Assembly: GCF_011040385.1 (NCBI RefSeq)
Contig: NZ_JAAIKB010000006.1
Span: 310,001-374,000, forward strand
Reading direction: 5' to 3'
Source: Falsiroseomonas algicola
GTDB taxonomy: Bacteria > Pseudomonadota > Alphaproteobacteria > Acetobacterales > Acetobacteraceae
DNA: 64,000 nucleotides
Positions 1-64,000 of the stretch are shown one piece after another (within the stretch, counting starts at the first letter, position 1; each line of letters opens with the position of its first letter). The translations under genes were made by a program, and so were the position numbers. The notes under the pieces are model-generated. The model saw nothing but the letters and a program-made list of their open reading frames with translations, was not told where the DNA came from and made no database searches.

Positions 1-377
1 ACCGCACCACGCCCATGGCGCTGGCCGAACGGCGCCTGCACTGGCTGGAACAGCGCCAGCGCGTGCTGGCGCAGAACATCGCCAATGCCGATACGCCGGG
101 CTACCGGCCGCGGGACCTGACGCCCTTCGCCCAGGCCGTGAACACGGCGCAGCAGGCGCTGGCGCAGACCTCGCCCCGCCACATGACGGGGCCCAATGGC
201 GATGGCCGCGCGCGCCCCGATCGCGCCGCGGTCGAGACCAGCCCGGATGGCAACGGCGTCTCGCTGGACCGCGAGGCGCTGAAGGTCGCCGATACCGACC
301 AGGCCCATGCGATGGCGCTCGCGCTCCATCGCCGCTGGGCCGGCATGTACCGCACCGCGCTCGGCCGCGGAAGCTGA
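1..377 (+). CDS. flgB: Flagellar basal-body rod protein FlgB (5' end cut by window)
   Basis: FlgB is a proximal rod subunit of the flagellar basal body, exported by the flagellar type III apparatus. The visible protein has the rod-protein N-terminal signature (QNIANADTPGY) typical of FlgB/FlgC/FlgE. The first ATG is at position 15, but the frame stays open to the window edge and family members carry about ten further residues before this point, so the true start is probably upstream and the gene is partial. It is followed 14 bases later by flgC and heads the forward run flgB-flgC-fliE-fliQ-fliR-flhB. Confidence 0.9.
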   Translation, partial: RTTPMALAERRLHWLEQRQRVLAQNIANADTPGYRPRDLTPFAQAVNTAQQALAQTSPRHMTGPNGDGRARPDRAAVETSPDGNGVSLDREALKVADTDQAHAMALALHRRWAGMYRTALGRGS

Positions 378-391
378 AGGAAAGGGACCGC

Positions 392-802
392 ATGGACCTC
401 GACCGCGCCCTCACCATCTCCGCCGCCGGCATGGCCGCGCAGTCCACGCGGCTGCGCGTGGTGGCGGAGAACCTGGCCAACCGCGACAGCACCGGCCAGA
501 CGCCGGGCGCCGATCCCTACCGGCGCCGCACCGTCACCTTCACCAACCGCATGGACCAGGCGCTCGGCGCCCCCACCGTGCAGGCACTGCGCATCGGCAC
601 CGATCCCGGGGAATTCCCTGAACGCTACGAGCCGCATCACCCCGCGGCGGATGAACGCGGCTACGTGAAGACGCCCAACGTCAACAGCCTCGTCGAGGTG
701 ATGGACATGCGGGAAGCCCAGCGGAGCTACGGCGCCAACCTCTCCGTCGTCGAAACCACGCGCGGCATGCTCATGCGCACCATCGAGGCCCTTCGCGGAT
801 GA
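392..802 (+). CDS. flgC: Flagellar basal-body rod protein FlgC
   Basis: A 136-residue proximal rod protein, the usual FlgC length. The N-terminal rod motif is present (VVAENLANRDSTG), and the C-terminal region (VEVMDMREAQRSYGANL) is the conserved coiled-coil end of the family. A purine-rich ribosome site (AAGGAAAGGG) precedes the ATG. The stop codon overlaps the fliE start in an ATGA arrangement, suggesting translational coupling. It acts in the periplasmic part of the basal body together with FlgB and FliE. Confidence 0.95.
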   Translation: MDLDRALTISAAGMAAQSTRLRVVAENLANRDSTGQTPGADPYRRRTVTFTNRMDQALGAPTVQALRIGTDPGEFPERYEPHHPAADERGYVKTPNVNSLVEVMDMREAQRSYGANLSVVETTRGMLMRTIEALRG

Positions 803-1113
803 TGACCTTCTCCAGCGCCACCCCGGCCCTCAACGCCTATCGCGCCACCGCCGGCTTGGGCGGTGCCGAAGCGCCCGGCGCTGCCGGCGGCCCCGGCGAG
901 GGGTTCGAGGCCGTGCTCGGCCAGGTCATGCAGCAGGCCGTCACCCAGGCCCGCCAGGCGGACCAGGCAACGCAGGCCGGCCTCACGGGCCAGATGGGCA
1001 CGACGGAAGTCGTCATGGCCGTCAGCCGCGCGGAACTCGCGCTGCAGACCGCCGTCGCGGTGCGCGACCGCATGGTCACCGCCTACCAGGACGTGATGCG
1101 CATGGCCGTGTAA
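799..1113 (+). CDS. fliE: Flagellar hook-basal body complex protein FliE
   Basis: FliE links the MS ring (FliF) to the rod. This 104-residue protein has the family C-terminal half (TTEVVMAVSRAELALQTAV and RDRMVTAYQDVMRM). The start overlaps the flgC stop; there are two consecutive ATG codons (799 and 802), so initiation could be at either. It is followed by about 140 non-coding bases that contain hairpin repeat copy A before fliQ. Confidence 0.93.
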   Translation: MMTFSSATPALNAYRATAGLGGAEAPGAAGGPGEGFEAVLGQVMQQAVTQARQADQATQAGLTGQMGTTEVVMAVSRAELALQTAVAVRDRMVTAYQDVMRMAV

Positions 1114-1126
1114 ACGGCTCGCCGCC

Positions 1127-1216
1127 CTCAGACGCCGGGCGCGCGCTCCGCGCGCTTGGCTTCGCCGCACTTGCGGCGGGCCGCATTCGCGGCCTCGCCC
1201 GCCTCCGGCGGGCGCC
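1127..1216 (+). repeat. Modular hairpin repeat HR1, copy A (fliE-fliQ gap)
   Basis: A row of four short hairpins: stem GCGCGC with loop TCC, stem CGCCGC with loop ACTT, stem GGCCGC with loop ATTC, and stem GCCCGCC with loop TCC. Between the first two lies the conserved spacer TTGGCTTCGC. The left edge CTCAGACGCCGGGCG is shared with copies at 3387, 38026, 38172 and 59783 (the last three in opposite orientation). Stem sequences differ between copies but remain self-complementary. It lies inside an operon, so it is not a simple strong terminator. Confidence 0.8.
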
Positions 1217-1230
1217 TTTCGCGACGACTG

Positions 1231-1247
1231 AACCGCAGGAGGCGGTT
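1231..1247 (+). promoter_or_regulatory. fliQ ribosome binding site inside a small hairpin
   Basis: The Shine-Dalgarno AGGAGG (1237-1242) lies 9 bases before the fliQ ATG and sits in the loop and first stem base of an inverted repeat, AACCGC at 1231-1236 and GCGGTT at 1242-1247. The hairpin directly follows HR1 copy A. It decides the fliQ start at 1252 and could modulate access of ribosomes; that effect is inferred. Confidence 0.6.
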
Positions 1248-1251
1248 TCCC

Positions 1252-1530
1252 ATGGCCGATGGCGATACCATCGCGCTGGCCGGCCAGCAGGCGCTGTGGA
1301 CGGCGCTGCTGCTGGGCGGGCCGCTGCTCGTGCTGCTGCTCGTCATCGGCATGGCGATCGCGGTCGTGCAGGCGCTGACGCAGATCCAGGAGGCCTCGCT
1401 GGCCTTCGTGCCGAAGATGCTCGCACTCGGCATCGCATTGCTGCTCGGCGGCTCCGCCGCCGCCGGCATCATGCGCGGCTTCACCACGACTCTCTTCGAT
1501 CGCATCGTCGCCGTCGGCGGGGCCGGGTGA
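1252..1530 (+). CDS. fliQ: Flagellar export gate protein FliQ
   Basis: FliQ is a two-helix membrane component of the FliPQR export gate. From the ATG at 1252 the protein has 92 residues, close to the family norm of about 89, with two hydrophobic segments (roughly residues 14-38 and 52-72) and the conserved stretch VVQALTQIQEASLAFVPKML between them. The AGGAGG site 9 bases upstream supports this start over earlier in-frame ATGs, which would translate the hairpin repeat. The stop overlaps the fliR GTG start (GTGA). No fliP lies beside it. Confidence 0.93.
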   Translation: MADGDTIALAGQQALWTALLLGGPLLVLLLVIGMAIAVVQALTQIQEASLAFVPKMLALGIALLLGGSAAAGIMRGFTTTLFDRIVAVGGAG

Positions 1531-2294
1531 CGCCGACCCCTGAACTCGCGGAGATCGCCTTCGCCGCCATGCTGCTCGTGGCCCGGCTCGGCGCCTGCGC
1601 GCTGCTGCTGCCCGGTCTCGGCGAGATGGACATCCCCGCCCCCTTCCGCCTGGCGCTGGTGCTGGCCCTGGTGCCGCTGCTGCTGCCCGGGCTGATGCCC
1701 AGCCTGCCGCCCGCGCCCGACGACATCGGCGCCTATGCGCTGCTGATGGGCGGAGAGGTTGCGATCGGCATCTGGATCGGCCTGCTGGCGCGGCTGGTGG
1801 CGCTGGCGCTGGTCATGGCGGGGCAGCTCGCGGGCAGCTTCATCGGCCTGTCCAGCATCTTCGCGCCCGATCCCACCATGGGCGCGGGCAGTACCGCGCT
1901 CTCCCGCTTCATGGGGCTCGCCGCCGCGGCGCTCGCCCTCTCCTCGGGCCTCTATGCGCTGCCGCTGCGCGCGCTGGCCGAGAGCTACGCCGTGCTGCCC
2001 GCCGGCGCCGCGCTGGGTGGCGACTTCGCCGCGCAGGCCGTGACGGAAGCCAGCGCCGCCAGCCTCATCCTCGCCACCCGGCTCGCGGCACCGCTGCTGC
2101 TGCTGGCCGTGGTCGCGCAGGCCGCGACCGGCCTGCTGGCCCGCGTCGCGCCGCAGGCGCAGGTCTTCGTCCTCGCCGCGCCGGCGCAGGTGCTGGCGGG
2201 CCTCGCCCTCTTCGCGCTGCTGCTGCCCGCCATCTTCTCGCAATGGCTGGACAGCGCTCGCGCCGCCTGGTCGCTGCTGCCGGGGCTGGGCTGA
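1527..2294 (+). CDS. fliR: Flagellar export gate protein FliR
   Basis: FliR is the multi-spanning subunit of the FliPQR export gate. Starting from a GTG that overlaps the fliQ stop by four bases (GTGA), the protein is 255 residues, the normal family length, with about six hydrophobic segments. The stretch around AGQLAGSFIGLSSIFAPDP matches the conserved central FliR region. Translational coupling to fliQ is implied by the overlap. It is followed three bases after its stop by flhB. Confidence 0.93.
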   Translation: MTPTPELAEIAFAAMLLVARLGACALLLPGLGEMDIPAPFRLALVLALVPLLLPGLMPSLPPAPDDIGAYALLMGGEVAIGIWIGLLARLVALALVMAGQLAGSFIGLSSIFAPDPTMGAGSTALSRFMGLAAAALALSSGLYALPLRALAESYAVLPAGAALGGDFAAQAVTEASAASLILATRLAAPLLLLAVVAQAATGLLARVAPQAQVFVLAAPAQVLAGLALFALLLPAIFSQWLDSARAAWSLLPGLG

Positions 2295-2297
2295 GCC

Positions 2298-3350
2298 ATG
2301 GCCGGTGACGACAAGGACGCCGACGACAAGACAGAGGCCGCCACACCGCAGAAGCTGGAGAAGGCGCGGCGGGAGGGCGATGTGCCGATGTCGCGGGAAG
2401 CGGTGCAGGCCGCCTCCCTCGGCGGCGCGGCGCTCGGCCTCGCGATGATGGGGCCGGAAAGCGGCCGCGCGCTGATGCAGGCCACCGCCGCGCTCTTCGC
2501 CAATGCCCACCAGCTGCAACCCCGCGACGCCGCGATCGACCTGGCGCTGGCCGCGGCGCCGGCGGTGCTCGGCGTCGGTGGCCTGGCCGCCGTGGCTGCC
2601 GTGGCCGCGACGCTGCTGCAGACGCAGTTCCTCGTCTCCGGCAAGGGGCTGGTGCCGCAGTTCAACCGCCTCAATCCGATCGCGGGCCTGAAGAAGATGG
2701 TCGGCCCCCATGCGCTGGAGGAGCTGGCCCGCACGCTGGGGAAGCTCGGTGCCGTCGGCGCCTCGCTGTATTGGCAGATGGAGGATATCGCCCCCCTCGT
2801 CGCCGCGCTGGCGGAGGGGCCGGAGGCGCTGACGGAGGCGATCGGCACGCGGCTCGGCAGCCTGCTGACGGCGACGCTCGTCGCGGTCTGCGGCATCGCC
2901 GCCATCGACCTGCTCTGGACCCGCATCCGCTTCGCCCGGAAGATGCGCATGACGCGGGAGGAGATGAAGGACGAGCACAAGGAGAGCGAGGGCGACCCGC
3001 ATTTCCGCGCCCATCGCCTGGCGCTGATGCGCCGCCGCGGCCGCCGGCGCCAGGTGGCGGAGGTCGCGAACGCCACCGTCCTCGTCACCAACCCCACGCA
3101 CTACGCCGTCGCCCTGGCATACGACCGCGGCAAGGACGCCGCGCCCCGCATCATCGCCCGTGGCGTCGATGAACTCGCGGCCAAGATGCGCGCGGCGGCC
3201 GACAAGCACGGCGTGCCGATCATCCCGAACCCGCCCTTGGCCCGCGCGCTCTACAAGGTGCCCGAGGATGCGCAGATCCCGGAGGAGCATTTCCGCGCGG
3301 TGGCGGAGATCATCGCCCTGGTCTGGCGGCTGAAGCAGCCGCGCTACTGA
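2298..3350 (+). CDS. flhB: Flagellar export switch protein FlhB
   Basis: FlhB controls substrate switching from rod/hook to filament export. The 350-residue protein begins with the family N-terminus (DKTEAATPQKLEKARREGDV), has a hydrophobic membrane half with about four segments, and a cytoplasmic C-domain containing the autocleavage motif N265-P266-T267-H268, where family members self-cleave between Asn and Pro. Normal length. Last gene of the forward run; HR1 copy B follows, separating it from the convergent fliJ. Confidence 0.95.
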   Translation: MAGDDKDADDKTEAATPQKLEKARREGDVPMSREAVQAASLGGAALGLAMMGPESGRALMQATAALFANAHQLQPRDAAIDLALAAAPAVLGVGGLAAVAAVAATLLQTQFLVSGKGLVPQFNRLNPIAGLKKMVGPHALEELARTLGKLGAVGASLYWQMEDIAPLVAALAEGPEALTEAIGTRLGSLLTATLVAVCGIAAIDLLWTRIRFARKMRMTREEMKDEHKESEGDPHFRAHRLALMRRRGRRRQVAEVANATVLVTNPTHYAVALAYDRGKDAAPRIIARGVDELAAKMRAAADKHGVPIIPNPPLARALYKVPEDAQIPEEHFRAVAEIIALVWRLKQPRY

Positions 3351-3386
3351 TGCCAATGGCCCGTTCGCGTGACCGCTCCAAGGCCC

Positions 3387-3480
3387 CTCATGCGCCGGGC
3401 GCAGGCCTCCGGCCTGCCTGGCTTCGCCGCATCAGCGGCGGCGCCCATTCGGGCGCTCGGACCGGTCAAGCGACCGGTCC
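3387..3480 (+). repeat. Modular hairpin repeat HR1, copy B (flhB-fliJ gap)
   Basis: Same layout and orientation as copy A: left edge CTCATGCGCCGGGCG, hairpin GCAGGCC with loop TCC, spacer TGGCTTCGC, hairpin CGCCGC with loop ATCA, hairpin GCGCCC with loop ATTC, and a final hairpin GGACCGGTC with loop AAGC. The stems differ from copy A yet pair perfectly. It lies between convergent flhB and fliJ, and its final hairpin supplies the last four codons and TGA stop of fliJ. Confidence 0.8.
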
Positions 3481-3888
3481 GCTGGTGTGACCGCGCCGCT
3501 GCGACGCCTCGTCCAGCGCGTTCTGCTCGGCGCGCATCGCCTTGTCCCGCGCTTCCTGCTTCCGGCGGTCGCGGAGCCATTCCACCGCGCGTTCCTGCGC
3601 GCGCTGTTGCGCCAGCGCCATCCGCGCGGCCTCCACCGCCTGGGACGCCAGCGCGGCCTCGCCCGCCGCGCGTTCCCGCGCCGCGCGCGCCACCGGCAGC
3701 CAGGCCGCCAGGCTGTCGGCGAAATCACCGCCGCCCGCCAGCTCCGCCTCCATCGCACGCCGCGCCGCCGCCTCGCGCTCCGCCGCCGCCGCCGCGCCGG
3801 CCTGGCGGGCGACGAGGTCCCGCCGCGCCGCGGCTACTTCCAGCCCGCGCAGCTTCAGCAGCGCCGCCAGCGGATCGTGCCGCGCCAT
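3466..3888 (-). CDS. fliJ: Flagellar export chaperone-like protein FliJ
   Basis: A 140-residue, Ala/Arg/Glu-rich protein predicted to be almost entirely helical coiled coil, as in FliJ, the general chaperone and central stalk of the export ATPase ring. Sequence identity to the family is weak by eye; the call rests on length, composition and position immediately after fliI, whose stop overlaps this start by one base. The last residues (GPVA) and the stop lie in HR1 copy B, so the C-terminus may have been fixed by the repeat. Low-identity FliJ proteins are common. Confidence 0.75.
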   Translation of the reverse strand: MARHDPLAALLKLRGLEVAAARRDLVARQAGAAAAAEREAAARRAMEAELAGGGDFADSLAAWLPVARAARERAAGEAALASQAVEAARMALAQQRAQERAVEWLRDRRKQEARDKAMRAEQNALDEASQRRGHTSGPVA

Positions 3889-5219
3889 CAGCGCATCGCC
3901 TCCGCCAGCCGCGTGAAGGCCGCATCGACACCGATGCGCGGCTCATCCTTGCGCTGCGCCAGGAACTGCTCGATGCGCGGAGCGAGCCGCAGCGCCTCAT
4001 CCACCGCCGGATCGGTGCCGGCGCGATAGGCGCCGAGGCGGACGAGGTCCGCCATCTCCGCCGCGATGGAGAGCAGCGTCCGCGCCCGCAGCACCACTGG
4101 CCGCTCAGCCTCCGTCAGGCAGCCCGGCACGGTGCGGGACAGGCTGCGCAGCACGTCGATCGCGGGCCAGCGCCCGCGCTCGCCGATCTTCCGATCCAGC
4201 ACCACATGCCCATCCAGGATTCCGCGCACCGCATCCGCCACCGGCTCGTCATGGTCATCACCCTCCACCAGGACGGTGAAGAGACCGGTAATATGCCCGC
4301 CCTGATTCTCCAGGCAGGGGCCCGCGCGTTCCAGCAACCGCGGCAGCTCCGCGAAGACGCCGGGCGTATAGCCGCGCGTCGCCGGCACTTCGCCCGCCGC
4401 CAGGCCGATCTCCCGGCAGGCCAGCGCGAAGCGCGTGACGCTGTCCATCATCAGCAGGACATGCTTGCCCTCCCGCGCCAGCGATTCCGCGATGGTCATG
4501 GCCGCGAAGGCCGCTTCCCGCCGCATCGGCGCCGGCGCGTCGGAGGTCGCGCAGACCACGACGCTGCGCGCGAGCCCTTCCTCGCCCAGGTCGTCCTCGA
4601 TGAACTCGCGCAGCTCCCGCCCGCGCTCACCGACCAGGCAGATCACCGCGGCATCGCAGTCGGCGCCGCGCGCCAGCATGGACATCAGCGTGGACTTGCC
4701 GACGCCGGATGCCGCGAAGAGGCCGAGGCGCTGCCCGCGCCGCATGGTGCAGAACCCGTCCAGCGCCCGCACGCCGAGGTCGAGCCGCGGCCCGAGCCGC
4801 GCGCGCAGCGCCGCCTCCGGCGCCTTCACCCGCACCGGCAGCGCCACCGGCCCCGGCGGCAGCGGCCCCTTGCCATCCACGGGCCGCCCCAGCGGATCCA
4901 CCACGCGCCCGAGCCAGCCCGGCCCGGGGGAGAGCGTCGCCGTGCCCGCCAGCGCCACCGGCGCGCCGAGCCGGATGCCATCCAGCGGCGCGAAAGCCAC
5001 GGCCCGCGCCGCCTTGGGCGAGATGGCGACGACCTCCGCCGGCACCTCGCCCTCCGGCGAGGCCAGCGTCAGCCGCGACCCCACCGCGACGAAGCCACTC
5101 AACCCCGTCACCTCGACGGAGAGCGCATCGATGGACGCGACCGCGCCCTGGATGCGTTCGCCGGATCCCACGACCCGCAGCGCATCGGCCGCGCGGCGGG
5201 CCGAAAGCGCGATCGTCAT
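3888..5219 (-). CDS. fliI: Flagellum-specific export ATPase FliI
   Basis: FliI is the F1-beta-like ATPase that unloads flagellar substrates at the export gate. The 443-residue protein has the family N-domain, a Walker A loop (ASGVGKST), the Walker B region (HVLLMMDSVTRFA) and the hallmark ATRGYTPGVFAELPRLLERAG. The ATG at 5219 overlaps the cheR stop by four bases; longer in-frame extensions read into cheR/cheB in another frame and are rejected. It is unusual in being last-but-one in a chemotaxis operon (cheA-cheW-cheB-cheR-fliI-fliJ) with overlapping junctions. Confidence 0.95.
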   Translation of the reverse strand: MTIALSARRAADALRVVGSGERIQGAVASIDALSVEVTGLSGFVAVGSRLTLASPEGEVPAEVVAISPKAARAVAFAPLDGIRLGAPVALAGTATLSPGPGWLGRVVDPLGRPVDGKGPLPPGPVALPVRVKAPEAALRARLGPRLDLGVRALDGFCTMRRGQRLGLFAASGVGKSTLMSMLARGADCDAAVICLVGERGRELREFIEDDLGEEGLARSVVVCATSDAPAPMRREAAFAAMTIAESLAREGKHVLLMMDSVTRFALACREIGLAAGEVPATRGYTPGVFAELPRLLERAGPCLENQGGHITGLFTVLVEGDDHDEPVADAVRGILDGHVVLDRKIGERGRWPAIDVLRSLSRTVPGCLTEAERPVVLRARTLLSIAAEMADLVRLGAYRAGTDPAVDEALRLAPRIEQFLAQRKDEPRIGVDAAFTRLAEAMR

Positions 5220-6016
5220 GCGCGCCTCCACACGCCGCGCAGCCCCGCCACCGGCGCCAGCGGCGCCTGCAGGCCGAGCAGCGTTTCCGTCGCCCCCAGG
5301 CAGATCACGCCATCCGGTGCCAGATGCGCGGCGCAGGCGGCGACCACGCGTTCCTTCGTCGGCGGGTCGAAATAGATGAGCACGTTCCGCAGCAGCACGA
5401 TGTCGAAGGTGCCAAGGCTGCGCAGGTCGCCCAGCAGGTTCAGCACCTCGAACCGGCAGCAGCGGCGCACCGCCTCCGCCACGCGCCAGCCCGAACGTTC
5501 CTCCCGGAACCAGCGCGTGCGCTGCGCGGTGGACAGCCCGCGCTCCATCTCGAAGGCCGTGTAGAGCCCGGCGCGCGCGCGTTCCACCATCGCTGCCGAC
5601 AGGTCCGTGCCGAGGATGTCGAGGCGGCGGCGGCTGCCCGCTTCCTCCGCCGCCATCGCCAGCGAATAGGCTTCCTGGCCGGAGGAACAGGCCGCGGACC
5701 AGACCCGGATCGGCGCGCCCGCGGGGCGCGCGGCATCGAGTTCCGGCAGCACCACCTCCGCGATCTGGCGAAGTGGCGTCACGTCGCGGAAGAAGCTCGT
5801 CTCGTTCGTCGTCGTCGCTTCCGCCATCTCCCGCAGCAGCGCGGGTCCTTCCGCCGTCGGCAGGCGGCTGGCCAGGTCCGTCAGCGATGCCAGCCCACGC
5901 TGCTTCATCATCGGCGCCAGCCGCGCCTTCAGCAGGTAGCCCTTGTCGGCAGAGAGCGCGAGGCCGGAGACGGCGCGGATCGCCCGCGCGATCTCGTTGA
6001 AACCGGCGTCGGTCAT
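5216..6016 (-). CDS. cheR: Chemotaxis protein methyltransferase CheR
   Basis: CheR transfers methyl groups from S-adenosylmethionine to glutamates of chemoreceptors. The 266-residue protein has the N-terminal helical CheR domain, the diagnostic TTNETSFFRD, the SAM-binding segment (WSAACSSGQEAYSLAM) and the late motif FDIVLLRNVLIYFD. Length is normal. Start and stop overlap cheB and fliI by four bases each. The three receptors at 52-58 kb lack an evident C-terminal aromatic pentapeptide tether, so recruitment of CheR is probably tether-independent. Confidence 0.95.
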   Translation of the reverse strand: MTDAGFNEIARAIRAVSGLALSADKGYLLKARLAPMMKQRGLASLTDLASRLPTAEGPALLREMAEATTTNETSFFRDVTPLRQIAEVVLPELDAARPAGAPIRVWSAACSSGQEAYSLAMAAEEAGSRRRLDILGTDLSAAMVERARAGLYTAFEMERGLSTAQRTRWFREERSGWRVAEAVRRCCRFEVLNLLGDLRSLGTFDIVLLRNVLIYFDPPTKERVVAACAAHLAPDGVICLGATETLLGLQAPLAPVAGLRGVWRRA

Positions 6017-7056
6017 GCGCCCCCCGAGATCTCGGCGACGCGCCGTGCCAGTTCCTGGATGGGCAGCACTTCCCGCGCCGCGCCGCGTTCCACCACCGCG
6101 CCCGGCATGCCCCAGACCACGCTGCTCGCCTGGTCCTGCGCCAGCACCAGGCCGCCCGCGGCATTCACCGCCACGGCCCCCGTGCCGCCATCCGATCCCA
6201 TGCCCGTCAGCACCGCCGCCGCGGCGCGCGCGCCGTAGATGGCGGCGACGCTGCGCAGCATCGGGTCCACCGCCGGGCGGCAGAAATGCTCCGGCGGCGT
6301 GGTGGAGAGCGTCACCTCCGGCCCTTGCGCGACGACAAGATGCGACCCGCCCGGCGCCAGCAGCGCCGTCCCCGGCACCAGCGCGCCATGGTCCTTCGCC
6401 ACCGTCACCGGCACGGGGCCGAGGCGCGAGAGATGTTCCGCCAGCATCGGGATGAAGGCATCCGGCATGTGCTGCGTGACCAGGATCGGGATGCGCGGCC
6501 GCACGCGGAAGGCGCGGAAGATGGTGGCGAGCGCCTCCGGCCCGCCGGTGGAGGCACCGATCGCCAGCACCGCCGGCCCCATCCCCGGCGCGATCGGCGC
6601 GCGCCGGATGGGCGCGGCCGGCGCGGGGGCGGGCTGAGGCGGCACGCCGCGGCGGCGCAGCGCGCCATTGCCCTTGATCCGCGCGATCAGCTCCTCCGCG
6701 AAGATGCCGTCCTGGCCCGGCGATGGCTTGCCCAGGCAGTCCACGGCGCCCAGCCGCATCGCCTTCATCGCGACGCCGGCGCCCTGCGCGGAGAGGGAGG
6801 AAACCACCAGCACGCGCAGCCCCGGATCAGCCCGCAGCAGCAGCGGCAGCGCCGTCAGCCCGTCCATCACGGGCATCTCCAGGTCGAGCAGCGCGACATC
6901 GATGCCGCCGGCGCGGACCGCCTCCACCGCCTCCCGCCCGTTGCGGGCGCGGGAGACGACGCGGATCGCGGGATCCCCATCCAGGATGCGCACCACGGCG
7001 GCGCGCGCCACGGCGCTGTCGTCGCAGACAAGGACGCGCAGCGGCTCGATGGTCAT
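6013..7056 (-). CDS. cheB: Chemotaxis response regulator protein-glutamate methylesterase CheB
   Basis: CheB removes methyl groups from receptors (and deamidates glutamines) when phosphorylated by CheA. The 347-residue protein has an N-terminal receiver (VLVCDDSAVARA; phospho-acceptor Asp in VALLDLEMPVMDGL) and a C-terminal methylesterase domain with the Ser/His/Asp elements seen in IGASTGGPEAL, TQHMPDAF and VLTGMGSDGG. The start at 7056 overlaps the cheW stop (ATGA); upstream in-frame codons belong to cheW in another frame. It overlaps cheR by four bases. Confidence 0.95.
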   Translation of the reverse strand: MTIEPLRVLVCDDSAVARAAVVRILDGDPAIRVVSRARNGREAVEAVRAGGIDVALLDLEMPVMDGLTALPLLLRADPGLRVLVVSSLSAQGAGVAMKAMRLGAVDCLGKPSPGQDGIFAEELIARIKGNGALRRRGVPPQPAPAPAAPIRRAPIAPGMGPAVLAIGASTGGPEALATIFRAFRVRPRIPILVTQHMPDAFIPMLAEHLSRLGPVPVTVAKDHGALVPGTALLAPGGSHLVVAQGPEVTLSTTPPEHFCRPAVDPMLRSVAAIYGARAAAAVLTGMGSDGGTGAVAVNAAGGLVLAQDQASSVVWGMPGAVVERGAAREVLPIQELARRVAEISGGA

Positions 7057-7523
7057 CGACGCATGTCGCCGCCGCTGCGGGCGCCGAAGGCCAGGATGCG
7101 GTCGGCATCCAGTTCGATCAGCAGGCCATCCTCCAGCCGGTGCACGGCGACGGCATGCTCTCGCCACGGCCCGCGCAGCGTGTGCGGCACGTCGTCGCGG
7201 CTCTCGGGGTTCACCGACAGCACCTCGCCGACGCCATCGGCCAGCAGGCTGTAGAGCTCGCCCCGCTCCTCCACCACCACGTTCATGCGCTGGGCGTCCG
7301 GCGCGGCGGGCGGCAGGCCAAGCCGGTCGCGCAGATCGACCGCCGTCACGATGCGGCCGCGCAGGTTCAGCAGCCCCGCGACGCCAGGCGGCGCCAGCGG
7401 CACCTTGGCGATCCGCTCGCAGCGGATCACGTCCCGGATGCGGGAGACGGGAAGGCCGCAGAGGCGGCCGCCGACCTGCAGCGTCAGCAGCAGGTCGGAT
7501 TCCTGGGAAACGGCGGCGCTCAT
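7053..7523 (-). CDS. cheW: Chemotaxis coupling protein CheW
   Basis: CheW bridges chemoreceptors and the kinase CheA. The 156-residue single-domain protein contains the typical CheW strand order and the motifs RIRDVIRCERIAKVPLAP, GLLNLRGRIVTAVDLRDRLG and a C-terminal VDRILAFG-like end (ELDADRILAF). Length is normal. It overlaps the cheA stop and the cheB start by four bases each, so the operon is probably translated as a coupled series. Confidence 0.93.
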   Translation of the reverse strand: MSAAVSQESDLLLTLQVGGRLCGLPVSRIRDVIRCERIAKVPLAPPGVAGLLNLRGRIVTAVDLRDRLGLPPAAPDAQRMNVVVEERGELYSLLADGVGEVLSVNPESRDDVPHTLRGPWREHAVAVHRLEDGLLIELDADRILAFGARSGGDMRR

Positions 7524-10087
7524 GCGCGGTTCTCCTGCCCGATGGCGGCGGCCAGCGCGCTCAGCACGCGGTCCCGGTCGAATTTCGCGACGAAGTCATG
7601 GAAGCCGGCGGCACGCCCGCGCGCCACCTCGGCCGGACCCGCGCGGCCCGTCAGCGCCACCATCGGCGTGCGCTTCCAGGGGCCTTCGCGGCGCACCTCC
7701 TCCAGCAGCTCGAAGCCGTCCATGCCCGGCATCTCGATGTCGGTCAGCACGGCGTCGAACATCTGGCCTTCGGCCCGCAGCTGCAGGGCCTGCACCGCAT
7801 CGGCCTTCGCCGTCACGTCCCAACCCGCGGAGGTCAGGGCCGGCACGACGATCTGCCGGAAGAAGCCGCTGTCTTCCACCAGCAGCAGCTTCGGGATCGT
7901 CGCATCCGCCTTGCCGAACCAGCTGGGGTCGCCCTGGCGCAGCCAGAAGGCGCAATCCAGCACATCCGTGACGCGGCCCGAGACGATGGCGGAGCCGAGG
8001 AAGCCCGGCTGGTCCGCGGAAGGCCGCAGCGCCAGCGATTCCTCCACCACGTCCACGATCTCGTCCACCACCAGGCCGAGCTGCCGCGCGCCATCCTGGA
8101 AGACGAGCACGGGCTGCATCGCCTCCGGCGCCGGCGGCATCCAGTGGCCGATCGGCACCAGCGGCATCAGCTGGCCGCGATACTGCGCGGCATGCTTGCC
8201 GCCCGCGACCTCGATGCTCTTGCCCGGCAGCGATTCCAGCCGCGCCACGACGCCGAGCGGCACCGCGATCGGCGTCGGCGATCCGCCGGCACGGAAGATC
8301 AGCACCTGCGTCAGGTCCCGCGTATCCACTTCCGCCTGGTCCACCACCGTGCTGCCCGCGCCGACACCCGCCATGCGCGCGATCCCGCCGGGATCGAGGA
8401 TCATGATGACGCTGCCATCGCCGAGGATGGTGTTGCCGGAGAAGCCGGAGAGGTCGCGCAGGATCGGCGCAACGGGCTTCACCACGATCTCCTCCGTGTC
8501 GAAGACGGTATCGACCAGCAGCCCGTAGCGGCCGGCATCGCCCTGCAGCACGGCGACGAAGCCGCCGACCGGCGCGCCGCCTTCCTGCGCGGGCTCCAGC
8601 CCCAGCAGCGGGCCGAGCGCCACGAGCGGCAGCAGCTGCCCGCGCAGCCGCAGCACCGGCGCCGCATCCAGCCATTCGACGGAAGCGCCGCCGCCGCCGA
8701 GCCCGACCAGCTCCACCACCGTCGCCTGCGGCACGGCAAAGCGCTCGCCCGCCGCCTGGACGACGAGGGCGGAGACGATCGCCAGCGTCAGCGGGATGCG
8801 GATGGTCAGCGTGGTGCCCCGCCCCGCGAAGGTCTGCAGGTCCACCGTGCCGCCGATGCGCTCGATGTTGCTGCGCACGACATCCATGCCGACGCCGCGG
8901 CCGGAGACGGCGGTGATCGCCTCCGCGGTCGAGAAGCCGGCATGGAAGACGAAGCGCGCGACATCCTCGTCGCGCATCGCCGCCAGTTCCTGCTCCGTCG
9001 CCAGGCCACGCTGCAGCGCGCGGGCACGGACGCGCACCAGGTCCAGCCCCTTGCCGTCATCGGCGATCTCGATGACGATCCGCCCGCCTTCCTGCCGCGC
9101 GGAGAGGGAGATACGGCCCGTCTCCGGCTTGCCCGCGGCGCGGCGGACCTCCGGGCTTTCCAGCCCGTGGTCGCAGCTGTTGCGGACGATGTGGGTCAGC
9201 GGGTCACGGATCAGCTCCAGCACCTGGCGGTCGAGTTCCGTGTCGCCGCCCGACATCGCCAGGTCGATCTTCTTGCCGAGCTCGGTGCCGAGGTCGCGGA
9301 CGATGCGCGGCAGCGGCCCCCAGGCGGCGGAGACCGGCTGCATGCGCGTCTTCATCACGCCCTCCTGCATGTCGGAGGTGATGCGCGACAGGCGCGACAG
9401 CGGCGCGGCGAAGGGCGATGCCTCCTCGCCCCGCGCGATCTGCAGCAGCTGGTTGCGCACCAGCACGAGCTCGGAGGCGAGCGTCATCAGCTCGTCCAGC
9501 ACGCCGAGCGAGACGCGGATGCTCTGCGTCGGCAGGTTGGCGGCGGGCGCCGCGGCCGCCTCGGCCGGCGCCGCGGCCGGCGCCTCGGCCACCGGGGCGG
9601 GCGCGGGGGCGGGCGCCGGGGCCGCTTCCGCCACGGGCTTCTCGACCACCGGCGGCGCGGCCTCGATGATCGGGGCGGGCTTCTCCGCGACCGGGGCGGA
9701 TGCGGGCACGTCGCCGCTCTGCGCGGCCTCCAGCGCCGCCACCAGCGCGGCATCGTCGCCGGCAGGCTCGGTGCCGTTCTCCGCCAGGCCCGCCAGGATG
9801 GTGCGGATCGCATCGACCGCGCCCAGCACGGCGGTGACGCCGGCGGGGCTGACCGTCGCGGCACCATCGCGGTAGAGGCCGAGCAGGTTCTCCGCCGCAT
9901 GCGCCACCGCGCTCAGGCGGTGCAGGCCGAGGAAGCCTGCCGCGCCTTTCACGCTGTGGACGGTGCGGAAGATCTGGGCGAGGGTCTCCTTGTCACCGCC
10001 CTGGCGTTCCAGGGCGACAAGGGCGGTATCGAGATCCGCGAGCGCTTCGCTCGTCTCTGCGAGAAACTCGGCGAGCAGGTCTTCCAT
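7520..10087 (-). CDS. cheA: Hybrid chemotaxis kinase CheA with C-terminal receiver
   Basis: CheA autophosphorylates in response to receptors and passes phosphate to response regulators. The 855-residue protein shows an N-terminal Hpt domain with phospho-His near residue 44 (RTVHSVKGAAGFLG), an Ala/Pro-rich linker where a P2 domain would be, a dimerisation helix pair, an ATPase domain (HIVRNSCDHGLE; DDGKGLD; SGRGVGMDVV), then two successive CheW-like domains and a C-terminal receiver (LLLVEDSGFFRQ; TDIEMPGMDGF). The start is placed at MEDLLAEF (10087) rather than 42 bases upstream because Hpt domains begin there. The extra CheW-like domain and receiver make it a hybrid; no separate cheY is nearby. 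Confidence 0.93.
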   Translation of the reverse strand: MEDLLAEFLAETSEALADLDTALVALERQGGDKETLAQIFRTVHSVKGAAGFLGLHRLSAVAHAAENLLGLYRDGAATVSPAGVTAVLGAVDAIRTILAGLAENGTEPAGDDAALVAALEAAQSGDVPASAPVAEKPAPIIEAAPPVVEKPVAEAAPAPAPAPAPVAEAPAAAPAEAAAAPAANLPTQSIRVSLGVLDELMTLASELVLVRNQLLQIARGEEASPFAAPLSRLSRITSDMQEGVMKTRMQPVSAAWGPLPRIVRDLGTELGKKIDLAMSGGDTELDRQVLELIRDPLTHIVRNSCDHGLESPEVRRAAGKPETGRISLSARQEGGRIVIEIADDGKGLDLVRVRARALQRGLATEQELAAMRDEDVARFVFHAGFSTAEAITAVSGRGVGMDVVRSNIERIGGTVDLQTFAGRGTTLTIRIPLTLAIVSALVVQAAGERFAVPQATVVELVGLGGGGASVEWLDAAPVLRLRGQLLPLVALGPLLGLEPAQEGGAPVGGFVAVLQGDAGRYGLLVDTVFDTEEIVVKPVAPILRDLSGFSGNTILGDGSVIMILDPGGIARMAGVGAGSTVVDQAEVDTRDLTQVLIFRAGGSPTPIAVPLGVVARLESLPGKSIEVAGGKHAAQYRGQLMPLVPIGHWMPPAPEAMQPVLVFQDGARQLGLVVDEIVDVVEESLALRPSADQPGFLGSAIVSGRVTDVLDCAFWLRQGDPSWFGKADATIPKLLLVEDSGFFRQIVVPALTSAGWDVTAKADAVQALQLRAEGQMFDAVLTDIEMPGMDGFELLEEVRREGPWKRTPMVALTGRAGPAEVARGRAAGFHDFVAKFDRDRVLSALAAAIGQENRA

Positions 10088-10198
10088 CGCACATCCAGAC
10101 AATGAGGGCGCCGCCTTGATCGCAGGCATTTGGTGCTGCCGTGTTAATCGCGGCCGGGGCCGGGGGGGCGGCGCGGATGACGCGTTCCGTCAACAGCT

Positions 10199-10214
10199 GG
10201 GCAATAGACGTGCA
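10199..10214 (+). promoter_or_regulatory. Possible sigma54 promoter for fliC
   Basis: GGGCAATAGACGTGCA has the invariant GG and GC spaced by ten bases (GG at 10200-10201, GC at 10212-10213) and partial agreement with TGGCACG-N4-TTGC. It lies about 160 bases upstream of fliC. Late flagellar genes are often sigma54/FlbD dependent in alphaproteobacteria, but the match is only moderate. The rest of the 289-base gap between cheA and fliC shows no other site I can support. Confidence 0.3.
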
Positions 10215-10376
10215 TCAGCTTTCCCTCACCGCCGCTCCATGAACGAGCGGACCTGATGGTGCCGGGGATGATCCCGAAGGCGACCGTCGTTCCCCGGTGC
10301 CATGCCCCGAAGAGTGGGCCGCTGGCTCCACGCTCCCGGAAGATCCGCGGGGCGATGTCGCAAGAGGATGACAACC

Positions 10377-11258
10377 ATGGCTGCCAACTCCGTCATGACG
10401 AACTACGGTGCGATGGTCGCGCTGCAGTCGCTCAACCGGACAGCCGACGAAATGTCCACGACGCAGAAGCGCGTCTCCACCGGCCTGCGCGTCTCCGACG
10501 CGAAGGACGATGGCGCGGCCTTCGCCGTGGCCCAGAAGGTGCGTGGCGACGTCGCCGGCGTGACCAGCGCGAACGAGCAGCTCGGCAATGCCAAGGGCCT
10601 GCTCGACACCACGCTCGCCGGCCTGACGCAGATCGGCTCCGCGCTGAAGGACGTCAAGACCGTCATGATCAAGCTGGCTGACGACAACGTCACCGGCACC
10701 GATCGTGAGAACTACATGAAGCAGTACGACCAGCTCGCCAAGCAGATCGGCCAGTACGTCAACGACGCGACGTACAACGGCAAGTCCCTGCTCGGCGTCT
10801 CGGCGAATGCGGACGGTGCGACTGCGGCCGACGGCAGCAGCTACAACGTCGTGCGCAACGAGAAGGGCGACACGTACAGCTTCGCGGGTCAGACGGCCGG
10901 CGCCTTCGACCTGACGCTCTCCGCGACCGTCGCGACCGGCGCCGACGATGCGGCGAACGCCCTGCTCTGGAAGGCCGCGCTGAGCGGCACCGGCGCCGGT
11001 GAGTTCGGTGGCATCGAGGCGCAGACGAACCTGGCCATGGCGACCTACGGTAACGACAGCCGCGCCATCGACAGCCAGATCGCCTACAACAAGGACAAGC
11101 TGGACGCGCTGTCCGGCGGCCTCGGCGCCCTGATCGACGCCGACCTGGCCAAGGAAAGCGCGCGCATGCAGTCCCTGCAGATCCGCCAGCAGCTGGGCAC
11201 CCAGTCGCTGAGCACGGCCAACCAGGCGCCGCAGGCGCTCCTGAAGCTGTTCCAGTGA
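10377..11258 (+). CDS. fliC: Flagellin
   Basis: Flagellin, the filament subunit, 293 residues. The conserved N-terminal D0/D1 region (GAMVALQSLNRTADEMSTTQ; KRVSTGLRVSDAKDDGAAFA) and the C-terminal coiled region (DADLAKESARMQSLQIRQQL; GTQSLSTANQAPQALLKLF) flank a short variable middle of about 120 residues. Small flagellins are usual in alphaproteobacteria. The ATG at 10377 is preceded by AAGAGGATGACAACC; an earlier in-frame ATG at 10302 lacks flagellin similarity. Followed by flaF and flbT, the standard alphaproteobacterial flagellin regulators. Confidence 0.95.
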   Translation: MAANSVMTNYGAMVALQSLNRTADEMSTTQKRVSTGLRVSDAKDDGAAFAVAQKVRGDVAGVTSANEQLGNAKGLLDTTLAGLTQIGSALKDVKTVMIKLADDNVTGTDRENYMKQYDQLAKQIGQYVNDATYNGKSLLGVSANADGATAADGSSYNVVRNEKGDTYSFAGQTAGAFDLTLSATVATGADDAANALLWKAALSGTGAGEFGGIEAQTNLAMATYGNDSRAIDSQIAYNKDKLDALSGGLGALIDADLAKESARMQSLQIRQQLGTQSLSTANQAPQALLKLFQ

Positions 11259-11270
11259 TCTGAACGGCTA

Positions 11271-11294
11271 TGGGCCGGGGGAGACCCCGGCCCA
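11271..11294 (+). terminator. Hairpin between fliC and flaF
   Basis: TGGGCCGGGG, loop GAGA, CCCCGGCCCA: a perfect 10-bp stem starting 12 bases after the fliC stop, with no following T-run. It could be a leaky terminator or an mRNA 3'-end stabiliser that lets fliC be expressed above flaF/flbT; that role is inferred. Confidence 0.55.
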
Positions 11295-11365
11295 TGACCA
11301 CCCCTCCACCAAGACCCGACCCTTTCCAGGCGCCCCGCGCGCCGTCGCCGAGGAAGACACCGGCC

Positions 11366-11752
11366 ATGCTGTCCGAGGCCCAAGATGTGCCGCGTGCCCA
11401 CGCCGCCCTTGCCTTCCGTGCCTATGGTGCCGCCCAGTCCGGCCGGTCCCAACGGGAACAGGAGGCGGATGTCTTCGCCATCCTCGCCGCCCGCCTGCGC
11501 AATGCGATCCGCGATGCCTCGCCGCTCAGCGCCGTCCGCGCCGCCGCCGATGCGCACCGCGTCTTCGCGACCGTCGAGGGCATCGTCCTCGATCCCGTCT
11601 CGACCCTGCCGCGGGACCTGCGCCTGAACATCGCCGCCGTCGCCCGCCGTGCCGTGAAGGAAGCGAATGCCGAGGCACCCGACCTCGACTTCCTCGCCTC
11701 CATCGCCGAGGATTTCGCCGCGGGCCTTGGTGCCCGCCAGAGGGCTGCCTGA
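11366..11752 (+). CDS. flaF: Flagellar biosynthesis regulator FlaF
   Basis: FlaF is an alphaproteobacterial protein needed for flagellin synthesis and filament assembly, acting together with FlbT. From the ATG at 11366 (site GAGGAAG upstream) the protein is 128 residues with the family blocks RAYGAAQSGRSQREQEADVF and LPRDLRLNIAAVARRAVKEA. Longer starts at 11270 and 11294 would read the fliC-distal hairpin and lack a ribosome site. The stop overlaps the flbT ATG by one base. Confidence 0.9.
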   Translation: MLSEAQDVPRAHAALAFRAYGAAQSGRSQREQEADVFAILAARLRNAIRDASPLSAVRAAADAHRVFATVEGIVLDPVSTLPRDLRLNIAAVARRAVKEANAEAPDLDFLASIAEDFAAGLGARQRAA

Positions 11753-12189
11753 TGAGCGCCGCCATGAACCCCCCCTCCAACCGCAGCAGCCGCCTCGTCC
11801 TGGAATTCCGGGCCGGTGACAAGATGCTGGTCAACGGAGCCGCGCTGCAGTTCCAGACGCGCGCCTCCGTCGTGCTCTCGAACCGCGTGCGCTTCCTCTT
11901 CGGCAAGCAGATCCTGGCGCCCAACGATGCGAACACGCCGGCCCGCCGGCTCTACTTCGCCATCCAGGCCGCCTATATCTGCGAGGATCACGAGCGTCCG
12001 CAGTTCCTCGACCTCGCCCGCGGGCTCGCCGCCGACTATGCGGAAGCCAGCACCTCCCCCACCGTGAAGCGCCTGATCGATCGCGCGATCGAGGAGCTGG
12101 AGGAAGGCAAGTGCTGGGAGGCGATGCGCCGGGTGCGGGAACTCTTCCCGCATGACGACGCGATGCTCTCCGCCCCCCCGCAGGAATAG
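11752..12189 (+). CDS. flbT: Flagellin mRNA regulator FlbT
   Basis: FlbT binds flagellin mRNA and ties flagellin translation to hook completion in Caulobacter. The 145-residue protein carries the family pattern: LVLEFRAGDKMLVNGAALQF, then KQILAPNDANTPARRLYFAI. The N-terminal extension of about 12 residues may be shortened if the second ATG (11764) is used. Placement directly downstream of fliC-flaF agrees with a role on the flagellin transcript. Confidence 0.92.
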   Translation: MSAAMNPPSNRSSRLVLEFRAGDKMLVNGAALQFQTRASVVLSNRVRFLFGKQILAPNDANTPARRLYFAIQAAYICEDHERPQFLDLARGLAADYAEASTSPTVKRLIDRAIEELEEGKCWEAMRRVRELFPHDDAMLSAPPQE

Positions 12190-12194
12190 CGGGG

Positions 12195-12968
12195 ATGCTG
12201 ACCAGCGCCCAGCTCGCCACGCTGTTCGGATCCTCCACCAACACGGTCACGCTGACCGCGCCGGAACGCTTCACCTACTACAAGACCAGCCTCTCCTCGG
12301 CGGAGAAGGAGAAGGCGCGGCTCGCGAAGGATCCGGCGATCCTTCGCGACATGGCGCGCCTCGACCGCGTGCTGGCCAAGGCGAAGAAGCCGGAGGACCT
12401 GTTCAAGGACACGGAGGCGACGCGAATCGTCCTCCAGGCGCTCGGCCTCGCCGACAATGCGCAGAATGTCGGCATGGCGAAGCGCGTGCTTATGTCCGAC
12501 CTGAAGGACAAGAAGTCACTCGCCAACACCCTCTCCGACACCCGTTGGAAGACGGCGGCGGAGAAGCTGGACATGGCCAATACGGGCCTCTCCACGCTGC
12601 GCCTGCCCTCCACCCGAAAGGCCATCCTGGACGGGCTGGTGGAGTACAAGCGTCTGACGGCGATCGAGGCGAAGAGCCAGGCGGTCTCCGACGCGCTCTA
12701 CCTCAAGAACATGTCCACCGACACCAAGACCGGCGTCTATGACGTGCTCGGCAACAAGGTGCTCCGCCGCATCGCCAGCACCATCGCCGGCCTGCCGAAG
12801 GAGCTGGCGCTGCAGGAGGTGGAGGCCCAGGCCCGGACCCTGAACCGCAGCTTCAAGGTGGAGGACCTGACGGATCCCGCGAAGAAGGAGAAGCTGATCC
12901 AGCGCTACCTCACCATCGCGCAGGACACCTCCACCATCCAGGCGCCGAGCTTCGGCTTCAACCTCTGA
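12195..12968 (+). CDS. DUF1217 flagellar-locus protein
   Basis: A 257-residue, Lys/Ala/Leu-rich soluble helical protein of the DUF1217 family, found in flagellar clusters of alphaproteobacteria; the precise role is not established. No signal peptide or membrane segment is visible. Repeated segments such as KKSLANTLSDTRWKTAAEKL and the C-terminal IQRYLTIAQDTS are consistent with the family. It starts five bases after flbT and closes the fliC operon before a strong terminator. Family assignment is from recall of the pattern, not a search. Confidence 0.75.
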   Translation: MLTSAQLATLFGSSTNTVTLTAPERFTYYKTSLSSAEKEKARLAKDPAILRDMARLDRVLAKAKKPEDLFKDTEATRIVLQALGLADNAQNVGMAKRVLMSDLKDKKSLANTLSDTRWKTAAEKLDMANTGLSTLRLPSTRKAILDGLVEYKRLTAIEAKSQAVSDALYLKNMSTDTKTGVYDVLGNKVLRRIASTIAGLPKELALQEVEAQARTLNRSFKVEDLTDPAKKEKLIQRYLTIAQDTSTIQAPSFGFNL

Positions 12969-12984
12969 ACCACGCCGCCTGACC

Positions 12985-13016
12985 AGGCGCCGCCGGGCAA
13001 CCGGCGGCGCCTTTTT
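12985..13016 (+). terminator. Intrinsic terminator after the fliC operon
   Basis: AGGCGCCGCCGG, loop GCAA, CCGGCGGCGCCT followed by TTTTT. This is the best canonical rho-independent terminator in the window, 17 bases after the DUF1217 stop. Confidence 0.9.
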
Positions 13017-13085
13017 CATGCGCTCGTCACGACCACGAGAATGGGCCCGGTGCATCGCACCGGACCCTTCGTGAATCCGCCCGCG

Positions 13086-13829
13086 CTACAGCGCGCGGGC
13101 GAGCGCGGTGGCGTCCATCGCCGCCATGGAATTGGGATAGCGCAGCAGCAGCGGCGCCTGCTTGCGGATCGCATCCGGCACGCGGTCGTCGCGCCGCAGG
13201 ATCCCGGCCACCGGCAGGTTGCGCCGCAGGAAGGTGCGGCAGGCATGCTGCAGCGCCGCCGCCGTGCGCCGCCCCGCGGCCTCGTCCCGCGCCTGGTTCA
13301 CCACCAGCCGCGCATCGCCATCCGGCCGGTCGCGCCCATGCAGCTTCAGCACGGCATAGGCATCCGTCAGGCTCGTCGGCTCATCGGTCGTGACCACCAG
13401 CAGCGTATCCGCCACCGCGGCCAGATGCCGGTTGCCGGCCGCCAGCCCGGCACCGAGGTCGAGCACCACCACGTCCCAGGCATTGGCGGCGCTGCGCATC
13501 AGCAGGCCGACATGCTCGATCGCCTCGGTCGGCAGGTTCGCCATGGCGGTGCCGCCGGAACGGCCCGGCAGCACGTCGAACCCGCCTTCCTCGTGCCGCA
13601 CCACCGCGCCCTTGAAGCTGGCGCGGCCGGTCAGGACGTTCATCAGGTCGATCGAGGGATGAATGCCGAGCTGCACATCCACATTCGCCAGGCCGAAATC
13701 CGCATCCGCCAGCAGCACGCGAAGCCCGCGCTGCGCCAGCGCCTGCGCCAGCGTGATGGACAGCCAGGTCTTGCCCACGCCCCCCTTGCCGGAAGCCACG
13801 GCGATCAGGCGGCCGTTTCCAGCGCTCAT
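13086..13829 (-). CDS. flhG: Flagellum number regulator FlhG (MinD-like ATPase)
   Basis: A ParA/MinD-family ATPase of 247 residues that, with FlhF, restricts flagellar number. The deviant Walker A (SGKGGVGKTWLS), switch I region (DADFGLANVDVQLG) and Walker B (VVVLDLGAGL) are present. The ATG at 13829 overlaps the flhF stop (ATGA) and is preferred to the ATG at 13847, which lies inside flhF. A C-terminal amphipathic membrane-targeting helix is not obvious by eye. Last gene of the fliF operon. Confidence 0.9.
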   Translation of the reverse strand: MSAGNGRLIAVASGKGGVGKTWLSITLAQALAQRGLRVLLADADFGLANVDVQLGIHPSIDLMNVLTGRASFKGAVVRHEEGGFDVLPGRSGGTAMANLPTEAIEHVGLLMRSAANAWDVVVLDLGAGLAAGNRHLAAVADTLLVVTTDEPTSLTDAYAVLKLHGRDRPDGDARLVVNQARDEAAGRRTAAALQHACRTFLRRNLPVAGILRRDDRVPDAIRKQAPLLLRYPNSMAAMDATALARAL

Positions 13830-14794
13830 GGTGCCACTCCCTCCCACGCGGAGACCTCGATATGCGATCGTTGCCGCAGCCGGGCGGCGAGCCAGGCCGG
13901 TTCCATCATCGTCAACCCATCCGCGGCCTGCGGCCCCGTGCCGGCTTCCGCCAGCGCCAGCCCCGCCGTCGCCGCCGCGGACACCACCGCGCCGATGCGG
14001 CGCGAGGCGTCGAGCCGTGTCGCCACCAGATGCGTGGCCCCCAGCGCGCTGAAGGCGCGCGCCAGGTCCGCCGCTTCCGCCGCATCCGTGCTCGCCGGCA
14101 GCACCAGCGCCACCACCGCACCCGTCACCGCGATCAGCTGCGCGATCATGCGCGCCTGGGCGGGGTCGAAGGGATCGCAGCCGGCGGTGTCGATCAGCAC
14201 GGGCTGGCCCGGGCTGCGTTGTTCCATCGCCAGCGCCGCCGCGGCGGGCGTCAGCGCCACGGCCAGCGTCGCGCCCAGCAGCGTGGTGAAGGCCGCCAGC
14301 TGTTCCGCCGCGGCCGGCCGTTCCGCATCCGCGCTGATCACCAGCGGCGGCTCCTCGCCCCCCAGCACGCGGCGCGCGGCGAGCTTGACGCAGGTCAGCG
14401 TCTTGCCCGCGCCGGCAGGGCCCGCCAGCAGCAGCGGCCGCGCCACGCCATCCGGCAGCCGCGCGAAGCGCAGGCTCGCTTCCAGCGAGGCTTCCAGCGG
14501 CGCCGCCGCCAGGCGCCGCGCCAGCGCTTCCGGCACGCGGTGGAAGTCGAGCGCGATGGCCGCCGCATCGTCGGTGGCACGCAGCCGGCAGGCGGCGGGC
14601 AGCGGCGCGCGCGGCGGCGCGCCGATCAGCACCGGCAGCTCCTCCTCCTCGTCATCGAGGTCGAGGGCGCCCGTCACCTCCACGCCGCCATTCACCGGGC
14701 GGCTGGAAAGCAGCGCCGCATCCGGCCCCAGCTCCTCCCGCAGCCGCGCCATGGCCTCCGGCATGGAGGCCGCTCTCAACACCCGGATTCGCAT
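13826..14794 (-). CDS. flhF: Flagellar placement GTPase FlhF
   Basis: FlhF is an SRP-type GTPase that helps set where flagella assemble. The 322-residue protein has a short N-region (Met1 to about 90, with acidic DLDDEEEE), then a G domain with G1 GPAGAGKT, a G3-like VLIDTAGCDPFD and a late VATRLDASRRIGA motif typical of FlhF/FtsY. It is somewhat shorter than the 380-450 residues of many FlhF proteins, mainly in the N-terminal domain. Gap of four bases after flhA; overlap of four with flhG. Confidence 0.88.
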   Translation of the reverse strand: MRIRVLRAASMPEAMARLREELGPDAALLSSRPVNGGVEVTGALDLDDEEEELPVLIGAPPRAPLPAACRLRATDDAAAIALDFHRVPEALARRLAAAPLEASLEASLRFARLPDGVARPLLLAGPAGAGKTLTCVKLAARRVLGGEEPPLVISADAERPAAAEQLAAFTTLLGATLAVALTPAAAALAMEQRSPGQPVLIDTAGCDPFDPAQARMIAQLIAVTGAVVALVLPASTDAAEAADLARAFSALGATHLVATRLDASRRIGAVVSAAATAGLALAEAGTGPQAADGLTMMEPAWLAARLRQRSHIEVSAWEGVAP

Positions 14795-14798
14795 GGTG

Positions 14799-16892
14799 TC
14801 AGACCTGTCCGAGGGTTCGGATGCGGGCGCGCGGATGGATCTCGCCCTGCGCCATCACGGTCGTCATCGGCCGGAAGCGTTCCACCACCGCGCGCACATG
14901 GGTGCGGATGGCGCCGGAGCAGACGACGACCGGCGTCTCCCCCTGCGCCGCCGCGTGGTCCAGCGCATCGCGCAGCCGCCGCACGAACTCCGTCAGCCGC
15001 GACGGCGCCATCGCCAGCTGGCGGTCCTCCGCGGGCCCGACCAGCGCCTCCCCGAAGGCCGCTTCCCATTCGGCGCCGAGCGAGACCAGCGCCACATGTC
15101 CCGCAGGACCGCGCGCCGCATCGGTCAGCTGCCGCGCCAGGCGCAGCCGGACCGTCGCGACGATGGCAGGCACCGCGCGGGCGCCGGCGGAAACCGCTTC
15201 CTGGATGCCCTCCAGGATCGTCGGCAGGTCGCGGATGGAAACGCGCTCCGCCAGCAGCGTCTGCAGCACGCGCTGAACGGTGCCCATGCTGGCCTGGGCG
15301 GGGATGATCTCCTGCACGATGCGGCGCTGCTCTTCCGGCAGCCCGTCCAGCAGCTTGCGCGTATCGGCGTGCGACAGCAGCTCCGCCATGTTCTCGCGCA
15401 TGATCTCGGTGAGATGCGTGGCCAGGACACCCGCGGCATCCACGACCGTGCAGCCCCTGGCCAGCGCTTCCTCGCGCTGCTGCTCCTCGATCCAGACGGC
15501 GGGCAGGCCGAAGGCGGGTTCCTGGCAGCGCTCGCCGCGCAGCGAGGGCTCGCCGCCGGAGGGATCGATCGCCAGCAGCCGCGCCGCGCGCAGCGAACCG
15601 CGTCCCGCCTCCAGCTCCTTGATCCGGATCAGGTACTGGTCGGGCTCCAGCGTCAGGTTGTCCTGCACGCGGATGGAGGGCAGCATGAAGCCCATCTCCG
15701 CCGCCAAGGTGCGCCGCAGCGCGCGGATCTGCTCGGTCATCCGCGGCGCGTCGCCGGCGGCCAGCGAGAGCAGCCCGTAGCCGAGTTCGACGCGCACGCC
15801 ATCCACGCGCAGCGCCTCCTGCGCCTGCGCCTCCTCGCTCGCCGCTGCGCTGGCGGCGGCGGGGACGGCGCCGGCGGCCTCGGCGGGGGTCGCGCCCTTG
15901 GCGTTGCGGCCCATCCAGGCGGCGCCGCCGGCCGCGCCGGCCAGCGCCAGGAAGGGCAGCGCCGGCATGCCCGGCATCAGCGCCATCAGCACCGCGCCGC
16001 CCGCCGCGATCGCCAGCGGCTTCGGCCCGCCGCCGAGCTGCGTCGCCAGCAGCTGGTCGGCACGCCCTTCCGCCCCCGCCTTGGTCACGACGATGCCGGC
16101 AGCGACGGAGACGAGCAGCGAGGGGATCTGGCTGACCAGGCCGTCGCCGACCGTCAGCAGGGAGTAGGACTGGATGGCATCCGCCAGCGGCATGCCATGC
16201 CGGCCGAGCCCGATGGCGAGCCCGCCCAGCAGGTTCACGAAGGTCACGATGATGCCGGCGATGGCGTCGCCGCGCACGAACTTCGCGGCACCGTCCATCG
16301 ATCCGTAGAAGGCGCTTTCCTGCTCCAGCTCCTTGCGGCGGCGGCGCGATTCCGTCTCGTCGATGATGCCGGCGGACAGGTCGGCATCGATCGCCATCTG
16401 CTTGCCCGGCATGGCGTCCAGGCTGAAGCGTGCCGCGACTTCCGCGATGCGGCCCGACCCCTTGGTCACCACCATGAAGTTCACGATCAGCAGGATGGCG
16501 AAGACGACGAGGCCGATCAGCACGTCGCCGCCCATCAGGAAGGCGCCGAAGGCGGACACCACCTGCCCCGCCCCCGCCGGGCCCTCATGCCCATGCGTCA
16601 GGATCGCGCGCGTCGTCGCGATGTTGAGGCCGAGGCGCAGCAGCGTCGTCAGCAGCAGCACCGTCGGGAAGCTGGTGAATTCCAGCGGCCGGTTCAGGAA
16701 CAGCGCCACCATCAGCACGAGGACGGAGGAGGTGATGGAGACCGCGAGGCCGAAATCCAGCAGCACCGTCGGCAACGGCACCAGCATGATCGCCAGCAGC
16801 GCGACGACGCAGAGCGCCAGCGCGATGTCGCCGCCCGGCCTGGCGTCGGAGACCCAGCCGGGCACGGAGAAGCGCGTCGTCGTCGTGCTCAT
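14799..16892 (-). CDS. flhA: Flagellar export platform protein FlhA
   Basis: FlhA forms the nonameric cytoplasmic ring of the export gate and uses the proton motive force. The 697-residue protein, the usual length, has about eight hydrophobic segments in the first half, the conserved cytoplasmic loop (VTKGSGRIAEVAARFSLDAM; PGKQMAIDADLSAG) and the large C-terminal domain with IRVQDNLTLEPDQYLI. It starts three bases after the flbD stop and precedes flhF. Confidence 0.96.
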   Translation of the reverse strand: MSTTTTRFSVPGWVSDARPGGDIALALCVVALLAIMLVPLPTVLLDFGLAVSITSSVLVLMVALFLNRPLEFTSFPTVLLLTTLLRLGLNIATTRAILTHGHEGPAGAGQVVSAFGAFLMGGDVLIGLVVFAILLIVNFMVVTKGSGRIAEVAARFSLDAMPGKQMAIDADLSAGIIDETESRRRRKELEQESAFYGSMDGAAKFVRGDAIAGIIVTFVNLLGGLAIGLGRHGMPLADAIQSYSLLTVGDGLVSQIPSLLVSVAAGIVVTKAGAEGRADQLLATQLGGGPKPLAIAAGGAVLMALMPGMPALPFLALAGAAGGAAWMGRNAKGATPAEAAGAVPAAASAAASEEAQAQEALRVDGVRVELGYGLLSLAAGDAPRMTEQIRALRRTLAAEMGFMLPSIRVQDNLTLEPDQYLIRIKELEAGRGSLRAARLLAIDPSGGEPSLRGERCQEPAFGLPAVWIEEQQREEALARGCTVVDAAGVLATHLTEIMRENMAELLSHADTRKLLDGLPEEQRRIVQEIIPAQASMGTVQRVLQTLLAERVSIRDLPTILEGIQEAVSAGARAVPAIVATVRLRLARQLTDAARGPAGHVALVSLGAEWEAAFGEALVGPAEDRQLAMAPSRLTEFVRRLRDALDHAAAQGETPVVVCSGAIRTHVRAVVERFRPMTTVMAQGEIHPRARIRTLGQV

Positions 16893-16895
16893 CGA

Positions 16896-18239
<1,344 letters not shown>

Positions 18240-18243
18240 GCGA

Positions 18244-18576
18244 TCACCCCGCCCGGTCGGTCTTGACGATCTCGGTCATGGTGATGCCGAGCCGGTTGTC
18301 GCCGACCATCACCACCTCGCCGCGCGCCACCAGGCGGTTGTTGACGTAGATGTCGACGGCCTCGCCCAGCTTGCGGTCCAGCTCGATCATCGCGCCGCGG
18401 CCGAGCTTCAACAGCTGGCTGACCTGCATCGTCGCGCGGCCCAGCACGGCGCTGACCTGGACAGGGATGTCGTAGATGGCGCCGAGGTCGCCGGTGCCAT
18501 TGCCGGCCGCACGACGGAGCGCGGGGTCGCCCTCCTTCAGCTCGTCCAGCACCAGGGGATTGCGATTTTCGCTCAT
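18244..18576 (-). CDS. fliN: Flagellar motor switch protein FliN
   Basis: FliN forms the lower C-ring of the motor and helps dock the export apparatus. From the ATG at 18576 (site AGGAGCGCAAC) the protein is 110 residues, with the SpoA/FliMN domain: DIPVQVSAVLGRATMQVSQL, then LLKLGRGAMIELDRKLGE and the VNNRLVARGEVVMVGDNRLG end. An upstream in-frame ATG at 18615 overlaps fliH and lacks similarity. FliM is not in the window. Confidence 0.94.
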   Translation of the reverse strand: MSENRNPLVLDELKEGDPALRRAAGNGTGDLGAIYDIPVQVSAVLGRATMQVSQLLKLGRGAMIELDRKLGEAVDIYVNNRLVARGEVVMVGDNRLGITMTEIVKTDRAG

Positions 18577-18586
18577 GTTGCGCTCC

Positions 18587-19267
18587 TCAGGCCAGGCCGA
18601 AGCCGGCGAATGCATCCATCACCACCCGGCGCGCCGCTTCCGCATGCCGCGCCGCCTCCCCGCCGCGCCAGGTCGCGCGGGCATCGCCGCGGGACAGCGT
18701 CGCATCCGGCATCACTTCCAGCCGCGCCTCATGGGCGAAGCGCGCCGCCACCGGCGCCACCAGCTCCGGCGCCACGCGCAGCGTCACGCCGGGCTCTCCG
18801 GCCAGGCAGGGCAGCAGCGCGCTGGCAAAGCGGATCACCTCCGCCTCCCCGCATCGCGCGGCCAGGGTCGGCAGCGCGGCGACCACCGCGGCCAGCGCCG
18901 CGCGCGCCACCGCATCCGCCGTCGCCTCCGCCACCTCCCGCGCCTCCGTCACGCCGAGCGCGAGGGCGGAGGCCGCGTCGCGCAGCGTCGCCGCCGCCGC
19001 CGCCTCGATGCTGCGCAACGCCTCGTCGCGCCCGGCCTCGCGCCCGGCTGCGAATCCCTCGGCCCGCGCGGCCTCCAGCAGCGCGGGCAGCGGATCGACC
19101 TCCGGCTCGGGTTCCGGCTCGGGCTCCGGCGCCACGACATCCGGCTCCTGGTCGCTGAAGTCGTCGAGCGCGAAGGCATAGGGCGTGCCCGCCAGTGCGG
19201 AAGCGCGGGACAGCGGCCGCGGCAGCGCGGCGATCCAGCCCGCGCCACCTTCGTCGGGCATGCTCAT
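18587..19267 (-). CDS. fliH: FliH-like flagellar export ATPase regulator
   Basis: A 226-residue protein between fliG and fliN, the standard place for fliH, which anchors and restrains the FliI ATPase. It has an acidic Pro-Glu run (about residues 47-57), a long Ala/Glu/Arg helical middle and a C-domain (ARFAHEARLEVMPDATLSRG) resembling FliH/HrpE. Primary sequence similarity in this family is low, so the call depends on context. The start overlaps the fliG stop by four bases; two Met codons (19267, 19261) are possible. Confidence 0.8.
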   Translation of the reverse strand: MSMPDEGGAGWIAALPRPLSRASALAGTPYAFALDDFSDQEPDVVAPEPEPEPEPEVDPLPALLEAARAEGFAAGREAGRDEALRSIEAAAAATLRDAASALALGVTEAREVAEATADAVARAALAAVVAALPTLAARCGEAEVIRFASALLPCLAGEPGVTLRVAPELVAPVAARFAHEARLEVMPDATLSRGDARATWRGGEAARHAEAARRVVMDAFAGFGLA

Positions 19268-20280
19268 TCGACCATCATCTCCTGCGCGCCATCGGTCAGG
19301 CGCAGCGCGCCCTGCTGGGCGAGGTCCTTGGCCAGCGCGACGATGATCGCCTGCGCTTCCTCGACATCCTTGAGGCGCACGGGACCGAGGGCCGCGATGT
19401 CGTCGCGCAGCATGCGGCCGGCGCGTTCGGACATGCCGCGCAGGAACATCTCCCGCAGCGATTCGGACGCGCCCTTCAGCGCGATCGCCAGCTTGTCCTT
19501 CTCCACCGCGCGCAGCAGCACGGGGATGCCGTTGTTGTCGAGGCGCTTCAGGTCCTCGAAGGTGAACATCAGCTGGCGGATGCGCGCCGCGCTGTCGTCC
19601 GACACGCTCTCCAGCGCCGCCATCATGCGGTTCTCGGTGGAGCGGTCGAGGTTGTTGAAGATCTCCGCCATCAGCTCATGCGGATCGCGGCGCGACGCGC
19701 GCGCCAGGTTCGACATGAACTCCGCCTTCAGCGTGCGCTCCACGCCCTCCAGCGCCTCCGCCTGCGGGCTTTCCATGCGCAGCATGCGCATGACGACTTC
19801 CATGGAGAAGGCTTCCGGCAGCAGCGACAGCACCCGCGCCGCATGGTCCGGCCGGATGCGGGACAGCACCACGGCGACGGTCTGCGGGTATTCGTTCTTC
19901 AGGTAGTTCGCGAGAACGCTTTCATTCACGTTGCCGAGCTTGTCCCACATGGTCCGCCCGGCCGGGCCGCGCAGCTCATCCATGATCTGCGTCACGCGTT
20001 CCTTGGGCAGGGATCGCAGCAGCAGACGCTCCGTCGCCTCCCAGCCGCCCATCAGCGACCCGGCATCGCCCAGCGCGTCGCTGAACTCGTTGCAGAGCTG
20101 CTCGACCACCGGCGCGGAAACCGGCCCGAGCGACGCCATGGCGGCGGAGACGTCGCGCACCTCGTCATCATGCATCCGGCCGAGCAGCATCGCCGCGCGT
20201 TCCTCGCCCAGCGCCAGCATCAGCACGGCGGCCTTGTGCGGGCCGGACAGCGTCGCGGTCGAGGAATAGGTCATGTTCAT
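19264..20280 (-). CDS. fliG: Flagellar motor switch protein FliG
   Basis: FliG forms the upper C-ring, contacts FliF and takes part in torque generation. The 338-residue protein has the N-domain (KAAVLMLALGEERAAMLLGR), the middle EHPQ-like region seen here as LKNEYPQTVAVVLSRI, and the C-terminal charged torque helix (LKGASESLREMFLRGMSERA). Length is normal. It overlaps the fliF stop and the fliH start by four bases each. Confidence 0.96.
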   Translation of the reverse strand: MNMTYSSTATLSGPHKAAVLMLALGEERAAMLLGRMHDDEVRDVSAAMASLGPVSAPVVEQLCNEFSDALGDAGSLMGGWEATERLLLRSLPKERVTQIMDELRGPAGRTMWDKLGNVNESVLANYLKNEYPQTVAVVLSRIRPDHAARVLSLLPEAFSMEVVMRMLRMESPQAEALEGVERTLKAEFMSNLARASRRDPHELMAEIFNNLDRSTENRMMAALESVSDDSAARIRQLMFTFEDLKRLDNNGIPVLLRAVEKDKLAIALKGASESLREMFLRGMSERAGRMLRDDIAALGPVRLKDVEEAQAIIVALAKDLAQQGALRLTDGAQEMMVE

Positions 20281-21956
20281 CGGCGGTCCTCCGGCGACAG
20301 CCAGCGGCGGATCAGGGCCAGCGCCTCATCGGGGTGCTTCTCGACCAGCGCCGAGACGCGGCTGAGCGAGGAGGCGCGAAGCTGCCCCTGCACCATCGCG
20401 ACATCGACGTATTCTTCCGGCGTGGCGGCGGCGCCTTCCGCCACGGCACCGGCGGGGCCGGGCAGCGCGCCGGCCGGCGTCGTGGCCAGCGCCGCGCCAT
20501 CCTCCGGCAGCATGCCCCCGCCCGCGCCGGCCAGCGCCGCCTGCGGCTGGAGGGAGGCGGTGATGCGGGACACCACGGGCCGGCCCAGCAGCAGCAGCGC
20601 CATCAGGGCCACCAGCGCCAGCAGCGCGCTTTCCGTCAGCCGCGTCACCACGGCGGGCGTCAGCAGGGAAGCCAGCAGGCTCGGCACATCCTCGGCCGCC
20701 GGGCCGCCCATCGGCTCCGCGAAGCGCAGGCTCGCCACTTCCAGCCGGTCGCCCCGGCGCTCGTCGAAGCCGATGGCGCCGCGCACCAGCGCCGCGATCC
20801 GGTCCAGCTCCTCGCGGTTCCGCTCCCGGAAGCGCGGCGCCGCGGTGCCATCGCCCGGATCCATCACGCCATCCACCAGCACCGCGACGGACAGGCGCTT
20901 CAGCACGGGTGCCTGGCGGACCGTGGTGCGGCTGGTCTGGCCGATCTCGAAATTGGTCGTCTCCTCCTGCTTGTTCTCGGAGGTCTGCGGACCGGAGGAC
21001 TGCGTCGTCGGCGCGCCGGGCAGCTGGTTGGCGACGGAGACGTTCTGCGGCTCCCCGCTGCGCGACGATTCGGTGGAGGAGGCGGTGCTGCGCGGCACCT
21101 GGTTGTCGGGATCGAAGCGCTGCTCGGTGATCTGCACGCGGTCGGTATCCAGCTCGACCGTCGCCTCCACCCGCACGCGGCCCGTGCCGAGCGTGCGCTC
21201 CAGCATCTCCTCCACGCCGCGGGCGATGCGCATCTCCTGCGCGCGCCGCATCTCCTCCGCCGTCAACGCCAGGCCCTGCTCGGACCCCGGCAGCGCCTGG
21301 CCGCCGCGCGCCAGCAATTCGGCGCGGCCATCGACGATGGAGACGTTCTGCGGCTTCAGCCCCGGCACGGCGGCGGAGACGAGGTGCAGCACCGCCTGCA
21401 CGCCCTCCCGGTCCAGCCGCTGCGCGCCCCGCATCTGCAGCACGACGGACGCCTGCGCCTCGCCGCGTTCCCGCGAGAAGGGCTCGCGCCGCGGCATCAC
21501 CAGGTGGACGCGCGCGGCGGAGACGCCGTGCAGCGTGCGGATGGACCGCGCGATCTCGCCCTCCAGCGCGCGCACGCGGTTGAGGTCCTGCTGGAAGGGG
21601 GTCGCGGTCAGGCCGCCCTGGCGGTCGAAGATCTCGTAACCGACGGACCCGCCGGCGGGAATGCCATCGCGCGCCAGCTGCAGGCGCAGCCGCGCCACCT
21701 GCTCCACCGGCACCAGCACCTCGGCGCCGTTCTGGCTGATGCGGTGCGGCACCCGGGCCCGTTCCAGCGCCTGCACCACCTGCGCCGCATCACGCTGGTC
21801 GAGATCGCCATAGAGCAGCGCCATCGGCGCATCGGCGCTGCGCAGGGCCAGGAACCCGATGACGCCCAGCGTCGCGACGGCGACGCTGCCCAGCGCGATG
21901 AGGCGCGCGGGGCCGAGGCCACGGAGGACCGCCAGAAGGTTGCCGAGGCCACCCAT
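20277..21956 (-). CDS. fliF: Flagellar MS-ring protein FliF
   Basis: FliF forms the MS ring, the base on which motor and export gate assemble. The 559-residue protein has a transmembrane helix near residues 17-38, the ring-building motifs (FLALRSADAPMALLYGDLD; YEIFDRQGGLTATPFQQDLN; RVHLVMPRREPFSRER), a second transmembrane helix near 455-475 and a C-terminal FliG-binding tail. A GTG one codon upstream (21959) is an alternative start. First gene of the eight-gene operon fliF-fliG-fliH-fliN-flbD-flhA-flhF-flhG. Confidence 0.95.
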   Translation of the reverse strand: MGGLGNLLAVLRGLGPARLIALGSVAVATLGVIGFLALRSADAPMALLYGDLDQRDAAQVVQALERARVPHRISQNGAEVLVPVEQVARLRLQLARDGIPAGGSVGYEIFDRQGGLTATPFQQDLNRVRALEGEIARSIRTLHGVSAARVHLVMPRREPFSRERGEAQASVVLQMRGAQRLDREGVQAVLHLVSAAVPGLKPQNVSIVDGRAELLARGGQALPGSEQGLALTAEEMRRAQEMRIARGVEEMLERTLGTGRVRVEATVELDTDRVQITEQRFDPDNQVPRSTASSTESSRSGEPQNVSVANQLPGAPTTQSSGPQTSENKQEETTNFEIGQTSRTTVRQAPVLKRLSVAVLVDGVMDPGDGTAAPRFRERNREELDRIAALVRGAIGFDERRGDRLEVASLRFAEPMGGPAAEDVPSLLASLLTPAVVTRLTESALLALVALMALLLLGRPVVSRITASLQPQAALAGAGGGMLPEDGAALATTPAGALPGPAGAVAEGAAATPEEYVDVAMVQGQLRASSLSRVSALVEKHPDEALALIRRWLSPEDRR

Positions 21957-22050
21957 CACCGCCCCGCCTTCATGCCCGTTGCAAGCTTGCGCACCATGCG
22001 ATCTCCCGGGCGGCGTCCTGCCGCGCGGTGGGCATCTTCTGCCGGGTGCC

Positions 22051-22065
22051 TTTACCTCCTGTTAA
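22051..22065 (-). promoter_or_regulatory. CtrA-like site upstream of fliF
   Basis: TTTA, seven bases, TTAA: one mismatch from the CtrA consensus TTAA-N7-TTAA, about 95 bases upstream of the fliF start. CtrA controls early flagellar operons in several alphaproteobacteria. The site is unusual in such GC-rich sequence but is short; function is inferred. Confidence 0.35.
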
Positions 22066-22147
22066 CCGCGGCCCGTTCCGGTGGCATCGGTTATTGAGTC
22101 ATTTCAAGGCGAAACAACGCCTCGCAAGCCATTGATTCCGGGTGCGT

Positions 22148-22173
22148 GGCACCGGCATTCCCTGCCGGGTGCC
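22148..22173 (-). terminator. Terminator-like hairpin after flgD
   Basis: GGCACCGGCA, loop TTCCC, TGCCGGGTGCC: a stem with one bulge, lying 19 bases past the flgD stop on the reverse strand. No T-run. Probably ends the fliK-flgD transcript. The rest of the fliF-flgD gap (21957-22191) holds only this and the CtrA-like site. Confidence 0.5.
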
Positions 22174-22191
22174 CCGCGCCCGGCCCCTCCT

Positions 22192-22905
22192 TCAACGCAC
22201 GCGGCGCAAGGTATCGAAGCCCGTGGTCAGCGCGCCGACCGCCAGCTGCACGCCATCCCGGTCCTGCGACATGCCCGTGACCGTGCCCGCCACCACGGCG
22301 GAGAGCGTGCCGGTGCTGCCGCCGGTGGTGTCCACGCCCGTCACCGTCAGCCCGTAGCGGCCATCGGCCAGCGCGCGGCCCTGCGCGTTCTTCCCGTCCC
22401 AGCTCCAGCTCGTGGTCCCGGCGCCCAGCTGCACCACGGCATCCCGGATCACCGCGCCGGTGCTGTCCGTCAGCGCCACGCGCGCGCGCGTGACGGTGCT
22501 TGTCGCGGCGGGCAGCCGCACTTCCTGCGCCGTGCCGTTCGACAGCTGCAGGTGGTCGGAGGCCACCTCCACCTCCCGCCCCATCATCGGCGTCGCCGCG
22601 ACCAGGGCCGAGGTGCGTTGCAGCGTCAGCAGCGATTCCATGTGCTGGTTGGTCGCGATCTGCTGTTCCACCCCCGCGAACTGCGCCAGCTGCTGCGTCA
22701 GCTGGTTCGGGTCCATGGGCTGGGTCGGGTCCTGGTTGCGCAGCTGCGTCGTCAGCAGCTTCAGGAAGGTCTGCATGTCCCCGCCGAGCGAGCGCGCGGC
22801 GCTGGCCGCGGCGGAGCTCGTCGCCGCATTGGCGGATGTCGTGCTGGTGCTGGCCGTGCTGGTGCGTGCCGTCGTGGCAGCGGCGGCGGTGGTCGCGGTG
22901 GTCAT
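22192..22905 (-). CDS. flgD: Flagellar hook capping protein FlgD
   Basis: FlgD caps the growing hook. The 237-residue protein opens with a Thr/Ala/Ser-rich tail of about 40 residues (export signal region), then the core motif FLKLLTTQLRNQDPTQPMDP and QLAQFAGVEQQ, followed by the beta-sandwich C-domain with WDGKNAQGRALADGRYGLTV. A strong ribosome site (GGGAGGA) precedes the ATG. It follows fliK by 12 bases, so both are co-transcribed. Confidence 0.95.
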   Translation of the reverse strand: MTTATTAAAATTARTSTASTSTTSANAATSSAAASAARSLGGDMQTFLKLLTTQLRNQDPTQPMDPNQLTQQLAQFAGVEQQIATNQHMESLLTLQRTSALVAATPMMGREVEVASDHLQLSNGTAQEVRLPAATSTVTRARVALTDSTGAVIRDAVVQLGAGTTSWSWDGKNAQGRALADGRYGLTVTGVDTTGGSTGTLSAVVAGTVTGMSQDRDGVQLAVGALTTGFDTLRRVR

Positions 22906-22917
22906 CGGGATCCTCCC

Positions 22918-24183
22918 TTAGAGAGCAAGGTCGAGCAGCCCGCGCGCAAGCAGGCGCGGGGGCGGGATGGTGATCGTCTCGGCGGCATGGCCGCCCTGGC
23001 GGCCCCAGGGCAGCGCCGGGCCGCGTCGGCCCTCGCCGCCGCCCTTGTCCGCCTGCTGGCCGCTTGCCTGCGCGCCGGCCTGGCCGTCTCGCTGGCCGGG
23101 GTCGCCCAGGTTCAGGCTCAGCGTCTCCGGCTTCGCCTGGATGCCCGCTTCCTGCAGCGCCTGTTCCAGCGCGCCGCGGTCGCGGTTCAGCAGCGCCAGC
23201 GTCTCCGGCCGCTCCACCGTGATCCGCACCTGCGTGGCGCCGTCCCGCCCGCCTTCCACCGCCACCTCCACGCCGCCGAGTTCGGCCGGGCGCAGCTGGA
23301 CGATGAGGCGCGAGGCATCGCCCCCCTTGGCCAGCTGCGCCACGATCACCGGCGACACCTGCTGCGCGGGGATGGCGGTGGCGTAGGGGCGCGTGGCCGG
23401 CGGGGCCTCCATCGGCGCCGCGGCAGCCAGCGCCTGGTGCGGGCTGCTGGCGGGCACCGGCGGGGCGAGCGCGGTATCGGGGGAGGGCGCCGTCGCCTGG
23501 CCCGTCGCGGCCAGGGGCGCCTCGATCGGGGCGGCATCGGCCGCGGTGGCGACCGGGGCGGCCTCCCGGGCGGGGGTGGCACCGGCTTCCGGCGACTGCA
23601 CCTTCTCACCGGTGGGGCCGGGCGCAGCGCCCGGCAGCGGGGCGGGGCCGGGCGCTGCGCCCGGCAGGGCGGATGACGCCAGGGCCTGCGGCGCCGGCGC
23701 GGCGCTGGCGGAAGCCTCGCCCCCCCTCGGCACCTCGCCCGCCGCGCCTTCGGCCGACGGGGCTTCGGCAGGTGGCGCCGCCATGACCGCGCCGGCCATG
23801 GCCAGCGCCAGCGCGGCATCGGCGGGCGGCGCGGGCAGCGCGGCGGCGGGCGGCACGGCGGCCTGTCCGGCAGCGGCCGGCTCGGCCGGGACCGGCCCGG
23901 CTTCCGCCGCCACGGGGGGCTCGAGGCCCGCCTCGGCCTGCTTCGTCTCCGCGCCCTCCGGCGCGCCCGTCGGCACCTCCGCCGCGACCTCGCCCTCCGG
24001 CCGCGCGGCCTCGCCCTTCACGGCCGTGCGCTGCTGCTCCGGCGGCGGCGCTTCCGCCTCCCGCAGCACCTCGGCGAAACCGGCGGGGGCGAAGCCGGCG
24101 GGGGCGCGCGATGGCGCCCGGCCCGCATCGGGGACGGAAGCCGAGGCCCCGGCGGGGGCGGCATTCGGGAGTCGGGACAGCAT
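22918..24183 (-). CDS. fliK: Flagellar hook-length control protein FliK
   Basis: FliK measures hook length and triggers FlhB switching. The 421-residue protein has a long low-complexity Ala/Pro/Glu N-terminal part (to about residue 275), and the C-terminal hook-length domain with RLIVQLRPAELGGVEVAVEG, QVRITVERPETLALLNRDRG and LEQALQEAGI. The low-complexity half is typical of the family and varies greatly. Placed before flgD and divergent from flgE. Confidence 0.92.
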   Translation of the reverse strand: MLSRLPNAAPAGASASVPDAGRAPSRAPAGFAPAGFAEVLREAEAPPPEQQRTAVKGEAARPEGEVAAEVPTGAPEGAETKQAEAGLEPPVAAEAGPVPAEPAAAGQAAVPPAAALPAPPADAALALAMAGAVMAAPPAEAPSAEGAAGEVPRGGEASASAAPAPQALASSALPGAAPGPAPLPGAAPGPTGEKVQSPEAGATPAREAAPVATAADAAPIEAPLAATGQATAPSPDTALAPPVPASSPHQALAAAAPMEAPPATRPYATAIPAQQVSPVIVAQLAKGGDASRLIVQLRPAELGGVEVAVEGGRDGATQVRITVERPETLALLNRDRGALEQALQEAGIQAKPETLSLNLGDPGQRDGQAGAQASGQQADKGGGEGRRGPALPWGRQGGHAAETITIPPPRLLARGLLDLAL

Positions 24184-24352
24184 GATCGGTGGTGATCCCC
24201 GGCAAAGGTGCCGAAGCTATGAACAGCAATGAACGGGCCACCCGCCCCTTCACGCTTCGCCAAGGCTTTTCCCGTCACGCGGGACAATTCCGGCCCGGCC
24301 AAGGCTGCCGCCCCGGCATCTATTGCCGGGCGGTAAAGCCGGCCGATCCGCG

Positions 24353-24367
24353 TAAACCCGGCCTTAA
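24353..24367 (+). promoter_or_regulatory. Possible CtrA-like site upstream of flgE
   Basis: TAAA, seven bases, TTAA, with one mismatch in the first half-site, 16 bases before the sigma54 promoter. Given its shortness, treat as a weak candidate only. Confidence 0.22.
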
Positions 24368-24383
24368 TCCTTGCCTCACGCTT

Positions 24384-24399
24384 TGGCACGCCCCTTGCC
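24384..24399 (+). promoter_or_regulatory. Sigma54 promoter of flgE
   Basis: TGGCACG at 24384-24390, four bases CCCC, TTGCC at 24395-24399: essentially the consensus -24/-12 promoter, with GG and GC ten bases apart. It lies about 82 bases upstream of the flgE ATG. FlbD, a sigma54 activator, is encoded at 16896-18239. This is the clearest promoter in the window. Confidence 0.88.
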
Positions 24400-24481
24400 C
24401 TGTCCCCGGCACCGCCTCCCCAGGCTTCCCCCTGGCGGCGATCAGCTTTCGGGCGAACCCACAGGAACCAAGGTCAGCCGC

Positions 24482-25789
24482 ATGTCGCTCTTCAACTCCC
24501 TCGCCACCGCCGTCTCCGGCATGACGGCCCAGGGAAGGGCCATCGCGAACATCTCGGACAACGTCGCGAACAGCCAGACAACGGGCTACAAGCGCCTCGA
24601 CACCAGCTTCGAGGACATGGTGATCAATGCCGGCACCAGCCGCTACACCGGCGGTGTCGTCGCCAACACCGTCGCCACCAACGACGTGCAGGGCACCATC
24701 AGCCAGGTGGACAACCCGCTCGCCCTGGCGCTGAGCGGCCGCGGCTTCTTCAGCGTGGCGCGCCCCATCGCCGGCGGGACGGAGGGCATGGCCTTCGACA
24801 GCCGCGCCATGTTCACCCGCGCCGGCGATTTCAGCCTGAACAGTCAGGGCTACATGCAGAATGGCAGCGGCGACGTGCTGCAGGGCTGGCGGGTCGATCC
24901 CGCCACCGGCACGCCGGACATGACCAGCCTCTCCCCCATCCGCATCGACCGCGCCAGCCTGCCGCCGGAGCCGACGGAGGCCGTCACCCTTTCCGCCAAC
25001 CTGCCCGCCAGCGCCGAGGCCGGCGCCACCGGCTCGACGCGGGCGCAGGTCTATGACCAGCTCGGCAACCTCCATCCCGTCGATCTCGGCTGGACGCGGG
25101 GCGAGGCGGAGAACAGCTGGACGCTGGCGGTCACGCGCCCGGCTGCCGGCAGCGGCGCGGCGACCGAGCTCGGCACCTTCACCGTCACTTTCGGCACCAA
25201 CGGCGCCCCCGCCGGCACGATCGGGGCGGTGCTGGACGCCGATGGCAACACCGTCGGCCGCTACGATCCCGCCAACCCCGCCAATGCCCTGCTCAACGTC
25301 ACCGGCAGCTTCGGCGGCGCCGACCAGACCATCGGCATCGACCTCGGCCGCTTCGGATCGACGGCCGGCGTCACGCAGTATGGCGGCAGCGCCTACGAAC
25401 TCCGCAGCGTGCAGCGGGATGGCGGCCCGGCCGGCGCCTTCGCCTCCGTCACCACCCAGGCCGATGGCAAGGTGGTGGTGAACTACGACAATGGCGAAAG
25501 CCGCACCGTGGCGCAGGTGCCCGTCGTGACCTTCGCCGATCCGGATGCGCTGGAGCGGCTGGATGGCCAGGCCTTCGCGCTGACGCAGGAAGCCGGCCGC
25601 CAGCAGGTCTCCGCCATCGGCGCCAACGGCACCGGCACGCTGCAGGCCGGCGCGATCGAGGGCTCCAATGTCGACATCGCCGCCGAATTCTCGAAGCTGA
25701 TCGTCGCCCAGCGCTCCTATTCCGCCAACGCCAAGCTGGTGACGACGGCCGATGAGCTGCTGCAGGAGACCGTCAACCTGAAGCGCTGA
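24482..25789 (+). CDS. flgE: Flagellar hook protein FlgE
   Basis: FlgE polymerises into the hook. The 435-residue protein starts with the hook/rod signature (LATAVSGMTAQGRAIANISD; NVANSQTTGYKR), contains the DNPLALALSGRGFFSV block common to FlgE/F/G, and ends with the conserved C-terminal segment (EGSNVDIAAEFSKLIVAQRS; ANAKLVTTADELLQETVNL). The ATG at 24482 is chosen because family members begin MSLFNSL; an upstream in-frame ATG at 24371 overlaps the sigma54 promoter. Monocistronic, followed by a hairpin and the 27-bp repeat array. Confidence 0.95.
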   Translation: MSLFNSLATAVSGMTAQGRAIANISDNVANSQTTGYKRLDTSFEDMVINAGTSRYTGGVVANTVATNDVQGTISQVDNPLALALSGRGFFSVARPIAGGTEGMAFDSRAMFTRAGDFSLNSQGYMQNGSGDVLQGWRVDPATGTPDMTSLSPIRIDRASLPPEPTEAVTLSANLPASAEAGATGSTRAQVYDQLGNLHPVDLGWTRGEAENSWTLAVTRPAAGSGAATELGTFTVTFGTNGAPAGTIGAVLDADGNTVGRYDPANPANALLNVTGSFGGADQTIGIDLGRFGSTAGVTQYGGSAYELRSVQRDGGPAGAFASVTTQADGKVVVNYDNGESRTVAQVPVVTFADPDALERLDGQAFALTQEAGRQQVSAIGANGTGTLQAGAIEGSNVDIAAEFSKLIVAQRSYSANAKLVTTADELLQETVNLKR

Positions 25790-25805
25790 CGCGGCCCTGC
25801 CTTCC

Positions 25806-25830
25806 GGGGGTGGCGAGGATCGCCGCCCCC
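25806..25830 (+). terminator. Hairpin after flgE
   Basis: GGGGGTGGCGA, loop GGA, TCGCCGCCCCC: an 11-bp stem with one G-T pair, 16 bases after the flgE stop, no T-run. Likely transcript end or stabiliser for flgE. Confidence 0.6.
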
Positions 25831-25833
25831 GCC

Positions 25834-26022
25834 TTCCGCGGCAGGACGCCGCATGCTGTGCCCCGCGGCATGATGCCGCAGCCCATACCCCGCGGCAGGA
25901 TGCCGCAGCCCATACCCCGCGGCAGGATGCCGCAGTCCATACCCCGCGGCAGGACGCCGCAGCCCATACCCCGCGGCAGGATGCCGCCCCCATCACCCGC
26001 GACAGGATGCCGCGGGCCGCGC
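25834..26022. repeat. 27-bp tandem hairpin array
   Basis: About seven head-to-tail units of 27 bases (starts at 25834, 25861, 25888, 25915, 25942, 25969, 25996). Each unit contains the palindrome GCGGCAGGATGCCGC, with the linker AGCCCATACCCC between units. The central units differ by single bases; both ends are degenerate. The array fills the gap between flgE and the convergent Bug receptor gene. The period is a multiple of three, which keeps long spurious reading frames open on both strands. No unique spacers, so it is not a CRISPR. Confidence 0.9.
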
Positions 26023-26064
26023 CGGGACCGTGGCGGCCAGGATGGCCGCCGCGCCCCGCAGGCC

Positions 26065-27027
26065 TCAGTCCAGCCGGATATTCGCGCGCTCCGCGATGCG
26101 CTTCCACATCGGCACCTCGACGCGCATCCGCTCCCCGAGCGGCCCTGGGCCGGAGAGCACGAGCTGCGCCCCCGCCGCCTCCAGCCGCTGCGCCAGGCTC
26201 GATCCCTGCGCCAGCAGCGCCATCTCCGCCGCCAGCGTCTCCACCACCGCCGGCGGCGTCCCCTTCGGCGCGAACATCGCGTACCAGATCGTCACGCCAT
26301 AGCCCGGCGCGGCCTCCGCGAGCGACGGCACCTCCGGCAGCACCGGGCTGCGCGCGGGCGATGTCACGGCGATGGCGCGCAGCCGGCCTTCCCGCACATG
26401 CGACATCGTCTCCAGCAGCCCCACGATCAGCAGGTCCGTATCCCCCGCATAGAGCGCGGTGACGCTCTGCCCCGCGCCGCGATAGGGGACGTGCAGCAGG
26501 TCGATCCCCGCCAGCGCCTTGAACAGCTCGCCCCCCATATGCGTCGTCGCGCCATTGCCAGCGGTGGCGAAGGAAATGCTCCCCGGCGCCGCCTTGGCCC
26601 GCGCCACGAGGTCGGCCAGGTCCCTGATCGGGCTGTCGGGCCGCACCAGCACGCCCATCGGCGCATCCATCACGATGGAGACCGGCATGAAATCCGCGAT
26701 CGGGTCATAGCCGGGGTCGCGCATCACCGCGGGCAGGATGCTGATGGCCGATGTCGTGAACAGGAAGTTGTGCGCATCCGGCGTCGCCATCACGGCGCGC
26801 GTGCCCAACAGGCCGCCCGCCCCCGGCCGCGTCTCCACGATGAAGGGCTGTCCGAGCTTCCGCTGGAGATGCTCCGCGATGAAACGCGCGGGGATCTCGA
26901 CCGGCCCGCCCGGCGCGAAGGGGATGATGAAGCGCACGGGCTTGTTGGGCCATCCCGGCTGCGCCGCCGCGGGCAAGGGCAGCAGCGTGGCGGCAGCGCC
27001 CATCAGGGCGCGGCGGTTCAGGCGCAT
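26065..27027 (-). CDS. Bug/TctC-family periplasmic solute receptor
   Basis: A 320-residue extracytoplasmic solute-binding protein of the Bug (tripartite tricarboxylate transporter receptor) family. A signal peptide spans about residues 1-22 (LMGAAATLLPLPAAAQ). Family hallmarks are WPNKPVRFIIPFAPGGPVEI, GAGGLLGTRAVM, and the LHVPYRGAGQSVTALYAGD block. A good ribosome site (GGAGGAACGCC) precedes the ATG. Ligand unknown; no TctA/TctB partner genes are adjacent, which is usual for orphan Bug proteins. Convergent to flgE across the repeat array. Confidence 0.92.
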   Translation of the reverse strand: MRLNRRALMGAAATLLPLPAAAQPGWPNKPVRFIIPFAPGGPVEIPARFIAEHLQRKLGQPFIVETRPGAGGLLGTRAVMATPDAHNFLFTTSAISILPAVMRDPGYDPIADFMPVSIVMDAPMGVLVRPDSPIRDLADLVARAKAAPGSISFATAGNGATTHMGGELFKALAGIDLLHVPYRGAGQSVTALYAGDTDLLIVGLLETMSHVREGRLRAIAVTSPARSPVLPEVPSLAEAAPGYGVTIWYAMFAPKGTPPAVVETLAAEMALLAQGSSLAQRLEAAGAQLVLSGPGPLGERMRVEVPMWKRIAERANIRLD

Positions 27028-27065
27028 GGCGTTCCTCCAACCTTGGTTGCAGGGAGCCTACCCGA

Positions 27066-27698
27066 CTATGCCCGCTGCGCCAGCATCGCCTCCAGCGCCG
27101 CGATCCGCGCATCGCGCGCCGCCAGCGCCGCCGCCACATCCGCGGCCTCGAAGCGCTGGGGAATATGCTGCGGGCAATTCGCGTCCCAGGCCTCGATCTC
27201 GAAGAGGATCGCCTGTTCCACCGGCGTCGGATCGCCGGGCATGCGCAACCGGTCCAGCAGCGCCGGATCATCCTCCACCACGCGCGCGCGTCCCCAGATC
27301 TTGATGCGTCGGCGATGCGCGTAGTCGATCAGGAAGAGATGCGCGCGCGGATTCTCCGCCAGGTTCCCCAGCGTGATGTATTGCCGGTTGCCGCGGAAAT
27401 CGGCGAAGCCGAGCGTCCGGTCATCCAGCACGCGCAGGAAGCCCGCCGGGCCGCCGCGATGCTGGATGTAGGGCTGCCCCTCCGCATTCGCCGTCGCCAG
27501 GAAGACGCTGGTCTGCTCCGCGATGAAGGCGGCGAGGTCCGGCGCCACGGTGGTCGCCCAGCCGCCCCGCGCCTCCATCCTTGCGTAGCTGCCGCGCGAC
27601 CCGCGCCGCGCCTGGATCTCCTTGACCGCGGGCGTGAAGGCGACGTCGCTCGACGGAGCCGCGGCGTCGATCTCGGCATGGGTGGTCGCACGGGTCAT
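27066..27698 (-). CDS. Pyridoxamine 5'-phosphate oxidase-family FMN-binding protein
   Basis: A 210-residue soluble protein with a PNPOx-like split barrel: FIAEQTSVFLATANAEGQPY, GGPAGFLRVLDDRTLGFADF and NPRAHLFLIDYAHRRRIKIW, the last resembling FMN-binding strands. Substrate not predictable. The ATG at 27698 (site GGAAGGAGCGG) is preferred to an earlier in-frame start. It diverges from the LysR gene across a 104-base region with LysR-type inverted repeats, so it is a likely target of that regulator. Confidence 0.82.
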   Translation of the reverse strand: MTRATTHAEIDAAAPSSDVAFTPAVKEIQARRGSRGSYARMEARGGWATTVAPDLAAFIAEQTSVFLATANAEGQPYIQHRGGPAGFLRVLDDRTLGFADFRGNRQYITLGNLAENPRAHLFLIDYAHRRRIKIWGRARVVEDDPALLDRLRMPGDPTPVEQAILFEIEAWDANCPQHIPQRFEAADVAAALAARDARIAALEAMLAQRA

Positions 27699-27738
27699 GG
27701 GTCCGCTCCTTCCGGGATGACGGCGCCGATCCTCCTCC

Positions 27739-27755
27739 ATTGCCACCACGGCGAT
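27739..27755. promoter_or_regulatory. Second LysR-type half-palindrome
   Basis: ATTGCC, five bases, GGCGAT: an inverted repeat with one mismatch, 25 bases from the better box at 27780 and in the same divergent gap. LysR regulators often use two such sites. Weak on its own. Confidence 0.3.
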
Positions 27756-27779
27756 AATCAGGATCCTTGACACTTCATC

Positions 27780-27796
27780 ATTGCCTGCACCGCAAT
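27780..27796. promoter_or_regulatory. LysR-type operator box
   Basis: ATTGC, seven bases, GCAAT: a perfect inverted repeat with the T-N11-A spacing of LysR-family boxes, located between the divergent FMN-binding protein gene and lysR, seven bases before the LysR ATG. Suggests autoregulation plus control of the divergent gene. Confidence 0.55.
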
Positions 27797-27802
27797 GACG
27801 GC

Positions 27803-28717
27803 ATGGACCGCTTCGACGCGCTGACCGCCTTCGTCACCATCGTGGACCGCCACGGCTTCGCCCCCGCGGCGCGGCATCTCGGCCTCGCCCCCTCCGCCGT
27901 CACCCGCCAGGTCGCGGCGCTGGAGGACAGGCTGGGCGTGCGGCTCCTCACCCGCACCACGCGCTCCGTCACCCTCACCGATGCCGGCGCCCGCTTCCTG
28001 GAACGCGCCCGCCGCATCCTGGCCGAACTCCGGGAAGCCGAGGACAGCGCCCAATCCGAACGCGGCCGCCCGGCCGGGCGCCTCACCCTGACGGCCCCCG
28101 CCGTCTTCGGCCGCCTGCATGTCGCGCCGCTGGTCGCCGACTTCCTCGCGCAACACGAAGAAGTCTCCGTCCGGCTGCTGCTCAACGACCGCATGATCAA
28201 CCTGGTGGAGGAAGGCGTGGACCTCGCCATCCGCATCGGTCCGCTGCCGGATTCAGGCCTGGTCGCGAAGCGCCTCGGCGAGACGCGGCGCGTCGTCGTC
28301 GCCGCCCCCGCCTATCTCGACCGCCACGGCACGCCGGCCCATCCCGGCGACCTGCAACGCCACGCCACCATCGGCTTCACCGGCCTGGCGGAGGCGCCGG
28401 AATGGCGCTTCGCGGGCGACCATCGCGTGGCCGTGCAGCCGCGGCTCACCACCAACAGCGCCGATGCCGCGATCTGGGCGGCGGAGCAGGGCCAGGGGCT
28501 GACCCAGGTGCTGGGCTACCAGGTGAAGGATGCCGTCGCCGCCGGCAGGCTGCGCGTGGTGCTGGCGGCGCAGGAACCACCCGCGCTGCCCATCCACGCC
28601 GTCCACCCGGCCTCCCGCCTTCTCTCCGCCGCCCTGCGCGCCTTCATCGACCTCGCCGTCGCGCGGGCCGACTGGCACTTCGCTAAAGCACAATCCGATC
28701 AAGCTGAATCAGCTTGA
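27803..28717 (+). CDS. LysR-family transcriptional regulator
   Basis: A 304-residue regulator with N-terminal winged helix-turn-helix (FVTIVDRHGFAPAARHLGLA; PSAVTRQVAALEDRLGVRLL) and a substrate-binding domain. The start at MDRFDALTAF (27803) fits the family; the upstream ATG at 27767 would add a non-conserved leader covering the operator box. Its stop codon lies within the palindrome at 28683-28735. Probably controls the divergent FMN-binding protein gene. Confidence 0.92.
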   Translation: MDRFDALTAFVTIVDRHGFAPAARHLGLAPSAVTRQVAALEDRLGVRLLTRTTRSVTLTDAGARFLERARRILAELREAEDSAQSERGRPAGRLTLTAPAVFGRLHVAPLVADFLAQHEEVSVRLLLNDRMINLVEEGVDLAIRIGPLPDSGLVAKRLGETRRVVVAAPAYLDRHGTPAHPGDLQRHATIGFTGLAEAPEWRFAGDHRVAVQPRLTTNSADAAIWAAEQGQGLTQVLGYQVKDAVAAGRLRVVLAAQEPPALPIHAVHPASRLLSAALRAFIDLAVARADWHFAKAQSDQAESA

Positions 28718-28735
28718 TCGGATTTCGTGCTTTAG
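28683..28735. repeat. Palindrome containing the lysR stop codon
   Basis: Arms CTAAAGCAC plus AATCCGATCAAGCTGA pair with TCAGCTTGATCGGATT plus GTGCTTTAG, with small internal mismatches. AT-richer than its surroundings. The lysR TGA (28715-28717) lies in the right arm. Likely a bidirectional terminator or a dispersed palindromic repeat. Confidence 0.75.
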
Positions 28736-28747
28736 AAACAATAACTT

Positions 28748-28789
28748 CTAGAGCACGAGATCCGTCCAACTGGACGGATCGTGCTCTAG
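28748..28789. repeat. Palindrome containing the MFS gene stop codon
   Basis: CTAGAGCACGA and GATCCGTCC, a short loop AACT, GGACGGATC and GTGCTCTAG. Its right end CTCTAG carries the reverse-strand TAG stop of the MFS permease gene (28786-28788). The outer ends resemble those of the neighbouring palindrome (CTAAAGCAC versus CTAGAGCAC) while the inner stems differ. Confidence 0.75.
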
Positions 28790-30054
28790 CGCCTGACGGG
28801 GTCGCGCACCGTCAGCAGGATGGCCGCGCCCACGCCGAGGAACACCAGCACCGTCGCCATCCCCAGCCGCTGGCTGCCCGTCGCCGTCGTCACCGTCGCC
28901 AGCGCCGCCGGGCCGAGGAAGCCCGTGATGCGGCCGGACAGCGCGAACAAGCCGAAATGCGCCGCCATCTCCTCCGGCGGCGCCAGCCGGGCCATGAAGG
29001 TACGGCTCGCCGCCTGGGCCGGGCCGAAGAACAGGCCGAGGGACAGCGCCAGCACCCAGAAGCCCAGCTCCGTCGTCGCCAGCAGCAGCCCCGTGCCGAA
29101 GACCAGCATGGCCGCCAGCGCTAGCAGCACCATCTGCCGCGACCCGATCCGGTCCTCCACCAGCGCGAAGCCCGCCGCCCCCAGCCCCGCCGTCACGTTC
29201 ATGGCAATGCCGAAGAGCAGGATGCGGTCGATCCCCATGCCGAAGACGCCGGCGGCATAGATGGCGCCGAAGGCGAAGAGCGTGTTGAGACCGTCCGTGT
29301 AGAACAGGCGCGCGAGGATGAAGCGCGCCAGCGAGGGGTTGCGCGGCAGGGTGCGCACCAGCGCCACGATCTCGCCCAGGCCACGCCGCGCCGCCTCCCC
29401 CCATCCCGGCTTCGGGCCCTGCGCATCCGGCACCGCCACCAGCACCGGCCAGCCGAAGACCAGCAGCCAGGCCGCCACCAGCAGCGCCGCCGCCCGCACA
29501 TGCTCCGCCTGCCCGCGATCAAGCCCGATGGGCGAGGGATTGGGCTGCACCAGCAGCACCAGGCAGATGGCGAGGCAAACCAGCCCGCCCGCATAGCCGA
29601 GCCCCCAGCCGAGGCCCGAGACGCGCCCGATCCGCTCCGGCGTGGCGACACTCGGCAGCATCGCATTGTAGAAGACCGTGCCGAGTTCGAAGGCGATGGT
29701 GGCAAGCCCGACGCAGACCAGCGCATAGGTCATGAAGGCCGGGTCGGGCTTCGCGAACCAGATCATCGCCGTGCTGGCCGACAGCACCAGCGTGAAGAAG
29801 CCCAGCATCAGCCGCCTTCGCCCGCCCGCATCCGCCAGCGCGCCCAGCAGGGGCGAGAGCAGCGCCACGCCGAAGCCCGCCGCCGACTGCATCCAGCCCC
29901 AGGCCGCCTGGCCCGTCGCCGGATCGGGCGCGATCCCTTGCGCGAAATAGGCGGCGATCACGAAGGTGGAGACCACGGTCGGGAAGGCGCTGTTCGCCCA
30001 GTCATAGAAGGCCCAGGCCCAGATCCGCCTGGTCTCGCCGCGATGCCCCTTCAC
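28786..30054 (-). CDS. MFS permease, UMF1/Atg22-like
   Basis: A membrane transporter of about 422 residues with some 11-12 hydrophobic segments. The opening GETRRIWAWAFYDWANSAFP is the signature of the UMF1/Atg22-like MFS family, associated with amino-acid or metabolite efflux; the substrate is unknown. Start chosen as GTG at 30054, with GTGAGG eight bases upstream; an ATG at 30096 overlaps the preceding glycosylase gene and lacks a ribosome site. Probably co-transcribed with the glycosylase gene. Confidence 0.88.
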   Translation of the reverse strand: MKGHRGETRRIWAWAFYDWANSAFPTVVSTFVIAAYFAQGIAPDPATGQAAWGWMQSAAGFGVALLSPLLGALADAGGRRRLMLGFFTLVLSASTAMIWFAKPDPAFMTYALVCVGLATIAFELGTVFYNAMLPSVATPERIGRVSGLGWGLGYAGGLVCLAICLVLLVQPNPSPIGLDRGQAEHVRAAALLVAAWLLVFGWPVLVAVPDAQGPKPGWGEAARRGLGEIVALVRTLPRNPSLARFILARLFYTDGLNTLFAFGAIYAAGVFGMGIDRILLFGIAMNVTAGLGAAGFALVEDRIGSRQMVLLALAAMLVFGTGLLLATTELGFWVLALSLGLFFGPAQAASRTFMARLAPPEEMAAHFGLFALSGRITGFLGPAALATVTTATGSQRLGMATVLVFLGVGAAILLTVRDPVRR

Positions 30055-30064
30055 GCGAACAGCC

Positions 30065-30562
30065 TCACGCGAACCCCGTGGCGCGCGCGCAGTCATGCCA
30101 GTGGTGACGCATCCTCGCCCAATGGCCATTGGCGGCCGAGGGACTCGGCAGCACGAAGATCGCCGGCCGCCCCGGCACCCCGGGCTGCGCCCCGAAGGCG
30201 ATCTCCCGCTTGCGGCGGCGGAGCGCCAGCGCGCCGGCCTCCTGGCTCGTGAAGGCGATGGCGCGCGGCGCCCAATACTCCATCGCAGCCCAGAAACGAT
30301 CGATGTCGAAATCCCCCGGGGACAGATCCCGGTCCATACCGCGCCCGGTCTTGGACAGGTCCGTCAAGCCGATTCGGTGGTCCCGCAGCCGCGCATACTC
30401 CGCGGGGCGCAGCAGCCCGGGCGTGAACCCGGCCTCCGCCAGCATGGGCCAGAAGGCGTTGCGCGGGCCGGCGTAATAGGCGCCGAGGCGCGCGGATTCG
30501 GGGCCCGCCGCCGTGCCGCAGAAGACGAGGCGGAGGCCCCATCCCAGAACGTCTGGGAGCAC
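30065..30562 (-). CDS. Mug/TDG-like DNA glycosylase
   Basis: A uracil-DNA glycosylase superfamily protein of about 165 residues. Visible blocks are LVFCGTAAGPESARLGAYYA, PRNAFWPMLAEAGFTPGLL, IGLTDLSKTGRGMD and the C-terminal loop VLPSPSAANGHW, which fit mismatch-specific uracil/thymine (Mug/TDG-like) glycosylases that excise mispaired bases. The best start is GTG at 30562, since the reading frame upstream enters the HR2 repeat; no good ATG exists. Lies between gdh and the MFS gene. Confidence 0.82.
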   Translation of the reverse strand: MLPDVLGWGLRLVFCGTAAGPESARLGAYYAGPRNAFWPMLAEAGFTPGLLRPAEYARLRDHRIGLTDLSKTGRGMDRDLSPGDFDIDRFWAAMEYWAPRAIAFTSQEAGALALRRRKREIAFGAQPGVPGRPAIFVLPSPSAANGHWARMRHHWHDCARATGFA

Positions 30563-30574
30563 GTCGGGCGTCGC

Positions 30575-30639
30575 TGGGGAAGGCGCTGCCTTCCCCAGAC
30601 CCCATCCGCCAGGCCCGAGACGGGCCTGGACCGTCGTCA
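30575..30639 (-). repeat. Two-hairpin repeat HR2, copy 1 (gdh-glycosylase gap)
   Basis: On the reverse strand it begins TGACGACGG, where TGA is the gdh stop codon, then hairpin CCAGGCCCG with loop TCT, then hairpin GGGGAAGGC with loop AGC. Copies at 46827 and 60785 share both stems exactly and vary only in loop bases and a few linker positions. Ends 12 bases before the glycosylase start. Confidence 0.85.
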
Positions 30640-33600
30640 CGCCACCGCCGCCAGGGCACGGGCCGCGACGCCGATGGCGACCAGATCGCCAACCGAGGCC
30701 GCCTCCCGCGCCAGGCGCGCGGCCTCCGCATCCGCCGGCGCGGCACCGCCCTGCAGCCGGGCCCGCGCAAGCCTCGCCTGCACGCCGGCGAGGTCCGCCA
30801 GCACCTCCGCCTTGGCCCGCGCCGCGAAGGGACCGGTGGCGCGCGCAGCCTCCGCCGCCGCACGCAGCGCCTCCAGCGCAAAACCCTCGCCCACCGCGCG
30901 CCAGGCGCCGGCAGCAGCCGCGGGATCGGCGCCCGTCTCGGCCGCCAGCCGCACCACCGCCGGCGCCGCCACCAGCCGCGGCGCGGCGCCCGCCAGCGCG
31001 GCAGGCTCCGCCGGAATCCCTGCCTCCCGCAGCAGCGCCGCCTCCGCCCCCGGCGCCGCCACCTCCGCCGCCACCAGCGCCGCCACCCCCGGTCGCAGCG
31101 CCGCCAGCGCGGCCTCCAGCGTGCCAGCCGACCCCGCCATCAACTCCCGCGCCGCCCCCTCCTCCAGCCGCCGCAGCGCCAGCAGGGCCGAGAGCCGCGT
31201 GGCAGCCGGCGCCGCCGCGGCATCGATGGCCGCCGCCGCCCTCTCCACCCCGAACAGCGCGCCCGCCAGCCAGGCCGCCCGCGCCACCGCCGCACCCGAT
31301 CCTGTCGCCCCCGCCAGCCGCCCGAGCGCCGCGACGCCCAGCCGGTTGACCACCTGGTTGCACAGCGCCGTCGCCAGCAATTCGCGCCGCAGCCGGTGCC
31401 GCGCGATCTGCGCGCCGAATCGCTCCCGCAGCGCGGTCGGGAAGTAGTCGACCAGCAGCGGCGCCAGCGCCGCCTCCTCCGCCAGCCCGCTCTCCTCGAT
31501 CGCCTCCGCCAGCCAGAGCTTCGCCGCCGGCAGCAGCGCCGCGAGCTCGGGCCGCGTCAGCCCCTCCCCCGCCGCCGCCCGCGCCCGGATCGCCGCCGCA
31601 TCCGGCAGCACGGAGACGGCACGGTCCAGGAACCCCGCCGCCTCCAGCCGCGCCATCAGCGCCGCATGGGCGGAGAGGTCCTCCACCGCCGTCATGGCCT
31701 CCAGGCTCAGCGCGATGGATTGCGCGTGGTTGTCGGCCAGCACCAGCTGCCCGACCTCCTCCGTCATCGCCGCCAGCAATTCGTCGCGCTGGCGCCGCGT
31801 CAGCACGCCCTCCCGCTCCGCCTCCGCCAGCAGGATCTTGATGTTCACCTCGTGGTCGGACGTGCTGACCCCCGCGGAATTGTCGAGCGCATCGGTGTTG
31901 ATGCGCACGCCGGCGCGGGACGCCTCGATGCGCCCGGCCTGCGTCACGCCGAGATTCGCACCCTCCCCGACGATCTTCGCCCGGATCTCGCGCCCATCGA
32001 TGCGGATGGCATCGTTCGCGCGGTCGCCCGCTTCCGCCTGCGTCTCCGTGCCCGCTTTCACATAGGTGCCGATGCCGCCGAAATAGAGCAGGTCCACCTT
32101 CAGCGTCAGGATCGCGCGCATGATCGCCGCGGGCTCCGCCCGCTCCGCCTCGATGCCCAGCAGCGTGCGGGCTTCGGGCGAGAGCGGCAGCGTCTTGGCA
32201 TTGCGCGGCAGGATCGCGCCGCCCTTGGAGAGCAGCCGCGCCTCGTAATCCGCCCAGGAGGAGCGCGGCAGCGCGAACAGCCGCTGCCGTTCGGCGAAGG
32301 ACACGGCCGGATCGGGATCCGGGTCGATGAAGATGTGCCGGTGGTCGAAGGCCGCGACGAGCTTCGTCTTCGCCGACACCAGCAACCCGTTGCCGAACAC
32401 GTCGCCCGACATGTCACCGACACCGGCACAGGTGAATTCCGCCTCCTGCACCCCCGCGCCGCGCAGCTCGAGAAAATGCCGGTCGATCATCACCCAGGCG
32501 CCACGCGCGGTGATGCCCATGCCCTTGTGGTCATAGCCCGCGCTGCCACCGCTGGCGAAGGCATCGCCGAGCCAGAAGCCGTACTCGGCGGAAAGGCCGT
32601 TGGCGATGTCGCTGAAGGTGGCCGTGCCCTTGTCCGCCGCGGCGACGATGTAGGGATCGGCGCCGTCGCGCGGCACCACCGCATCCGGCGTCACCACGCT
32701 GCCATCCGCGGCGTAGTTGTCCGTCAGGTCCAGCATGCCGCGCACCAGCGTGCGGTAGCAGGCGATGCCTTCCGCCATGAAGGCATCACGGTCGGACGAC
32801 GGCGGCGGGTGCTTGAGGATGAAGCCGCCCTTGGCCCCCGTCGGCACGATGACGACGTTCTTGAGCCGCTGCGCCTTCATCAGCCCCAGCACCTCGGTGC
32901 GGAAATCCTCCCGTCGGTCCGACCATCGGATGCCGCCGCGCGCGACGGGGCCGGCCCGCAGATGGCAGCCTTCCATCCGCGGCGAATGCACGAAGATCTC
33001 CCGCCAGGGCCGCGGCGCCGGCATGTCGCCCGCCTTCGCGCTGTCGATCTTGAAGGCGATGTAGTCCTTCACCTGGAAGAAATTGGTCCGCAGCATCGCA
33101 TCCAGCACCGTGCGCAGCCGGGACAGGATGCGGTCCTCATCGGGGTTCGCCACGCCATCCAGCAGCGTGCGCCAGGCATCGTCGAATTTGCCCTCGTCCC
33201 GCTCCGCGACATCCGGCGCGAAGCGCTGGTGGAACAGGTCGACCAGGATGCGCGCGGCATCGGGATGCGCGGCCAGCGCGGCCTCCACGCTGTCCTGCGC
33301 GAAGGGGAAGCCCACCTGCTTCAGCCAGCGATACATCGCCCGCAGCAGCCAGCATTCCTTCCAGTCGAGCCCCGCACGCAGCACCAGGCGGTTGAAGCCA
33401 TCGGCCTCCACATCGCCGCGCAGCAGCGCGTGCAGCGCGCCCGCCACGTCATGCAGCCGTTCCTCCTCCACATCGGCCCGCGCCTCCAGCCGGTAGACAT
33501 GCAGCACCACGACGGGCCCGCCCACGGGGTCCAGGCGATAGGGCACCTCCTCGATCGCGCGCAGGTCCAGGCTCTCGAACAGCGGCAGCGCATCGGCCAG

Positions 33601-35298
33601 CGCCAGCGGCCCGTCCGGGCTCGCCAGGCGCAGCATCACGCTGCGCGGCCCGCCGCCCGGCGGGCGCGTCAGCTGGCCGCGCGGCCTGCCGCCATGGGTC
33701 AGCTCATTCGCCAGCGACAGATCGCCGATCGCCGTCGCCACCGTCTCCGCCTGGCGATAGCCGGCGGGGAAGGCATCTCGCCACCGCGCCAGCATCTGCG
33801 CGCCGTATTCCGCGCCGGCCTCGCGCAGCAACGCCTCCTCCAGCCGGTCGCGGAAGCCGCGCGTGGCCTGCGCCACCGCCGCCTCCAGCGCCGCCTCCTC
33901 CACCGCCGGCACGGCGCCCGGCGTGGTGCCGATCACGTAATGCACCCGCGCCAGAGGCGCATCGCCGAGCAGCGTGTAGAAGGCCGAGAGCCTGCCCCCG
34001 AAGCTCTCCGCCAGCAGCCTGCCCACGCGTTCGCGCATCTGCGTGTCGAAGGTGTCGCGCGGCAGCCAGGCGATGACGCTCGCGAATCGCTCGAAGGGAT
34101 CGCGCCGCACCACCAGCGCCGCGCGCGGCCTGATCTGCAGGTCGAGGGCCCGCCGGCACCCCGCGAGGATCGCCGCCTCCGGCGCCTGGAACAGCTCATC
34201 CCGCGGCCAGGTGTCGAGGATGTTGCGCAGCGCCCGCCCGTCATGGCTTTCGGGGTCGAGCCCGGCCGCCGCCAGGATGCGCAGCACCTTGGCGCGCAGC
34301 AGCGGGATGGATCGCGGGTTGCGGTTATAGGCCCCGGCGGCAAACAGCCCGAGGAACAGCCGCACCCCCGTCACGCGCCCCACCGCATCCGCGATGCGCG
34401 TCATCACCACATCGGCGTGCTGCGGCCGATGCACCGTCGCGCGCATATTGGCCTTGGCGACCGTCACCGCCTCCAGCCGCCCGAGATTCGCCCGCACCGC
34501 GCCGGGCAGTGCCGCCAGGTCCCGCAGCGCGTCGAAGACGGGAACATTCGCGTCCCGCAGCAGGCCGAGATCCTCCTCCGCCGCCACCGACAGCCCCGCC
34601 TCGCCCAGCGCCAGGCGGCGATGGCCGAGCAGGACGAAATTGTCCTCCCCCATCCAGCGCAGGAATTCCCGCGCTTCCTCCTCCTCGGGCGGCATCTCGC
34701 CAGCGGCGTCGCGCAGCCGCGCGAGCATCGGCGAGAAATCATCGACGGCGAGCCGCACATCGCCCATGGCGCGCACCAGCGCCGCCTCCACACCCGCCCA
34801 GTCTCCCGCCACCCCCGCGAAGGGCAGCGCGACACCAGGGCCGAGCGTGATGCGCATCATGCTCTCCGGCGTCTCGCCGGCCAGCGAGACCAGCGCCCCC
34901 GTCGCATCCCGCGCCACGCGCAGCACGGGATGCAGCAGCTGCCGCACCACGCGCCCCTGCACGGCCAGCGCCGCCAGCACGCTGTCCACCAGGAAGGGCA
35001 TGTCGTCGGTGACGATCTCCGCCACCGCCAGGCTGCGGCCGGGCCCCGGCGGCAGCAGCCGCACCTTGGTCTGGCGCGGCCGGCGCTGCTCGGCGAAGGC
35101 GAAGAGGCTCGCCGCCGCCTCCGCCAGCGCCTCCGGCGGCGTGGCGGCGAGTTCCGCCGTCGGCACCGCCTCCTGCAGCCGGGTCAGCAGCTCGGCCGCC
35201 ATGGGCGGCAGCCCCGGCGCCAGCCGGCCCAGCGCGGCCTTCGCCTCCGCCAGCACCAGGGGCCGCACGCCGTCCTGTTCCCGCGCCGCGTCGTTCAT
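30637..35298 (-). CDS. gdhB: NAD-specific glutamate dehydrogenase, large type
   Basis: A 1,553-residue NAD-dependent glutamate dehydrogenase of the 180-kDa class, which deaminates glutamate to 2-oxoglutarate and ammonia. The N-terminal half holds the regulatory ACT-like region; the catalytic core shows [40 protein letters not shown] and NQVVNRLG near the end. Length is normal for the class. Start at MNDAAREQ (35298) with AGGAGGAAGGCGCG upstream. The TGA stop is shared with repeat HR2. Symbol is by analogy. Confidence 0.95.
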   Translation of the reverse strand: [1553 protein letters not shown]

Positions 35299-35432
35299 CG
35301 CGCCTTCCTCCTGCCGCACCTGTCACCGGATCGGGTGCAGCGCGGTCCCTGGAAGGTGGCGTCGCCGCACCACCGGCCGCAACCCCCGAGGTCGGATGAC
35401 GGATCACGCCCATGTGCGGTAGGCTCGCGCCC

Positions 35433-36653
35433 ATGATCGATGATCTCGCCGCGCTCCTCGCGCCCGTCACGCCGGACAAGTTCTTCGCGGAGCATTACGA
35501 CAAGGCGCCGCTGCACATCCGCGGCACCCCGGCCAAGTTCGCGCAGGTGCTGTCCTGGCGGCAGATCAACCGGCTGCTGGACATGTCCCATATCTGGACC
35601 TCCGCCAGCCTGAAGCTGGTGCTGGACAGCCAGGCGGTGCCCGCCGAGCAGTTCTGCACCCGCGCCACCAGCCGCGACAACGCCGCCGTCCTTCAGCCCG
35701 ACGCGAAGCTGGTCCAGGCCTGGATCGCCAAGGGCGCCAGCGTGGTGATGAACGACGTGGACAGCCTGACGCCGGGCCTCGCCGGCATCTCCGCGGCGCT
35801 GGAGGGTGCCGGCCTCGGCAAGGCCCAGGCCAATGTCTACATCAGCTGGCAGAGCCACAAGGCCTTCCACACGCACTACGACACGCATGATGTCTGGGCC
35901 GTGCAGGTGGAGGGCGAGAAGTCCTGGAACATCTGGGAAGGCCGCGCGGACTACCCCATCCCGCACCCCGCCTTCCGGGGCCAGCCGCAATCCCACCACG
36001 ACCAGGCCCGCGGCAAGCTCCGCGGCACCGTCCACATGAAGACCGGCGACCTGCTGTATCTGCCCCGCGGCTGGTACCACGACGCGCTGGCGGAGGCGCC
36101 CTCCTCCGTCCATGTCGCCTATGGCGTCCATGCGCCGCTCGGCATGGATCTGATGAACATGCTGGCGGAGCGGGTGCTCTATGACGCGGAATTCAGGAAG
36201 CCCCTCCCCCGCCAGGATGGCAGCGCGGCGGCGCAATTCGCGTTGACGCAGCGCGCGGGGCTGCTCGGCCAGCGCCTCCAGGAACTGTGCAGGGATCCCA
36301 AGGTGCTGCAGGTGCTCGGCCAGTTCGTGGCCAATTACCGCTTCAGCCGCGGCGGCTACGACATCCTCGCCGCGCGCGGCCTGGGTTCCGCCGAAGGCCC
36401 CGCCGAGGATGGCGGCCCCGCCTGGCGCGTGCTGGCGCCGGGCGCCAAGCCCGTCCGCCGCGGCGCCGACTGGGTGCTGAAGACCGCGCAGGGCAGCCTG
36501 ACCGTCACGCCGGCGGAGGCCGAGGCCGCCACCTGGCTGCTCTCCCGCCCCGAGGTCACGGAAGCCGAGCTGGCCGCCAAGGCCCCCGGCCTCGATGCCC
36601 CCGGCCTGCTGGCCCGGCTGGAAGCCGCCGGCCTGCTGGCGCGGTCCGCCTGA
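35433..36653 (+). CDS. JmjC-type cupin oxygenase-like protein
   Basis: A 406-residue cupin-4/JmjC family protein related to ribosomal-protein hydroxylases (YcfD/ROX). The iron site is visible as HTHYDTHDVWAVQVEGEKSW (His-x-Asp) and the second His in LLYLPRGWYHDALAEAPSSV. The N-terminal segment FFAEHYDKAPLHIRG is typical. Start at 35433 rather than 35412 by alignment with the family N-terminus. The substrate is not predictable. Divergent from gdh; stop overlaps the next ATG by one base. Confidence 0.88.
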   Translation: MIDDLAALLAPVTPDKFFAEHYDKAPLHIRGTPAKFAQVLSWRQINRLLDMSHIWTSASLKLVLDSQAVPAEQFCTRATSRDNAAVLQPDAKLVQAWIAKGASVVMNDVDSLTPGLAGISAALEGAGLGKAQANVYISWQSHKAFHTHYDTHDVWAVQVEGEKSWNIWEGRADYPIPHPAFRGQPQSHHDQARGKLRGTVHMKTGDLLYLPRGWYHDALAEAPSSVHVAYGVHAPLGMDLMNMLAERVLYDAEFRKPLPRQDGSAAAQFALTQRAGLLGQRLQELCRDPKVLQVLGQFVANYRFSRGGYDILAARGLGSAEGPAEDGGPAWRVLAPGAKPVRRGADWVLKTAQGSLTVTPAEAEAATWLLSRPEVTEAELAAKAPGLDAPGLLARLEAAGLLARSA

Positions 36654-37072
36654 TGCGCCTGCTCGCCCTCGCCCTGCTCCTCCTGGCCGGTCCCGCCACG
36701 GCCCAGCCGCGCAGCTTCTCCTGCGTCGGCGCGGAGGCGCTGGAGGATGACGTCTTCGCCGTGCCCTTCACCCGCGGCAGCACCACGCTGCGCGACGCCG
36801 GCCGCAGCGCCATCGCGGCCGCGGCACAGCTGGCGGAAAGCGATCGCGACCGCAACATCTGCGTCTTCGGCCATGCCGACCGCAGCGCCGGCGCCGGCAC
36901 CAGCACCCAGATCGCCGCCCAGCGCGCCCGCGCCGTGGCGCAGGCCCTGTCCCAGCAGGGGATCGAGCGCGACCGCATCCGCGCCGAGGCCCGCGTCGCC
37001 GCCTTCAGCGGACGGCAGAGCGAGCCGGAGGCGCGCGCCGTCACCATCGTGGTGCTGCCCACGCTGCCGTGA
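36653..37072 (+). CDS. Small periplasmic OmpA-like domain protein
   Basis: A 139-residue protein with a signal peptide (about residues 1-18, LLALALLLLAGPATAQ) and an OmpA/MotB-like peptidoglycan-binding fold suggested by FTRGSTTLRDAGRSAIAAAA, ICVFGHADRSAGAGTSTQIA and QRARAVAQALSQQGIERDRI. The single Cys pair (Cys near 24 and 69) could form a disulphide. Start overlaps the cupin stop, so the two are co-translated. Role likely in cell-wall association. Confidence 0.8.
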   Translation: MRLLALALLLLAGPATAQPRSFSCVGAEALEDDVFAVPFTRGSTTLRDAGRSAIAAAAQLAESDRDRNICVFGHADRSAGAGTSTQIAAQRARAVAQALSQQGIERDRIRAEARVAAFSGRQSEPEARAVTIVVLPTLP

Positions 37073-37294
37073 CTCCGGCGGGGCGCCGCGTGAAGCGCGG
37101 CGAAACAATCGCCCTTAAGCGGTCTGTTACCGTCGCCCTGTTACATCGGCAGAATATGCGCAAGGATGTGTTTTGTGACGGAGCCCCCTCGATCCGGGGC
37201 CGCTTCCGTCGCCGCGACAGGATCCCGCGCTTCGTGGATCACCCAGCCAAGGGCCAGGGCAAGGCCCGCTAGCCAGGACCGAGGAAAGCGCCGG

Positions 37295-37876
37295 ATGACC
37301 GACCAACCCGAGGAAAAGCCCCCGCTGCGCCGCCGGCTTTTCGTCCTCCGCCTGGCCGCGCTTGGCGGCGCCGCCCCGGCCCTGGCGGCCTGCGTGCCGC
37401 AGCAGCCCGTCTATGTGCAGCAGCCCGTCTACCAGCAGCCCGTGGTGCGCCGCGGCACCGGGATCAGCGACAGCGACCCGTCGGACGCGCCGGGCAATGG
37501 GCGCGGCGGCCATCGCGGCAGCGGCGTCACCGACAGCGATCCGAATGACAGCCCTGGCTTTGGTCGCGGCGGCTATGCGCGCCGCACCGGGATCAGCGAC
37601 AGCGACCCGAACGACCCGCCCGGCGGCGGCCGCGGCGGCTATCGCAGCGCCCCCGTCCGCCGCACCGGCATCACGGATAGCGACCCGTCGGACGGTCCCG
37701 GCAATGGCCGCGGCGGCTACCGCAGCGCCCCCGTCCGCCGCACCGGCATCACCGACAGCGACCCGTCGGACGGCCCCGGCAATGGCCGCGGCGGCTATCG
37801 CGGCGGCGGCTACCGCACCGGCCTGACCGACAGCGACCCCTCCGACGGCCCCGGCCGCGGGCGGCGGGGGTACTGA
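37295..37876 (+). CDS. Repeat lipoprotein with DSDPSD motifs
   Basis: A 193-residue exported protein of unknown function. The N-terminus has a twin-arginine-like stretch (LRRRLFVLRLAALGG) ending in a lipobox LAAC near residue 33. After a Gln/Val/Tyr segment, six imperfect repeats of about 20-26 residues follow, each with T-G-I/L-S/T-DSDP-S/N-D, two or three residues, PG-x-GRGG-Y. The DxDxxD spacing recalls calcium-binding loops but lacks a recognised EF-hand or RTX frame. GAGGAAAGCGCCGG precedes the ATG. DNA-level repeats suggest recent internal duplication. Confidence 0.75.
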   Translation: MTDQPEEKPPLRRRLFVLRLAALGGAAPALAACVPQQPVYVQQPVYQQPVVRRGTGISDSDPSDAPGNGRGGHRGSGVTDSDPNDSPGFGRGGYARRTGISDSDPNDPPGGGRGGYRSAPVRRTGITDSDPSDGPGNGRGGYRSAPVRRTGITDSDPSDGPGNGRGGYRGGGYRTGLTDSDPSDGPGRGRRGY

Positions 37877-37885
37877 GAAGCCAAA

Positions 37886-38012
37886 CCCCCCACCCCGACC
37901 AGCCTTCGGCCTCGCAGCAGCGCCGCAAGCCCCCGCAAGCGCGGGGGAGGGAGTGCCAACGACGCAACCAGCCCCCTCCCCCGCGCTTGCGGGGGAGGGT
38001 CGGGGTGGGGGT
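37886..38012. repeat. Nested inverted repeat after the repeat lipoprotein gene
   Basis: Outer arms CCCCCACCCCGACC (near 37886) and GGTCGGGGTGGGGG (37999-38012) flank two inverted copies of a self-complementary CCCCCGCAAGCGCGGGGG type hairpin (near 37930 and 37974). Likely a strong bidirectional transcription end between the lipoprotein gene and the convergent CBS gene. Similar C-rich inverted elements are common in alphaproteobacteria. Confidence 0.7.
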
Positions 38013-38025
38013 AAGGCGCTACACA

Positions 38026-38142
38026 ACCGCCCTCAGGCGGTGGCAAGCGGCCCGCCGCCCTTCAGGCGGGCCGAGGCGCCGAACGGCGCCCGCGGCTTAT
38101 GCCGCGAAGCCAAGCGCGCGGAGCGCGCGCCCGGCGCTTGAG
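38026..38142 (-). repeat. Modular hairpin repeat HR1, copy C
   Basis: Opposite orientation to A and B. Hairpins left to right: ACCGCC with loop CTCA; GGCCCGCC with an 8-base loop; GGCGCC with GAAC; CGCGGC with TTAT; spacer GAAGCCAAG; GCGCGC with GGA; right edge CCCGGCGCTTGAG. A 12-bp hairpin (CCGGTTCAGGCC, loop TCTTC) at 38143-38171 links it to copy D. The gap 37877-38324 contains no gene. Confidence 0.8.
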
Positions 38143-38171
38143 CCGGTTCAGGCCTCTTCGGCCTGAACCGG

Positions 38172-38337
38172 GCCGCCGTCAGGCGGCGGCAAGCGGCCCG
38201 CCACTCTTCAGGCGGGCCGAGGCGCCGAACGGCGCCCGCGGCTTATGCCGCGAAGCCAAGGCCCCGGAGGGGCCGCCCGGCGTCTGAGCGGTGACATGCC
38301 TCTCCGGCCTGAACCGGGCCGCCGTCAGGCGGCGGCA
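38172..38337 (-). repeat. Modular hairpin repeat HR1, copy D plus partial third unit
   Basis: Copy D (38172-38288) repeats copy C about 146 bases on, but with stem GGCCCC around GGA instead of GCGCGC. A truncated third unit (38306-38337) repeats the CGGCCTGAACCGGGCCGCC stretch and hairpin GCCGCC with loop GTCA, whose TCA is the reverse-strand TGA stop of the CBS gene at 38325. Confidence 0.78.
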
Positions 38338-39023
38338 AACAAATACGTCGGCATGGGCTGGGTGTTGTCCACCACGCCCTTCACGCCCGGCACATTCTCC
38401 GCCAGCACGCGCAAGCCCCGCTGCACCGCCGCGCTCCGGCTGAAGCCGTGGAACTCCACCACGCCGTCCTTCACATCGACCAGCGCGTAGAAGGTGTCCG
38501 CCCAGGGCTCCCGCTTCATCGCGGCCATCACCGCGCGACGGATGCGATCATCGGACAATTCCCCCGCCTCCGGCGCCGGCGCCACCAGCGCCCGCAACAG
38601 GTCGGCGCGGGACACCAGGCCCTTCAGCCGCCCGCCCTCCGTCACCAGCACGCGGCGGATGCCCTTATCCTCCATCATGTGCGCGATGACGGAAGCCAGC
38701 GTGTCCGGATCCACCGCCACCACGCCTTCCGTCATCACATCCGCCGCCGTCATCCCATGGGTGCGCGCATAGCGCTCCGCATCCCGCGCGGGATTGGCGA
38801 ACATGGAAGCCAGCCACCCCGCAGGCCTGTCATCCTCCCCCGCCAGGCGGCGGATCAGATCGGCTTCTGTCACGATGCCGGCAACGGCTCCATCGGCGCC
38901 CACCACCGGCACGGCGGAAATGCCGCGATCCGCCAGCAACCGCGCGATCGCGATCACGGGGGTCGAGGGCGGCACGGTGACGACATCGGCGGTCATCAGG
39001 TCACGGGCGCGAAGACTGGTCAT
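38325..39023 (-). CDS. CBS-pair and BON domain protein
   Basis: A 232-residue soluble protein with two CBS motifs (LMTADVVTVPPSTPVIAIAR; GISAVPVVG; then ADVMTEGVVAVDPDTLASVI; GIRRVLV) forming a Bateman module that usually binds adenine nucleotides, followed by a C-terminal BON-type domain (KDGVVEFHGFSRSAAVQRGL). Such CBS-BON proteins are stress-linked in several proteobacteria. Start at 39023 with GGAGGG upstream. Its stop codon falls in an HR1 hairpin loop. Confidence 0.88.
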   Translation of the reverse strand: MTSLRARDLMTADVVTVPPSTPVIAIARLLADRGISAVPVVGADGAVAGIVTEADLIRRLAGEDDRPAGWLASMFANPARDAERYARTHGMTAADVMTEGVVAVDPDTLASVIAHMMEDKGIRRVLVTEGGRLKGLVSRADLLRALVAPAPEAGELSDDRIRRAVMAAMKREPWADTFYALVDVKDGVVEFHGFSRSAAVQRGLRVLAENVPGVKGVVDNTQPMPTYLFAAA

Positions 39024-39179
39024 GGCGCAATCCCTCCGAGGGTTGGTTCCCATCGACGCCAACCCTAGGCGCCCCCGCCACGCGCCGCCTTGACGCAGGT
39101 CAAGCGCCGAGGCCCGCTCTTCCGCGATCCGCCACACCCCTGTATTGCTGGCGGACAATCAAACGGGAGGGTCCAGAGG

Positions 39180-40166
39180 ATGACCAACAAGATCGGCCGC
39201 CGCGGCCTCGCCGGACTCGGCGCGGGGGGTCTCGCCGCGCTCGCAGCCCCCGGCATCGCCCGCGCCCAGGGCACGCAGATGGCGATCGCGACGGGCACCA
39301 CCGGCGGCGTCTACTACCCGCTCGGCGGCGCACTCGCGAACTACCTCTCCCGCGGCATCCCCGGCATGTCCGCCACCGTCGAGGTCACCGGCGGCTCCGT
39401 CGCCAACTTCCAGCTGCTCGGCGCCGGCCGCGTCGGCATGCTGTTCGGGCAGGTGGACGCCGCCGTGGACGGGCTGCGCGGCGCCGGCCCCTTCCGCGGC
39501 CGCGCCGTGCCCGCCCGCGCCATCGCCGTGCTCTACACCAACCGCATGCAGGTCGTGACGACGGCCGCCACCGGCATCCGCTCCATCGCGGACCTGAAGG
39601 GCAAGCGGGTCTCGACCGGCGCCCCCGGCTCCGCCACCGAACTCTTCGCCTTCCGCGTCATCGCCGCCGGCGGCCTCGACCGCGACAAGGACTTCCGCGC
39701 CCGCGAACGCCTGAGCCCCGCGGAATCCACCAACGCCATCCGCGACGGCAAGCTCGACGCCTACTTCTTCGTCTCCGGCGTGCCGACCTCCGCCATCACG
39801 GACCTCGCCGCCACGCCCGGCACGCAGATCCACCTGGTGGACCACGCCGACCTGCACGCCCGCATCGTGCAGGAGAACGGGCCGGTCTACTTCCCGGAGG
39901 AAATCCCGGCCGGCACCTACCCCGGCCAGACCACGGCGAACAAGCAGCTCTCCGTCGCCAACATCCTCGCGGTGCGCGAGGACATGAGCGCCGAAATGGT
40001 CACCAACATCCTGCGCGTCACCTGGGAAAACCGGGAAGACTGGGCCCGCGTCCACGCCGAAGCCCGCAACTTCACCCTCAATGCCCAGAAGACCGCCGCC
40101 GCCGGCATCCCCTGGCACCCCGCGGCCGAAGCCTTCTGGCGCTCCGCCGGCGCGACGCTGGCGTGA
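39180..40166 (+). CDS. TAXI-family TRAP transporter solute receptor
   Basis: A 328-residue periplasmic receptor with signal peptide (to about residue 29, LAALAAPGIARAQ). TAXI-family blocks are IATGTTGGVYYPLGGALANY, VEVTGGSVANFQLLGAGRVG and LKGKRVSTGAPGSATELFAF. Ligands of TAXI receptors are usually unknown or glutamate/2-oxoglutarate-like. The fused permease gene follows after about 250 bases containing a long inverted repeat, so both likely form one transport operon with differential expression. Confidence 0.93.
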   Translation: MTNKIGRRGLAGLGAGGLAALAAPGIARAQGTQMAIATGTTGGVYYPLGGALANYLSRGIPGMSATVEVTGGSVANFQLLGAGRVGMLFGQVDAAVDGLRGAGPFRGRAVPARAIAVLYTNRMQVVTTAATGIRSIADLKGKRVSTGAPGSATELFAFRVIAAGGLDRDKDFRARERLSPAESTNAIRDGKLDAYFFVSGVPTSAITDLAATPGTQIHLVDHADLHARIVQENGPVYFPEEIPAGTYPGQTTANKQLSVANILAVREDMSAEMVTNILRVTWENREDWARVHAEARNFTLNAQKTAAAGIPWHPAAEAFWRSAGATLA

Positions 40167-40177
40167 GGGGGCGGCTT

Positions 40178-40379
40178 GCAGGGGGACCCTGTCCCCCTGC
40201 ACCCCCTGCCAAAGGGCAGCGGCCCTTTGGAAACCCGTTTATGGGTGGCGTGGAGGAGGGGCATTGAACGCCCGCTTCACCCGCGGCCCCGCCGAGCCCC
40301 TCCTCCACACCACCCATGAATTGATGGGTTCAAAGGGGCCGCTGCCCCTTTGCGGGGAGCGCGAGGGGCAGCGCCCCTC
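40178..40379. repeat. Long inverted repeat between TRAP receptor and permease genes
   Basis: Left arm 40210-40262 and right arm 40296-40352 are inverted copies of about 55 bases with a few mismatches (TGGGTGGCGTGGAGGAGG versus the complement of the CCTCCTCCACACCACCCA side). Each arm contains its own hairpin (CAAAGGGCAGCGGCCCTTTG type). The element is bracketed by GCAGGGGGAC loop CCT at 40178-40200 and GAGGGGC loop AGC at 40363-40379. This fills the whole gap; no gene is present. Confidence 0.85.
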
Positions 40380-40415
40380 GCATGACCACCCTCACACGCC
40401 CAGCAGGTCCCGCCG

Positions 40416-42440
40416 ATGAGTGCCAGTGTCCTCCCGCCCGAGGTGCCGAAGGGCGCGTTGGATGATGCCACCGCCGCGAGGGTGGAGGCGTTGATCGAGC
40501 AGGAGGAGGGCGCGCAGAACCGCCTGCCTGGCCTGTTGGGTCATGCCGCCGTCGGTGTCGCGCTGGCGATGTCGCTGTTCCATCTCTGGGCGGCCTGGGA
40601 CATCGTGCCGACGACGACCTTGCGCTACGTCCATGTCGGCTTCGCCATGGTGCTGGGCTTCGCCTTGTTCCCGGTGGATCGGCGCTTCCGGCATCGCGTG
40701 ATGGTCTGGGACTGGGCGCTGATCGCGGCCGGCATCTACTGCATCTGGTATCTCATCGCCGGCGGCGACGATCTCCAGGACCGCTACATCTTCCCCGAGC
40801 CGATGGACATCGTCGTCGGCTGGATGCTGATTGCGCTGGTGCTGGAGGTGACGCGCCGTTCGACGGGCTGGATCATGCCCGCCGTCGCCATCGCCTTCCT
40901 GCTCTATGCCTTCTTCGGCAATCACCTGTCCCCGCCCTGGCGCCACCAGGGCTACGACATGGATCGCCTGATCCCCCACATCACCATCACGCTGGAGGGC
41001 ATATTCGGCACCGCGATCGACGTCTCCGCGACGCTGATCGTGCTGTTCACCATCTATGGCGCCGTGTTGCAGGCGACGGGGGCGGGAAAGTTCTTCGTCG
41101 ATTTCTCCTTCAGCCTGACGGGCGGCAAGCCCTCCTCCGCGGGCCGCACCGTGGTGCTGTCCTCCTTCCTGCTCGGCGGCCCCTCGGGCTCGGGCGTCGC
41201 CACGACGGTCACGCTCGGCACCGTCGCCTGGCCGATGATGCGCCAGGTCGGCTATCGCGCGGATGACGCCGGCGGGCTGCTGGCGGCGGGCGGTCTCGGC
41301 GCCATCCTCTCGCCGCCCGTCATGGGCGCGGCCGCCTTCCTGATCTCCGAGTATCTGAAGATCGGCTATCTCGACGTCATCGTCATGGCGATCGTGCCGA
41401 CCTGCCTCTACTACGCCTCCCTCCTCTTCATGGTGGAGCTCGACCAGCGGCGGATCGAGGCGCAGCGCGCCGCGGACCCCAACGCGGCCCCGCCCGTCGC
41501 CATGAAGGTCGATCCTGTCGGCAAGCTGGTGCGGGAATACGGCTTCCACTTCTCGACGCTGATCGCGATCGTCGTCTTCATGGGCATCGGCTATTCCGCG
41601 ACGCTCAGCGTGCTCTACGCCACCATCGTCGCGGTGGTGCTCTCCTGGATCAAGCGGGAGACGGCGATCGGCCCCCGCAAGCTGATCCACGCGCTGGCCA
41701 ATGGCGCCATCCAGTCCGTCGGCATCGCCGCCACCTGCGCCTGCGCCGGCATCATCGTGGGCGTCATCACGCTGACCGGCCTCGGCCTGAAATTCTCCGA
41801 CATCGCCATCCAGGCGGCGGGCGGCAGCCTGGTCATCACCGCCATCTACACCGCGCTGATCGTCTGGGTCGTCGGCCTCGCGGTCCCCGTCACCGCCAGC
41901 TACATCATCTGCGCCGTCGTCGCCGCGCCCGCGCTGATGAAGCTTGGCGTGCCCGACTACGCCGCGCATATGTTCGTCTTCTACTATGCCGTGCTGTCGG
42001 AGGTCTCGCCCCCCACCGCGCTCAGCCCCTTCGCGGCGAGTGCGATCACCGGCGCCGGCCCCTACCGCACCACCCTCCAGGCCTGGAAATACACCCTGCC
42101 CGCCTTCGTCCTTCCCTTCGTCTTCGTGACCGACCCGGAAGGGGTGGGCCTGCTGCTGCGCTTCACCGCGACCATGACCTGGGTGGATGTCGCCTGGCAG
42201 ATCGTGCTGGCGACCGTAGGGCTCGCCGCGCTGGCCGCAGCCTGCCAGGGCTTCCTGATCCGCGCCATGCCGGCCTGGGAACGCGCGGCGCTGGTGGTGG
42301 CGGGCGTGCTGATGGTCTTCCCCGCCTCGCTCGATGCGCTGGCGCCGGGCCTGGTGCCCGTGCCGCACTGGATCGGCCTCGGCCTCGCGGCGGTGCTGCT
42401 GCTGCTGCAATGGCGCGCGCCCCGCGCCCAGCCTGCCTGA
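40416..42440 (+). CDS. TRAP transporter fused permease (4TM/12TM)
   Basis: A 674-residue inner-membrane protein in which the small DctQ-like and large DctM-like TRAP subunits are fused, the usual arrangement for TAXI systems. The first ~200 residues have about five hydrophobic segments; the rest has the DctM signatures FLLGGPSGSGVATTVTLGTV, GLLAAGGLGAILSPPVMGAA and VLSEVSPPTALSPFAASAIT. It imports solute with sodium or proton symport together with the TAXI receptor upstream. Confidence 0.94.
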   Translation: MSASVLPPEVPKGALDDATAARVEALIEQEEGAQNRLPGLLGHAAVGVALAMSLFHLWAAWDIVPTTTLRYVHVGFAMVLGFALFPVDRRFRHRVMVWDWALIAAGIYCIWYLIAGGDDLQDRYIFPEPMDIVVGWMLIALVLEVTRRSTGWIMPAVAIAFLLYAFFGNHLSPPWRHQGYDMDRLIPHITITLEGIFGTAIDVSATLIVLFTIYGAVLQATGAGKFFVDFSFSLTGGKPSSAGRTVVLSSFLLGGPSGSGVATTVTLGTVAWPMMRQVGYRADDAGGLLAAGGLGAILSPPVMGAAAFLISEYLKIGYLDVIVMAIVPTCLYYASLLFMVELDQRRIEAQRAADPNAAPPVAMKVDPVGKLVREYGFHFSTLIAIVVFMGIGYSATLSVLYATIVAVVLSWIKRETAIGPRKLIHALANGAIQSVGIAATCACAGIIVGVITLTGLGLKFSDIAIQAAGGSLVITAIYTALIVWVVGLAVPVTASYIICAVVAAPALMKLGVPDYAAHMFVFYYAVLSEVSPPTALSPFAASAITGAGPYRTTLQAWKYTLPAFVLPFVFVTDPEGVGLLLRFTATMTWVDVAWQIVLATVGLAALAAACQGFLIRAMPAWERAALVVAGVLMVFPASLDALAPGLVPVPHWIGLGLAAVLLLLQWRAPRAQPA

Positions 42441-42453
42441 TGGGGGCGGCCTG

Positions 42454-43053
42454 ATGCCGCGGCGGCGTGTCGCGCGGGCCATCGCGCCCGCCCTCGCGCT
42501 GCTGCTCGCGGCCTGCGGCGACACACCGGTGGCGGAGGCGCTGCGCGGCGTCCTCCCCACCGCCGAGGCCCCGGCCGCCCCCGCGGGCGGGCTCCGCCTG
42601 GCCGGCACCCGGCAGAGCCATGTCTTCGCCCTGGCGCAGCAGACCGGCAATCGCCGCCTCTGGCGCGCCGAGGGCGGCATCGCCATCGCGACCGAGGGCC
42701 CGCGCATCGTCGCCACCGCCGGGCTCGGCCAGATGCTGACCGCCACGCGGCAGGAGGGGCCGGACCCGCTCGACGATATCCTGGCCCTGCTCGGCAACCC
42801 CGCCAGCACCCGCCGCACGGTGGACCTGGCCGGCGCCAGCCGCGAACCCGCCACCATGCGCTTCGGCCTTGTCGTGGAATGCCGCCTCACCGCCTCCCGT
42901 CAGGCGGACGGGATCCTGGTGCGGGAAGCCTGCACCAGCCCCGCCGGCGCCTTCACCAACCGTTTCTGGGCAGACCCCGAGACCGGTGCCGTGCTGCGCA
43001 GCGAGCAATGGGTGGGGAACGAGGTCCCGCCCGTCACGATGGAGATGCGCTGA
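42454..43053 (+). CDS. YjbF-family lipoprotein
   Basis: A 199-residue outer-membrane-type lipoprotein. The signal ends in the lipobox LLAAC (Cys near 21). The body (RLAGTRQSHVFALAQQTGNR; LWRAEGGIAIATEGPRIVAT; GLGQML) matches YjbF/GfcB-like proteins linked to exopolysaccharide export. It starts 13 bases after the TRAP permease stop, with no other yjb genes nearby, and converges on the WecA-like gene involved in surface polysaccharide. Confidence 0.78.
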   Translation: MPRRRVARAIAPALALLLAACGDTPVAEALRGVLPTAEAPAAPAGGLRLAGTRQSHVFALAQQTGNRRLWRAEGGIAIATEGPRIVATAGLGQMLTATRQEGPDPLDDILALLGNPASTRRTVDLAGASREPATMRFGLVVECRLTASRQADGILVREACTSPAGAFTNRFWADPETGAVLRSEQWVGNEVPPVTMEMR

Positions 43054-43056
43054 GGC

Positions 43057-44109
43057 TCAGCGCCAGCCGATCCCCGCCGCCCGCATCCGCGCCACCACGA
43101 AGCCCAGCCAGGCCAGCTGCACGGCCACCGCCGGCACCACCACCAGCGGCTTCAGCGCGGGCGGCAGTTGCAGGAAGGCGAAGGCGAGCCCGGCATGGAA
43201 CAGCGCGAAGCCCCAATGCAGCCCGGCCACCACGCGGACCTTCACGCCCGATCGCTGCGCCAGCTGGTACAGATGCGTCCGGTGCCCCTCCGCCAGCCTC
43301 TCCCGCATCAGCGCCCGCCGGGCCAGGGTGAAGCCCGAGTCGAAGAGCAGGCCGAAGATCAGCAGCGGCACGATCAGGAAGGACACCTGCTGCCCATCGA
43401 AGCGGGACGCCGCGACGGCCAGCACCGCCAGCATGAAGCCCGCGAACTGGCTCCCCACATCCCCCATGAAGATCCGCGCGGGGTGCAGGTTGAAGGGCAG
43501 GAAGCCCGCGAAGCCGGAGGCCAGGAACAGCGCCGCGGCATAGACGAACCACCCCCCCTGCAGCGCCGCCAGCAGCGCCAGCGCGGCACTCGCCACCAGC
43601 AGCGTGCCCCCCACCAGCCCGTCCAGCCCATCCATGAAGTTCACGGCATTGGTGCAGCCCACGATCCAGACCAGGGTCAGCGCCACGCCGAGCCAGCCCA
43701 GCTCCACCACCCCGATCCAGGGCAGCGCCAGCTTCTGCACGACCAGCCCGCTGCCCACCGCCACCAGCGCCGCCAGGCATTGCGCCCCCAGCCGCAGCCG
43801 GGCCGAGAGGTCCCGCACGTCATCCACCAGCGCCACTCCGGCGATGGCGCCGGCGGCCAGGATCACGCCGATGAACTGCCGGTCCGCCACCCGCGCGAAG
43901 GTCGCGACCTGGTACAGCACCAGCATCCCCGCCATGAAGGCCAGCAGCACGCCGACGCCACCGCCGCGCGGCGTCGGCCGCACATGGGCGCTGCGGGCGT
44001 TCGGGTGGTCCAGGATCGGGAAGGCGATCATCAGCCGCACGGCGAGGGCGGAGAGCACCGCCAGCGCGCCCGCGAAGGCCAGGTGTTCCAGGAAGGCGGG
44101 GACGGTCAT
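43057..44109 (-). CDS. WecA/MraY-like undecaprenyl-phosphate sugar-1-P transferase
   Basis: A 350-residue membrane glycosyltransferase (family 4) with about 10-11 hydrophobic segments. The catalytic Asp motifs are visible: VALVDDVRDLSARLR, NAVNFMDGLDGLVGG and RIFMGDVGSQFAGF, plus the cytosolic EGHRTHLYQLAQRSG. These enzymes start lipid-linked O-antigen or capsule units by transferring HexNAc-1-P to undecaprenyl phosphate. It fits with the nucleotide-sugar dehydratase and DegT aminotransferase further along. Confidence 0.92.
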   Translation of the reverse strand: MTVPAFLEHLAFAGALAVLSALAVRLMIAFPILDHPNARSAHVRPTPRGGGVGVLLAFMAGMLVLYQVATFARVADRQFIGVILAAGAIAGVALVDDVRDLSARLRLGAQCLAALVAVGSGLVVQKLALPWIGVVELGWLGVALTLVWIVGCTNAVNFMDGLDGLVGGTLLVASAALALLAALQGGWFVYAAALFLASGFAGFLPFNLHPARIFMGDVGSQFAGFMLAVLAVAASRFDGQQVSFLIVPLLIFGLLFDSGFTLARRALMRERLAEGHRTHLYQLAQRSGVKVRVVAGLHWGFALFHAGLAFAFLQLPPALKPLVVVPAVAVQLAWLGFVVARMRAAGIGWR

Positions 44110-44301
44110 GCCCGGCCGCTACAGCACGCCGGGCCGCGCCGGGGCAAGACGGAGCCGTGCCGGTGCCGCGCCCGGTGGTCCCTCCGGTGTTCCGTCGGGC
44201 CCTCCCGCGCGATCATGATGGCGCCACCGCCCGATTGCGCTGGACTCCCGCACCGCCGCGTGCCACCCGCGTGGTCATGCACCCGGCCGCCGCGACCTGA
44301 C

Positions 44302-45171
44302 ATGCCGCGAGACCCCATGCCCCACGATCCGGATGGTGACGCCGCCCGCGCCCCCTTCGGCATCGTGCCCCGCGACCTGCATTTCGACATCGTCGGCAAC
44401 GCCAACCCGGCCTGGCTCGATGGCGACCCGGTCCGATCCGCCATCGTGGACGGCTTCGCCGTGATGCTGCCGGAAGGGGAGCGGTTCTTCATCCGCGCCC
44501 TCAAGCACTATGCCCCGAAGGTGCCCGACCCCGCGGTGCGGGAGGGGGTGCAGGGCTATGCCCGGCAGGAAGCCTTCCACACGCGGGAGCATGAGGCCTA
44601 CAACGCCGCGCTCCGCCGCCTGGGCGCGGATGTGGACGCCATGGAGGCGCGCGCGCGCCGGCTGCTCGACCCGCATACGCGCCCCATCGTGCGGCTGGCC
44701 GCCACCTGCGCGATCGAGCAGATCACCTACAGCTTCTCCCGCGCCGTGCTGGGCAGCCGCCTGCTGGAGGGTGCCGCCGCGCCCTATCGCCAGCTCTGGC
44801 AATGGCATTCGCTGGAGGAGGTGGAGCATTCCGCCGTCGCGCTCAGCGTCTTCCACGCGGCGCCCTGGAGCGGCCCGCGCTGGCTGAAATACGCGCTGCG
44901 CGTCGGCGTCCTGTTCATCGTCATCGTCCAGCTGGTGCGCGGCATGGCCGGCAACGCCGCGACGCTGCTGGCGGGGCCGGATGGCCGGCTCGGCTGGCGC
45001 ATGCGGCTCCGGCTGGGCTGGGCGCTGCTGGGCCGGCCCTGGCTGGCGCGCATGCTCTTCGTGCCGTGCCTCGCCTACCTCAAGCCCGGCTATGCCGGTG
45101 GCGGCGGCCGGGACCAGGACCTGGTGGAGCGCGGCCGCCAATTGCTGCGCGACGACCGCGCCACCGCCTGA
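44302..45171 (+). CDS. Predicted metal-dependent hydrolase-like protein (PF10118-like)
   Basis: A 289-residue protein resembling the PF10118 family of predicted metal-dependent hydrolases. Ferritin-like spaced Glu/His clusters are visible: RQEAFHTREHEAYNAAL, AIEQITYSFSR and WQWHSLEEVEHSAVALSVF, consistent with a di-metal four-helix bundle. One or two hydrophobic segments (near 205-225) suggest membrane association. No enzymatic role is established. An ATG at 44317 is an alternative start. Confidence 0.78.
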   Translation: MPRDPMPHDPDGDAARAPFGIVPRDLHFDIVGNANPAWLDGDPVRSAIVDGFAVMLPEGERFFIRALKHYAPKVPDPAVREGVQGYARQEAFHTREHEAYNAALRRLGADVDAMEARARRLLDPHTRPIVRLAATCAIEQITYSFSRAVLGSRLLEGAAAPYRQLWQWHSLEEVEHSAVALSVFHAAPWSGPRWLKYALRVGVLFIVIVQLVRGMAGNAATLLAGPDGRLGWRMRLRLGWALLGRPWLARMLFVPCLAYLKPGYAGGGGRDQDLVERGRQLLRDDRATA

Positions 45172-45187
45172 CAGGCGCAGGGCGGCT

Positions 45188-45937
45188 TCACCCGAGCCGT
45201 GCCGGCTCCAGGCTGGCATAGACGTCGCCCGAATTGGCCTCATGCGGCAGCGCCGCGATCCATTCAGCCATCGCCGCGGCCCCGATCGGCGCGGGATGGG
45301 CGAAGCGCATGCCTTCCCCCAGGCAGGCGTTGAACGCCCGGAAACCCAGTGCCGCCAGCCGGTCCAGGCACTGCCCCGCGACGCCCCGCTGGATGGTGGT
45401 GAATTCGAAGGAGAGGCTGCGCGGCGCCCGCGTCAGCCCCGCCAGCGCCACCGCCTCATACCCCTCGACATCGATCTTCACGAAGTCGGGCATGCCATGC
45501 GCCGCCGCCAGCGCATCCAGCGTCGTCACCGGCAGTCGCAGCTCCCGGTCCCAGACCTGGCCCTCCCACCCCGCGGCGCCATCGGCGGCGGCGACGAAAT
45601 CGGCGCTGGCCGTGGCCACGGTGGGGTTGGCGGAGTTCACCCGCAGCACGGCCTCGCCCACCGCCTCGCCCACCAGCGATTCCACCAGCGTGAAGCCCGC
45701 ATCCCGGCCGAAAGCGCGGCGCAGGAAGCGCGCCAGCAGCGGCTGCGGCTCCACCGCCACCGCGCGGGCGCCGAGCCGCCGGAAACTCGCCGCCCGGTCG
45801 CCCACATGGGCACCCACGTCGAAGCCGAGCTCCCCCGGCCCGAGGAACCGCGCCTGGAACCCATCCAGCGCCGCCGCCCGGCCCGGTTCGCGAAGGTAGG
45901 TCCGGATGGAGGCGCGGACCGCCGCGACGGAGGTCAC
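45188..45937 (-). CDS. FkbM-family SAM methyltransferase
   Basis: A 249-residue methyltransferase with SAM motif I GFDVGAHVGDRAASFR, the acidic VAVEPQP, and the FkbM signature VTTLDALAAAHGMPDFVKID followed by VEGYEAVALAG. FkbM enzymes O-methylate sugars or other metabolites, often in surface glycan clusters. The GTG start at 45937 overlaps the VOC gene stop (GTGA), so they are co-translated. The target is unknown. Confidence 0.88.
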   Translation of the reverse strand: MTSVAAVRASIRTYLREPGRAAALDGFQARFLGPGELGFDVGAHVGDRAASFRRLGARAVAVEPQPLLARFLRRAFGRDAGFTLVESLVGEAVGEAVLRVNSANPTVATASADFVAAADGAAGWEGQVWDRELRLPVTTLDALAAAHGMPDFVKIDVEGYEAVALAGLTRAPRSLSFEFTTIQRGVAGQCLDRLAALGFRAFNACLGEGMRFAHPAPIGAAAMAEWIAALPHEANSGDVYASLEPARLG

Positions 45938-46818
45938 CGGAACACCACCGCGGCCCCGCCTGCCGCCTCCGGCGGCACCATGACGCCATCCGGCGCGTCC
46001 CGCAGCGGAAGCCCCGCCAGCACGGCGCGCGCGGCGCGGCCCTGGTCGCCCGTGCGGATCACCATCCCCGCCATGAAGGGGAGCGCGGGCGCCTCCACCC
46101 CCGGCAGCACGCGGCCCAGCGCCGCCGCCGGCAGGATGCGCACCACCGTCTCCATGGCCGGGGAGAAGGGCCCCGCCGCGCCGGCCGCACCCGCGAGCCG
46201 GATGCGGAACCCGGCCACCGGATCGGGCTCCGCGGGCCGGCCCGTGAGGCGCGACAGCCGCGCCGTCGTCTCCGCCGGATCGGCCGCCGCCAGGATCGCC
46301 ACCTCCAGCGCCTCCGCCCCGTTGGTGTGGCCCATCCAGCGTGGGTCCCAGACCAGCTCTGGCGTCATGTGCTGCACCAGCTGGATCCGCCCCTCCGGCG
46401 CATCCGGGAAGGGTAGCCGGGCGAAACGGGCGATCGGCCCGCCGGCCTCGACGGGGCGCTGCAGCCAGGCAATGCCCGGGATCGCCATCCCGCCCGCCCG
46501 CAGCCGCGCCAAGTTCCCCTCCGCATCCTCCATCCCGAAGGCACAGATATGCGCGCCGGTGTAGCGCGCCAGGAAGCCATCGAGGCCGTTGGAGAACAGC
46601 GCGGGGTCCTGGATGCCCAGCAGCTCCACATAGCCATGCTTCAGGAAGGCGCAGCGATTGGCCGACCCGAAAGGCTCCACCGGCCCCTCCGGCGTCCGCC
46701 GGCCGGATTGCTGCGCGACCGGCGACAGCACGAAACCCATCCGCTCCCACGCCGCCCAGAGCGGCGCCGGGTCGCGGGCGCAAAGGCCGAGATGGTCGAG
46801 GACGGTGGCGCTGCTCAT
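45934..46818 (-). CDS. VOC/glyoxalase-like domain protein
   Basis: A 294-residue protein with a VOC (glyoxalase/bleomycin-resistance) fold: TVLDHLGLCARDPAPLWAAW at the N-terminus and GYVELLGIQDPALFSNGLDG, then a second half with HTNGAEALEVAILAAADPAE. Resembles the Glyoxalase_3 type. Metal ligands cannot be assigned by eye; substrate unknown. Starts just after HR2 copy 2 and is co-translated with the FkbM gene. Confidence 0.8.
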   Translation of the reverse strand: MSSATVLDHLGLCARDPAPLWAAWERMGFVLSPVAQQSGRRTPEGPVEPFGSANRCAFLKHGYVELLGIQDPALFSNGLDGFLARYTGAHICAFGMEDAEGNLARLRAGGMAIPGIAWLQRPVEAGGPIARFARLPFPDAPEGRIQLVQHMTPELVWDPRWMGHTNGAEALEVAILAAADPAETTARLSRLTGRPAEPDPVAGFRIRLAGAAGAAGPFSPAMETVVRILPAAALGRVLPGVEAPALPFMAGMVIRTGDQGRAARAVLAGLPLRDAPDGVMVPPEAAGGAAVVFR

Positions 46819-46826
46819 GGCAGCAT

Positions 46827-46891
46827 CGGGGAAGGCGTTGCCTTCCCCGGACCCCATCCACCAGGCCCGAGACGGGCCTGGACCGTCGTCA
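46827..46891 (-). repeat. Two-hairpin repeat HR2, copy 2 (GST-VOC gap)
   Basis: Same two stems as copies 1 and 3; loops differ (AAC here). On the reverse strand it begins TGACGACGG nine bases after the GST stop and ends eight bases before the VOC start, filling the entire intergenic space. Confidence 0.85.
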
Positions 46892-46900
46892 GGGGCGCCA

Positions 46901-47560
46901 TCACAGGGCGGGGTTCTCGTACTTGTCGAGCAGCCAGTCCGCCGGCTCCGCCGCCGCCTCCCGGTACCAGCGATCGACCAGCGGATGCGCCCTGACCGCG
47001 GCGACATAGGCGCGGGAGGTCGCGTTCAGCTCCGGCTGCCAGGTCAGGAATCGCGCCACCACCGGCGCATACATCGCATCCACCAGGGTGAAGTCGATGC
47101 CGGTCAGGAAGGGCCCGCCATACTCGCCGATCGCCTCCGCCCAGATCGCCTGGATGCGCGCGATATCGGCCAGGCTCTCGGGATTGCGGCCATGTCCCGG
47201 GAATTCCCGGCCGAGATTCATCGGCATCGCCATGCGCAGCGCCCGGAAGCCCGCATGCATCTCGGCCGCGATGCTCCGCGCGTGGGCGCGCGCCGCCCGC
47301 TTGCGCGGCCAGAGATCGGCCTTGAACTCGGAACAGTATTCCGCGATCGCGATGCTCTCCCACATCCGCGCCCCGCGATGTTCCAGGTAGGGGACCATCC
47401 CGTTGGGGGAGATCGCCTTGATCGCCTGGGTGCCCCCGCCGCCCGCCAGCGGCACCACCACCTCCTCCACATCCAGCTGCGCCAGCTGCACCATCAGCCA
47501 GCCGCGCAGGCTCCAGGAGGAGTAGCGCTTCGTCCCGATCACCAGCCTGCCCTCGGCCAT
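46901..47560 (-). CDS. Glutathione S-transferase family protein
   Basis: A 219-residue GST-like protein. The N-terminal thioredoxin-like half has RYSSWSLRGWLMVQLAQLDV (Ser as candidate catalytic residue) and SPNGMVPYLE with cis-Pro; a helical C-domain follows (DFTLVDAMYAPVVARFL). The start at MAEGRLVIG (47560, with GGGGAAC upstream) is preferred over 47593. It probably conjugates glutathione to electrophiles; substrate unknown. Followed immediately by HR2. Confidence 0.88.
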   Translation of the reverse strand: MAEGRLVIGTKRYSSWSLRGWLMVQLAQLDVEEVVVPLAGGGGTQAIKAISPNGMVPYLEHRGARMWESIAIAEYCSEFKADLWPRKRAARAHARSIAAEMHAGFRALRMAMPMNLGREFPGHGRNPESLADIARIQAIWAEAIGEYGGPFLTGIDFTLVDAMYAPVVARFLTWQPELNATSRAYVAAVRAHPLVDRWYREAAAEPADWLLDKYENPAL

Positions 47561-47658
47561 GGCCGCGTTCCCCTGATCCGTTTCGCGATTCATGGCACGG
47601 CCGGCGCCGGCTGTCCCGAGGGGGGCGGGCGGGTTCCGTCGTCGCGGGCAGCAGCGCC

Positions 47659-48729
47659 CTACCGCGCCTCCGCCACCTCCGCCCGGCCCGGGCCGGCGCC
47701 CCCCATCAGCCCCGCATAGACGGCGCGCTGCCGCCACAGATCCTGCCGCACCGCCGCATGCACCTGGCCCAGCGACCGATGCCGGCCATTCCGCGCGACG
47801 AAGACGTTGCGGTTCGCCGCCACTGCATCCGGACCAACGACATCCGAGGCACGCTGCGAGGGCGCGCGGGCCAGTTCCCGCAGGAACCGGCGGGCGCCCA
47901 CCGGGCCGAGGAAGTGGACCAGATAGAGGTCGGCATCCGTGACCGGCCGCCGCAGGACCGGGGCGAGGTTCTCCTTCTCCAGGCCGAGCCGGGCCATGGC
48001 GAAGGCGGCGGACAGGTTGGGATCGTCGCGAAGGACCAGCAGCTCCTCCAGCAGCCGGCTGTCGCGGGCGGAGATGGTGCCGGTCTCTGGATCGGTCGAC
48101 AGGGCGTCGGCATGGAAGGCCAGCCCATGCGCCGGCCCATGGTCCCGCACCGCTTCCAGCCATGTCGTCCGGGTGAACTGCATCAGCCCCCGCGCCGAGG
48201 AGGCAGGGTTCCGCGCCGTCGCGACGAAGCGGCTCTCCCGCGAGGCCAGGGCGAAGAGCAGGACCCGCTCGGACGGGCTCGCCGCCACGGATTGCAGGGC
48301 GTGGAGAACCTCGGGGCTCACCGAGGGCAGCGTCGCCGGCGCCGCCACGGGCGCAGGCGCGGCACCGGCGCGGCCGCGGCGCGGGGCCGCCGCCCGCTGC
48401 CCCCCGCGCTCGGGGCGGGAAGCCGACTGGCGTGGCACGACGCGGCCACGCGCCTGTCGCGCGGCGCCGGCGGCGGGCTGCTGGCGCCTGGCCTCCAGGC
48501 GGTTCGCCGCCCGCGCCGGCGGAGCCGCCCGATGGGGAACGCTCGAGGACGTCGCGGAGGCGCGCGCGCCGGCTGCCTCGGCCTGCATGCCGGAGCAGGG
48601 CGCGGCGATCAGGAAGGAGCCGATGACGAGGACCGTCTTCAGCCGGGACGCCCAGCGCCCGGCCCGATCCCTCGATGGTGCGGACAGCCCATCGCGGGTG
48701 CGGGGCTCGGCAGGCGACAGGCATCTCAC
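47659..48729 (-). CDS. SLT-type lytic transglycosylase-like protein
   Basis: A 356-residue exported protein. From the GTG at 48729 (GGGAGAGAACCGGCT upstream) there is a basic start, a hydrophobic segment (VLVIGSFLIAAPCSG, about residues 28-42), a long Ala/Arg/Pro-rich linker and a C-terminal domain resembling SLT lysozyme-like cores: ESRFVATARNPASSARGLMQ with the catalytic-type Glu and LMQFTRTTW. Probably cuts peptidoglycan. A longer start at 48831 cannot be excluded. Confidence 0.8.
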   Translation of the reverse strand: MRCLSPAEPRTRDGLSAPSRDRAGRWASRLKTVLVIGSFLIAAPCSGMQAEAAGARASATSSSVPHRAAPPARAANRLEARRQQPAAGAARQARGRVVPRQSASRPERGGQRAAAPRRGRAGAAPAPVAAPATLPSVSPEVLHALQSVAASPSERVLLFALASRESRFVATARNPASSARGLMQFTRTTWLEAVRDHGPAHGLAFHADALSTDPETGTISARDSRLLEELLVLRDDPNLSAAFAMARLGLEKENLAPVLRRPVTDADLYLVHFLGPVGARRFLRELARAPSQRASDVVGPDAVAANRNVFVARNGRHRSLGQVHAAVRQDLWRQRAVYAGLMGGAGPGRAEVAEAR

Positions 48730-49077
48730 AGCCGGTTCTCTCCCGTGTGGCGCGGCGTGGCGGAGCGAAGAGGCCCTTCTGGCGGCGCCCTTCCGTGACT
48801 GGCGGCGGGACAGGGCCCGTAGGACCGCCACCTCGATCCGGGCGCTGCACCCGGCACCCCGGGACCCGGCGGGGGATGCCCTCGCGGTGCCCGCGGGACC
48901 CGCTGCCGATGGGGCCGGGCCGTCCTAACGGCCATGTCAGGCGTTCGGTTCCGCCCGGTCGGCCCTGCACGGCCACTCGATGCCCAGGGATGGCCGATGC
49001 GCAGGGAGCGGACGCGTTCCCCGCGGCATGACGCCCGGCACTAGCGACCGCGCCCGCACGGGAGTAGCAACCGGGGC
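48730..49077. other. Divergent intergenic region, nothing recognised
   Basis: This 348-base gap separates the divergent transglycosylase and nucleotide-sugar dehydratase genes. I see a weak ribosome site (GGGAGTAG) before the gene at 49078, but no convincing promoter boxes, repeat family member or small gene. Confidence 0.5.
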
Positions 49078-51042
49078 ATGGCTGCTTCGGCTCGGGACCG
49101 CATCCTCCTCAACCTCGCCCTGGATTCGCTGGTGGCGGCGCTCGCGCTGCCCGCCGCGGTCTGGCTGGCCGCGCCCGGCGCCTGGCCGCCCCCCCTCTGG
49201 TGGGCCAGCGCCATCCCCGGCGCCATCGCGGCCCTGATGGCGGTCGGCGTGCCGCTGCGCCTGCCGCAGCAATACTGGCGCTTCGCCTCCCTGCCGGAGG
49301 CCCTGTCCATCATCGGCACCGCCGCCGGCGCGGCGCTGATCACCGCCATCGGCCTGCATTGGGCCGGCGCCTGGGCGCCGCCCAACCCGGGCTTCCCGGC
49401 GATCCACGCGCTCGTGCTCGCCGCCCTGCTGGCCGCGCCCCGGATCGCCGCGCGCCTCCGCCATGCCGGCCGCGCCGGCCCGATCTCCGACACCCCCGCC
49501 GCCCCCGTCCTGCTGGTCGGCGCCGGCGATGGCGCGGACCTCTTCATCCGCGCCATCGGCCAGGAACGCAGCCCCGCCTATCGCGTCACCGGCATCCTCT
49601 CGCTCCGCTCCCGCCAATTGGGCCGCCGCATCCACGGCCTGCCCATCCTCGGCACGGCGGAGGATGCGGCCTCCATCCTCGACCAGCTGAGGGAGGAAGG
49701 GCGCCTTCCCGCCCAGATCATCCTCGCGACGCCCCAGCTCCAGGGCCTGGAACTCCAGCGCCTGCTGGATGCCGCGGACCGCCACGGCCTGCCGGTGAAG
49801 CGCGCGCCCCTCCCCACCGCCCTCGGCCCCGCCAGCCGCCGCCCCGGCGAACGCGCGGAAGCCGAGCCCCGCGTCACGCTCCGGGCCGTCGAGATCGAGG
49901 ACCTGCTCGACCGCCCGCAGGTGCCGCTCGACCGGGAGGGCATGGCCCGCCTGGTGCAGGGCCGCCGCGTGCTCGTCACCGGCGCCGGCGGCACCATCGG
50001 CGGCGAGCTCGCCCGCCAGGTCGCCGCCCTCGGCCCCGCCAGCCTGACGCTGCTCGACCACGGCGAATACGTCCTCTACGAGATCGACCTGGAGCTCCGC
50101 GAACGCCACCCCGGCGTGCCCCGCCGCGCCGTCCTGGCCGATGTCCGCGACAGCGCCCGCATGGCCCGCCTCATGGCGGAGATCAGGCCGGAACTCGTCT
50201 TCCACGCCGCCGCCCTCAAGCATGTGCCCATGGTGGAGAACGACCCGCTGGAGGGCCTTCTCACCAATGCGCTCGGCACCCGCATCGTCGCCGATGCGGC
50301 GCGGGAGGCCGGCTGTTCGCTGATGGTCTTCATCTCCACCGACAAGGCGGTGAACCCGACCAGCGTCATGGGCGCCTCCAAGCGCCTGGCCGAGATGTAC
50401 TGCCAGGCGCTCGACCGCGGCGCGCGGCAATCCGGCACCGGCATGCGCCTGGTCACCGTCCGCTTCGGCAACGTCCTCGGCTCCACCGGCTCCGTCGTGC
50501 CGCTGTTCCGCCGGCAGCTGGAACGCGGCGGCCCGCTGACCGTCACCCATCCCGACATGCGCCGCTACTTCATGACGGTGCGGGAGGCCGTGGGCCTCGT
50601 CCTCCAGGCCAGCGTCGTCGGCGCCACCGGAATTTCATGGTTTGCCGGCTCCGCCGGCGGGCAGGACCAGCCGCCTGAACTCCGCGAAGGCGGCATCTTC
50701 GTCCTCGACATGGGCGATCCCGTGAAGATCGTGGACCTCGCCCGCCGCATGATCCGCCTCGCGGGGCTGCGCCCCGACGACGACGTCGAGATCCGCTTCA
50801 CCGGCCTCCGCCCCGGGGAGAAGCTGTTCGAGGAGCTGTTCCACGGCCAGGAACCCCCCAGCCCCACCAACTTCCCGGGCCTGCTGGTCGCGACGCCCCG
50901 CACCACGGATGCCGCGGAGATGGGCCGCGCCATCGACGCCGTCGCCGCCCTCGCCGCCGCAGGGGACCGCAAGGCGGCGCTGGCCCGCCTCGGCGCCCTG
51001 GTCCCGGAATTCGAGCACGAGACCAACGGCAAGGCGCCCTGA
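49078..51042 (+). CDS. FlaA1/CapD-type nucleotide-sugar 4,6-dehydratase
   Basis: A 654-residue membrane-anchored dehydratase. About four N-terminal hydrophobic segments (to residue ~125), a CoA-binding-like Rossmann region (PVLLVGAGDGADLFIRAIG), then an extended SDR domain with NAD motif VLVTGAGGTIGGELARQ, the FlaA1 signature AALKHVPMVENDPLEGLLTN and STDKAVNPTSVMGASKRLAE. Acts on UDP-HexNAc in surface glycan pathways. An extra stretch of about 20 residues (near 518-540: SWFAGSAGGQDQPPELREG) interrupts the usual GEIFVLDMGEPVKI block. Confidence 0.9.
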   Translation: MAASARDRILLNLALDSLVAALALPAAVWLAAPGAWPPPLWWASAIPGAIAALMAVGVPLRLPQQYWRFASLPEALSIIGTAAGAALITAIGLHWAGAWAPPNPGFPAIHALVLAALLAAPRIAARLRHAGRAGPISDTPAAPVLLVGAGDGADLFIRAIGQERSPAYRVTGILSLRSRQLGRRIHGLPILGTAEDAASILDQLREEGRLPAQIILATPQLQGLELQRLLDAADRHGLPVKRAPLPTALGPASRRPGERAEAEPRVTLRAVEIEDLLDRPQVPLDREGMARLVQGRRVLVTGAGGTIGGELARQVAALGPASLTLLDHGEYVLYEIDLELRERHPGVPRRAVLADVRDSARMARLMAEIRPELVFHAAALKHVPMVENDPLEGLLTNALGTRIVADAAREAGCSLMVFISTDKAVNPTSVMGASKRLAEMYCQALDRGARQSGTGMRLVTVRFGNVLGSTGSVVPLFRRQLERGGPLTVTHPDMRRYFMTVREAVGLVLQASVVGATGISWFAGSAGGQDQPPELREGGIFVLDMGDPVKIVDLARRMIRLAGLRPDDDVEIRFTGLRPGEKLFEELFHGQEPPSPTNFPGLLVATPRTTDAAEMGRAIDAVAALAAAGDRKAALARLGALVPEFEHETNGKAP

Positions 51043-51051
51043 CGCCCGCCC

Positions 51052-51993
51052 CTACATCAGCCCCAGCGCCATGATCAGCGCCGTCAGCGTCAGCACCGAG
51101 GCGGCGGTGGACAGCAGGATGATCCGCGAGGTCGCCGCCAGGTTGGTGCGGTAGCGATCCGCCAGCATGAAGGCGCCCGTCCCCGTCGGCAGGGCCGACA
51201 GCAGCACCAGCACGCCCAGCGCCTCCCCCTCCACCCCGAAGGCGAAGCGCCCGAGCAGCCAGGCCAGCAGCGGCTGGCCGAGCAGCTTCAGCGCGGCGAT
51301 GCCGACCGGCAGGCCGCCCCCCTCCGGCATCCGCGCCGCGGGCAGCGCGAAGAACAGGCCGATCGCCAGCAGCGCGCAGGGGCTGGCCGCCGCGCCCAGC
51401 ATCCGCGCCACGCTCGCCAGGCTCTCCGGCATGGTGATCCCGGCCATCGCCCAGGCCGCGCCCAGCAGCGGCGCCGCCACCACCGGGTTGCGCAGCAGCG
51501 AAGCCCCGACCCGCAGGCCGAGCCGCAGCGGATGCGCCTCCGCCTGCCGCCCCGCCTCCATCAGCGTCAGCGCCACCGCCAGCACCACGCTGGCCGTCAG
51601 GATGGTCGCGACCGAGACCAGCGCCACGCTGCCCGGCCCGAACACCGCCCCGCAGATGGAAAACCCCATATAGCCGACATTGGCATAGCCCGCGTTCAGG
51701 CCCTGCAGGGCGGCGGCCGTCAGCCCCTCCCCCCGCCGCAGCCGCCAGGCCATCACCGCCAGCAGCATCAGGCAGGCGCCGAGCACGAAGGCGGCGACGA
51801 AGCCCGGCTGCCAGAGCCGGCCCCAATCCGCCTCCGCCATCACCAGGAACAGCATGGCCGGCAGGCCGAGCGCGATGACGAAGCGGTTCAGCTCGGCACT
51901 CGCCGTCGGCCCCATCCAGCCGAAGCGCCCCGCCGCATAGCCCGCGCCGATCACGGCAAAGACCGGCACCACCGCCAGGAAGGCGGTCAACAT
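51052..51993 (-). CDS. AEC-family permease
   Basis: A 313-residue inner-membrane transporter of the auxin efflux carrier (AEC) family with about ten hydrophobic segments. Family hints are PVFAVIGAGYAAGRFGWM at the N-terminus, NAGYANVGYMGFSICGAVFG in the fourth-fifth helix region, and SALPTGTGAFMLADRY near the C-terminus. AEC proteins export or import organic acids such as malonate or malate; the substrate is not predictable. Start at 51993. It sits convergent to the capD-like gene and downstream of the chemoreceptor operon terminator. Confidence 0.9.
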   Translation of the reverse strand: MLTAFLAVVPVFAVIGAGYAAGRFGWMGPTASAELNRFVIALGLPAMLFLVMAEADWGRLWQPGFVAAFVLGACLMLLAVMAWRLRRGEGLTAAALQGLNAGYANVGYMGFSICGAVFGPGSVALVSVATILTASVVLAVALTLMEAGRQAEAHPLRLGLRVGASLLRNPVVAAPLLGAAWAMAGITMPESLASVARMLGAAASPCALLAIGLFFALPAARMPEGGGLPVGIAALKLLGQPLLAWLLGRFAFGVEGEALGVLVLLSALPTGTGAFMLADRYRTNLAATSRIILLSTAASVLTLTALIMALGLM

Positions 51994-52097
51994 GGGCTGG
52001 CAGGCCGCGCTCGGAGCAACCCAGGCTTCTGTCGCCAGGCCCGGGCGAAAAGCCTCCCGCCCGGCACGCCGATCCAGTGGTCCACAGGCGTCACGCA

Positions 52098-52122
52098 GGG
52101 GGCTCCCCATCAGGAGCCCCCC
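52098..52122 (-). terminator. Terminator-like hairpin after the chemoreceptor operon
   Basis: GGGGGCTCC, loop CCATCA, GGAGCCCCC: a perfect 9-bp stem 14 bases past the last chemoreceptor stop on the reverse strand. No clear T-run on that strand. Probably ends the three-receptor transcript. Confidence 0.6.
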
Positions 52123-52135
52123 TTCTAGCCCAGCC

Positions 52136-54202
52136 TCACGCCGCGCGAATGGCCCCGAGGAAGTGGTCCACCTTGCCCCGCAGCCCTTCCGCCTGCCGTG
52201 CCAGCTCCGCCGAGGCGCCGCGCACCTCCGCCGCCGCGCTGCCCGTGCGTTCCGCATCGGCGCTGACGCCGGCGGCGTGCTCGGAGGCCTGGCGCGTCCC
52301 CGACGCCGCCCGCGCCACCGCCTGGCCGATCTCCTGCGTCGCGGCGGCCTGCTGCGCCGCCGTCTCCGCCACCTGGGCGGTCGCGGTGTTCAGCGTCTCG
52401 ATGGTGCGGGCGATGGCCTGCACCACCTCCACCGTCCGGCCGGTCTCGGCCTGCATCGCCGCGATCTGCGCGCCGATCTCCTCCGTCGCCTTCGCCGTCT
52501 GCGCCGCCAGCGTCTTCACCTCGCTGGCCACCACCGCGAAACCCTTCCCCGCCTCGCCCGCCCGCGCCGCCTCGATCGTCGCATTCAGCGCCAGCAGGTT
52601 GGTCTGCCCGGCGATGTCGCCGATCAGCTTCACCACATCGCCGATGCGCGACGCGGCGTCCGACAGGCCGCGCACCGTCGCATCCGTCCGCTCCGCCGCT
52701 TCCGTCGCCTGGCGCGCCGCCGCGGCGCTGGCATCGATCTGGCGCACCACCTCCCCGATCGAGGCCGAAAGCTCCTCCGTCGCCGCCGCCACGCTGCCGA
52801 CATTGGCGCTGGCCATGGCGGTGCTGTCCGCGACGGCCGCAGCGCGCGCCGACCCGTCCCGCGCCGTCGTCGCCATGCCCGTCGCCGTCGCATCCAGCTC
52901 CGTCGCGGCGGAAGCCACGGTCTTCAGCGCATCGGCCGTCTCCGCCTCGAACTGCCGCAGCAGCGCATCGACGCGCGCCGCCCGGGCCGCCCGCGCCTCG
53001 CGCTCCGCCGCCTGCGCGGCTTCCAGCGCGTTGCGCTCGGCGGAGGCCGCGCGCAGCTGGTCCACCGCCTGCGCCACCTCCCCCAGCTCGTCCCGCCGCG
53101 CGCTGCCCGGCACCACCAGCGTCAGCTCGCCGCCGCCGATCCGCCGCACCACGCGCGCCAGGTCAGCCAGCGGGGAGACCAGATGCCGCATCAGCACCAC
53201 CAGCGCGCCGCCCATCACCAGCAGCGTCGCCAGCGCCATGCCACCGATGATCGCCAGGTCCTGCCAGCCCTGCGCCACCATCGCCTCGCCCTTGGCGATC
53301 GCCTCCTCCAGCGCCGCGTCGCGCACGCCGACCATCTGCGTCAGCGCGCCGGTGGAGAAGCGGCGATGCGCCGTGGGATCGTTCGGCCAGGCTTCCGTGC
53401 CGCCGGCCAGGCGCAGCGCGCCGATGCGCACCAGGTTGCGGAAGCCGGGCTCGCCGCTCGCCAGGTAGCCCTGCCGGATGGAGCTGTCATAGGCCCGCGT
53501 CAGCGGCGCGGAGCCCACCGCCTCCACCAGCCGTTCCAGCGTCGCCAGGATCTCCTCGACCCGCCCGGTCAGCTGCTGCGCCGTCACCAGCGCCTCCGGC
53601 GTGATGGTGCCGCCGCCGACCCAGCCATTCAGCAGCAGGCCGCGCCGGCCGGCGATGTCGCGCAGCTGCCCGCCCTGCATCGCCGTCTCCAGCAGCGGCG
53701 CCAGCGCCGGCGCCAGGCGCGACAGCTCGCGCGCCGCCTCCCGCGCCATGCCGCTCAGCCGGTTGCCATGGTCGTTGCGCACCTGCGCCAGCTCCCGCGC
53801 CACGGCGCTGTCGCGCGCGGCCGGCGGCTGGGATGCCGCCGCCAGCGCGCGTTCCGTCAGCGCCGTCATCGCCCGCAGCGCGTCGCGCGGCGCCGCCGGA
53901 TCGAGCCCCGCCGCCCGCGCATTCGCCTCCGCCGATCCGAGCAGCCGCTGCATCTCCGCCTGCCCCGCGCGGAGATCCGCGACGTCGGGCTGCGCCACCA
54001 CCATCGCCGTGCTGATGCGCGCGGATTGCAGCGCGAAGGCGGTCTGCCCGCGCAGCACCTCATCGATCAGGCGGGTCGCGCTCACGACGCGCTCGGTCTG
54101 CCGCACCTCCCGCCAGGCTTCCTTCGCCTGCCAGGCCAGCGCGACCAGCCCGGGCAGGGCGACCAGGGTGAAACACAAAAGCAGCCATTGGCGAACGCGC
54201 AT
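52136..54202 (-). CDS. Methyl-accepting chemotaxis protein 1
   Basis: A 688-residue chemoreceptor: transmembrane helix at about 6-25, a helical periplasmic domain to about 325, second transmembrane helix near 326-346, HAMP (to about 400), and a signalling domain with the invariant hairpin tip [36 protein letters not shown] (written in two parts). The C-terminus is FLGAIRAA with no CheR-tether pentapeptide. Last of three tandem receptor genes; its signalling-domain DNA differs at many silent positions from receptors 2 and 3. Start at MRVRQW (54202). Confidence 0.95.
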
Positions 54203-54230
54203 CACACCCTGTCCCTTGCCGTCCTGGTCG

Positions 54231-56300
54231 TCACGCCGCGCGGATGGCGCCGAGGAAATGGTCCACACGCCCGCGCAGCCCTTCCGCCTGCCGCGCCAGC
54301 TCTGCCGAGGCGCCGCGCACCTCCGCCGCCGACTGGCCGGTCTGCTCCGCGCCCTCGCTCACGCCCTCGGCGTGGCGGGACGCTTCCTGCGTGCCCTGCG
54401 CCGCCGCCGCCGCGGCGCGCCCGATCTCCTGCGTCGCCTCCGCCTGCTGCGACGCCGCCTCCGCCACCTGCGCCGTGTTCCGGTTCAGCGCCTCGATCGT
54501 CCCCGCGATGGCCCGCACCACCTCGACCGTCCGCCCGGTCTCCGCCTGCATCGCCGCGATCTGCGCGCCGATCTCCTCCGTCGCCTTCGCCGTCTGCGCC
54601 GCCAGCGCCTTCACTTCCGACGCGACGACCGCGAAGCCCTTGCCCGCCTCGCCAGCCCGCGCCGCCTCGATCGTCGCATTCAGCGCCAGCAGATTCGTCT
54701 GCCCCGCGATGTCGCCGATCAGCCGCACCACGTCGCCGATGCGCGACGCGGCTTCCGACAGCCCGCGCACCGTCACATCGGTCCGCTCCGCCGCCTCCGT
54801 CGCCTGCTGCGCGGTCCGCGTGCTCGCCTCCACCTGGCGCAGCACCTCCCCGATCGAGGCCGAGAGTTCCTCCGTCGCCGCGGCCACGCTGCCCACGCTG
54901 GCACTCGCCTCGGCCGAGGACCGCGCCACCGCGCCCGCGCGCTGCGTGCCATCCGCGGCGGTCGAGGCCATGCTCGTCGCCGTCGCATCCAGCTCCGTCG
55001 CCGCGGCGGCGACCGCCCGCAGCACATCCGCCGTCTCGGCCTCGAACTCCCGCAGCAGCGCATCGACGCGCTGCGCGCGGTCCAGCCGCGCCGCCTGTTC
55101 CTGCTTCTGCGCCGCTTCCAGCGCCTCCCGCTCCAGCGACGCCAGCCGCAGCTGATCGACGGCCCGCGCCATCTCGCCAAGCTCGTCCGGCCGTTCCCGC
55201 GCCGGCACCGCCAGCGTCAGCTCACCCTCGCCGATCCGCCGCACCGTGCCGGTCAGCTGGCCGAGCGGCGCCACCATGCCCCGCAGCAGCATCACCAGCG
55301 CCGCCGCCATCAGCGCCGCCGTCAGCACCATCCCCGCGACGGAGACGCCCAGCTGGAAGCGCGCCGAGGCGTCAGCCGCCGCCGCGCGCTCCAGCGCCTC
55401 GTCCAGCGCCGCGTCGCGCATGTCGAGCAGCCGCGCCAGCGTCCGGATCGTATAGGCGCTGAAGGCCGCCGTATCCTGCGGCCAGGGCGTATTCGCCGTC
55501 GCCGGCTGCAGCCGCGCGCGCGCCACGCGCAGGAAGCTACGCCAATAGGGATCGGCCTCCTGCCCCAGCAGCCGCTTCTGCTCCTCCAGCGCGCGGGTCA
55601 GCCGCGGCGCGCCGGAGGCCTCCACCAGCCGCTCGATATTGGCCACCGACTCCGCGACGCGGCCGCTCAGCTCCACCAGCCCTTCCAGCGCTTCCGGCTG
55701 GATCGGCGCGCCGCCGACCCAGGGCGAGACACCCAGCGCGCGCCGCCCCGCCACTTCCCGCAGCGTCATCGCGTGCAGCGCAACCTCGATGAAGGGCGCG
55801 ACATCCGGGGCGGTGGTGGTGACGATGCGCGCCGCCTCCCCCCCGATCGCATTCAGCCGCGTGCTGAGATCGGCGCGCCGCGCCAGCACCTCCTGCAGCA
55901 AGGCGGGATCGCGCGCCGGCACGGGCTGCGCCGATGCCGCCGTCACCCGGCGCATCAGCTCCTCCAGCGCCGTCGTCGCCTCCCGCACCACTGTCGCGTC
56001 GGTGCCGGCCGCCGCCATGCTGCGCGTCGCCGCCGCCAGGCGCTCCATCGCCGCCTCATGCGTCTGCCGCATCCCCGCCAGGTCCGGGGTGGGCGCGCGC
56101 AGCGCCACGGTCAGGTTGCCGGTCTGCACCGCGAAGGCGGATTGCGCCCGGCCGATGTCGCTGAACACCTGCGTCGCCCGGGTCGCGCGTTCCGCCCGCG
56201 CGGAATCCCGCCAGGCATCGCTGGCGAACCAGGCAGAGAGCGCCAGCCCCGGCGCCGCGATGGCGATAAAGCCGAGGAGGAAACGTGACTGGATACGCAT
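54231..56300 (-). CDS. Methyl-accepting chemotaxis protein 2
   Basis: A 689-residue receptor with the same plan as its neighbours: N-terminal transmembrane helix ([19 protein letters not shown]), periplasmic helical sensor, second transmembrane helix near 325-345, HAMP and signalling domain. Ligand unknown. From about 54304 to 54899 the DNA is identical by eye to 56444-57039 of receptor 3, including silent positions, while the sensor halves differ. ATG at 56300 preferred to 56312. Ends 28 bases before receptor 1. Confidence 0.95.
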
Positions 56301-56370
56301 CAGGAATCCCACATCGATCGACCGCGGCAGGATAGCCCCGCCACCCTTGCCCGCGGCTTAATCCGGCGGC

Positions 56371-58434
56371 TCACGCCGCGCGGATGGCGCCGAGGAAATG
56401 GTCCACCCGCCCGCGCAGCCCTTCCGCCTGCCGCGCCAGCTCCGCCGAGGCGCCGCGCACCTCCGCCGCCGACTGGCCGGTCTGCTCCGCGCCCTCGCTC
56501 ACGCCCTCGGCGTGGCGGGACGCTTCCTGCGTGCCCTGCGCCGCCGCCGCCGCGGCGCGCCCGATCTCCTGCGTCGCCTCCGCCTGCTGCGACGCCGCCT
56601 CCGCCACCTGCGCCGTGTTCCGGTTCAGCGCCTCGATCGTCCCCGCGATGGCCCGCACCACCTCGACCGTCCGCCCGGTCTCCGCCTGCATCGCCGCGAT
56701 CTGCGCGCCGATCTCCTCCGTCGCCTTCGCCGTCTGCGCCGCCAGCGCCTTCACTTCCGACGCGACGACCGCGAAGCCCTTGCCCGCCTCGCCAGCCCGC
56801 GCCGCCTCGATCGTCGCATTCAGCGCCAGCAGATTCGTCTGCCCCGCGATGTCGCCGATCAGCCGCACCACGTCGCCGATGCGCGACGCGGCTTCCGACA
56901 GCCCGCGCACCGTCACATCGGTCCGCTCCGCCGCCTCCGTCGCCTGCTGCGCGGTCCGCGTGCTCGCCTCCACCTGGCGCAGCACCTCCCCGATCGAGGC
57001 CGAGAGTTCCTCCGTCGCCGCGGCCACGCTGCCCACGCTCGAACTCGCCTCGGCCGAGGACCGCGCCACCGCGCCCGCGCGCTGCGTGCCATCCGCCGCC
57101 GTCGCCGCCATGCTGCTCGCCGTCGCGTCCAGCTGCGTCGCCGCCGCCGCCACCGTGCGCAGCACGCCGGCCGTCTCCTGCTCGAAATCGTGCAGCAGCG
57201 CGTCCACCCGCCGCGCGCGCTCCAGCTGCGCCGCCTGTTCCTGCTTCCGCGCCGCCTCCAGCGCCTCCCGCTCCAGCGACGCCAGCCGCAGCTGATCGAC
57301 GGCCCGCGCCATCTCGCCAAGCTCGTCCGTCCGTTCCCGCGCCGGCACCGCCAGCGTCAGCTCACCCTCGCCGATCCGTCGCACCGTGCCGGTCAGCTGC
57401 CCGATCGGCAGCACCACGCGGCGCAGCAGCAGCACCAGCGCCGCGCCCAGCAGCAGCGCGATCGTCACCGCCGCGACCAGCGCGATGCCAAGGTCCCGGC
57501 GCGCTTCCGCCGCCGCGCCCTCGCCGAAGTCCCGCGCCTCCTCCAGCGCCGCATCGCGCAGCGCCACCTGCGCCGTCAGCGCCGCCGGCGCGAAGGCGCG
57601 GTACTGCGCCAGGTCCATCGACCAGCCCGTGCCCGCCGTGCCGACGCGCCCGACCGCCTCCTCCAGCACCCGCCGCCACGTCACTTCCGACCCATTGATG
57701 AATCCCTGGCGCTGCGCCTCCAGCGCCTGCATCAGCCGCGGCGTGCCGATGGCGCGCGCCAGGCGTTCCGCGCTGGCGAACGCCTCCTTGATGCCGCCGC
57801 TGAGTTCCATCGCGTTGCGCAGCACCGCCGGCTGCACCATCTGGCCGCCCACCCAGCCCGTCATCGGCAGGGATCGCTGGCCGCTCAGGTCGCGCAGCGA
57901 CGCCACATGCATCGCGACCTCCAGCCGCATCGCCAGCGCGGGCTGGGAGATCGCGAGTTCCCGCCCGATGGCCAGCGCCAGCTGCGTCATCCCCGCGCCG
58001 AGTTCCGCCCGTGCCGCCGGCAGGTCCCGCAGCAGCGCGCCGTCGCGCTGCGGCAGGGGAATGCGCCCCGTCTCCGTCGCCCGCCGCCGGAAATCCTCCA
58101 TCCGCCGCTGCGTCGCCCGCAGCGCCGCGGGGTCGAAGCCCGCCGCCGTCACGCTGGCGATGGCACGGTCCAGCAGCCCGCTCATCTCCGCATGCCCGCG
58201 GTCGAGATCCGCGAAATCCGGCTGCGCCGCCAGCGCCACCGCGCTGACCCGCCCGGCCTGCGTGCCGTAGACCGATGACGCGCGCAGCACGTCGCTGATC
58301 GCGGCCGTCGCGCGCAGCCCGCGCTCCGCCACCGAGACCTCCCGCCACCCCTGGACCGCGAACCACAGCGCCAGCAGCAACCCCGGTAGTGCCACCAGGC
58401 CGAAGCCGAGCAGGAAGGCGTGGCGGATGCGCAT
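56371..58434 (-). CDS. Methyl-accepting chemotaxis protein 3
   Basis: A 687-residue chemoreceptor, first gene of the three-receptor operon. N-terminal transmembrane helix ([19 protein letters not shown]), periplasmic region to about 330, second transmembrane helix ([18 protein letters not shown]), HAMP with [20 protein letters not shown], and signalling domain nearly identical to receptor 2. Ends FLGAIRAA. Ligand unknown. Divergent from the DegT gene; the 170-base gap shows no promoter I can support. Confidence 0.95.
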
Positions 58435-58605
58435 CTTGGGTCCTCGTGACCGTGACAGGTCGCGGAGGATTACCCGTGTTACATGACCAGCCCGCTAACG
58501 GACCGCCTCATCGGCCCGCCGGCAACGCCCCGAAACCGCCGGTGATTTGGCCGACGCGGCCCCCGGGTCTATTGGACCCCCGTCTCGACCGGATGACGGA
58601 TTGCC

Positions 58606-59757
58606 ATGACCTCTCCTGCCCCCATCGCCCTGTTCGACATGAAGGCCCAGCAGGCCCTGATCCGGGCGGAGATCGACCGCCGCCTGGCCTCCGTGCTCGA
58701 CAGCGGCCGCTTCATCAACGGGCCGGAGGTGCAGGAACTCGAACAGAAGCTCGCGGCCTTCGCGGGCTGCGCCCATGCCGTCGGCGTCTCCTCCGGCACC
58801 GATGCGCTGCAGATCGCCATGATGGGCGCCGGCATCGGCCGCGGCGACGCCGTCTTCCTGCCCGCCTTCACCTATACCGCGACGGCCGAAGTGCCCCTCG
58901 TGCTCGGCGCCACGCCGATCTTCGTCGATGTCCACCCCGGCACCTTCAACATCGACATCGACGACCTGAAGCGCCGCATCGCGCTGGTGGAAAGCCAGGG
59001 CCGGCTGCGCCCCGCCGCCATCGTGGGTGTGGACCTCTTCGGCCTGCCCGCCGACTGGCCGGCGATCGAGGCGCTCTGCGCGGAGAAGGGCATGTTCGCC
59101 CTCGACGACGCCGCCCAGGCCTTCGGCGCCGCGCTCCACGGCAAGCGCCTCGGCCGCTGGGGCCATGCCGCGGCGCTCAGCTTCTATCCCACCAAGACGC
59201 TCGGCTGCTATGGCGATGGCGGCGCGCTGCTGACCGATGACGCGGACCGCGCCGAACTCTGGCGCAGCCTGCGGACGCATGGCGAGGGCAAGACCCGCTA
59301 CGAGGTCGAGCGCACCGGCATGAACGGGCGGCTCGACACCATGCAGGCCGCCATCCTGCTGCCGAAGCTCGGCCTGCTGGAGGCCGAGCTCGCCTCCCGC
59401 GCCCGCATCGCCGCTGCCTACAACCAGGGCCTGGCCGGCAAGGTTCAGACGCCCGTGACGACGGAAGGCGCCGACCACGCCTGGGGCCTCTACTCCATCC
59501 TGGTGGAGGACGAGGCCGCCCGCGCCCGCGTCCAGGACGCCTGCAAGGCCGCCGGCGTGCCGACCGCGATCTACTACCCGAAGTCGCTGCACCGGCAGCC
59601 CGCCTACGCGGCCGCCCATGCCGGCGCCATCAGCAACGCCCCCGAACTGCCGGTGGCGGAGATGCTCTGCCGCCGCATCATGTCGCTCCCCATGCACCCC
59701 TACCTGACCGAGGAGGAGGTCGCGCGGGTCGTCGCGGCCGTAGCCGGCGCGGTCTGA
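58606..59757 (+). CDS. DegT/DnrJ/EryC1-family sugar aminotransferase
   Basis: A 383-residue PLP-dependent aminotransferase acting on keto-sugars. Signatures are SGRFINGPEVQELEQKLAAF, AVGVSSGTDALQIAMMGAGI, and the PLP-lysine block SFYPTKTLGCYGDGGAL; the MNGRLDTMQAAIL segment is typical. Length normal. It may act after a 4,6-dehydratase such as the one at 49078 to make an amino-deoxy sugar, but the genes are not adjacent, so this is inference. Confidence 0.93.
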   Translation: MTSPAPIALFDMKAQQALIRAEIDRRLASVLDSGRFINGPEVQELEQKLAAFAGCAHAVGVSSGTDALQIAMMGAGIGRGDAVFLPAFTYTATAEVPLVLGATPIFVDVHPGTFNIDIDDLKRRIALVESQGRLRPAAIVGVDLFGLPADWPAIEALCAEKGMFALDDAAQAFGAALHGKRLGRWGHAAALSFYPTKTLGCYGDGGALLTDDADRAELWRSLRTHGEGKTRYEVERTGMNGRLDTMQAAILLPKLGLLEAELASRARIAAAYNQGLAGKVQTPVTTEGADHAWGLYSILVEDEAARARVQDACKAAGVPTAIYYPKSLHRQPAYAAAHAGAISNAPELPVAEMLCRRIMSLPMHPYLTEEEVARVVAAVAGAV

Positions 59758-59782
59758 CGCCAACGCCCGAACGTGTTGATTT

Positions 59783-59915
59783 GCGGCCGGCAAGGCCGGC
59801 CGAGGCCGCGACGGGTGCCCATGCGCGTTGCTGCGCAACGTGCATGGGGTCCCGGAATGCGGCCCGCCGCCTGTGCGGCGAAGCCAAGCCGGCGGAGCCG
59901 GCGCCCGGCGCCTGA
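59783..59915 (-). repeat. Modular hairpin repeat HR1, copy E with inserted hairpin
   Basis: Opposite orientation to copies A and B. Left hairpin GGCCGGC with loop AAG; core with GCCGC loop CTGT, spacer GCGAAGCCAAG, stem CCGGC around GGA, right edge CGCCCGGCGCCTGAG. Where other copies have a small GGCCGC-type hairpin, this one carries an extra 41-base hairpin (59813-59853, stem GGGTGCCCATGCGCGTTGC, loop TGC, two mismatches). The 297-base gap 59758-60054 holds this repeat plus a weak GCCTCAA / TTGAGGC hairpin near 59974-60000. Confidence 0.78.
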
Positions 59916-60054
59916 GGGCAGGAAGATCATACCAACGAGTCGCTGCAAGCGGCCGTTGGTCTGAACCTTCCCAGCCTCAAAATCTTTATTGAGGCTTGAA
60001 CCGGCGGCATCGGTTGCTGTTGCATGACGGGACCATCAGACGCGGAGGCCACGC

Positions 60055-60780
60055 ATGCGCCGCAGGTCCCTGATTGCCGCCGCCGGCGCGGCGAGCCTGG
60101 CCCGGATCACCCCGGCCCGGGCGGATGAGCCGGTGGACGTCGCCCTCGTCCTCGCCGTCGATGTCAGCCGCTCCATCGACGAGGACGAAGCCCGGCTGCA
60201 ACGCGAAGGCTACCGCAGCGCCGTCTCCGACCCGAAGGTGGTGGAAGCCATCCGCGGCGGCATGCTCGGCTCCATCGCCCTCTGCTACATCGAATGGGCC
60301 GGCATCGAATACCAGCGCACCGTCATCCCCTGGACGCGCATCGCCGCCCAACCCGATGCCGATGGCTGGGCCGCCACGCTGGAACGCGCACCGCGCGCCT
60401 CCCTGTCCTGGACCTCCGTCTCCGGCGCCATCGAGGCATCGCGCCGCGCGCTCGGCGAATGCCCGCATGAGGCGACGCGCAAGGTCATCGACGTCTCCGG
60501 CGACGGCGTGAACAACAGCGGCCCGCCCGCCGAACTCGCCCGCGACCGCGCCGTGGCCGACGGCATCACCATCAACGGCCTGCCCATCCTGAACGACCGC
60601 CCGACCTTCGGCCGCGCGCCCCCCGTGCCCCTCGACATCTACTACCGGGACAGCGTCATCGGCGGCCAGGGCGCCTTCATGATCGCGGCGGAGGATTTTG
60701 AATCCTTCGGCAACGCGGTGCGACGGAAGCTGATCCGGGAGATCGCGGGAGTCAACGGGCCGACAACGACCTACGCGTGA
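60055..60780 (+). CDS. DUF1194 VWA-like periplasmic protein
   Basis: A 241-residue exported protein with signal peptide (SLIAAAGAASLARITPARAD, cleavage near 23). DUF1194 resembles a von Willebrand A fold: the MIDAS-like DVSRSID at the first strand, then GSIALCYIEWAGIEYQRTVI and VIDVSGDGVNNSGPP. Function unknown; such proteins may bind metal and partner proteins in the periplasm. CGGAGG lies eight bases before the ATG. Followed by HR2 copy 3. Confidence 0.9.
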   Translation: MRRRSLIAAAGAASLARITPARADEPVDVALVLAVDVSRSIDEDEARLQREGYRSAVSDPKVVEAIRGGMLGSIALCYIEWAGIEYQRTVIPWTRIAAQPDADGWAATLERAPRASLSWTSVSGAIEASRRALGECPHEATRKVIDVSGDGVNNSGPPAELARDRAVADGITINGLPILNDRPTFGRAPPVPLDIYYRDSVIGGQGAFMIAAEDFESFGNAVRRKLIREIAGVNGPTTTYA

Positions 60781-60784
60781 CTCC

Positions 60785-60849
60785 CGGGGAAGGCCTTGCC
60801 TTCCCCGGACCCCATCCACCAGGCCCGAGACGGGCCTGGACCGTCGTCA
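60785..60849 (-). repeat. Two-hairpin repeat HR2, copy 3 (DUF1194-DUF3775 gap)
   Basis: Reverse-strand start TGACGACGG follows the DUF3775 stop by one base, and the other end lies four bases from the DUF1194 stop, so here it separates convergent genes. Stems identical to copies 1 and 2 (CCAGGCCCG; GGGGAAGGC), loop AAG. Confidence 0.85.
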
Positions 60850-60850
60850 A

Positions 60851-61264
60851 TCAGCGTTCGATCTCTTCGAGACTCAGGCCGAAGGCGGCGACGCCCTCGC
60901 TCAGCAGGTCGCCGAGATTGTCGATGCCGAGCAGATAATCGGCGGCATCGCGGCCGTCATTCCGCTCCGCGGCCAGGCCCACGGCCTCGTCCCACTCACC
61001 CGCTTCGTAGTCGCCGCGGCCCACCCAGCACAGCGCGATCAGCGCCGCCTGCTCGTCATCGTTGAGCTCCGTGATGTAGGCGCGAAGCGTGTCCTCCGTG
61101 ACATCGTCGGGACCCGCCTCCTCCGTGTCATCGCCGCCATCATCGGCGGCCGCGCCCAGCTCCGCCTCCTCGTCGCCCTGCACAGCCCGGGCCTGGTCCA
61201 CGATCGTGGCCACCTTCTCCAGGCTGATACCCAGGTCGATCTCGTCGTCGGATGCTGCCGCCAT
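60851..61264 (-). CDS. DUF3775 protein
   Basis: A 137-residue acidic cytoplasmic protein of the DUF3775 family, found in alphaproteobacteria; function unknown. N-terminal LGISLEKVATIVDQARAV, then an Asp/Glu/Gly-rich linker, and the conserved LRAYITELNDDEQAALIALC WVGRGDY block (written in two parts). GAGAGGGGGG precedes the ATG. Its stop lies one base from repeat HR2 copy 3. Confidence 0.8.
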   Translation of the reverse strand: MAAASDDEIDLGISLEKVATIVDQARAVQGDEEAELGAAADDGGDDTEEAGPDDVTEDTLRAYITELNDDEQAALIALCWVGRGDYEAGEWDEAVGLAAERNDGRDAADYLLGIDNLGDLLSEGVAAFGLSLEEIER

Positions 61265-61398
61265 GGGTATCCCCCCTCTCTGCCTGCGCGCCCATTACAA
61301 AGCAGCAGGCCGTCACAGTTCCAGACGGGGCACGAAAAAATCGCCCGGCAACGCCGGCACCTTCCGCAGCGTTGAGCACGCCGAAGGGAGACGCCACC

Positions 61399-61653
61399 AT
61401 GCGCGCCTGGCCCATCGCTGCCCTCTGCCTGCTGCTGGCCAGCCCCGTCGGCGCCGATGCGCTGCCCGAGGTCGCCCCGGAAGTCGCCCAGATGCGCGGC
61501 CCCGGCTTCGGCTGCGCCGCCCCCTTCCTGCTGCATGCCTCGGAGGCCGCGCGCCGGGACGTCCTCGCCGAGGACCCGCCGCCCCTCCGCCGCGCCATGC
61601 TCACCTGCCTCGCGGCCCCCGGCGCGCGCAAGCGTCCGCTGCACCATACCTGA
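61399..61653 (+). CDS. Small secreted protein, unknown
   Basis: An 84-residue protein with a clear signal peptide (MRAWPIAALCLLLASPVGAD, cleavage near 19). The mature part has two Cys (GFGCAAPF and LTCLAAP) that could form a disulphide. Ribosome site GAAGGGAGACGCC. I do not recognise a family. Divergent from DUF3775 and convergent to the following membrane protein. Confidence 0.6.
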   Translation: MRAWPIAALCLLLASPVGADALPEVAPEVAQMRGPGFGCAAPFLLHASEAARRDVLAEDPPPLRRAMLTCLAAPGARKRPLHHT

Positions 61654-61733
61654 TCGGTGAGCGCCCGAGCTGCGGGCCATGCCGCCCCGCGGCCGGCATG
61701 GCGCAAGCGACCGGGGAGGGAGACCGGCACGCG

Positions 61734-62036
61734 TCACATCCCGTACAGAATGCTGCCAGGGCAGGCGGCTAGGGCGAGGACGTTGAAGACCACCACCGCA
61801 ACGGCCGTGCCTACCGCAGCGCTCACGGCCGGCTCCTTGAAGCGAGCCCGGGCCTCCGGACTTGCGAAGGTGGCGAAACGCGCCCGGTAGTTGAAGACGT
61901 GATACAGGAAGACCGGCAGCGTCATCTTCGGCTTGGCGAACCTCCAGATCACGATCGACGCGGCGAACAGCAGCGCGAAAGACACCGCGATCATGGTCCA
62001 GCTGTCATGGACGTAAAATCGGCAGAACTCATCCAT
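61734..62036 (-). CDS. Small membrane protein, unknown
   Basis: A 100-residue protein with two hydrophobic segments (WTMIAVSFALLFAASIVIW and AVGTAVAVVVFNVLALAACP). No family recognised. Start taken at MDEFCRF (62036); an upstream ATG at 62072 is possible. Base composition is less GC-rich than its neighbours, and the 215-base upstream gap to the aldo-keto reductase gene shows nothing I can name. Confidence 0.55.
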   Translation of the reverse strand: MDEFCRFYVHDSWTMIAVSFALLFAASIVIWRFAKPKMTLPVFLYHVFNYRARFATFASPEARARFKEPAVSAAVGTAVAVVVFNVLALAACPGSILYGM

Positions 62037-62251
62037 GTCGCTGCTCCCCGTTCCGTGCGCGCGGAAAGGCAATCGGCGTAAGCCAGCAGCCGCTGCTCCG
62101 GCGCCGATGAGGTTGGGGGCCGACCGCGGCTACGGCACCCTTGCCTTATGCGGGCAAACCTGAGGGCGCGTTGCGCGACCTGCCATTCCGCACACGATCA
62201 ACGACGCACCCGGCGGCGATCGACGATTGTCGCGCTCGACCGGCCTTGTCG

Positions 62252-63073
62252 CTACCCGTTCACCCAATCCGGCGCCATGCCGGGGTTCACATAGCGCCGG
62301 TCCTTCGGCAGCGCCGCAATCGCCGCCAGGTCCGCCGCATCCAGCCTGACATCCAGCGCCGCCAGGTTCTCCGCCTGGCGCGCCTTGCTCGCCGCCTTGG
62401 GCACGGCCGAGACGCCCGGCATCGCCATCAGCCAGGCCAGCGCCACCTGCGCCGCCGTGACGCCATGCTTGCGCCCGATGCCCTGCAGCACGGGGTCGGA
62501 GGGCGCGTTGCCCTTGCCCAGCGGCGAATAGCTGGTCAGCACCATCCCCGCCTCCGCGCAGATGTGCCGCAGCACGGACTGGTCCAGCAGCGCGTGGTGT
62601 TCCACCTGCAGGCAGGCGAGCCCCACCCCCTCATCGATCGCGCGCCGCAGCAGCTTCGGCGGGAAGTTCGAGACGCCGATCGCCTTCGCGCGTCCCTCGG
62701 CGCGCAGCGCCGCCAGCGTCTTCAGCGCGTCGGGCAGATCGAGCTCCGGCGACGGCCAATGGATCAGGAAGAGATCGACATAAGGCGTCGCCAGGCGCTT
62801 CAGGCTGGCATCGAAGGCCCGCCGGATCGCGTCGCCCTTCGGCTTGTCGTTCCAGACCTTCGTCGTCAGGAAGATGTCGCCCCGCGCCACGCCGGACCGC
62901 GCGATGCCGGCGCCGACCGCCTCCTCGTTCCCGTACATCTCGGCCGTGTCGATGTGCCGGTAGCCCATGCCGAGGGCGGAGATCACGGCCTGCGTGCACT
63001 CCTCCCCCTTCATCGGCCAGGTGCCGAGGCCGAGGCGCGGCATGCGCAGATGCGCCGTCTCCAGGATTTGCAT
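62252..63073 (-). CDS. Aldo/keto reductase
   Basis: A 273-residue NADPH-type aldo-keto reductase. The catalytic tetrad is visible: Asp and Tyr in HIDTAEMYGNEEAVG, Lys in FLTTKVWND and His in DLFLIHWPSPELD. The C-terminal GVSAVPKAASKARQAEN is the usual cofactor-binding block (2,5-diketo-gluconate reductase-like subgroup). TAGGAGC precedes the ATG. The substrate is likely a small aldehyde or ketone. It lies 11 bases after the WD40 gene, probably in one operon. Confidence 0.93.
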   Translation of the reverse strand: MQILETAHLRMPRLGLGTWPMKGEECTQAVISALGMGYRHIDTAEMYGNEEAVGAGIARSGVARGDIFLTTKVWNDKPKGDAIRRAFDASLKRLATPYVDLFLIHWPSPELDLPDALKTLAALRAEGRAKAIGVSNFPPKLLRRAIDEGVGLACLQVEHHALLDQSVLRHICAEAGMVLTSYSPLGKGNAPSDPVLQGIGRKHGVTAAQVALAWLMAMPGVSAVPKAASKARQAENLAALDVRLDAADLAAIAALPKDRRYVNPGMAPDWVNG

Positions 63074-63084
63074 CGGTTCCGCTC

Positions 63085-64000
63085 CTACCGCTTGGACAGG
63101 TCGACCACGCCGCAGAGCCCGGCTTCCGTCCCGAAGGCGAGATGCGTGCCCGCCGCGTTCCAGGCGAGCGTCGACACCGCGCTGCCCTGGGGCGGCGCCA
63201 CCGGCACCACCTTGCCGCTGGCCACTTCCGCCATCAGCACCAGCCCATCCCCGAAGCCGGCCGCGACGACCTCGTGCTGCGGATGGAAGGCGACGGCGCT
63301 GCACAGCACCTCGTCGCCGCCGGCGAGTTCCGTCGGCGCCTTGCCCATCGGCCCGCCACCGAAGAAAGGCCAGAGCACCACGCTCTCCGCCCCGCTCGTC
63401 GCCAGCCAGCGGCCGCGGCCGGAGAAATGGATGCTGCGCGTCTTCCCGGGATAGCCGGACATGCGCATGTGCTGGCCGTCCGCCAGCCGCCAGCCATGCA
63501 GCGCCGGCTCCTGCATCGCGGTCACCACATGCGTGCCATCCGGGCTGAACAGGATGGCGTGGTGGCTGCCCTTCCATTCCAGGACCTTGGGCTTGTCCTC
63601 CTTGGACCCCACGAACCAGAGGGACGCCCCGCCGTAATGGCTGGCCGCGATCCGCTTGCCCTTCGCGTCGATCGCGATGCCGCCGACCGTCGTCGGATGG
63701 GCCAGCGACTTCAGCGCCTGCCCCGCCCCATCCAGCACATGCACCACCTTGCCGACCGAGGCCGCGCGCACGCCGCCCTCATGCGCCGCGACTTGGTCGA
63801 CCCATTTCGAGCCGTAGGACGCGACCTGCGTCACCGTGCCATCCGGCAGCACCTGCACCAGCCGCCCGTCATCGCCGCCGGAGAGCACGCCGGCCCGGCA
63901 ATCGGCCACGGCCGAGAGCACGGCGCCGTCATGCGCCTCCACCCGCTGCCAGTCGCCGGCGGGCGCGGCCACGCCCATCACATGCACGGTCCCATCCGCC
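63085..64000 (-). CDS. WD40 repeat protein (N-terminus cut by window)
   Basis: At least 300 residues of WD40-like beta-propeller blades: GAVLSAVADCRAGVLSGGDD, GWRLADGQHMRMSGYPGKTR, VLWPFFGGG and AVAFHPQHEVVAAGFGDGLV. The frame stays open to the window edge and the residues before the GTG at 63987 (ADGTVHVMG) look like a continuing blade, so the real start lies outside. WD40 proteins act as scaffolds; the partner is unknown. Confidence 0.85.
   Translation of the reverse strand, partial: ADGTVHVMGVAAPAGDWQRVEAHDGAVLSAVADCRAGVLSGGDDGRLVQVLPDGTVTQVASYGSKWVDQVAAHEGGVRAASVGKVVHVLDGAGQALKSLAHPTTVGGIAIDAKGKRIAASHYGGASLWFVGSKEDKPKVLEWKGSHHAILFSPDGTHVVTAMQEPALHGWRLADGQHMRMSGYPGKTRSIHFSGRGRWLATSGAESVVLWPFFGGGPMGKAPTELAGGDEVLCSAVAFHPQHEVVAAGFGDGLVLMAEVASGKVVPVAPPQGSAVSTLAWNAAGTHLAFGTEAGLCGVVDLSKR

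What the first reader, a model, noticed from the sequence alone, without database searches (positions are those of the whole stretch)
1127..59915. A modular intergenic repeat family (HR1) whose hairpin stems co-vary
Five copies (1127, 3387, 38026, 38172, 59783) share a frame: right edge CGCCCGGCGYNTGAG, a stem-GGA-stem hairpin, spacer GCGAAGCCAAG, a second hairpin with a 4-base loop, then further hairpins (orientation varies). The spacers are conserved but the stem sequences differ between copies (for example GCGCGC, GCAGGCC, GGCCCC, CCGGC around GGA) while remaining perfectly self-complementary. That pattern means selection, or the copying mechanism, preserves pairing rather than sequence. 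It resembles REP/BIME-type elements but with unusually free stems.
Basis: partly seen in the sequence, partly recalled or inferred. Interest (0 to 1): 0.7.

Follow-up and report, generated by a model that had tools for sequence, protein, structure and literature searches.

The report
Stop-codon-duplicating mobile DNA with swappable hairpins
A family of roughly 140-200-letter jumping DNA pieces, found in several groups of alphaproteobacteria and often inserted exactly at a gene's stop codon, is built as a row of hairpins whose stems change freely, often a whole hairpin at a time, while almost always staying self-matching.

Summary
A model from 12 copies finds 97 matches at E<=1e-3 in this genome, and matches in all 15 same-genus genomes searched but only 5 of 44 others; exact-frame relatives lie in other alphaproteobacterial orders. 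Stem covariation is real: 218 of 234 S4 hairpins found without asking for pairing pair fully (shuffled mean 44); in 73 relatives 323 cells changed on both sides, 7 on one side only, 54 do not pair. G.T pairs are about 13 times rarer than in 22 tRNAs of the same loci, suggesting DNA-level pairing. Of 38 orthologous S4 comparisons, 21 are identical, 12 changed at 2-3 base pairs on both sides, none at exactly one, 5 show one-sided change or decay. It does not look like REP/BIME: no Y1 transposase in those 15 genomes. Full copies end TACC...GGTA between 3-bp TNA repeats (24 of 30; shuffled mean 9), 17 of 30 at a predicted stop codon. Window copies 2 and 5 duplicate a TGA stop codon at sites empty in relatives. 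Best reading: a MITE-like transposon with exchangeable DNA hairpins; its transposase was not found.

The parts
1114..1228 (-). HR1 copy 1 (no TACC/GGTA ends; outer limits approximate), between FliE and FliQ-type (Bac_export_3) genes; S1 GCCCGCC/GGCGGGC, S2 GGCCGC, S3 CGCCGC, S4 CGCGC around GGA
   Evidence: site empty in G006, G013 and G004
3351..3487 (-). HR1 copy 2, full-length 137 bp, ends CACCAGCGG...CCATTGGCA (one base off TACC and GGTA at each end); S4 CAGGCC around GGA
   Evidence: site empty in G006, G013, G004 and G008
3348..3350 (+). TGA: stop codon of the FlhB-family gene (2298-3350) and first copy of the 3-bp target duplication; second copy at 3488-3490
3488..3490 (+). second TGA copy of the target duplication of HR1 copy 2
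38027..38172 (+). HR1 copy 3, first unit of a 146-bp tandem; S4 CGCGC around GGA
   Evidence: a two-unit tandem with 137-bp spacing is at the same place in G006
38173..38318 (+). HR1 copy 4, second unit of the tandem; S4 GCCCC around GGA, so S4 differs between two units that are 88% identical
59758..59961 (+). HR1 copy 5, full-length 204 bp, ends CGCCAACG...CGTTGGTC (two bases off TACC, one off GGTA); S2 loop carries a nested 45-nt hairpin; S4 CCGGC around GGA; 3' terminal hairpin ACCAACG...CGTTGGT
   Evidence: site empty in G006
59755..59757 (+). TGA: stop codon of the DegT/DnrJ/EryC1 aminotransferase-family gene (58606-59757) and first copy of the target duplication; second copy at 59962-59964 (identity extends to 7 bp, GGTCTGA)
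59962..59964 (+). second TGA copy of the target duplication of HR1 copy 5
59878..59888 (+). conserved linker GCGAAGCCAAG (example; also 1155-1165 -, 3417-3427 - with one mismatch, 38104-38114 +, 38250-38260 +)
59902..59916 (+). conserved tail CGCCCGGCGYNTGAG (example; also 1127-1141 -, 3387-3401 -, 38128-38142 +, 38274-38288 +)

Best explanation
HR1 is a MITE-like, non-autonomous DNA transposon family. SHOWN: the 30 copies with exact ends are 115-204 bp (mostly 137-204), end in TACC...GGTA, and 24 of them lie between 3-bp direct TNA repeats; many sites are empty in sister species; the TNA is often the TGA or TAA stop codon of a neighbouring predicted gene, so the insertion leaves the stop codon intact; most copies examined sit at gene 3' ends. 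The interior is a row of four to six hairpins with fixed loops and linkers and nearly free stems, and at orthologous sites a stem can differ at 2-3 base pairs at once. INFERRED: a trans-acting DDE transposase moves the element (TNA points to an IS5/IS1031-type enzyme); the hairpins act as DNA (extruded or single-stranded), so that Watson-Crick pairing is kept but sequence is not; and the unit of change is mainly the whole hairpin, exchanged between the roughly 100 copies by recombination or template switching through the shared linkers. What the hairpins do (transposition substrate, or binding a host or replication protein) is not shown.
For: Family: 97 matches at E<=1e-3 in this genome; 15 of 15 same-genus genomes, 2 of 20 other genera of the family and 3 of 24 others. 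Mobility: window copies 1, 2 and 5 absent at the same place in relatives; three more own sites empty in G006, G013 and G004, one more with 10-23 nt instead of an element in all three, and one occupied in G006 but with 7 nt in G013. TSD: with exact TNATACC...GGTATNA ends 24 of 30 are direct TNA repeats, 4 inverted (shuffled mean 9.0, max 17 of 1000); with flanks left free 13 of 18 are direct (mean 3.6, max 9), and 15 of 18 left and 16 of 18 right flanks are TNA; 17 of 30 coincide with a predicted stop codon. Position: 112 tandem, 63 convergent, 7 divergent, 7 in a predicted ORF, of 189 scored loci in three genomes, against 37/6/24 for 67 other gaps of 100 bases or more. Covariation: 95.3% of 1149 cells paired, 323 changed on both sides. 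DNA level: G.T 8 of 1227 paired S4 cells and, by my count from the table, 10 of 1095 paired cells, against 46 of 553 in tRNAs. Exchange: of 38 S4 comparisons, 21 identical, 12 (7 sites) changed on both sides at 2-3 bp, 0 at exactly 1 bp, 3 one-sided to G.T, 2 decayed; S2 and S3, directly adjacent, show no association (MI 0.100, shuffled 0.118).
Against: No transposase with these ends was found: the TIR scans of the six PF13340 loci of this genome and of all held DNA gave none, but other IS5-type families and most of the genome were not scanned. The TIRs are short (only TACC/GGTA nearly constant) and unlike the one IS1031-group TIR I saw in print. Window copies 2 and 5 have imperfect ends, copies 1, 3 and 4 none; the five Sphingomonadales copies I looked at show none. 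In 6 of the 30 exact-end copies the TNA flanks differ, and only 22 of 85 loosely matched copies have equal 3-bp flanks. Hairpin exchange is not complete: S2 and S4 alleles are associated (MI 0.697, shuffled 0.415, 0 of 500 as high), S3 and S4 weakly, and S3 variants differ mostly by single base pairs. Unpaired cells do occur (54 of 1149; 21 of 1248). Some swaps may be longer conversion tracts (L197/L223: S3, S4 and tail differ together), and the L185, L199 and L208 sites are tandem arrays, where unit-by-unit orthology is less sure.
Confidence: 0.68

Rival explanations
1. HR1 carries a structured non-coding RNA, or an mRNA 3'-end structure, and stems covary because selection keeps the RNA fold by stepwise compensatory mutation.
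For: Fixed loops and linkers with covarying stems across orders; most copies sit at gene 3' ends; the core diverges less than its surroundings between orthologs (5.7% against 8.9% intergenic and 16.7% at third codon positions).
Against: G.T pairs are 0.65% of S4 pairs against 8.3% in 22 tRNAs folded by minimum energy; only 7 one-sided changes that still pair against 323 double-sided, though 54 cells are unpaired; both orientations relative to the upstream gene occur in tandem gaps (47 opposite, 35 same, 30 undetermined); no Rfam match in the window at gathering thresholds, and in three loci one far-below-threshold hit, outside the element; copies are absent at many orthologous sites.
Confidence: 0.15
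2. Pairing is kept by mutation itself: replication template switching in quasi-palindromes copies one arm onto the other, so stems drift but stay matched, without selection.
For: Pairs are almost purely Watson-Crick; the common S3 alleles differ by one or two G-C/C-G flips.
Against: At orthologous sites no S4 changed at exactly one base pair on both sides, while 7 parsed sites changed at 2-3 at once; loops and linkers stay fixed across orders, which this process does not explain.
Confidence: 0.12
3. REP/BIME-type elements moved by a RAYT (Y1) transposase.
For: Intergenic, palindromic, tens to about a hundred copies per genome, at gene 3' ends.
Against: PF01797 found in none of the 15 same-genus genomes and in only 2 of the 20 element-bearing genomes (five positive controls ring); TIR with TNA duplication; no GTAG-type tag in the conserved linkers.
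Confidence: 0.03
4. Chance hairpins in a GC-rich genome.
For: GC-rich DNA folds easily.
Against: 0 reversed-pattern matches against 30; arm shuffles reach at most 60 of 234 against 218; slid controls fall to 27-51% paired.
Confidence: 0.01

Closest known systems
Bacterial MITEs (miniature inverted-repeat transposable elements)
   Same: Short, non-coding, multi-copy, inverted terminal ends, short target duplication, empty sites in relatives, no transposase gene inside.
   Different: TIR nearly constant over only about 4-9 bp; interior is a conserved row of hairpins with free stems and fixed linkers; target is commonly a stop codon; parent element unknown.
IS5 family, IS1031 group
   Same: 3-bp TNA target duplication (one passage seen in PMC12016507).
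   Different: HR1 ends TACC..., whereas the one member quoted there (ISLrh) has TIR GAACCTGTCTAGTATCT; no HR1-ended element found at the six PF13340 loci of this genome.
REP/BIME (REPtron) and GTAG/CGTC-tagged repeats
   Same: Intergenic palindromes; within REP families complementary stem changes occur (passages of PMC3733652); in one REP system exchanging the whole stem only moderately affected cleavage while a mismatch seriously reduced it (passages of PMC8266576).
   Different: REPs are 20-40 bp (abstract start of PMC3733652 in a listing) with a GTAG or CGTC tag, and GTAG families are linked to Y1 transposases; HR1 has neither, and has TIR and TSD.
Mitochondrial double-hairpin and repetitive hairpin-forming elements
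   Same: Dispersed multi-hairpin elements in intergenic DNA, thought to be mobile (abstract and passages of PMC2800124).
   Different: In the sponge elements described there stems are conserved and loops vary (two types differ by a few complementary substitutions); in HR1 loops are fixed and stems vary. A closer parallel with the Allomyces elements is recalled, not read.

Membership tests
MITE | terminal inverted repeats | tested here: met
   TACC...GGTA, often TACCARCGG...CCGTTGGTA; not in all copies
MITE | target-site duplication | tested here: met
   TNA direct repeat in 24 of 30 exact-end copies; agrees with empty sites
MITE | short, no transposase gene, multi-copy | tested here: met
   115-204 bp for the 30 exact-end copies; 97 matches at E<=1e-3 in own genome
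MITE | autonomous parent with the same ends | tested here: inconclusive
   none found in held DNA; the whole genome was not scanned for ends
IS5/IS1031-mobilised | 3-bp TNA duplication | tested here: met
   the rule itself from one passage
IS5/IS1031-mobilised | IS1031-like TIR, or a resident IS5-type transposase with HR1 ends | tested here: inconclusive
   TIR compared with one published member only and unlike it; six PF13340 loci without HR1 ends; other IS5-type families not searched
REP/BIME | Y1/RAYT transposase in the genome | tested here: not met
   0 of 15 same-genus genomes
REP/BIME | GTAG or CGTC-type tetranucleotide at the foot of the hairpin | tested here: not met
   conserved linkers are GA, A(A)GCCAAG and CGCCCGGCGNNTGAGGG
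known structured RNA (Rfam 15) | match to a covariance model | tested here: not met
   none in the window at gathering threshold; none on the element in three loci at E<=1
structured RNA under selection | transcription as a defined RNA | not testable with these tools
   no RNA data

The most novel reading that the evidence does not exclude
HR1 is a mobile DNA whose unit of inheritance below the element is the hairpin: cells exchange whole hairpins between copies, breaking linkage even between hairpins that touch, so that an element family can keep a multi-hairpin DNA architecture across bacterial orders while its stem sequences are almost arbitrary, and it spreads harmlessly because its target duplication rebuilds the stop codon it lands on.
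Probability: 0.33. Interest if true: 0.82.

Novelty: new variant of a known kind. Interest (0 to 1): 0.63.

Why it matters
If right, it gives a clean natural case in which pairing is inherited and sequence is not, at DNA level, with in-place swaps between species about 90% identical. That makes it possible to test how hairpins are exchanged or corrected in replicating bacteria. It also offers a simple reason why such elements sit at gene ends: a TNA target duplication restores a TGA or TAA stop codon. Covariation alone is widely taken as a sign of functional RNA; HR1 suggests that the share of G.T pairs may help to tell DNA-level hairpins from RNA.

Tried and rejected
REP/RAYT origin: rejected on absence of PF01797 and on TIR/TSD. 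A 7-bp target duplication (first suggested by GGTCTGA at copy 5 and a 7-bp overlap at L423) was dropped in favour of 3-bp TNA: the second case needs a mismatch at 7 bp and none at 3, another site fits only 3 bp, and with the 3-bp limits copy 5 is 204 bp, the length of two exact-end copies (203, 204). The two models are not fully separated by these cases. A guide-like pairing between the 3' terminal hairpin and the target was noticed but not tested. Gene calls by GC position alone put genes on the wrong strand and were replaced by a codon-usage caller trained on this window; its training set still held some overlapping antisense frames, and it was also applied to other taxa. The search for an autonomous copy in the loci then held plus the window (2.37 Mb), in six PF13340 loci and in stretches of 60 further contigs, 338 kb, together with all loci, found no pair of HR1-like ends with equal TNA flanks; the best TACC...GGTA pair near HR1 (L363, 1494 bp, flanks TCA and TGA) may be the ends of two HR1 copies. 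Phage records: no match; 16 viral contig stretches match exactly and were not followed. Papers, as listings: searches (Roseomonas with 'repetitive extragenic palindromic'; six terms) gave 0; some searches gave listings, in none of which a title or start of abstract described such an element. I therefore found no description in print in those ten searches of open-licence papers only; this is not proof of absence. PMC10969869 and PMC7031236 were searched for passages and gave nothing on the point.

Rows dropped before counting: 10 of 48 rows that were not HR1 (tRNA, coding or other matches, judged by eye), and 4 of 42 ortholog pairs that did not parse. In one search, 2 of 191 loci were not scored. 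In one search only elements with S3 and S4 paired were counted. Counts that lean my way: A3 was picked from copies that parsed as paired, A4 was fitted to the model; exact-frame sets favour young copies; the three sister genomes share sites, so loci are not independent; copy numbers are lower bounds, since at most 84 or 150 candidates per genome were scored; G006 and G013 carry contamination figures of 7 and 6.
Full report
WHAT IS THERE. Read on the strand with the linker, the usual form is S1 hairpin - GA - S2 (6 bp, loop GAAN or GGAT) - S3 (6 bp, loop NNRT) - A(A)GCCAAG - S4 (5-6 bp, loop GGA or GGAT) - CGCCCGGCGNNTGAGGG. Of the 30 exact-frame copies in the genome, S2 pairs at this fixed spacing in 23 and S3 in 25; the others carry longer or altered hairpins. 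A search of the whole genome with only linker and tail fixed, GAAGCCAAG-N6-24-CGCCCGGCG, gave those 30 places and none for the reversed control. A covariance model from 12 copies that parsed as paired gave 101 matches at E<=1, of which 97 at E<=1e-3 (E-values are rough).

IS THE COVARIATION REAL. In S4 nothing in the search pattern asks for pairing. Over the 391 loci then held (own genome, two sister species, other genomes and named GTDB contigs), 218 of 234 exact-frame S4 regions pair fully under a fixed 3- or 4-nt loop, against a mean of 43.7 (max 60 of 500) when 3' arms are shuffled among elements of equal length; there are 50 different 5' arms. On 73 matches in 63 of the 117 GTDB stretches (alignment fitted to the model), 95.3% of 1149 cells pair (61.6% shuffled, 27-51% when slid); 323 cells changed on both sides, 7 on one side while still pairing, and 54 do not pair (sums from its table). 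On the 12 model sequences, chosen for pairing, all 204 cells pair and no pair varies on one side only. The changes are mainly G-C to C-G flips. In the S4 set G.T makes up 8 of 1227 paired cells (0.65%), with 21 mismatched cells; in 22 tRNAs found in the held DNA and folded by minimum energy it is 46 of 553 (8.3%). By my count from its table, one search has 10 G.U among 1095 paired cells. An RNA kept by compensatory evolution should show more G.U; I read this as pairing kept at DNA level (inference; the tRNA sample is small).

DISTRIBUTION. All 15 same-genus genomes have 44-85 matches (lower bounds), 2 of 20 other genera of the family have 38 and 56, and 3 of 24 other families have 3, 15 and 23. 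Contig lengths identify G004 as Falsiroseomonas stagni DSM 19981, G007 as Roseomonas sp. AR75 and G009 as F. bella CQN31 (inference from equal lengths).

IT MOVES. Between species about 90% identical many sites differ. Window site 1 is empty in G006, G013 and G004; site 2 is empty in these and in G008. Window copy 5 is absent in G006, where gene end and next spacer join directly; G013 and G008 hold other short sequence there, and in G004 the two flanks are contiguous in the hit table. In own region L423 three elements are all absent from G006, G013 and G004; in L425 one site has only 10-23 nt in the three relatives, and another is occupied in G006 but has 7 nt in G013. The tandem copies 3-4 are shared with G006, as are many other sites, so not all copies are recent.

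ENDS AND TARGET. Full-length copies carry TACC...GGTA ends, often TACCARCGG...CCGTTGGTA. Among 85 elements with loosely matched ends 22 have identical 3-bp flanks (shuffled mean 5.5, max 14); with at most one mismatch per end 10 of 15 (mean 3.1, max 7). With exact TNATACC...GGTATNA, 24 of 30 are direct repeats and 4 inverted (shuffled direct mean 9.0, max 17); with flanks left free, 13 of 18 are direct, 15 of 18 left and 16 of 18 right flanks are TNA. The 30 lengths run from 115 to 204 bp, mainly 137-139, 145-149, 157-159 and 203-204. So the target is TNA and it is duplicated. In 17 of 30 the TNA is the stop codon of a predicted neighbour, 9 on the left and 8 on the right. In the window, copy 2 lies between the TGA of the FlhB-family gene (3348-3350) and a second TGA (3488-3490), and copy 5 between the TGA of an aminotransferase-family gene (59755-59757) and a second TGA (59962-59964); their ends are one or two bases off TACC and GGTA. 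An insertion at a TGA therefore keeps the stop codon. With a codon-usage gene caller trained on this window, 182 of 189 scored loci are intergenic: 112 tandem, 63 convergent and only 7 divergent, while other gaps of 100 bases or more in the same loci are 37, 6 and 24; the median distance of the model match to the nearest gene 3' end is 40 bases; tandem copies lie in both orientations (47 opposite, 35 same, 30 undetermined). Insertion elsewhere may be equally common and purged; this does not show targeting beyond TNA.

HOW STEMS CHANGE. At orthologous sites (G000, G006, G013), 38 S4 comparisons remain after dropping 10 of 48 rows that were not HR1: 21 identical arms, 12 comparisons (7 sites) with 2-3 base pairs changed on both sides and full pairing, none with exactly one, 3 one-sided changes to G.T, and 2 decayed. 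An eighth site, L180/L162 (GCCCC against CGGCC), was read by eye. Three of the sites (L185, L199, L208) are tandem arrays, where unit-by-unit orthology is less sure. At L185/L134 S3 is identical and the tail nearly so, while the whole S4 differs; at L206/L172 the loop changes with the stem. Among 93 elements with parsed S2, S3 and S4 there are 45 combinations; the touching hairpins S2 and S3 are unassociated (MI 0.100 against 0.118 shuffled), S3-S4 weakly associated (0.339 against 0.216, 5 of 500 shuffles as high; 109 elements) and S2-S4 clearly (0.697 against 0.415, 0 of 500). So reassortment is extensive but subfamilies remain. Over 29 ortholog pairs the core diverges by 122 of 2141 sites (5.7%), intergenic DNA by 8.9% and third codon positions by 16.7%; leaving out nine pairs with a swapped S4 (my choice after seeing the data) the core value is 42 of 1492 (2.8%). 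Constraint, recent conversion, or both would give this.

NESTED MODULES. Some copies carry a 30-nt hairpin, GTCACGCCNNNGGCGTGCCTTCGGCACGAC or close to it, in the tail palindrome or in S3, present in one species and absent in the other at the same site (L033/L135, L176/L224, L061/L248), and a 45-nt hairpin in the S2 loop (L035/L130; also window copy 5). L133/L274 carries a variant of the 30-nt module in which three positions differ together. Hairpins are thus also gained or lost whole.

WHAT MOVES IT. PF01797 (IS200/IS605 TnpA and RAYT, as recalled) is absent from all 15 same-genus genomes and from 18 of the 20 element-bearing genomes (five positive controls ring). The 3-bp TNA duplication is what one paper reports for the IS1031 group of the IS5 family (PMC12016507, one passage seen). 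Scans of six loci with the IS5-type domain PF13340 in this genome showed no HR1-like ends, and no long element with such ends and equal TNA flanks was found in the held DNA. The transposase is therefore inferred, not shown.

VERDICT. HR1 is a real, widespread, mobile family. As an element it is MITE-like; what is unusual is the interior, a row of DNA hairpins with fixed loops and linkers, nearly arbitrary stems, and S4 changes that come several base pairs at a time.

Noticed in passing
window 30575-30639, 46827-46891, 60785-60849: A second dispersed intergenic repeat of about 65 nt (GGGGAAGGC...CAGGCCCGAGACGGGCCTGGACCGTCGTCA), 94-98% identical between copies. Short repeats of similar size with many hits in G004, G006 and G013 also lie at L423:18807-18868 and L425:3125-3190; whether they are the same was not checked.
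   Followed up: no
window 3466-3888 (-): The predicted FliJ-like reading frame ends 22 nt inside HR1 copy 2, so the insertion may have changed its C-terminus; not compared with the sister species.
   Followed up: no
L033/L135, L176/L224, L061/L248, L133/L274, L212: A nested 30-nt hairpin module whose middle arm can pair with either side; in L133/L274 three positions differ together. It may be a separate tiny mobile unit.
   Followed up: partly
window 59878-59964 and L043, L055, L190, L205, L212: The 5' arm of the 3'-terminal hairpin is often complementary to the flanking target bases (3 bp at window copy 5, up to 7-9 bp by eye elsewhere), as if the target were chosen by, or copied into, the hairpin. 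Not tested against shuffles.
   Followed up: no
L393 (G013), between the aminotransferase gene end and the next spacer: Where own has HR1 copy 5, G013 has about four head-to-tail units of some 27 nt resembling the gene's last bases including its TGA.
   Followed up: no
window 52136-58434: Three neighbouring predicted genes on the - strand sharing 300-nt blocks at 79-99% identity.
   Followed up: no
window 25809-26024: A tandem repeat of 27-nt units.
   Followed up: no
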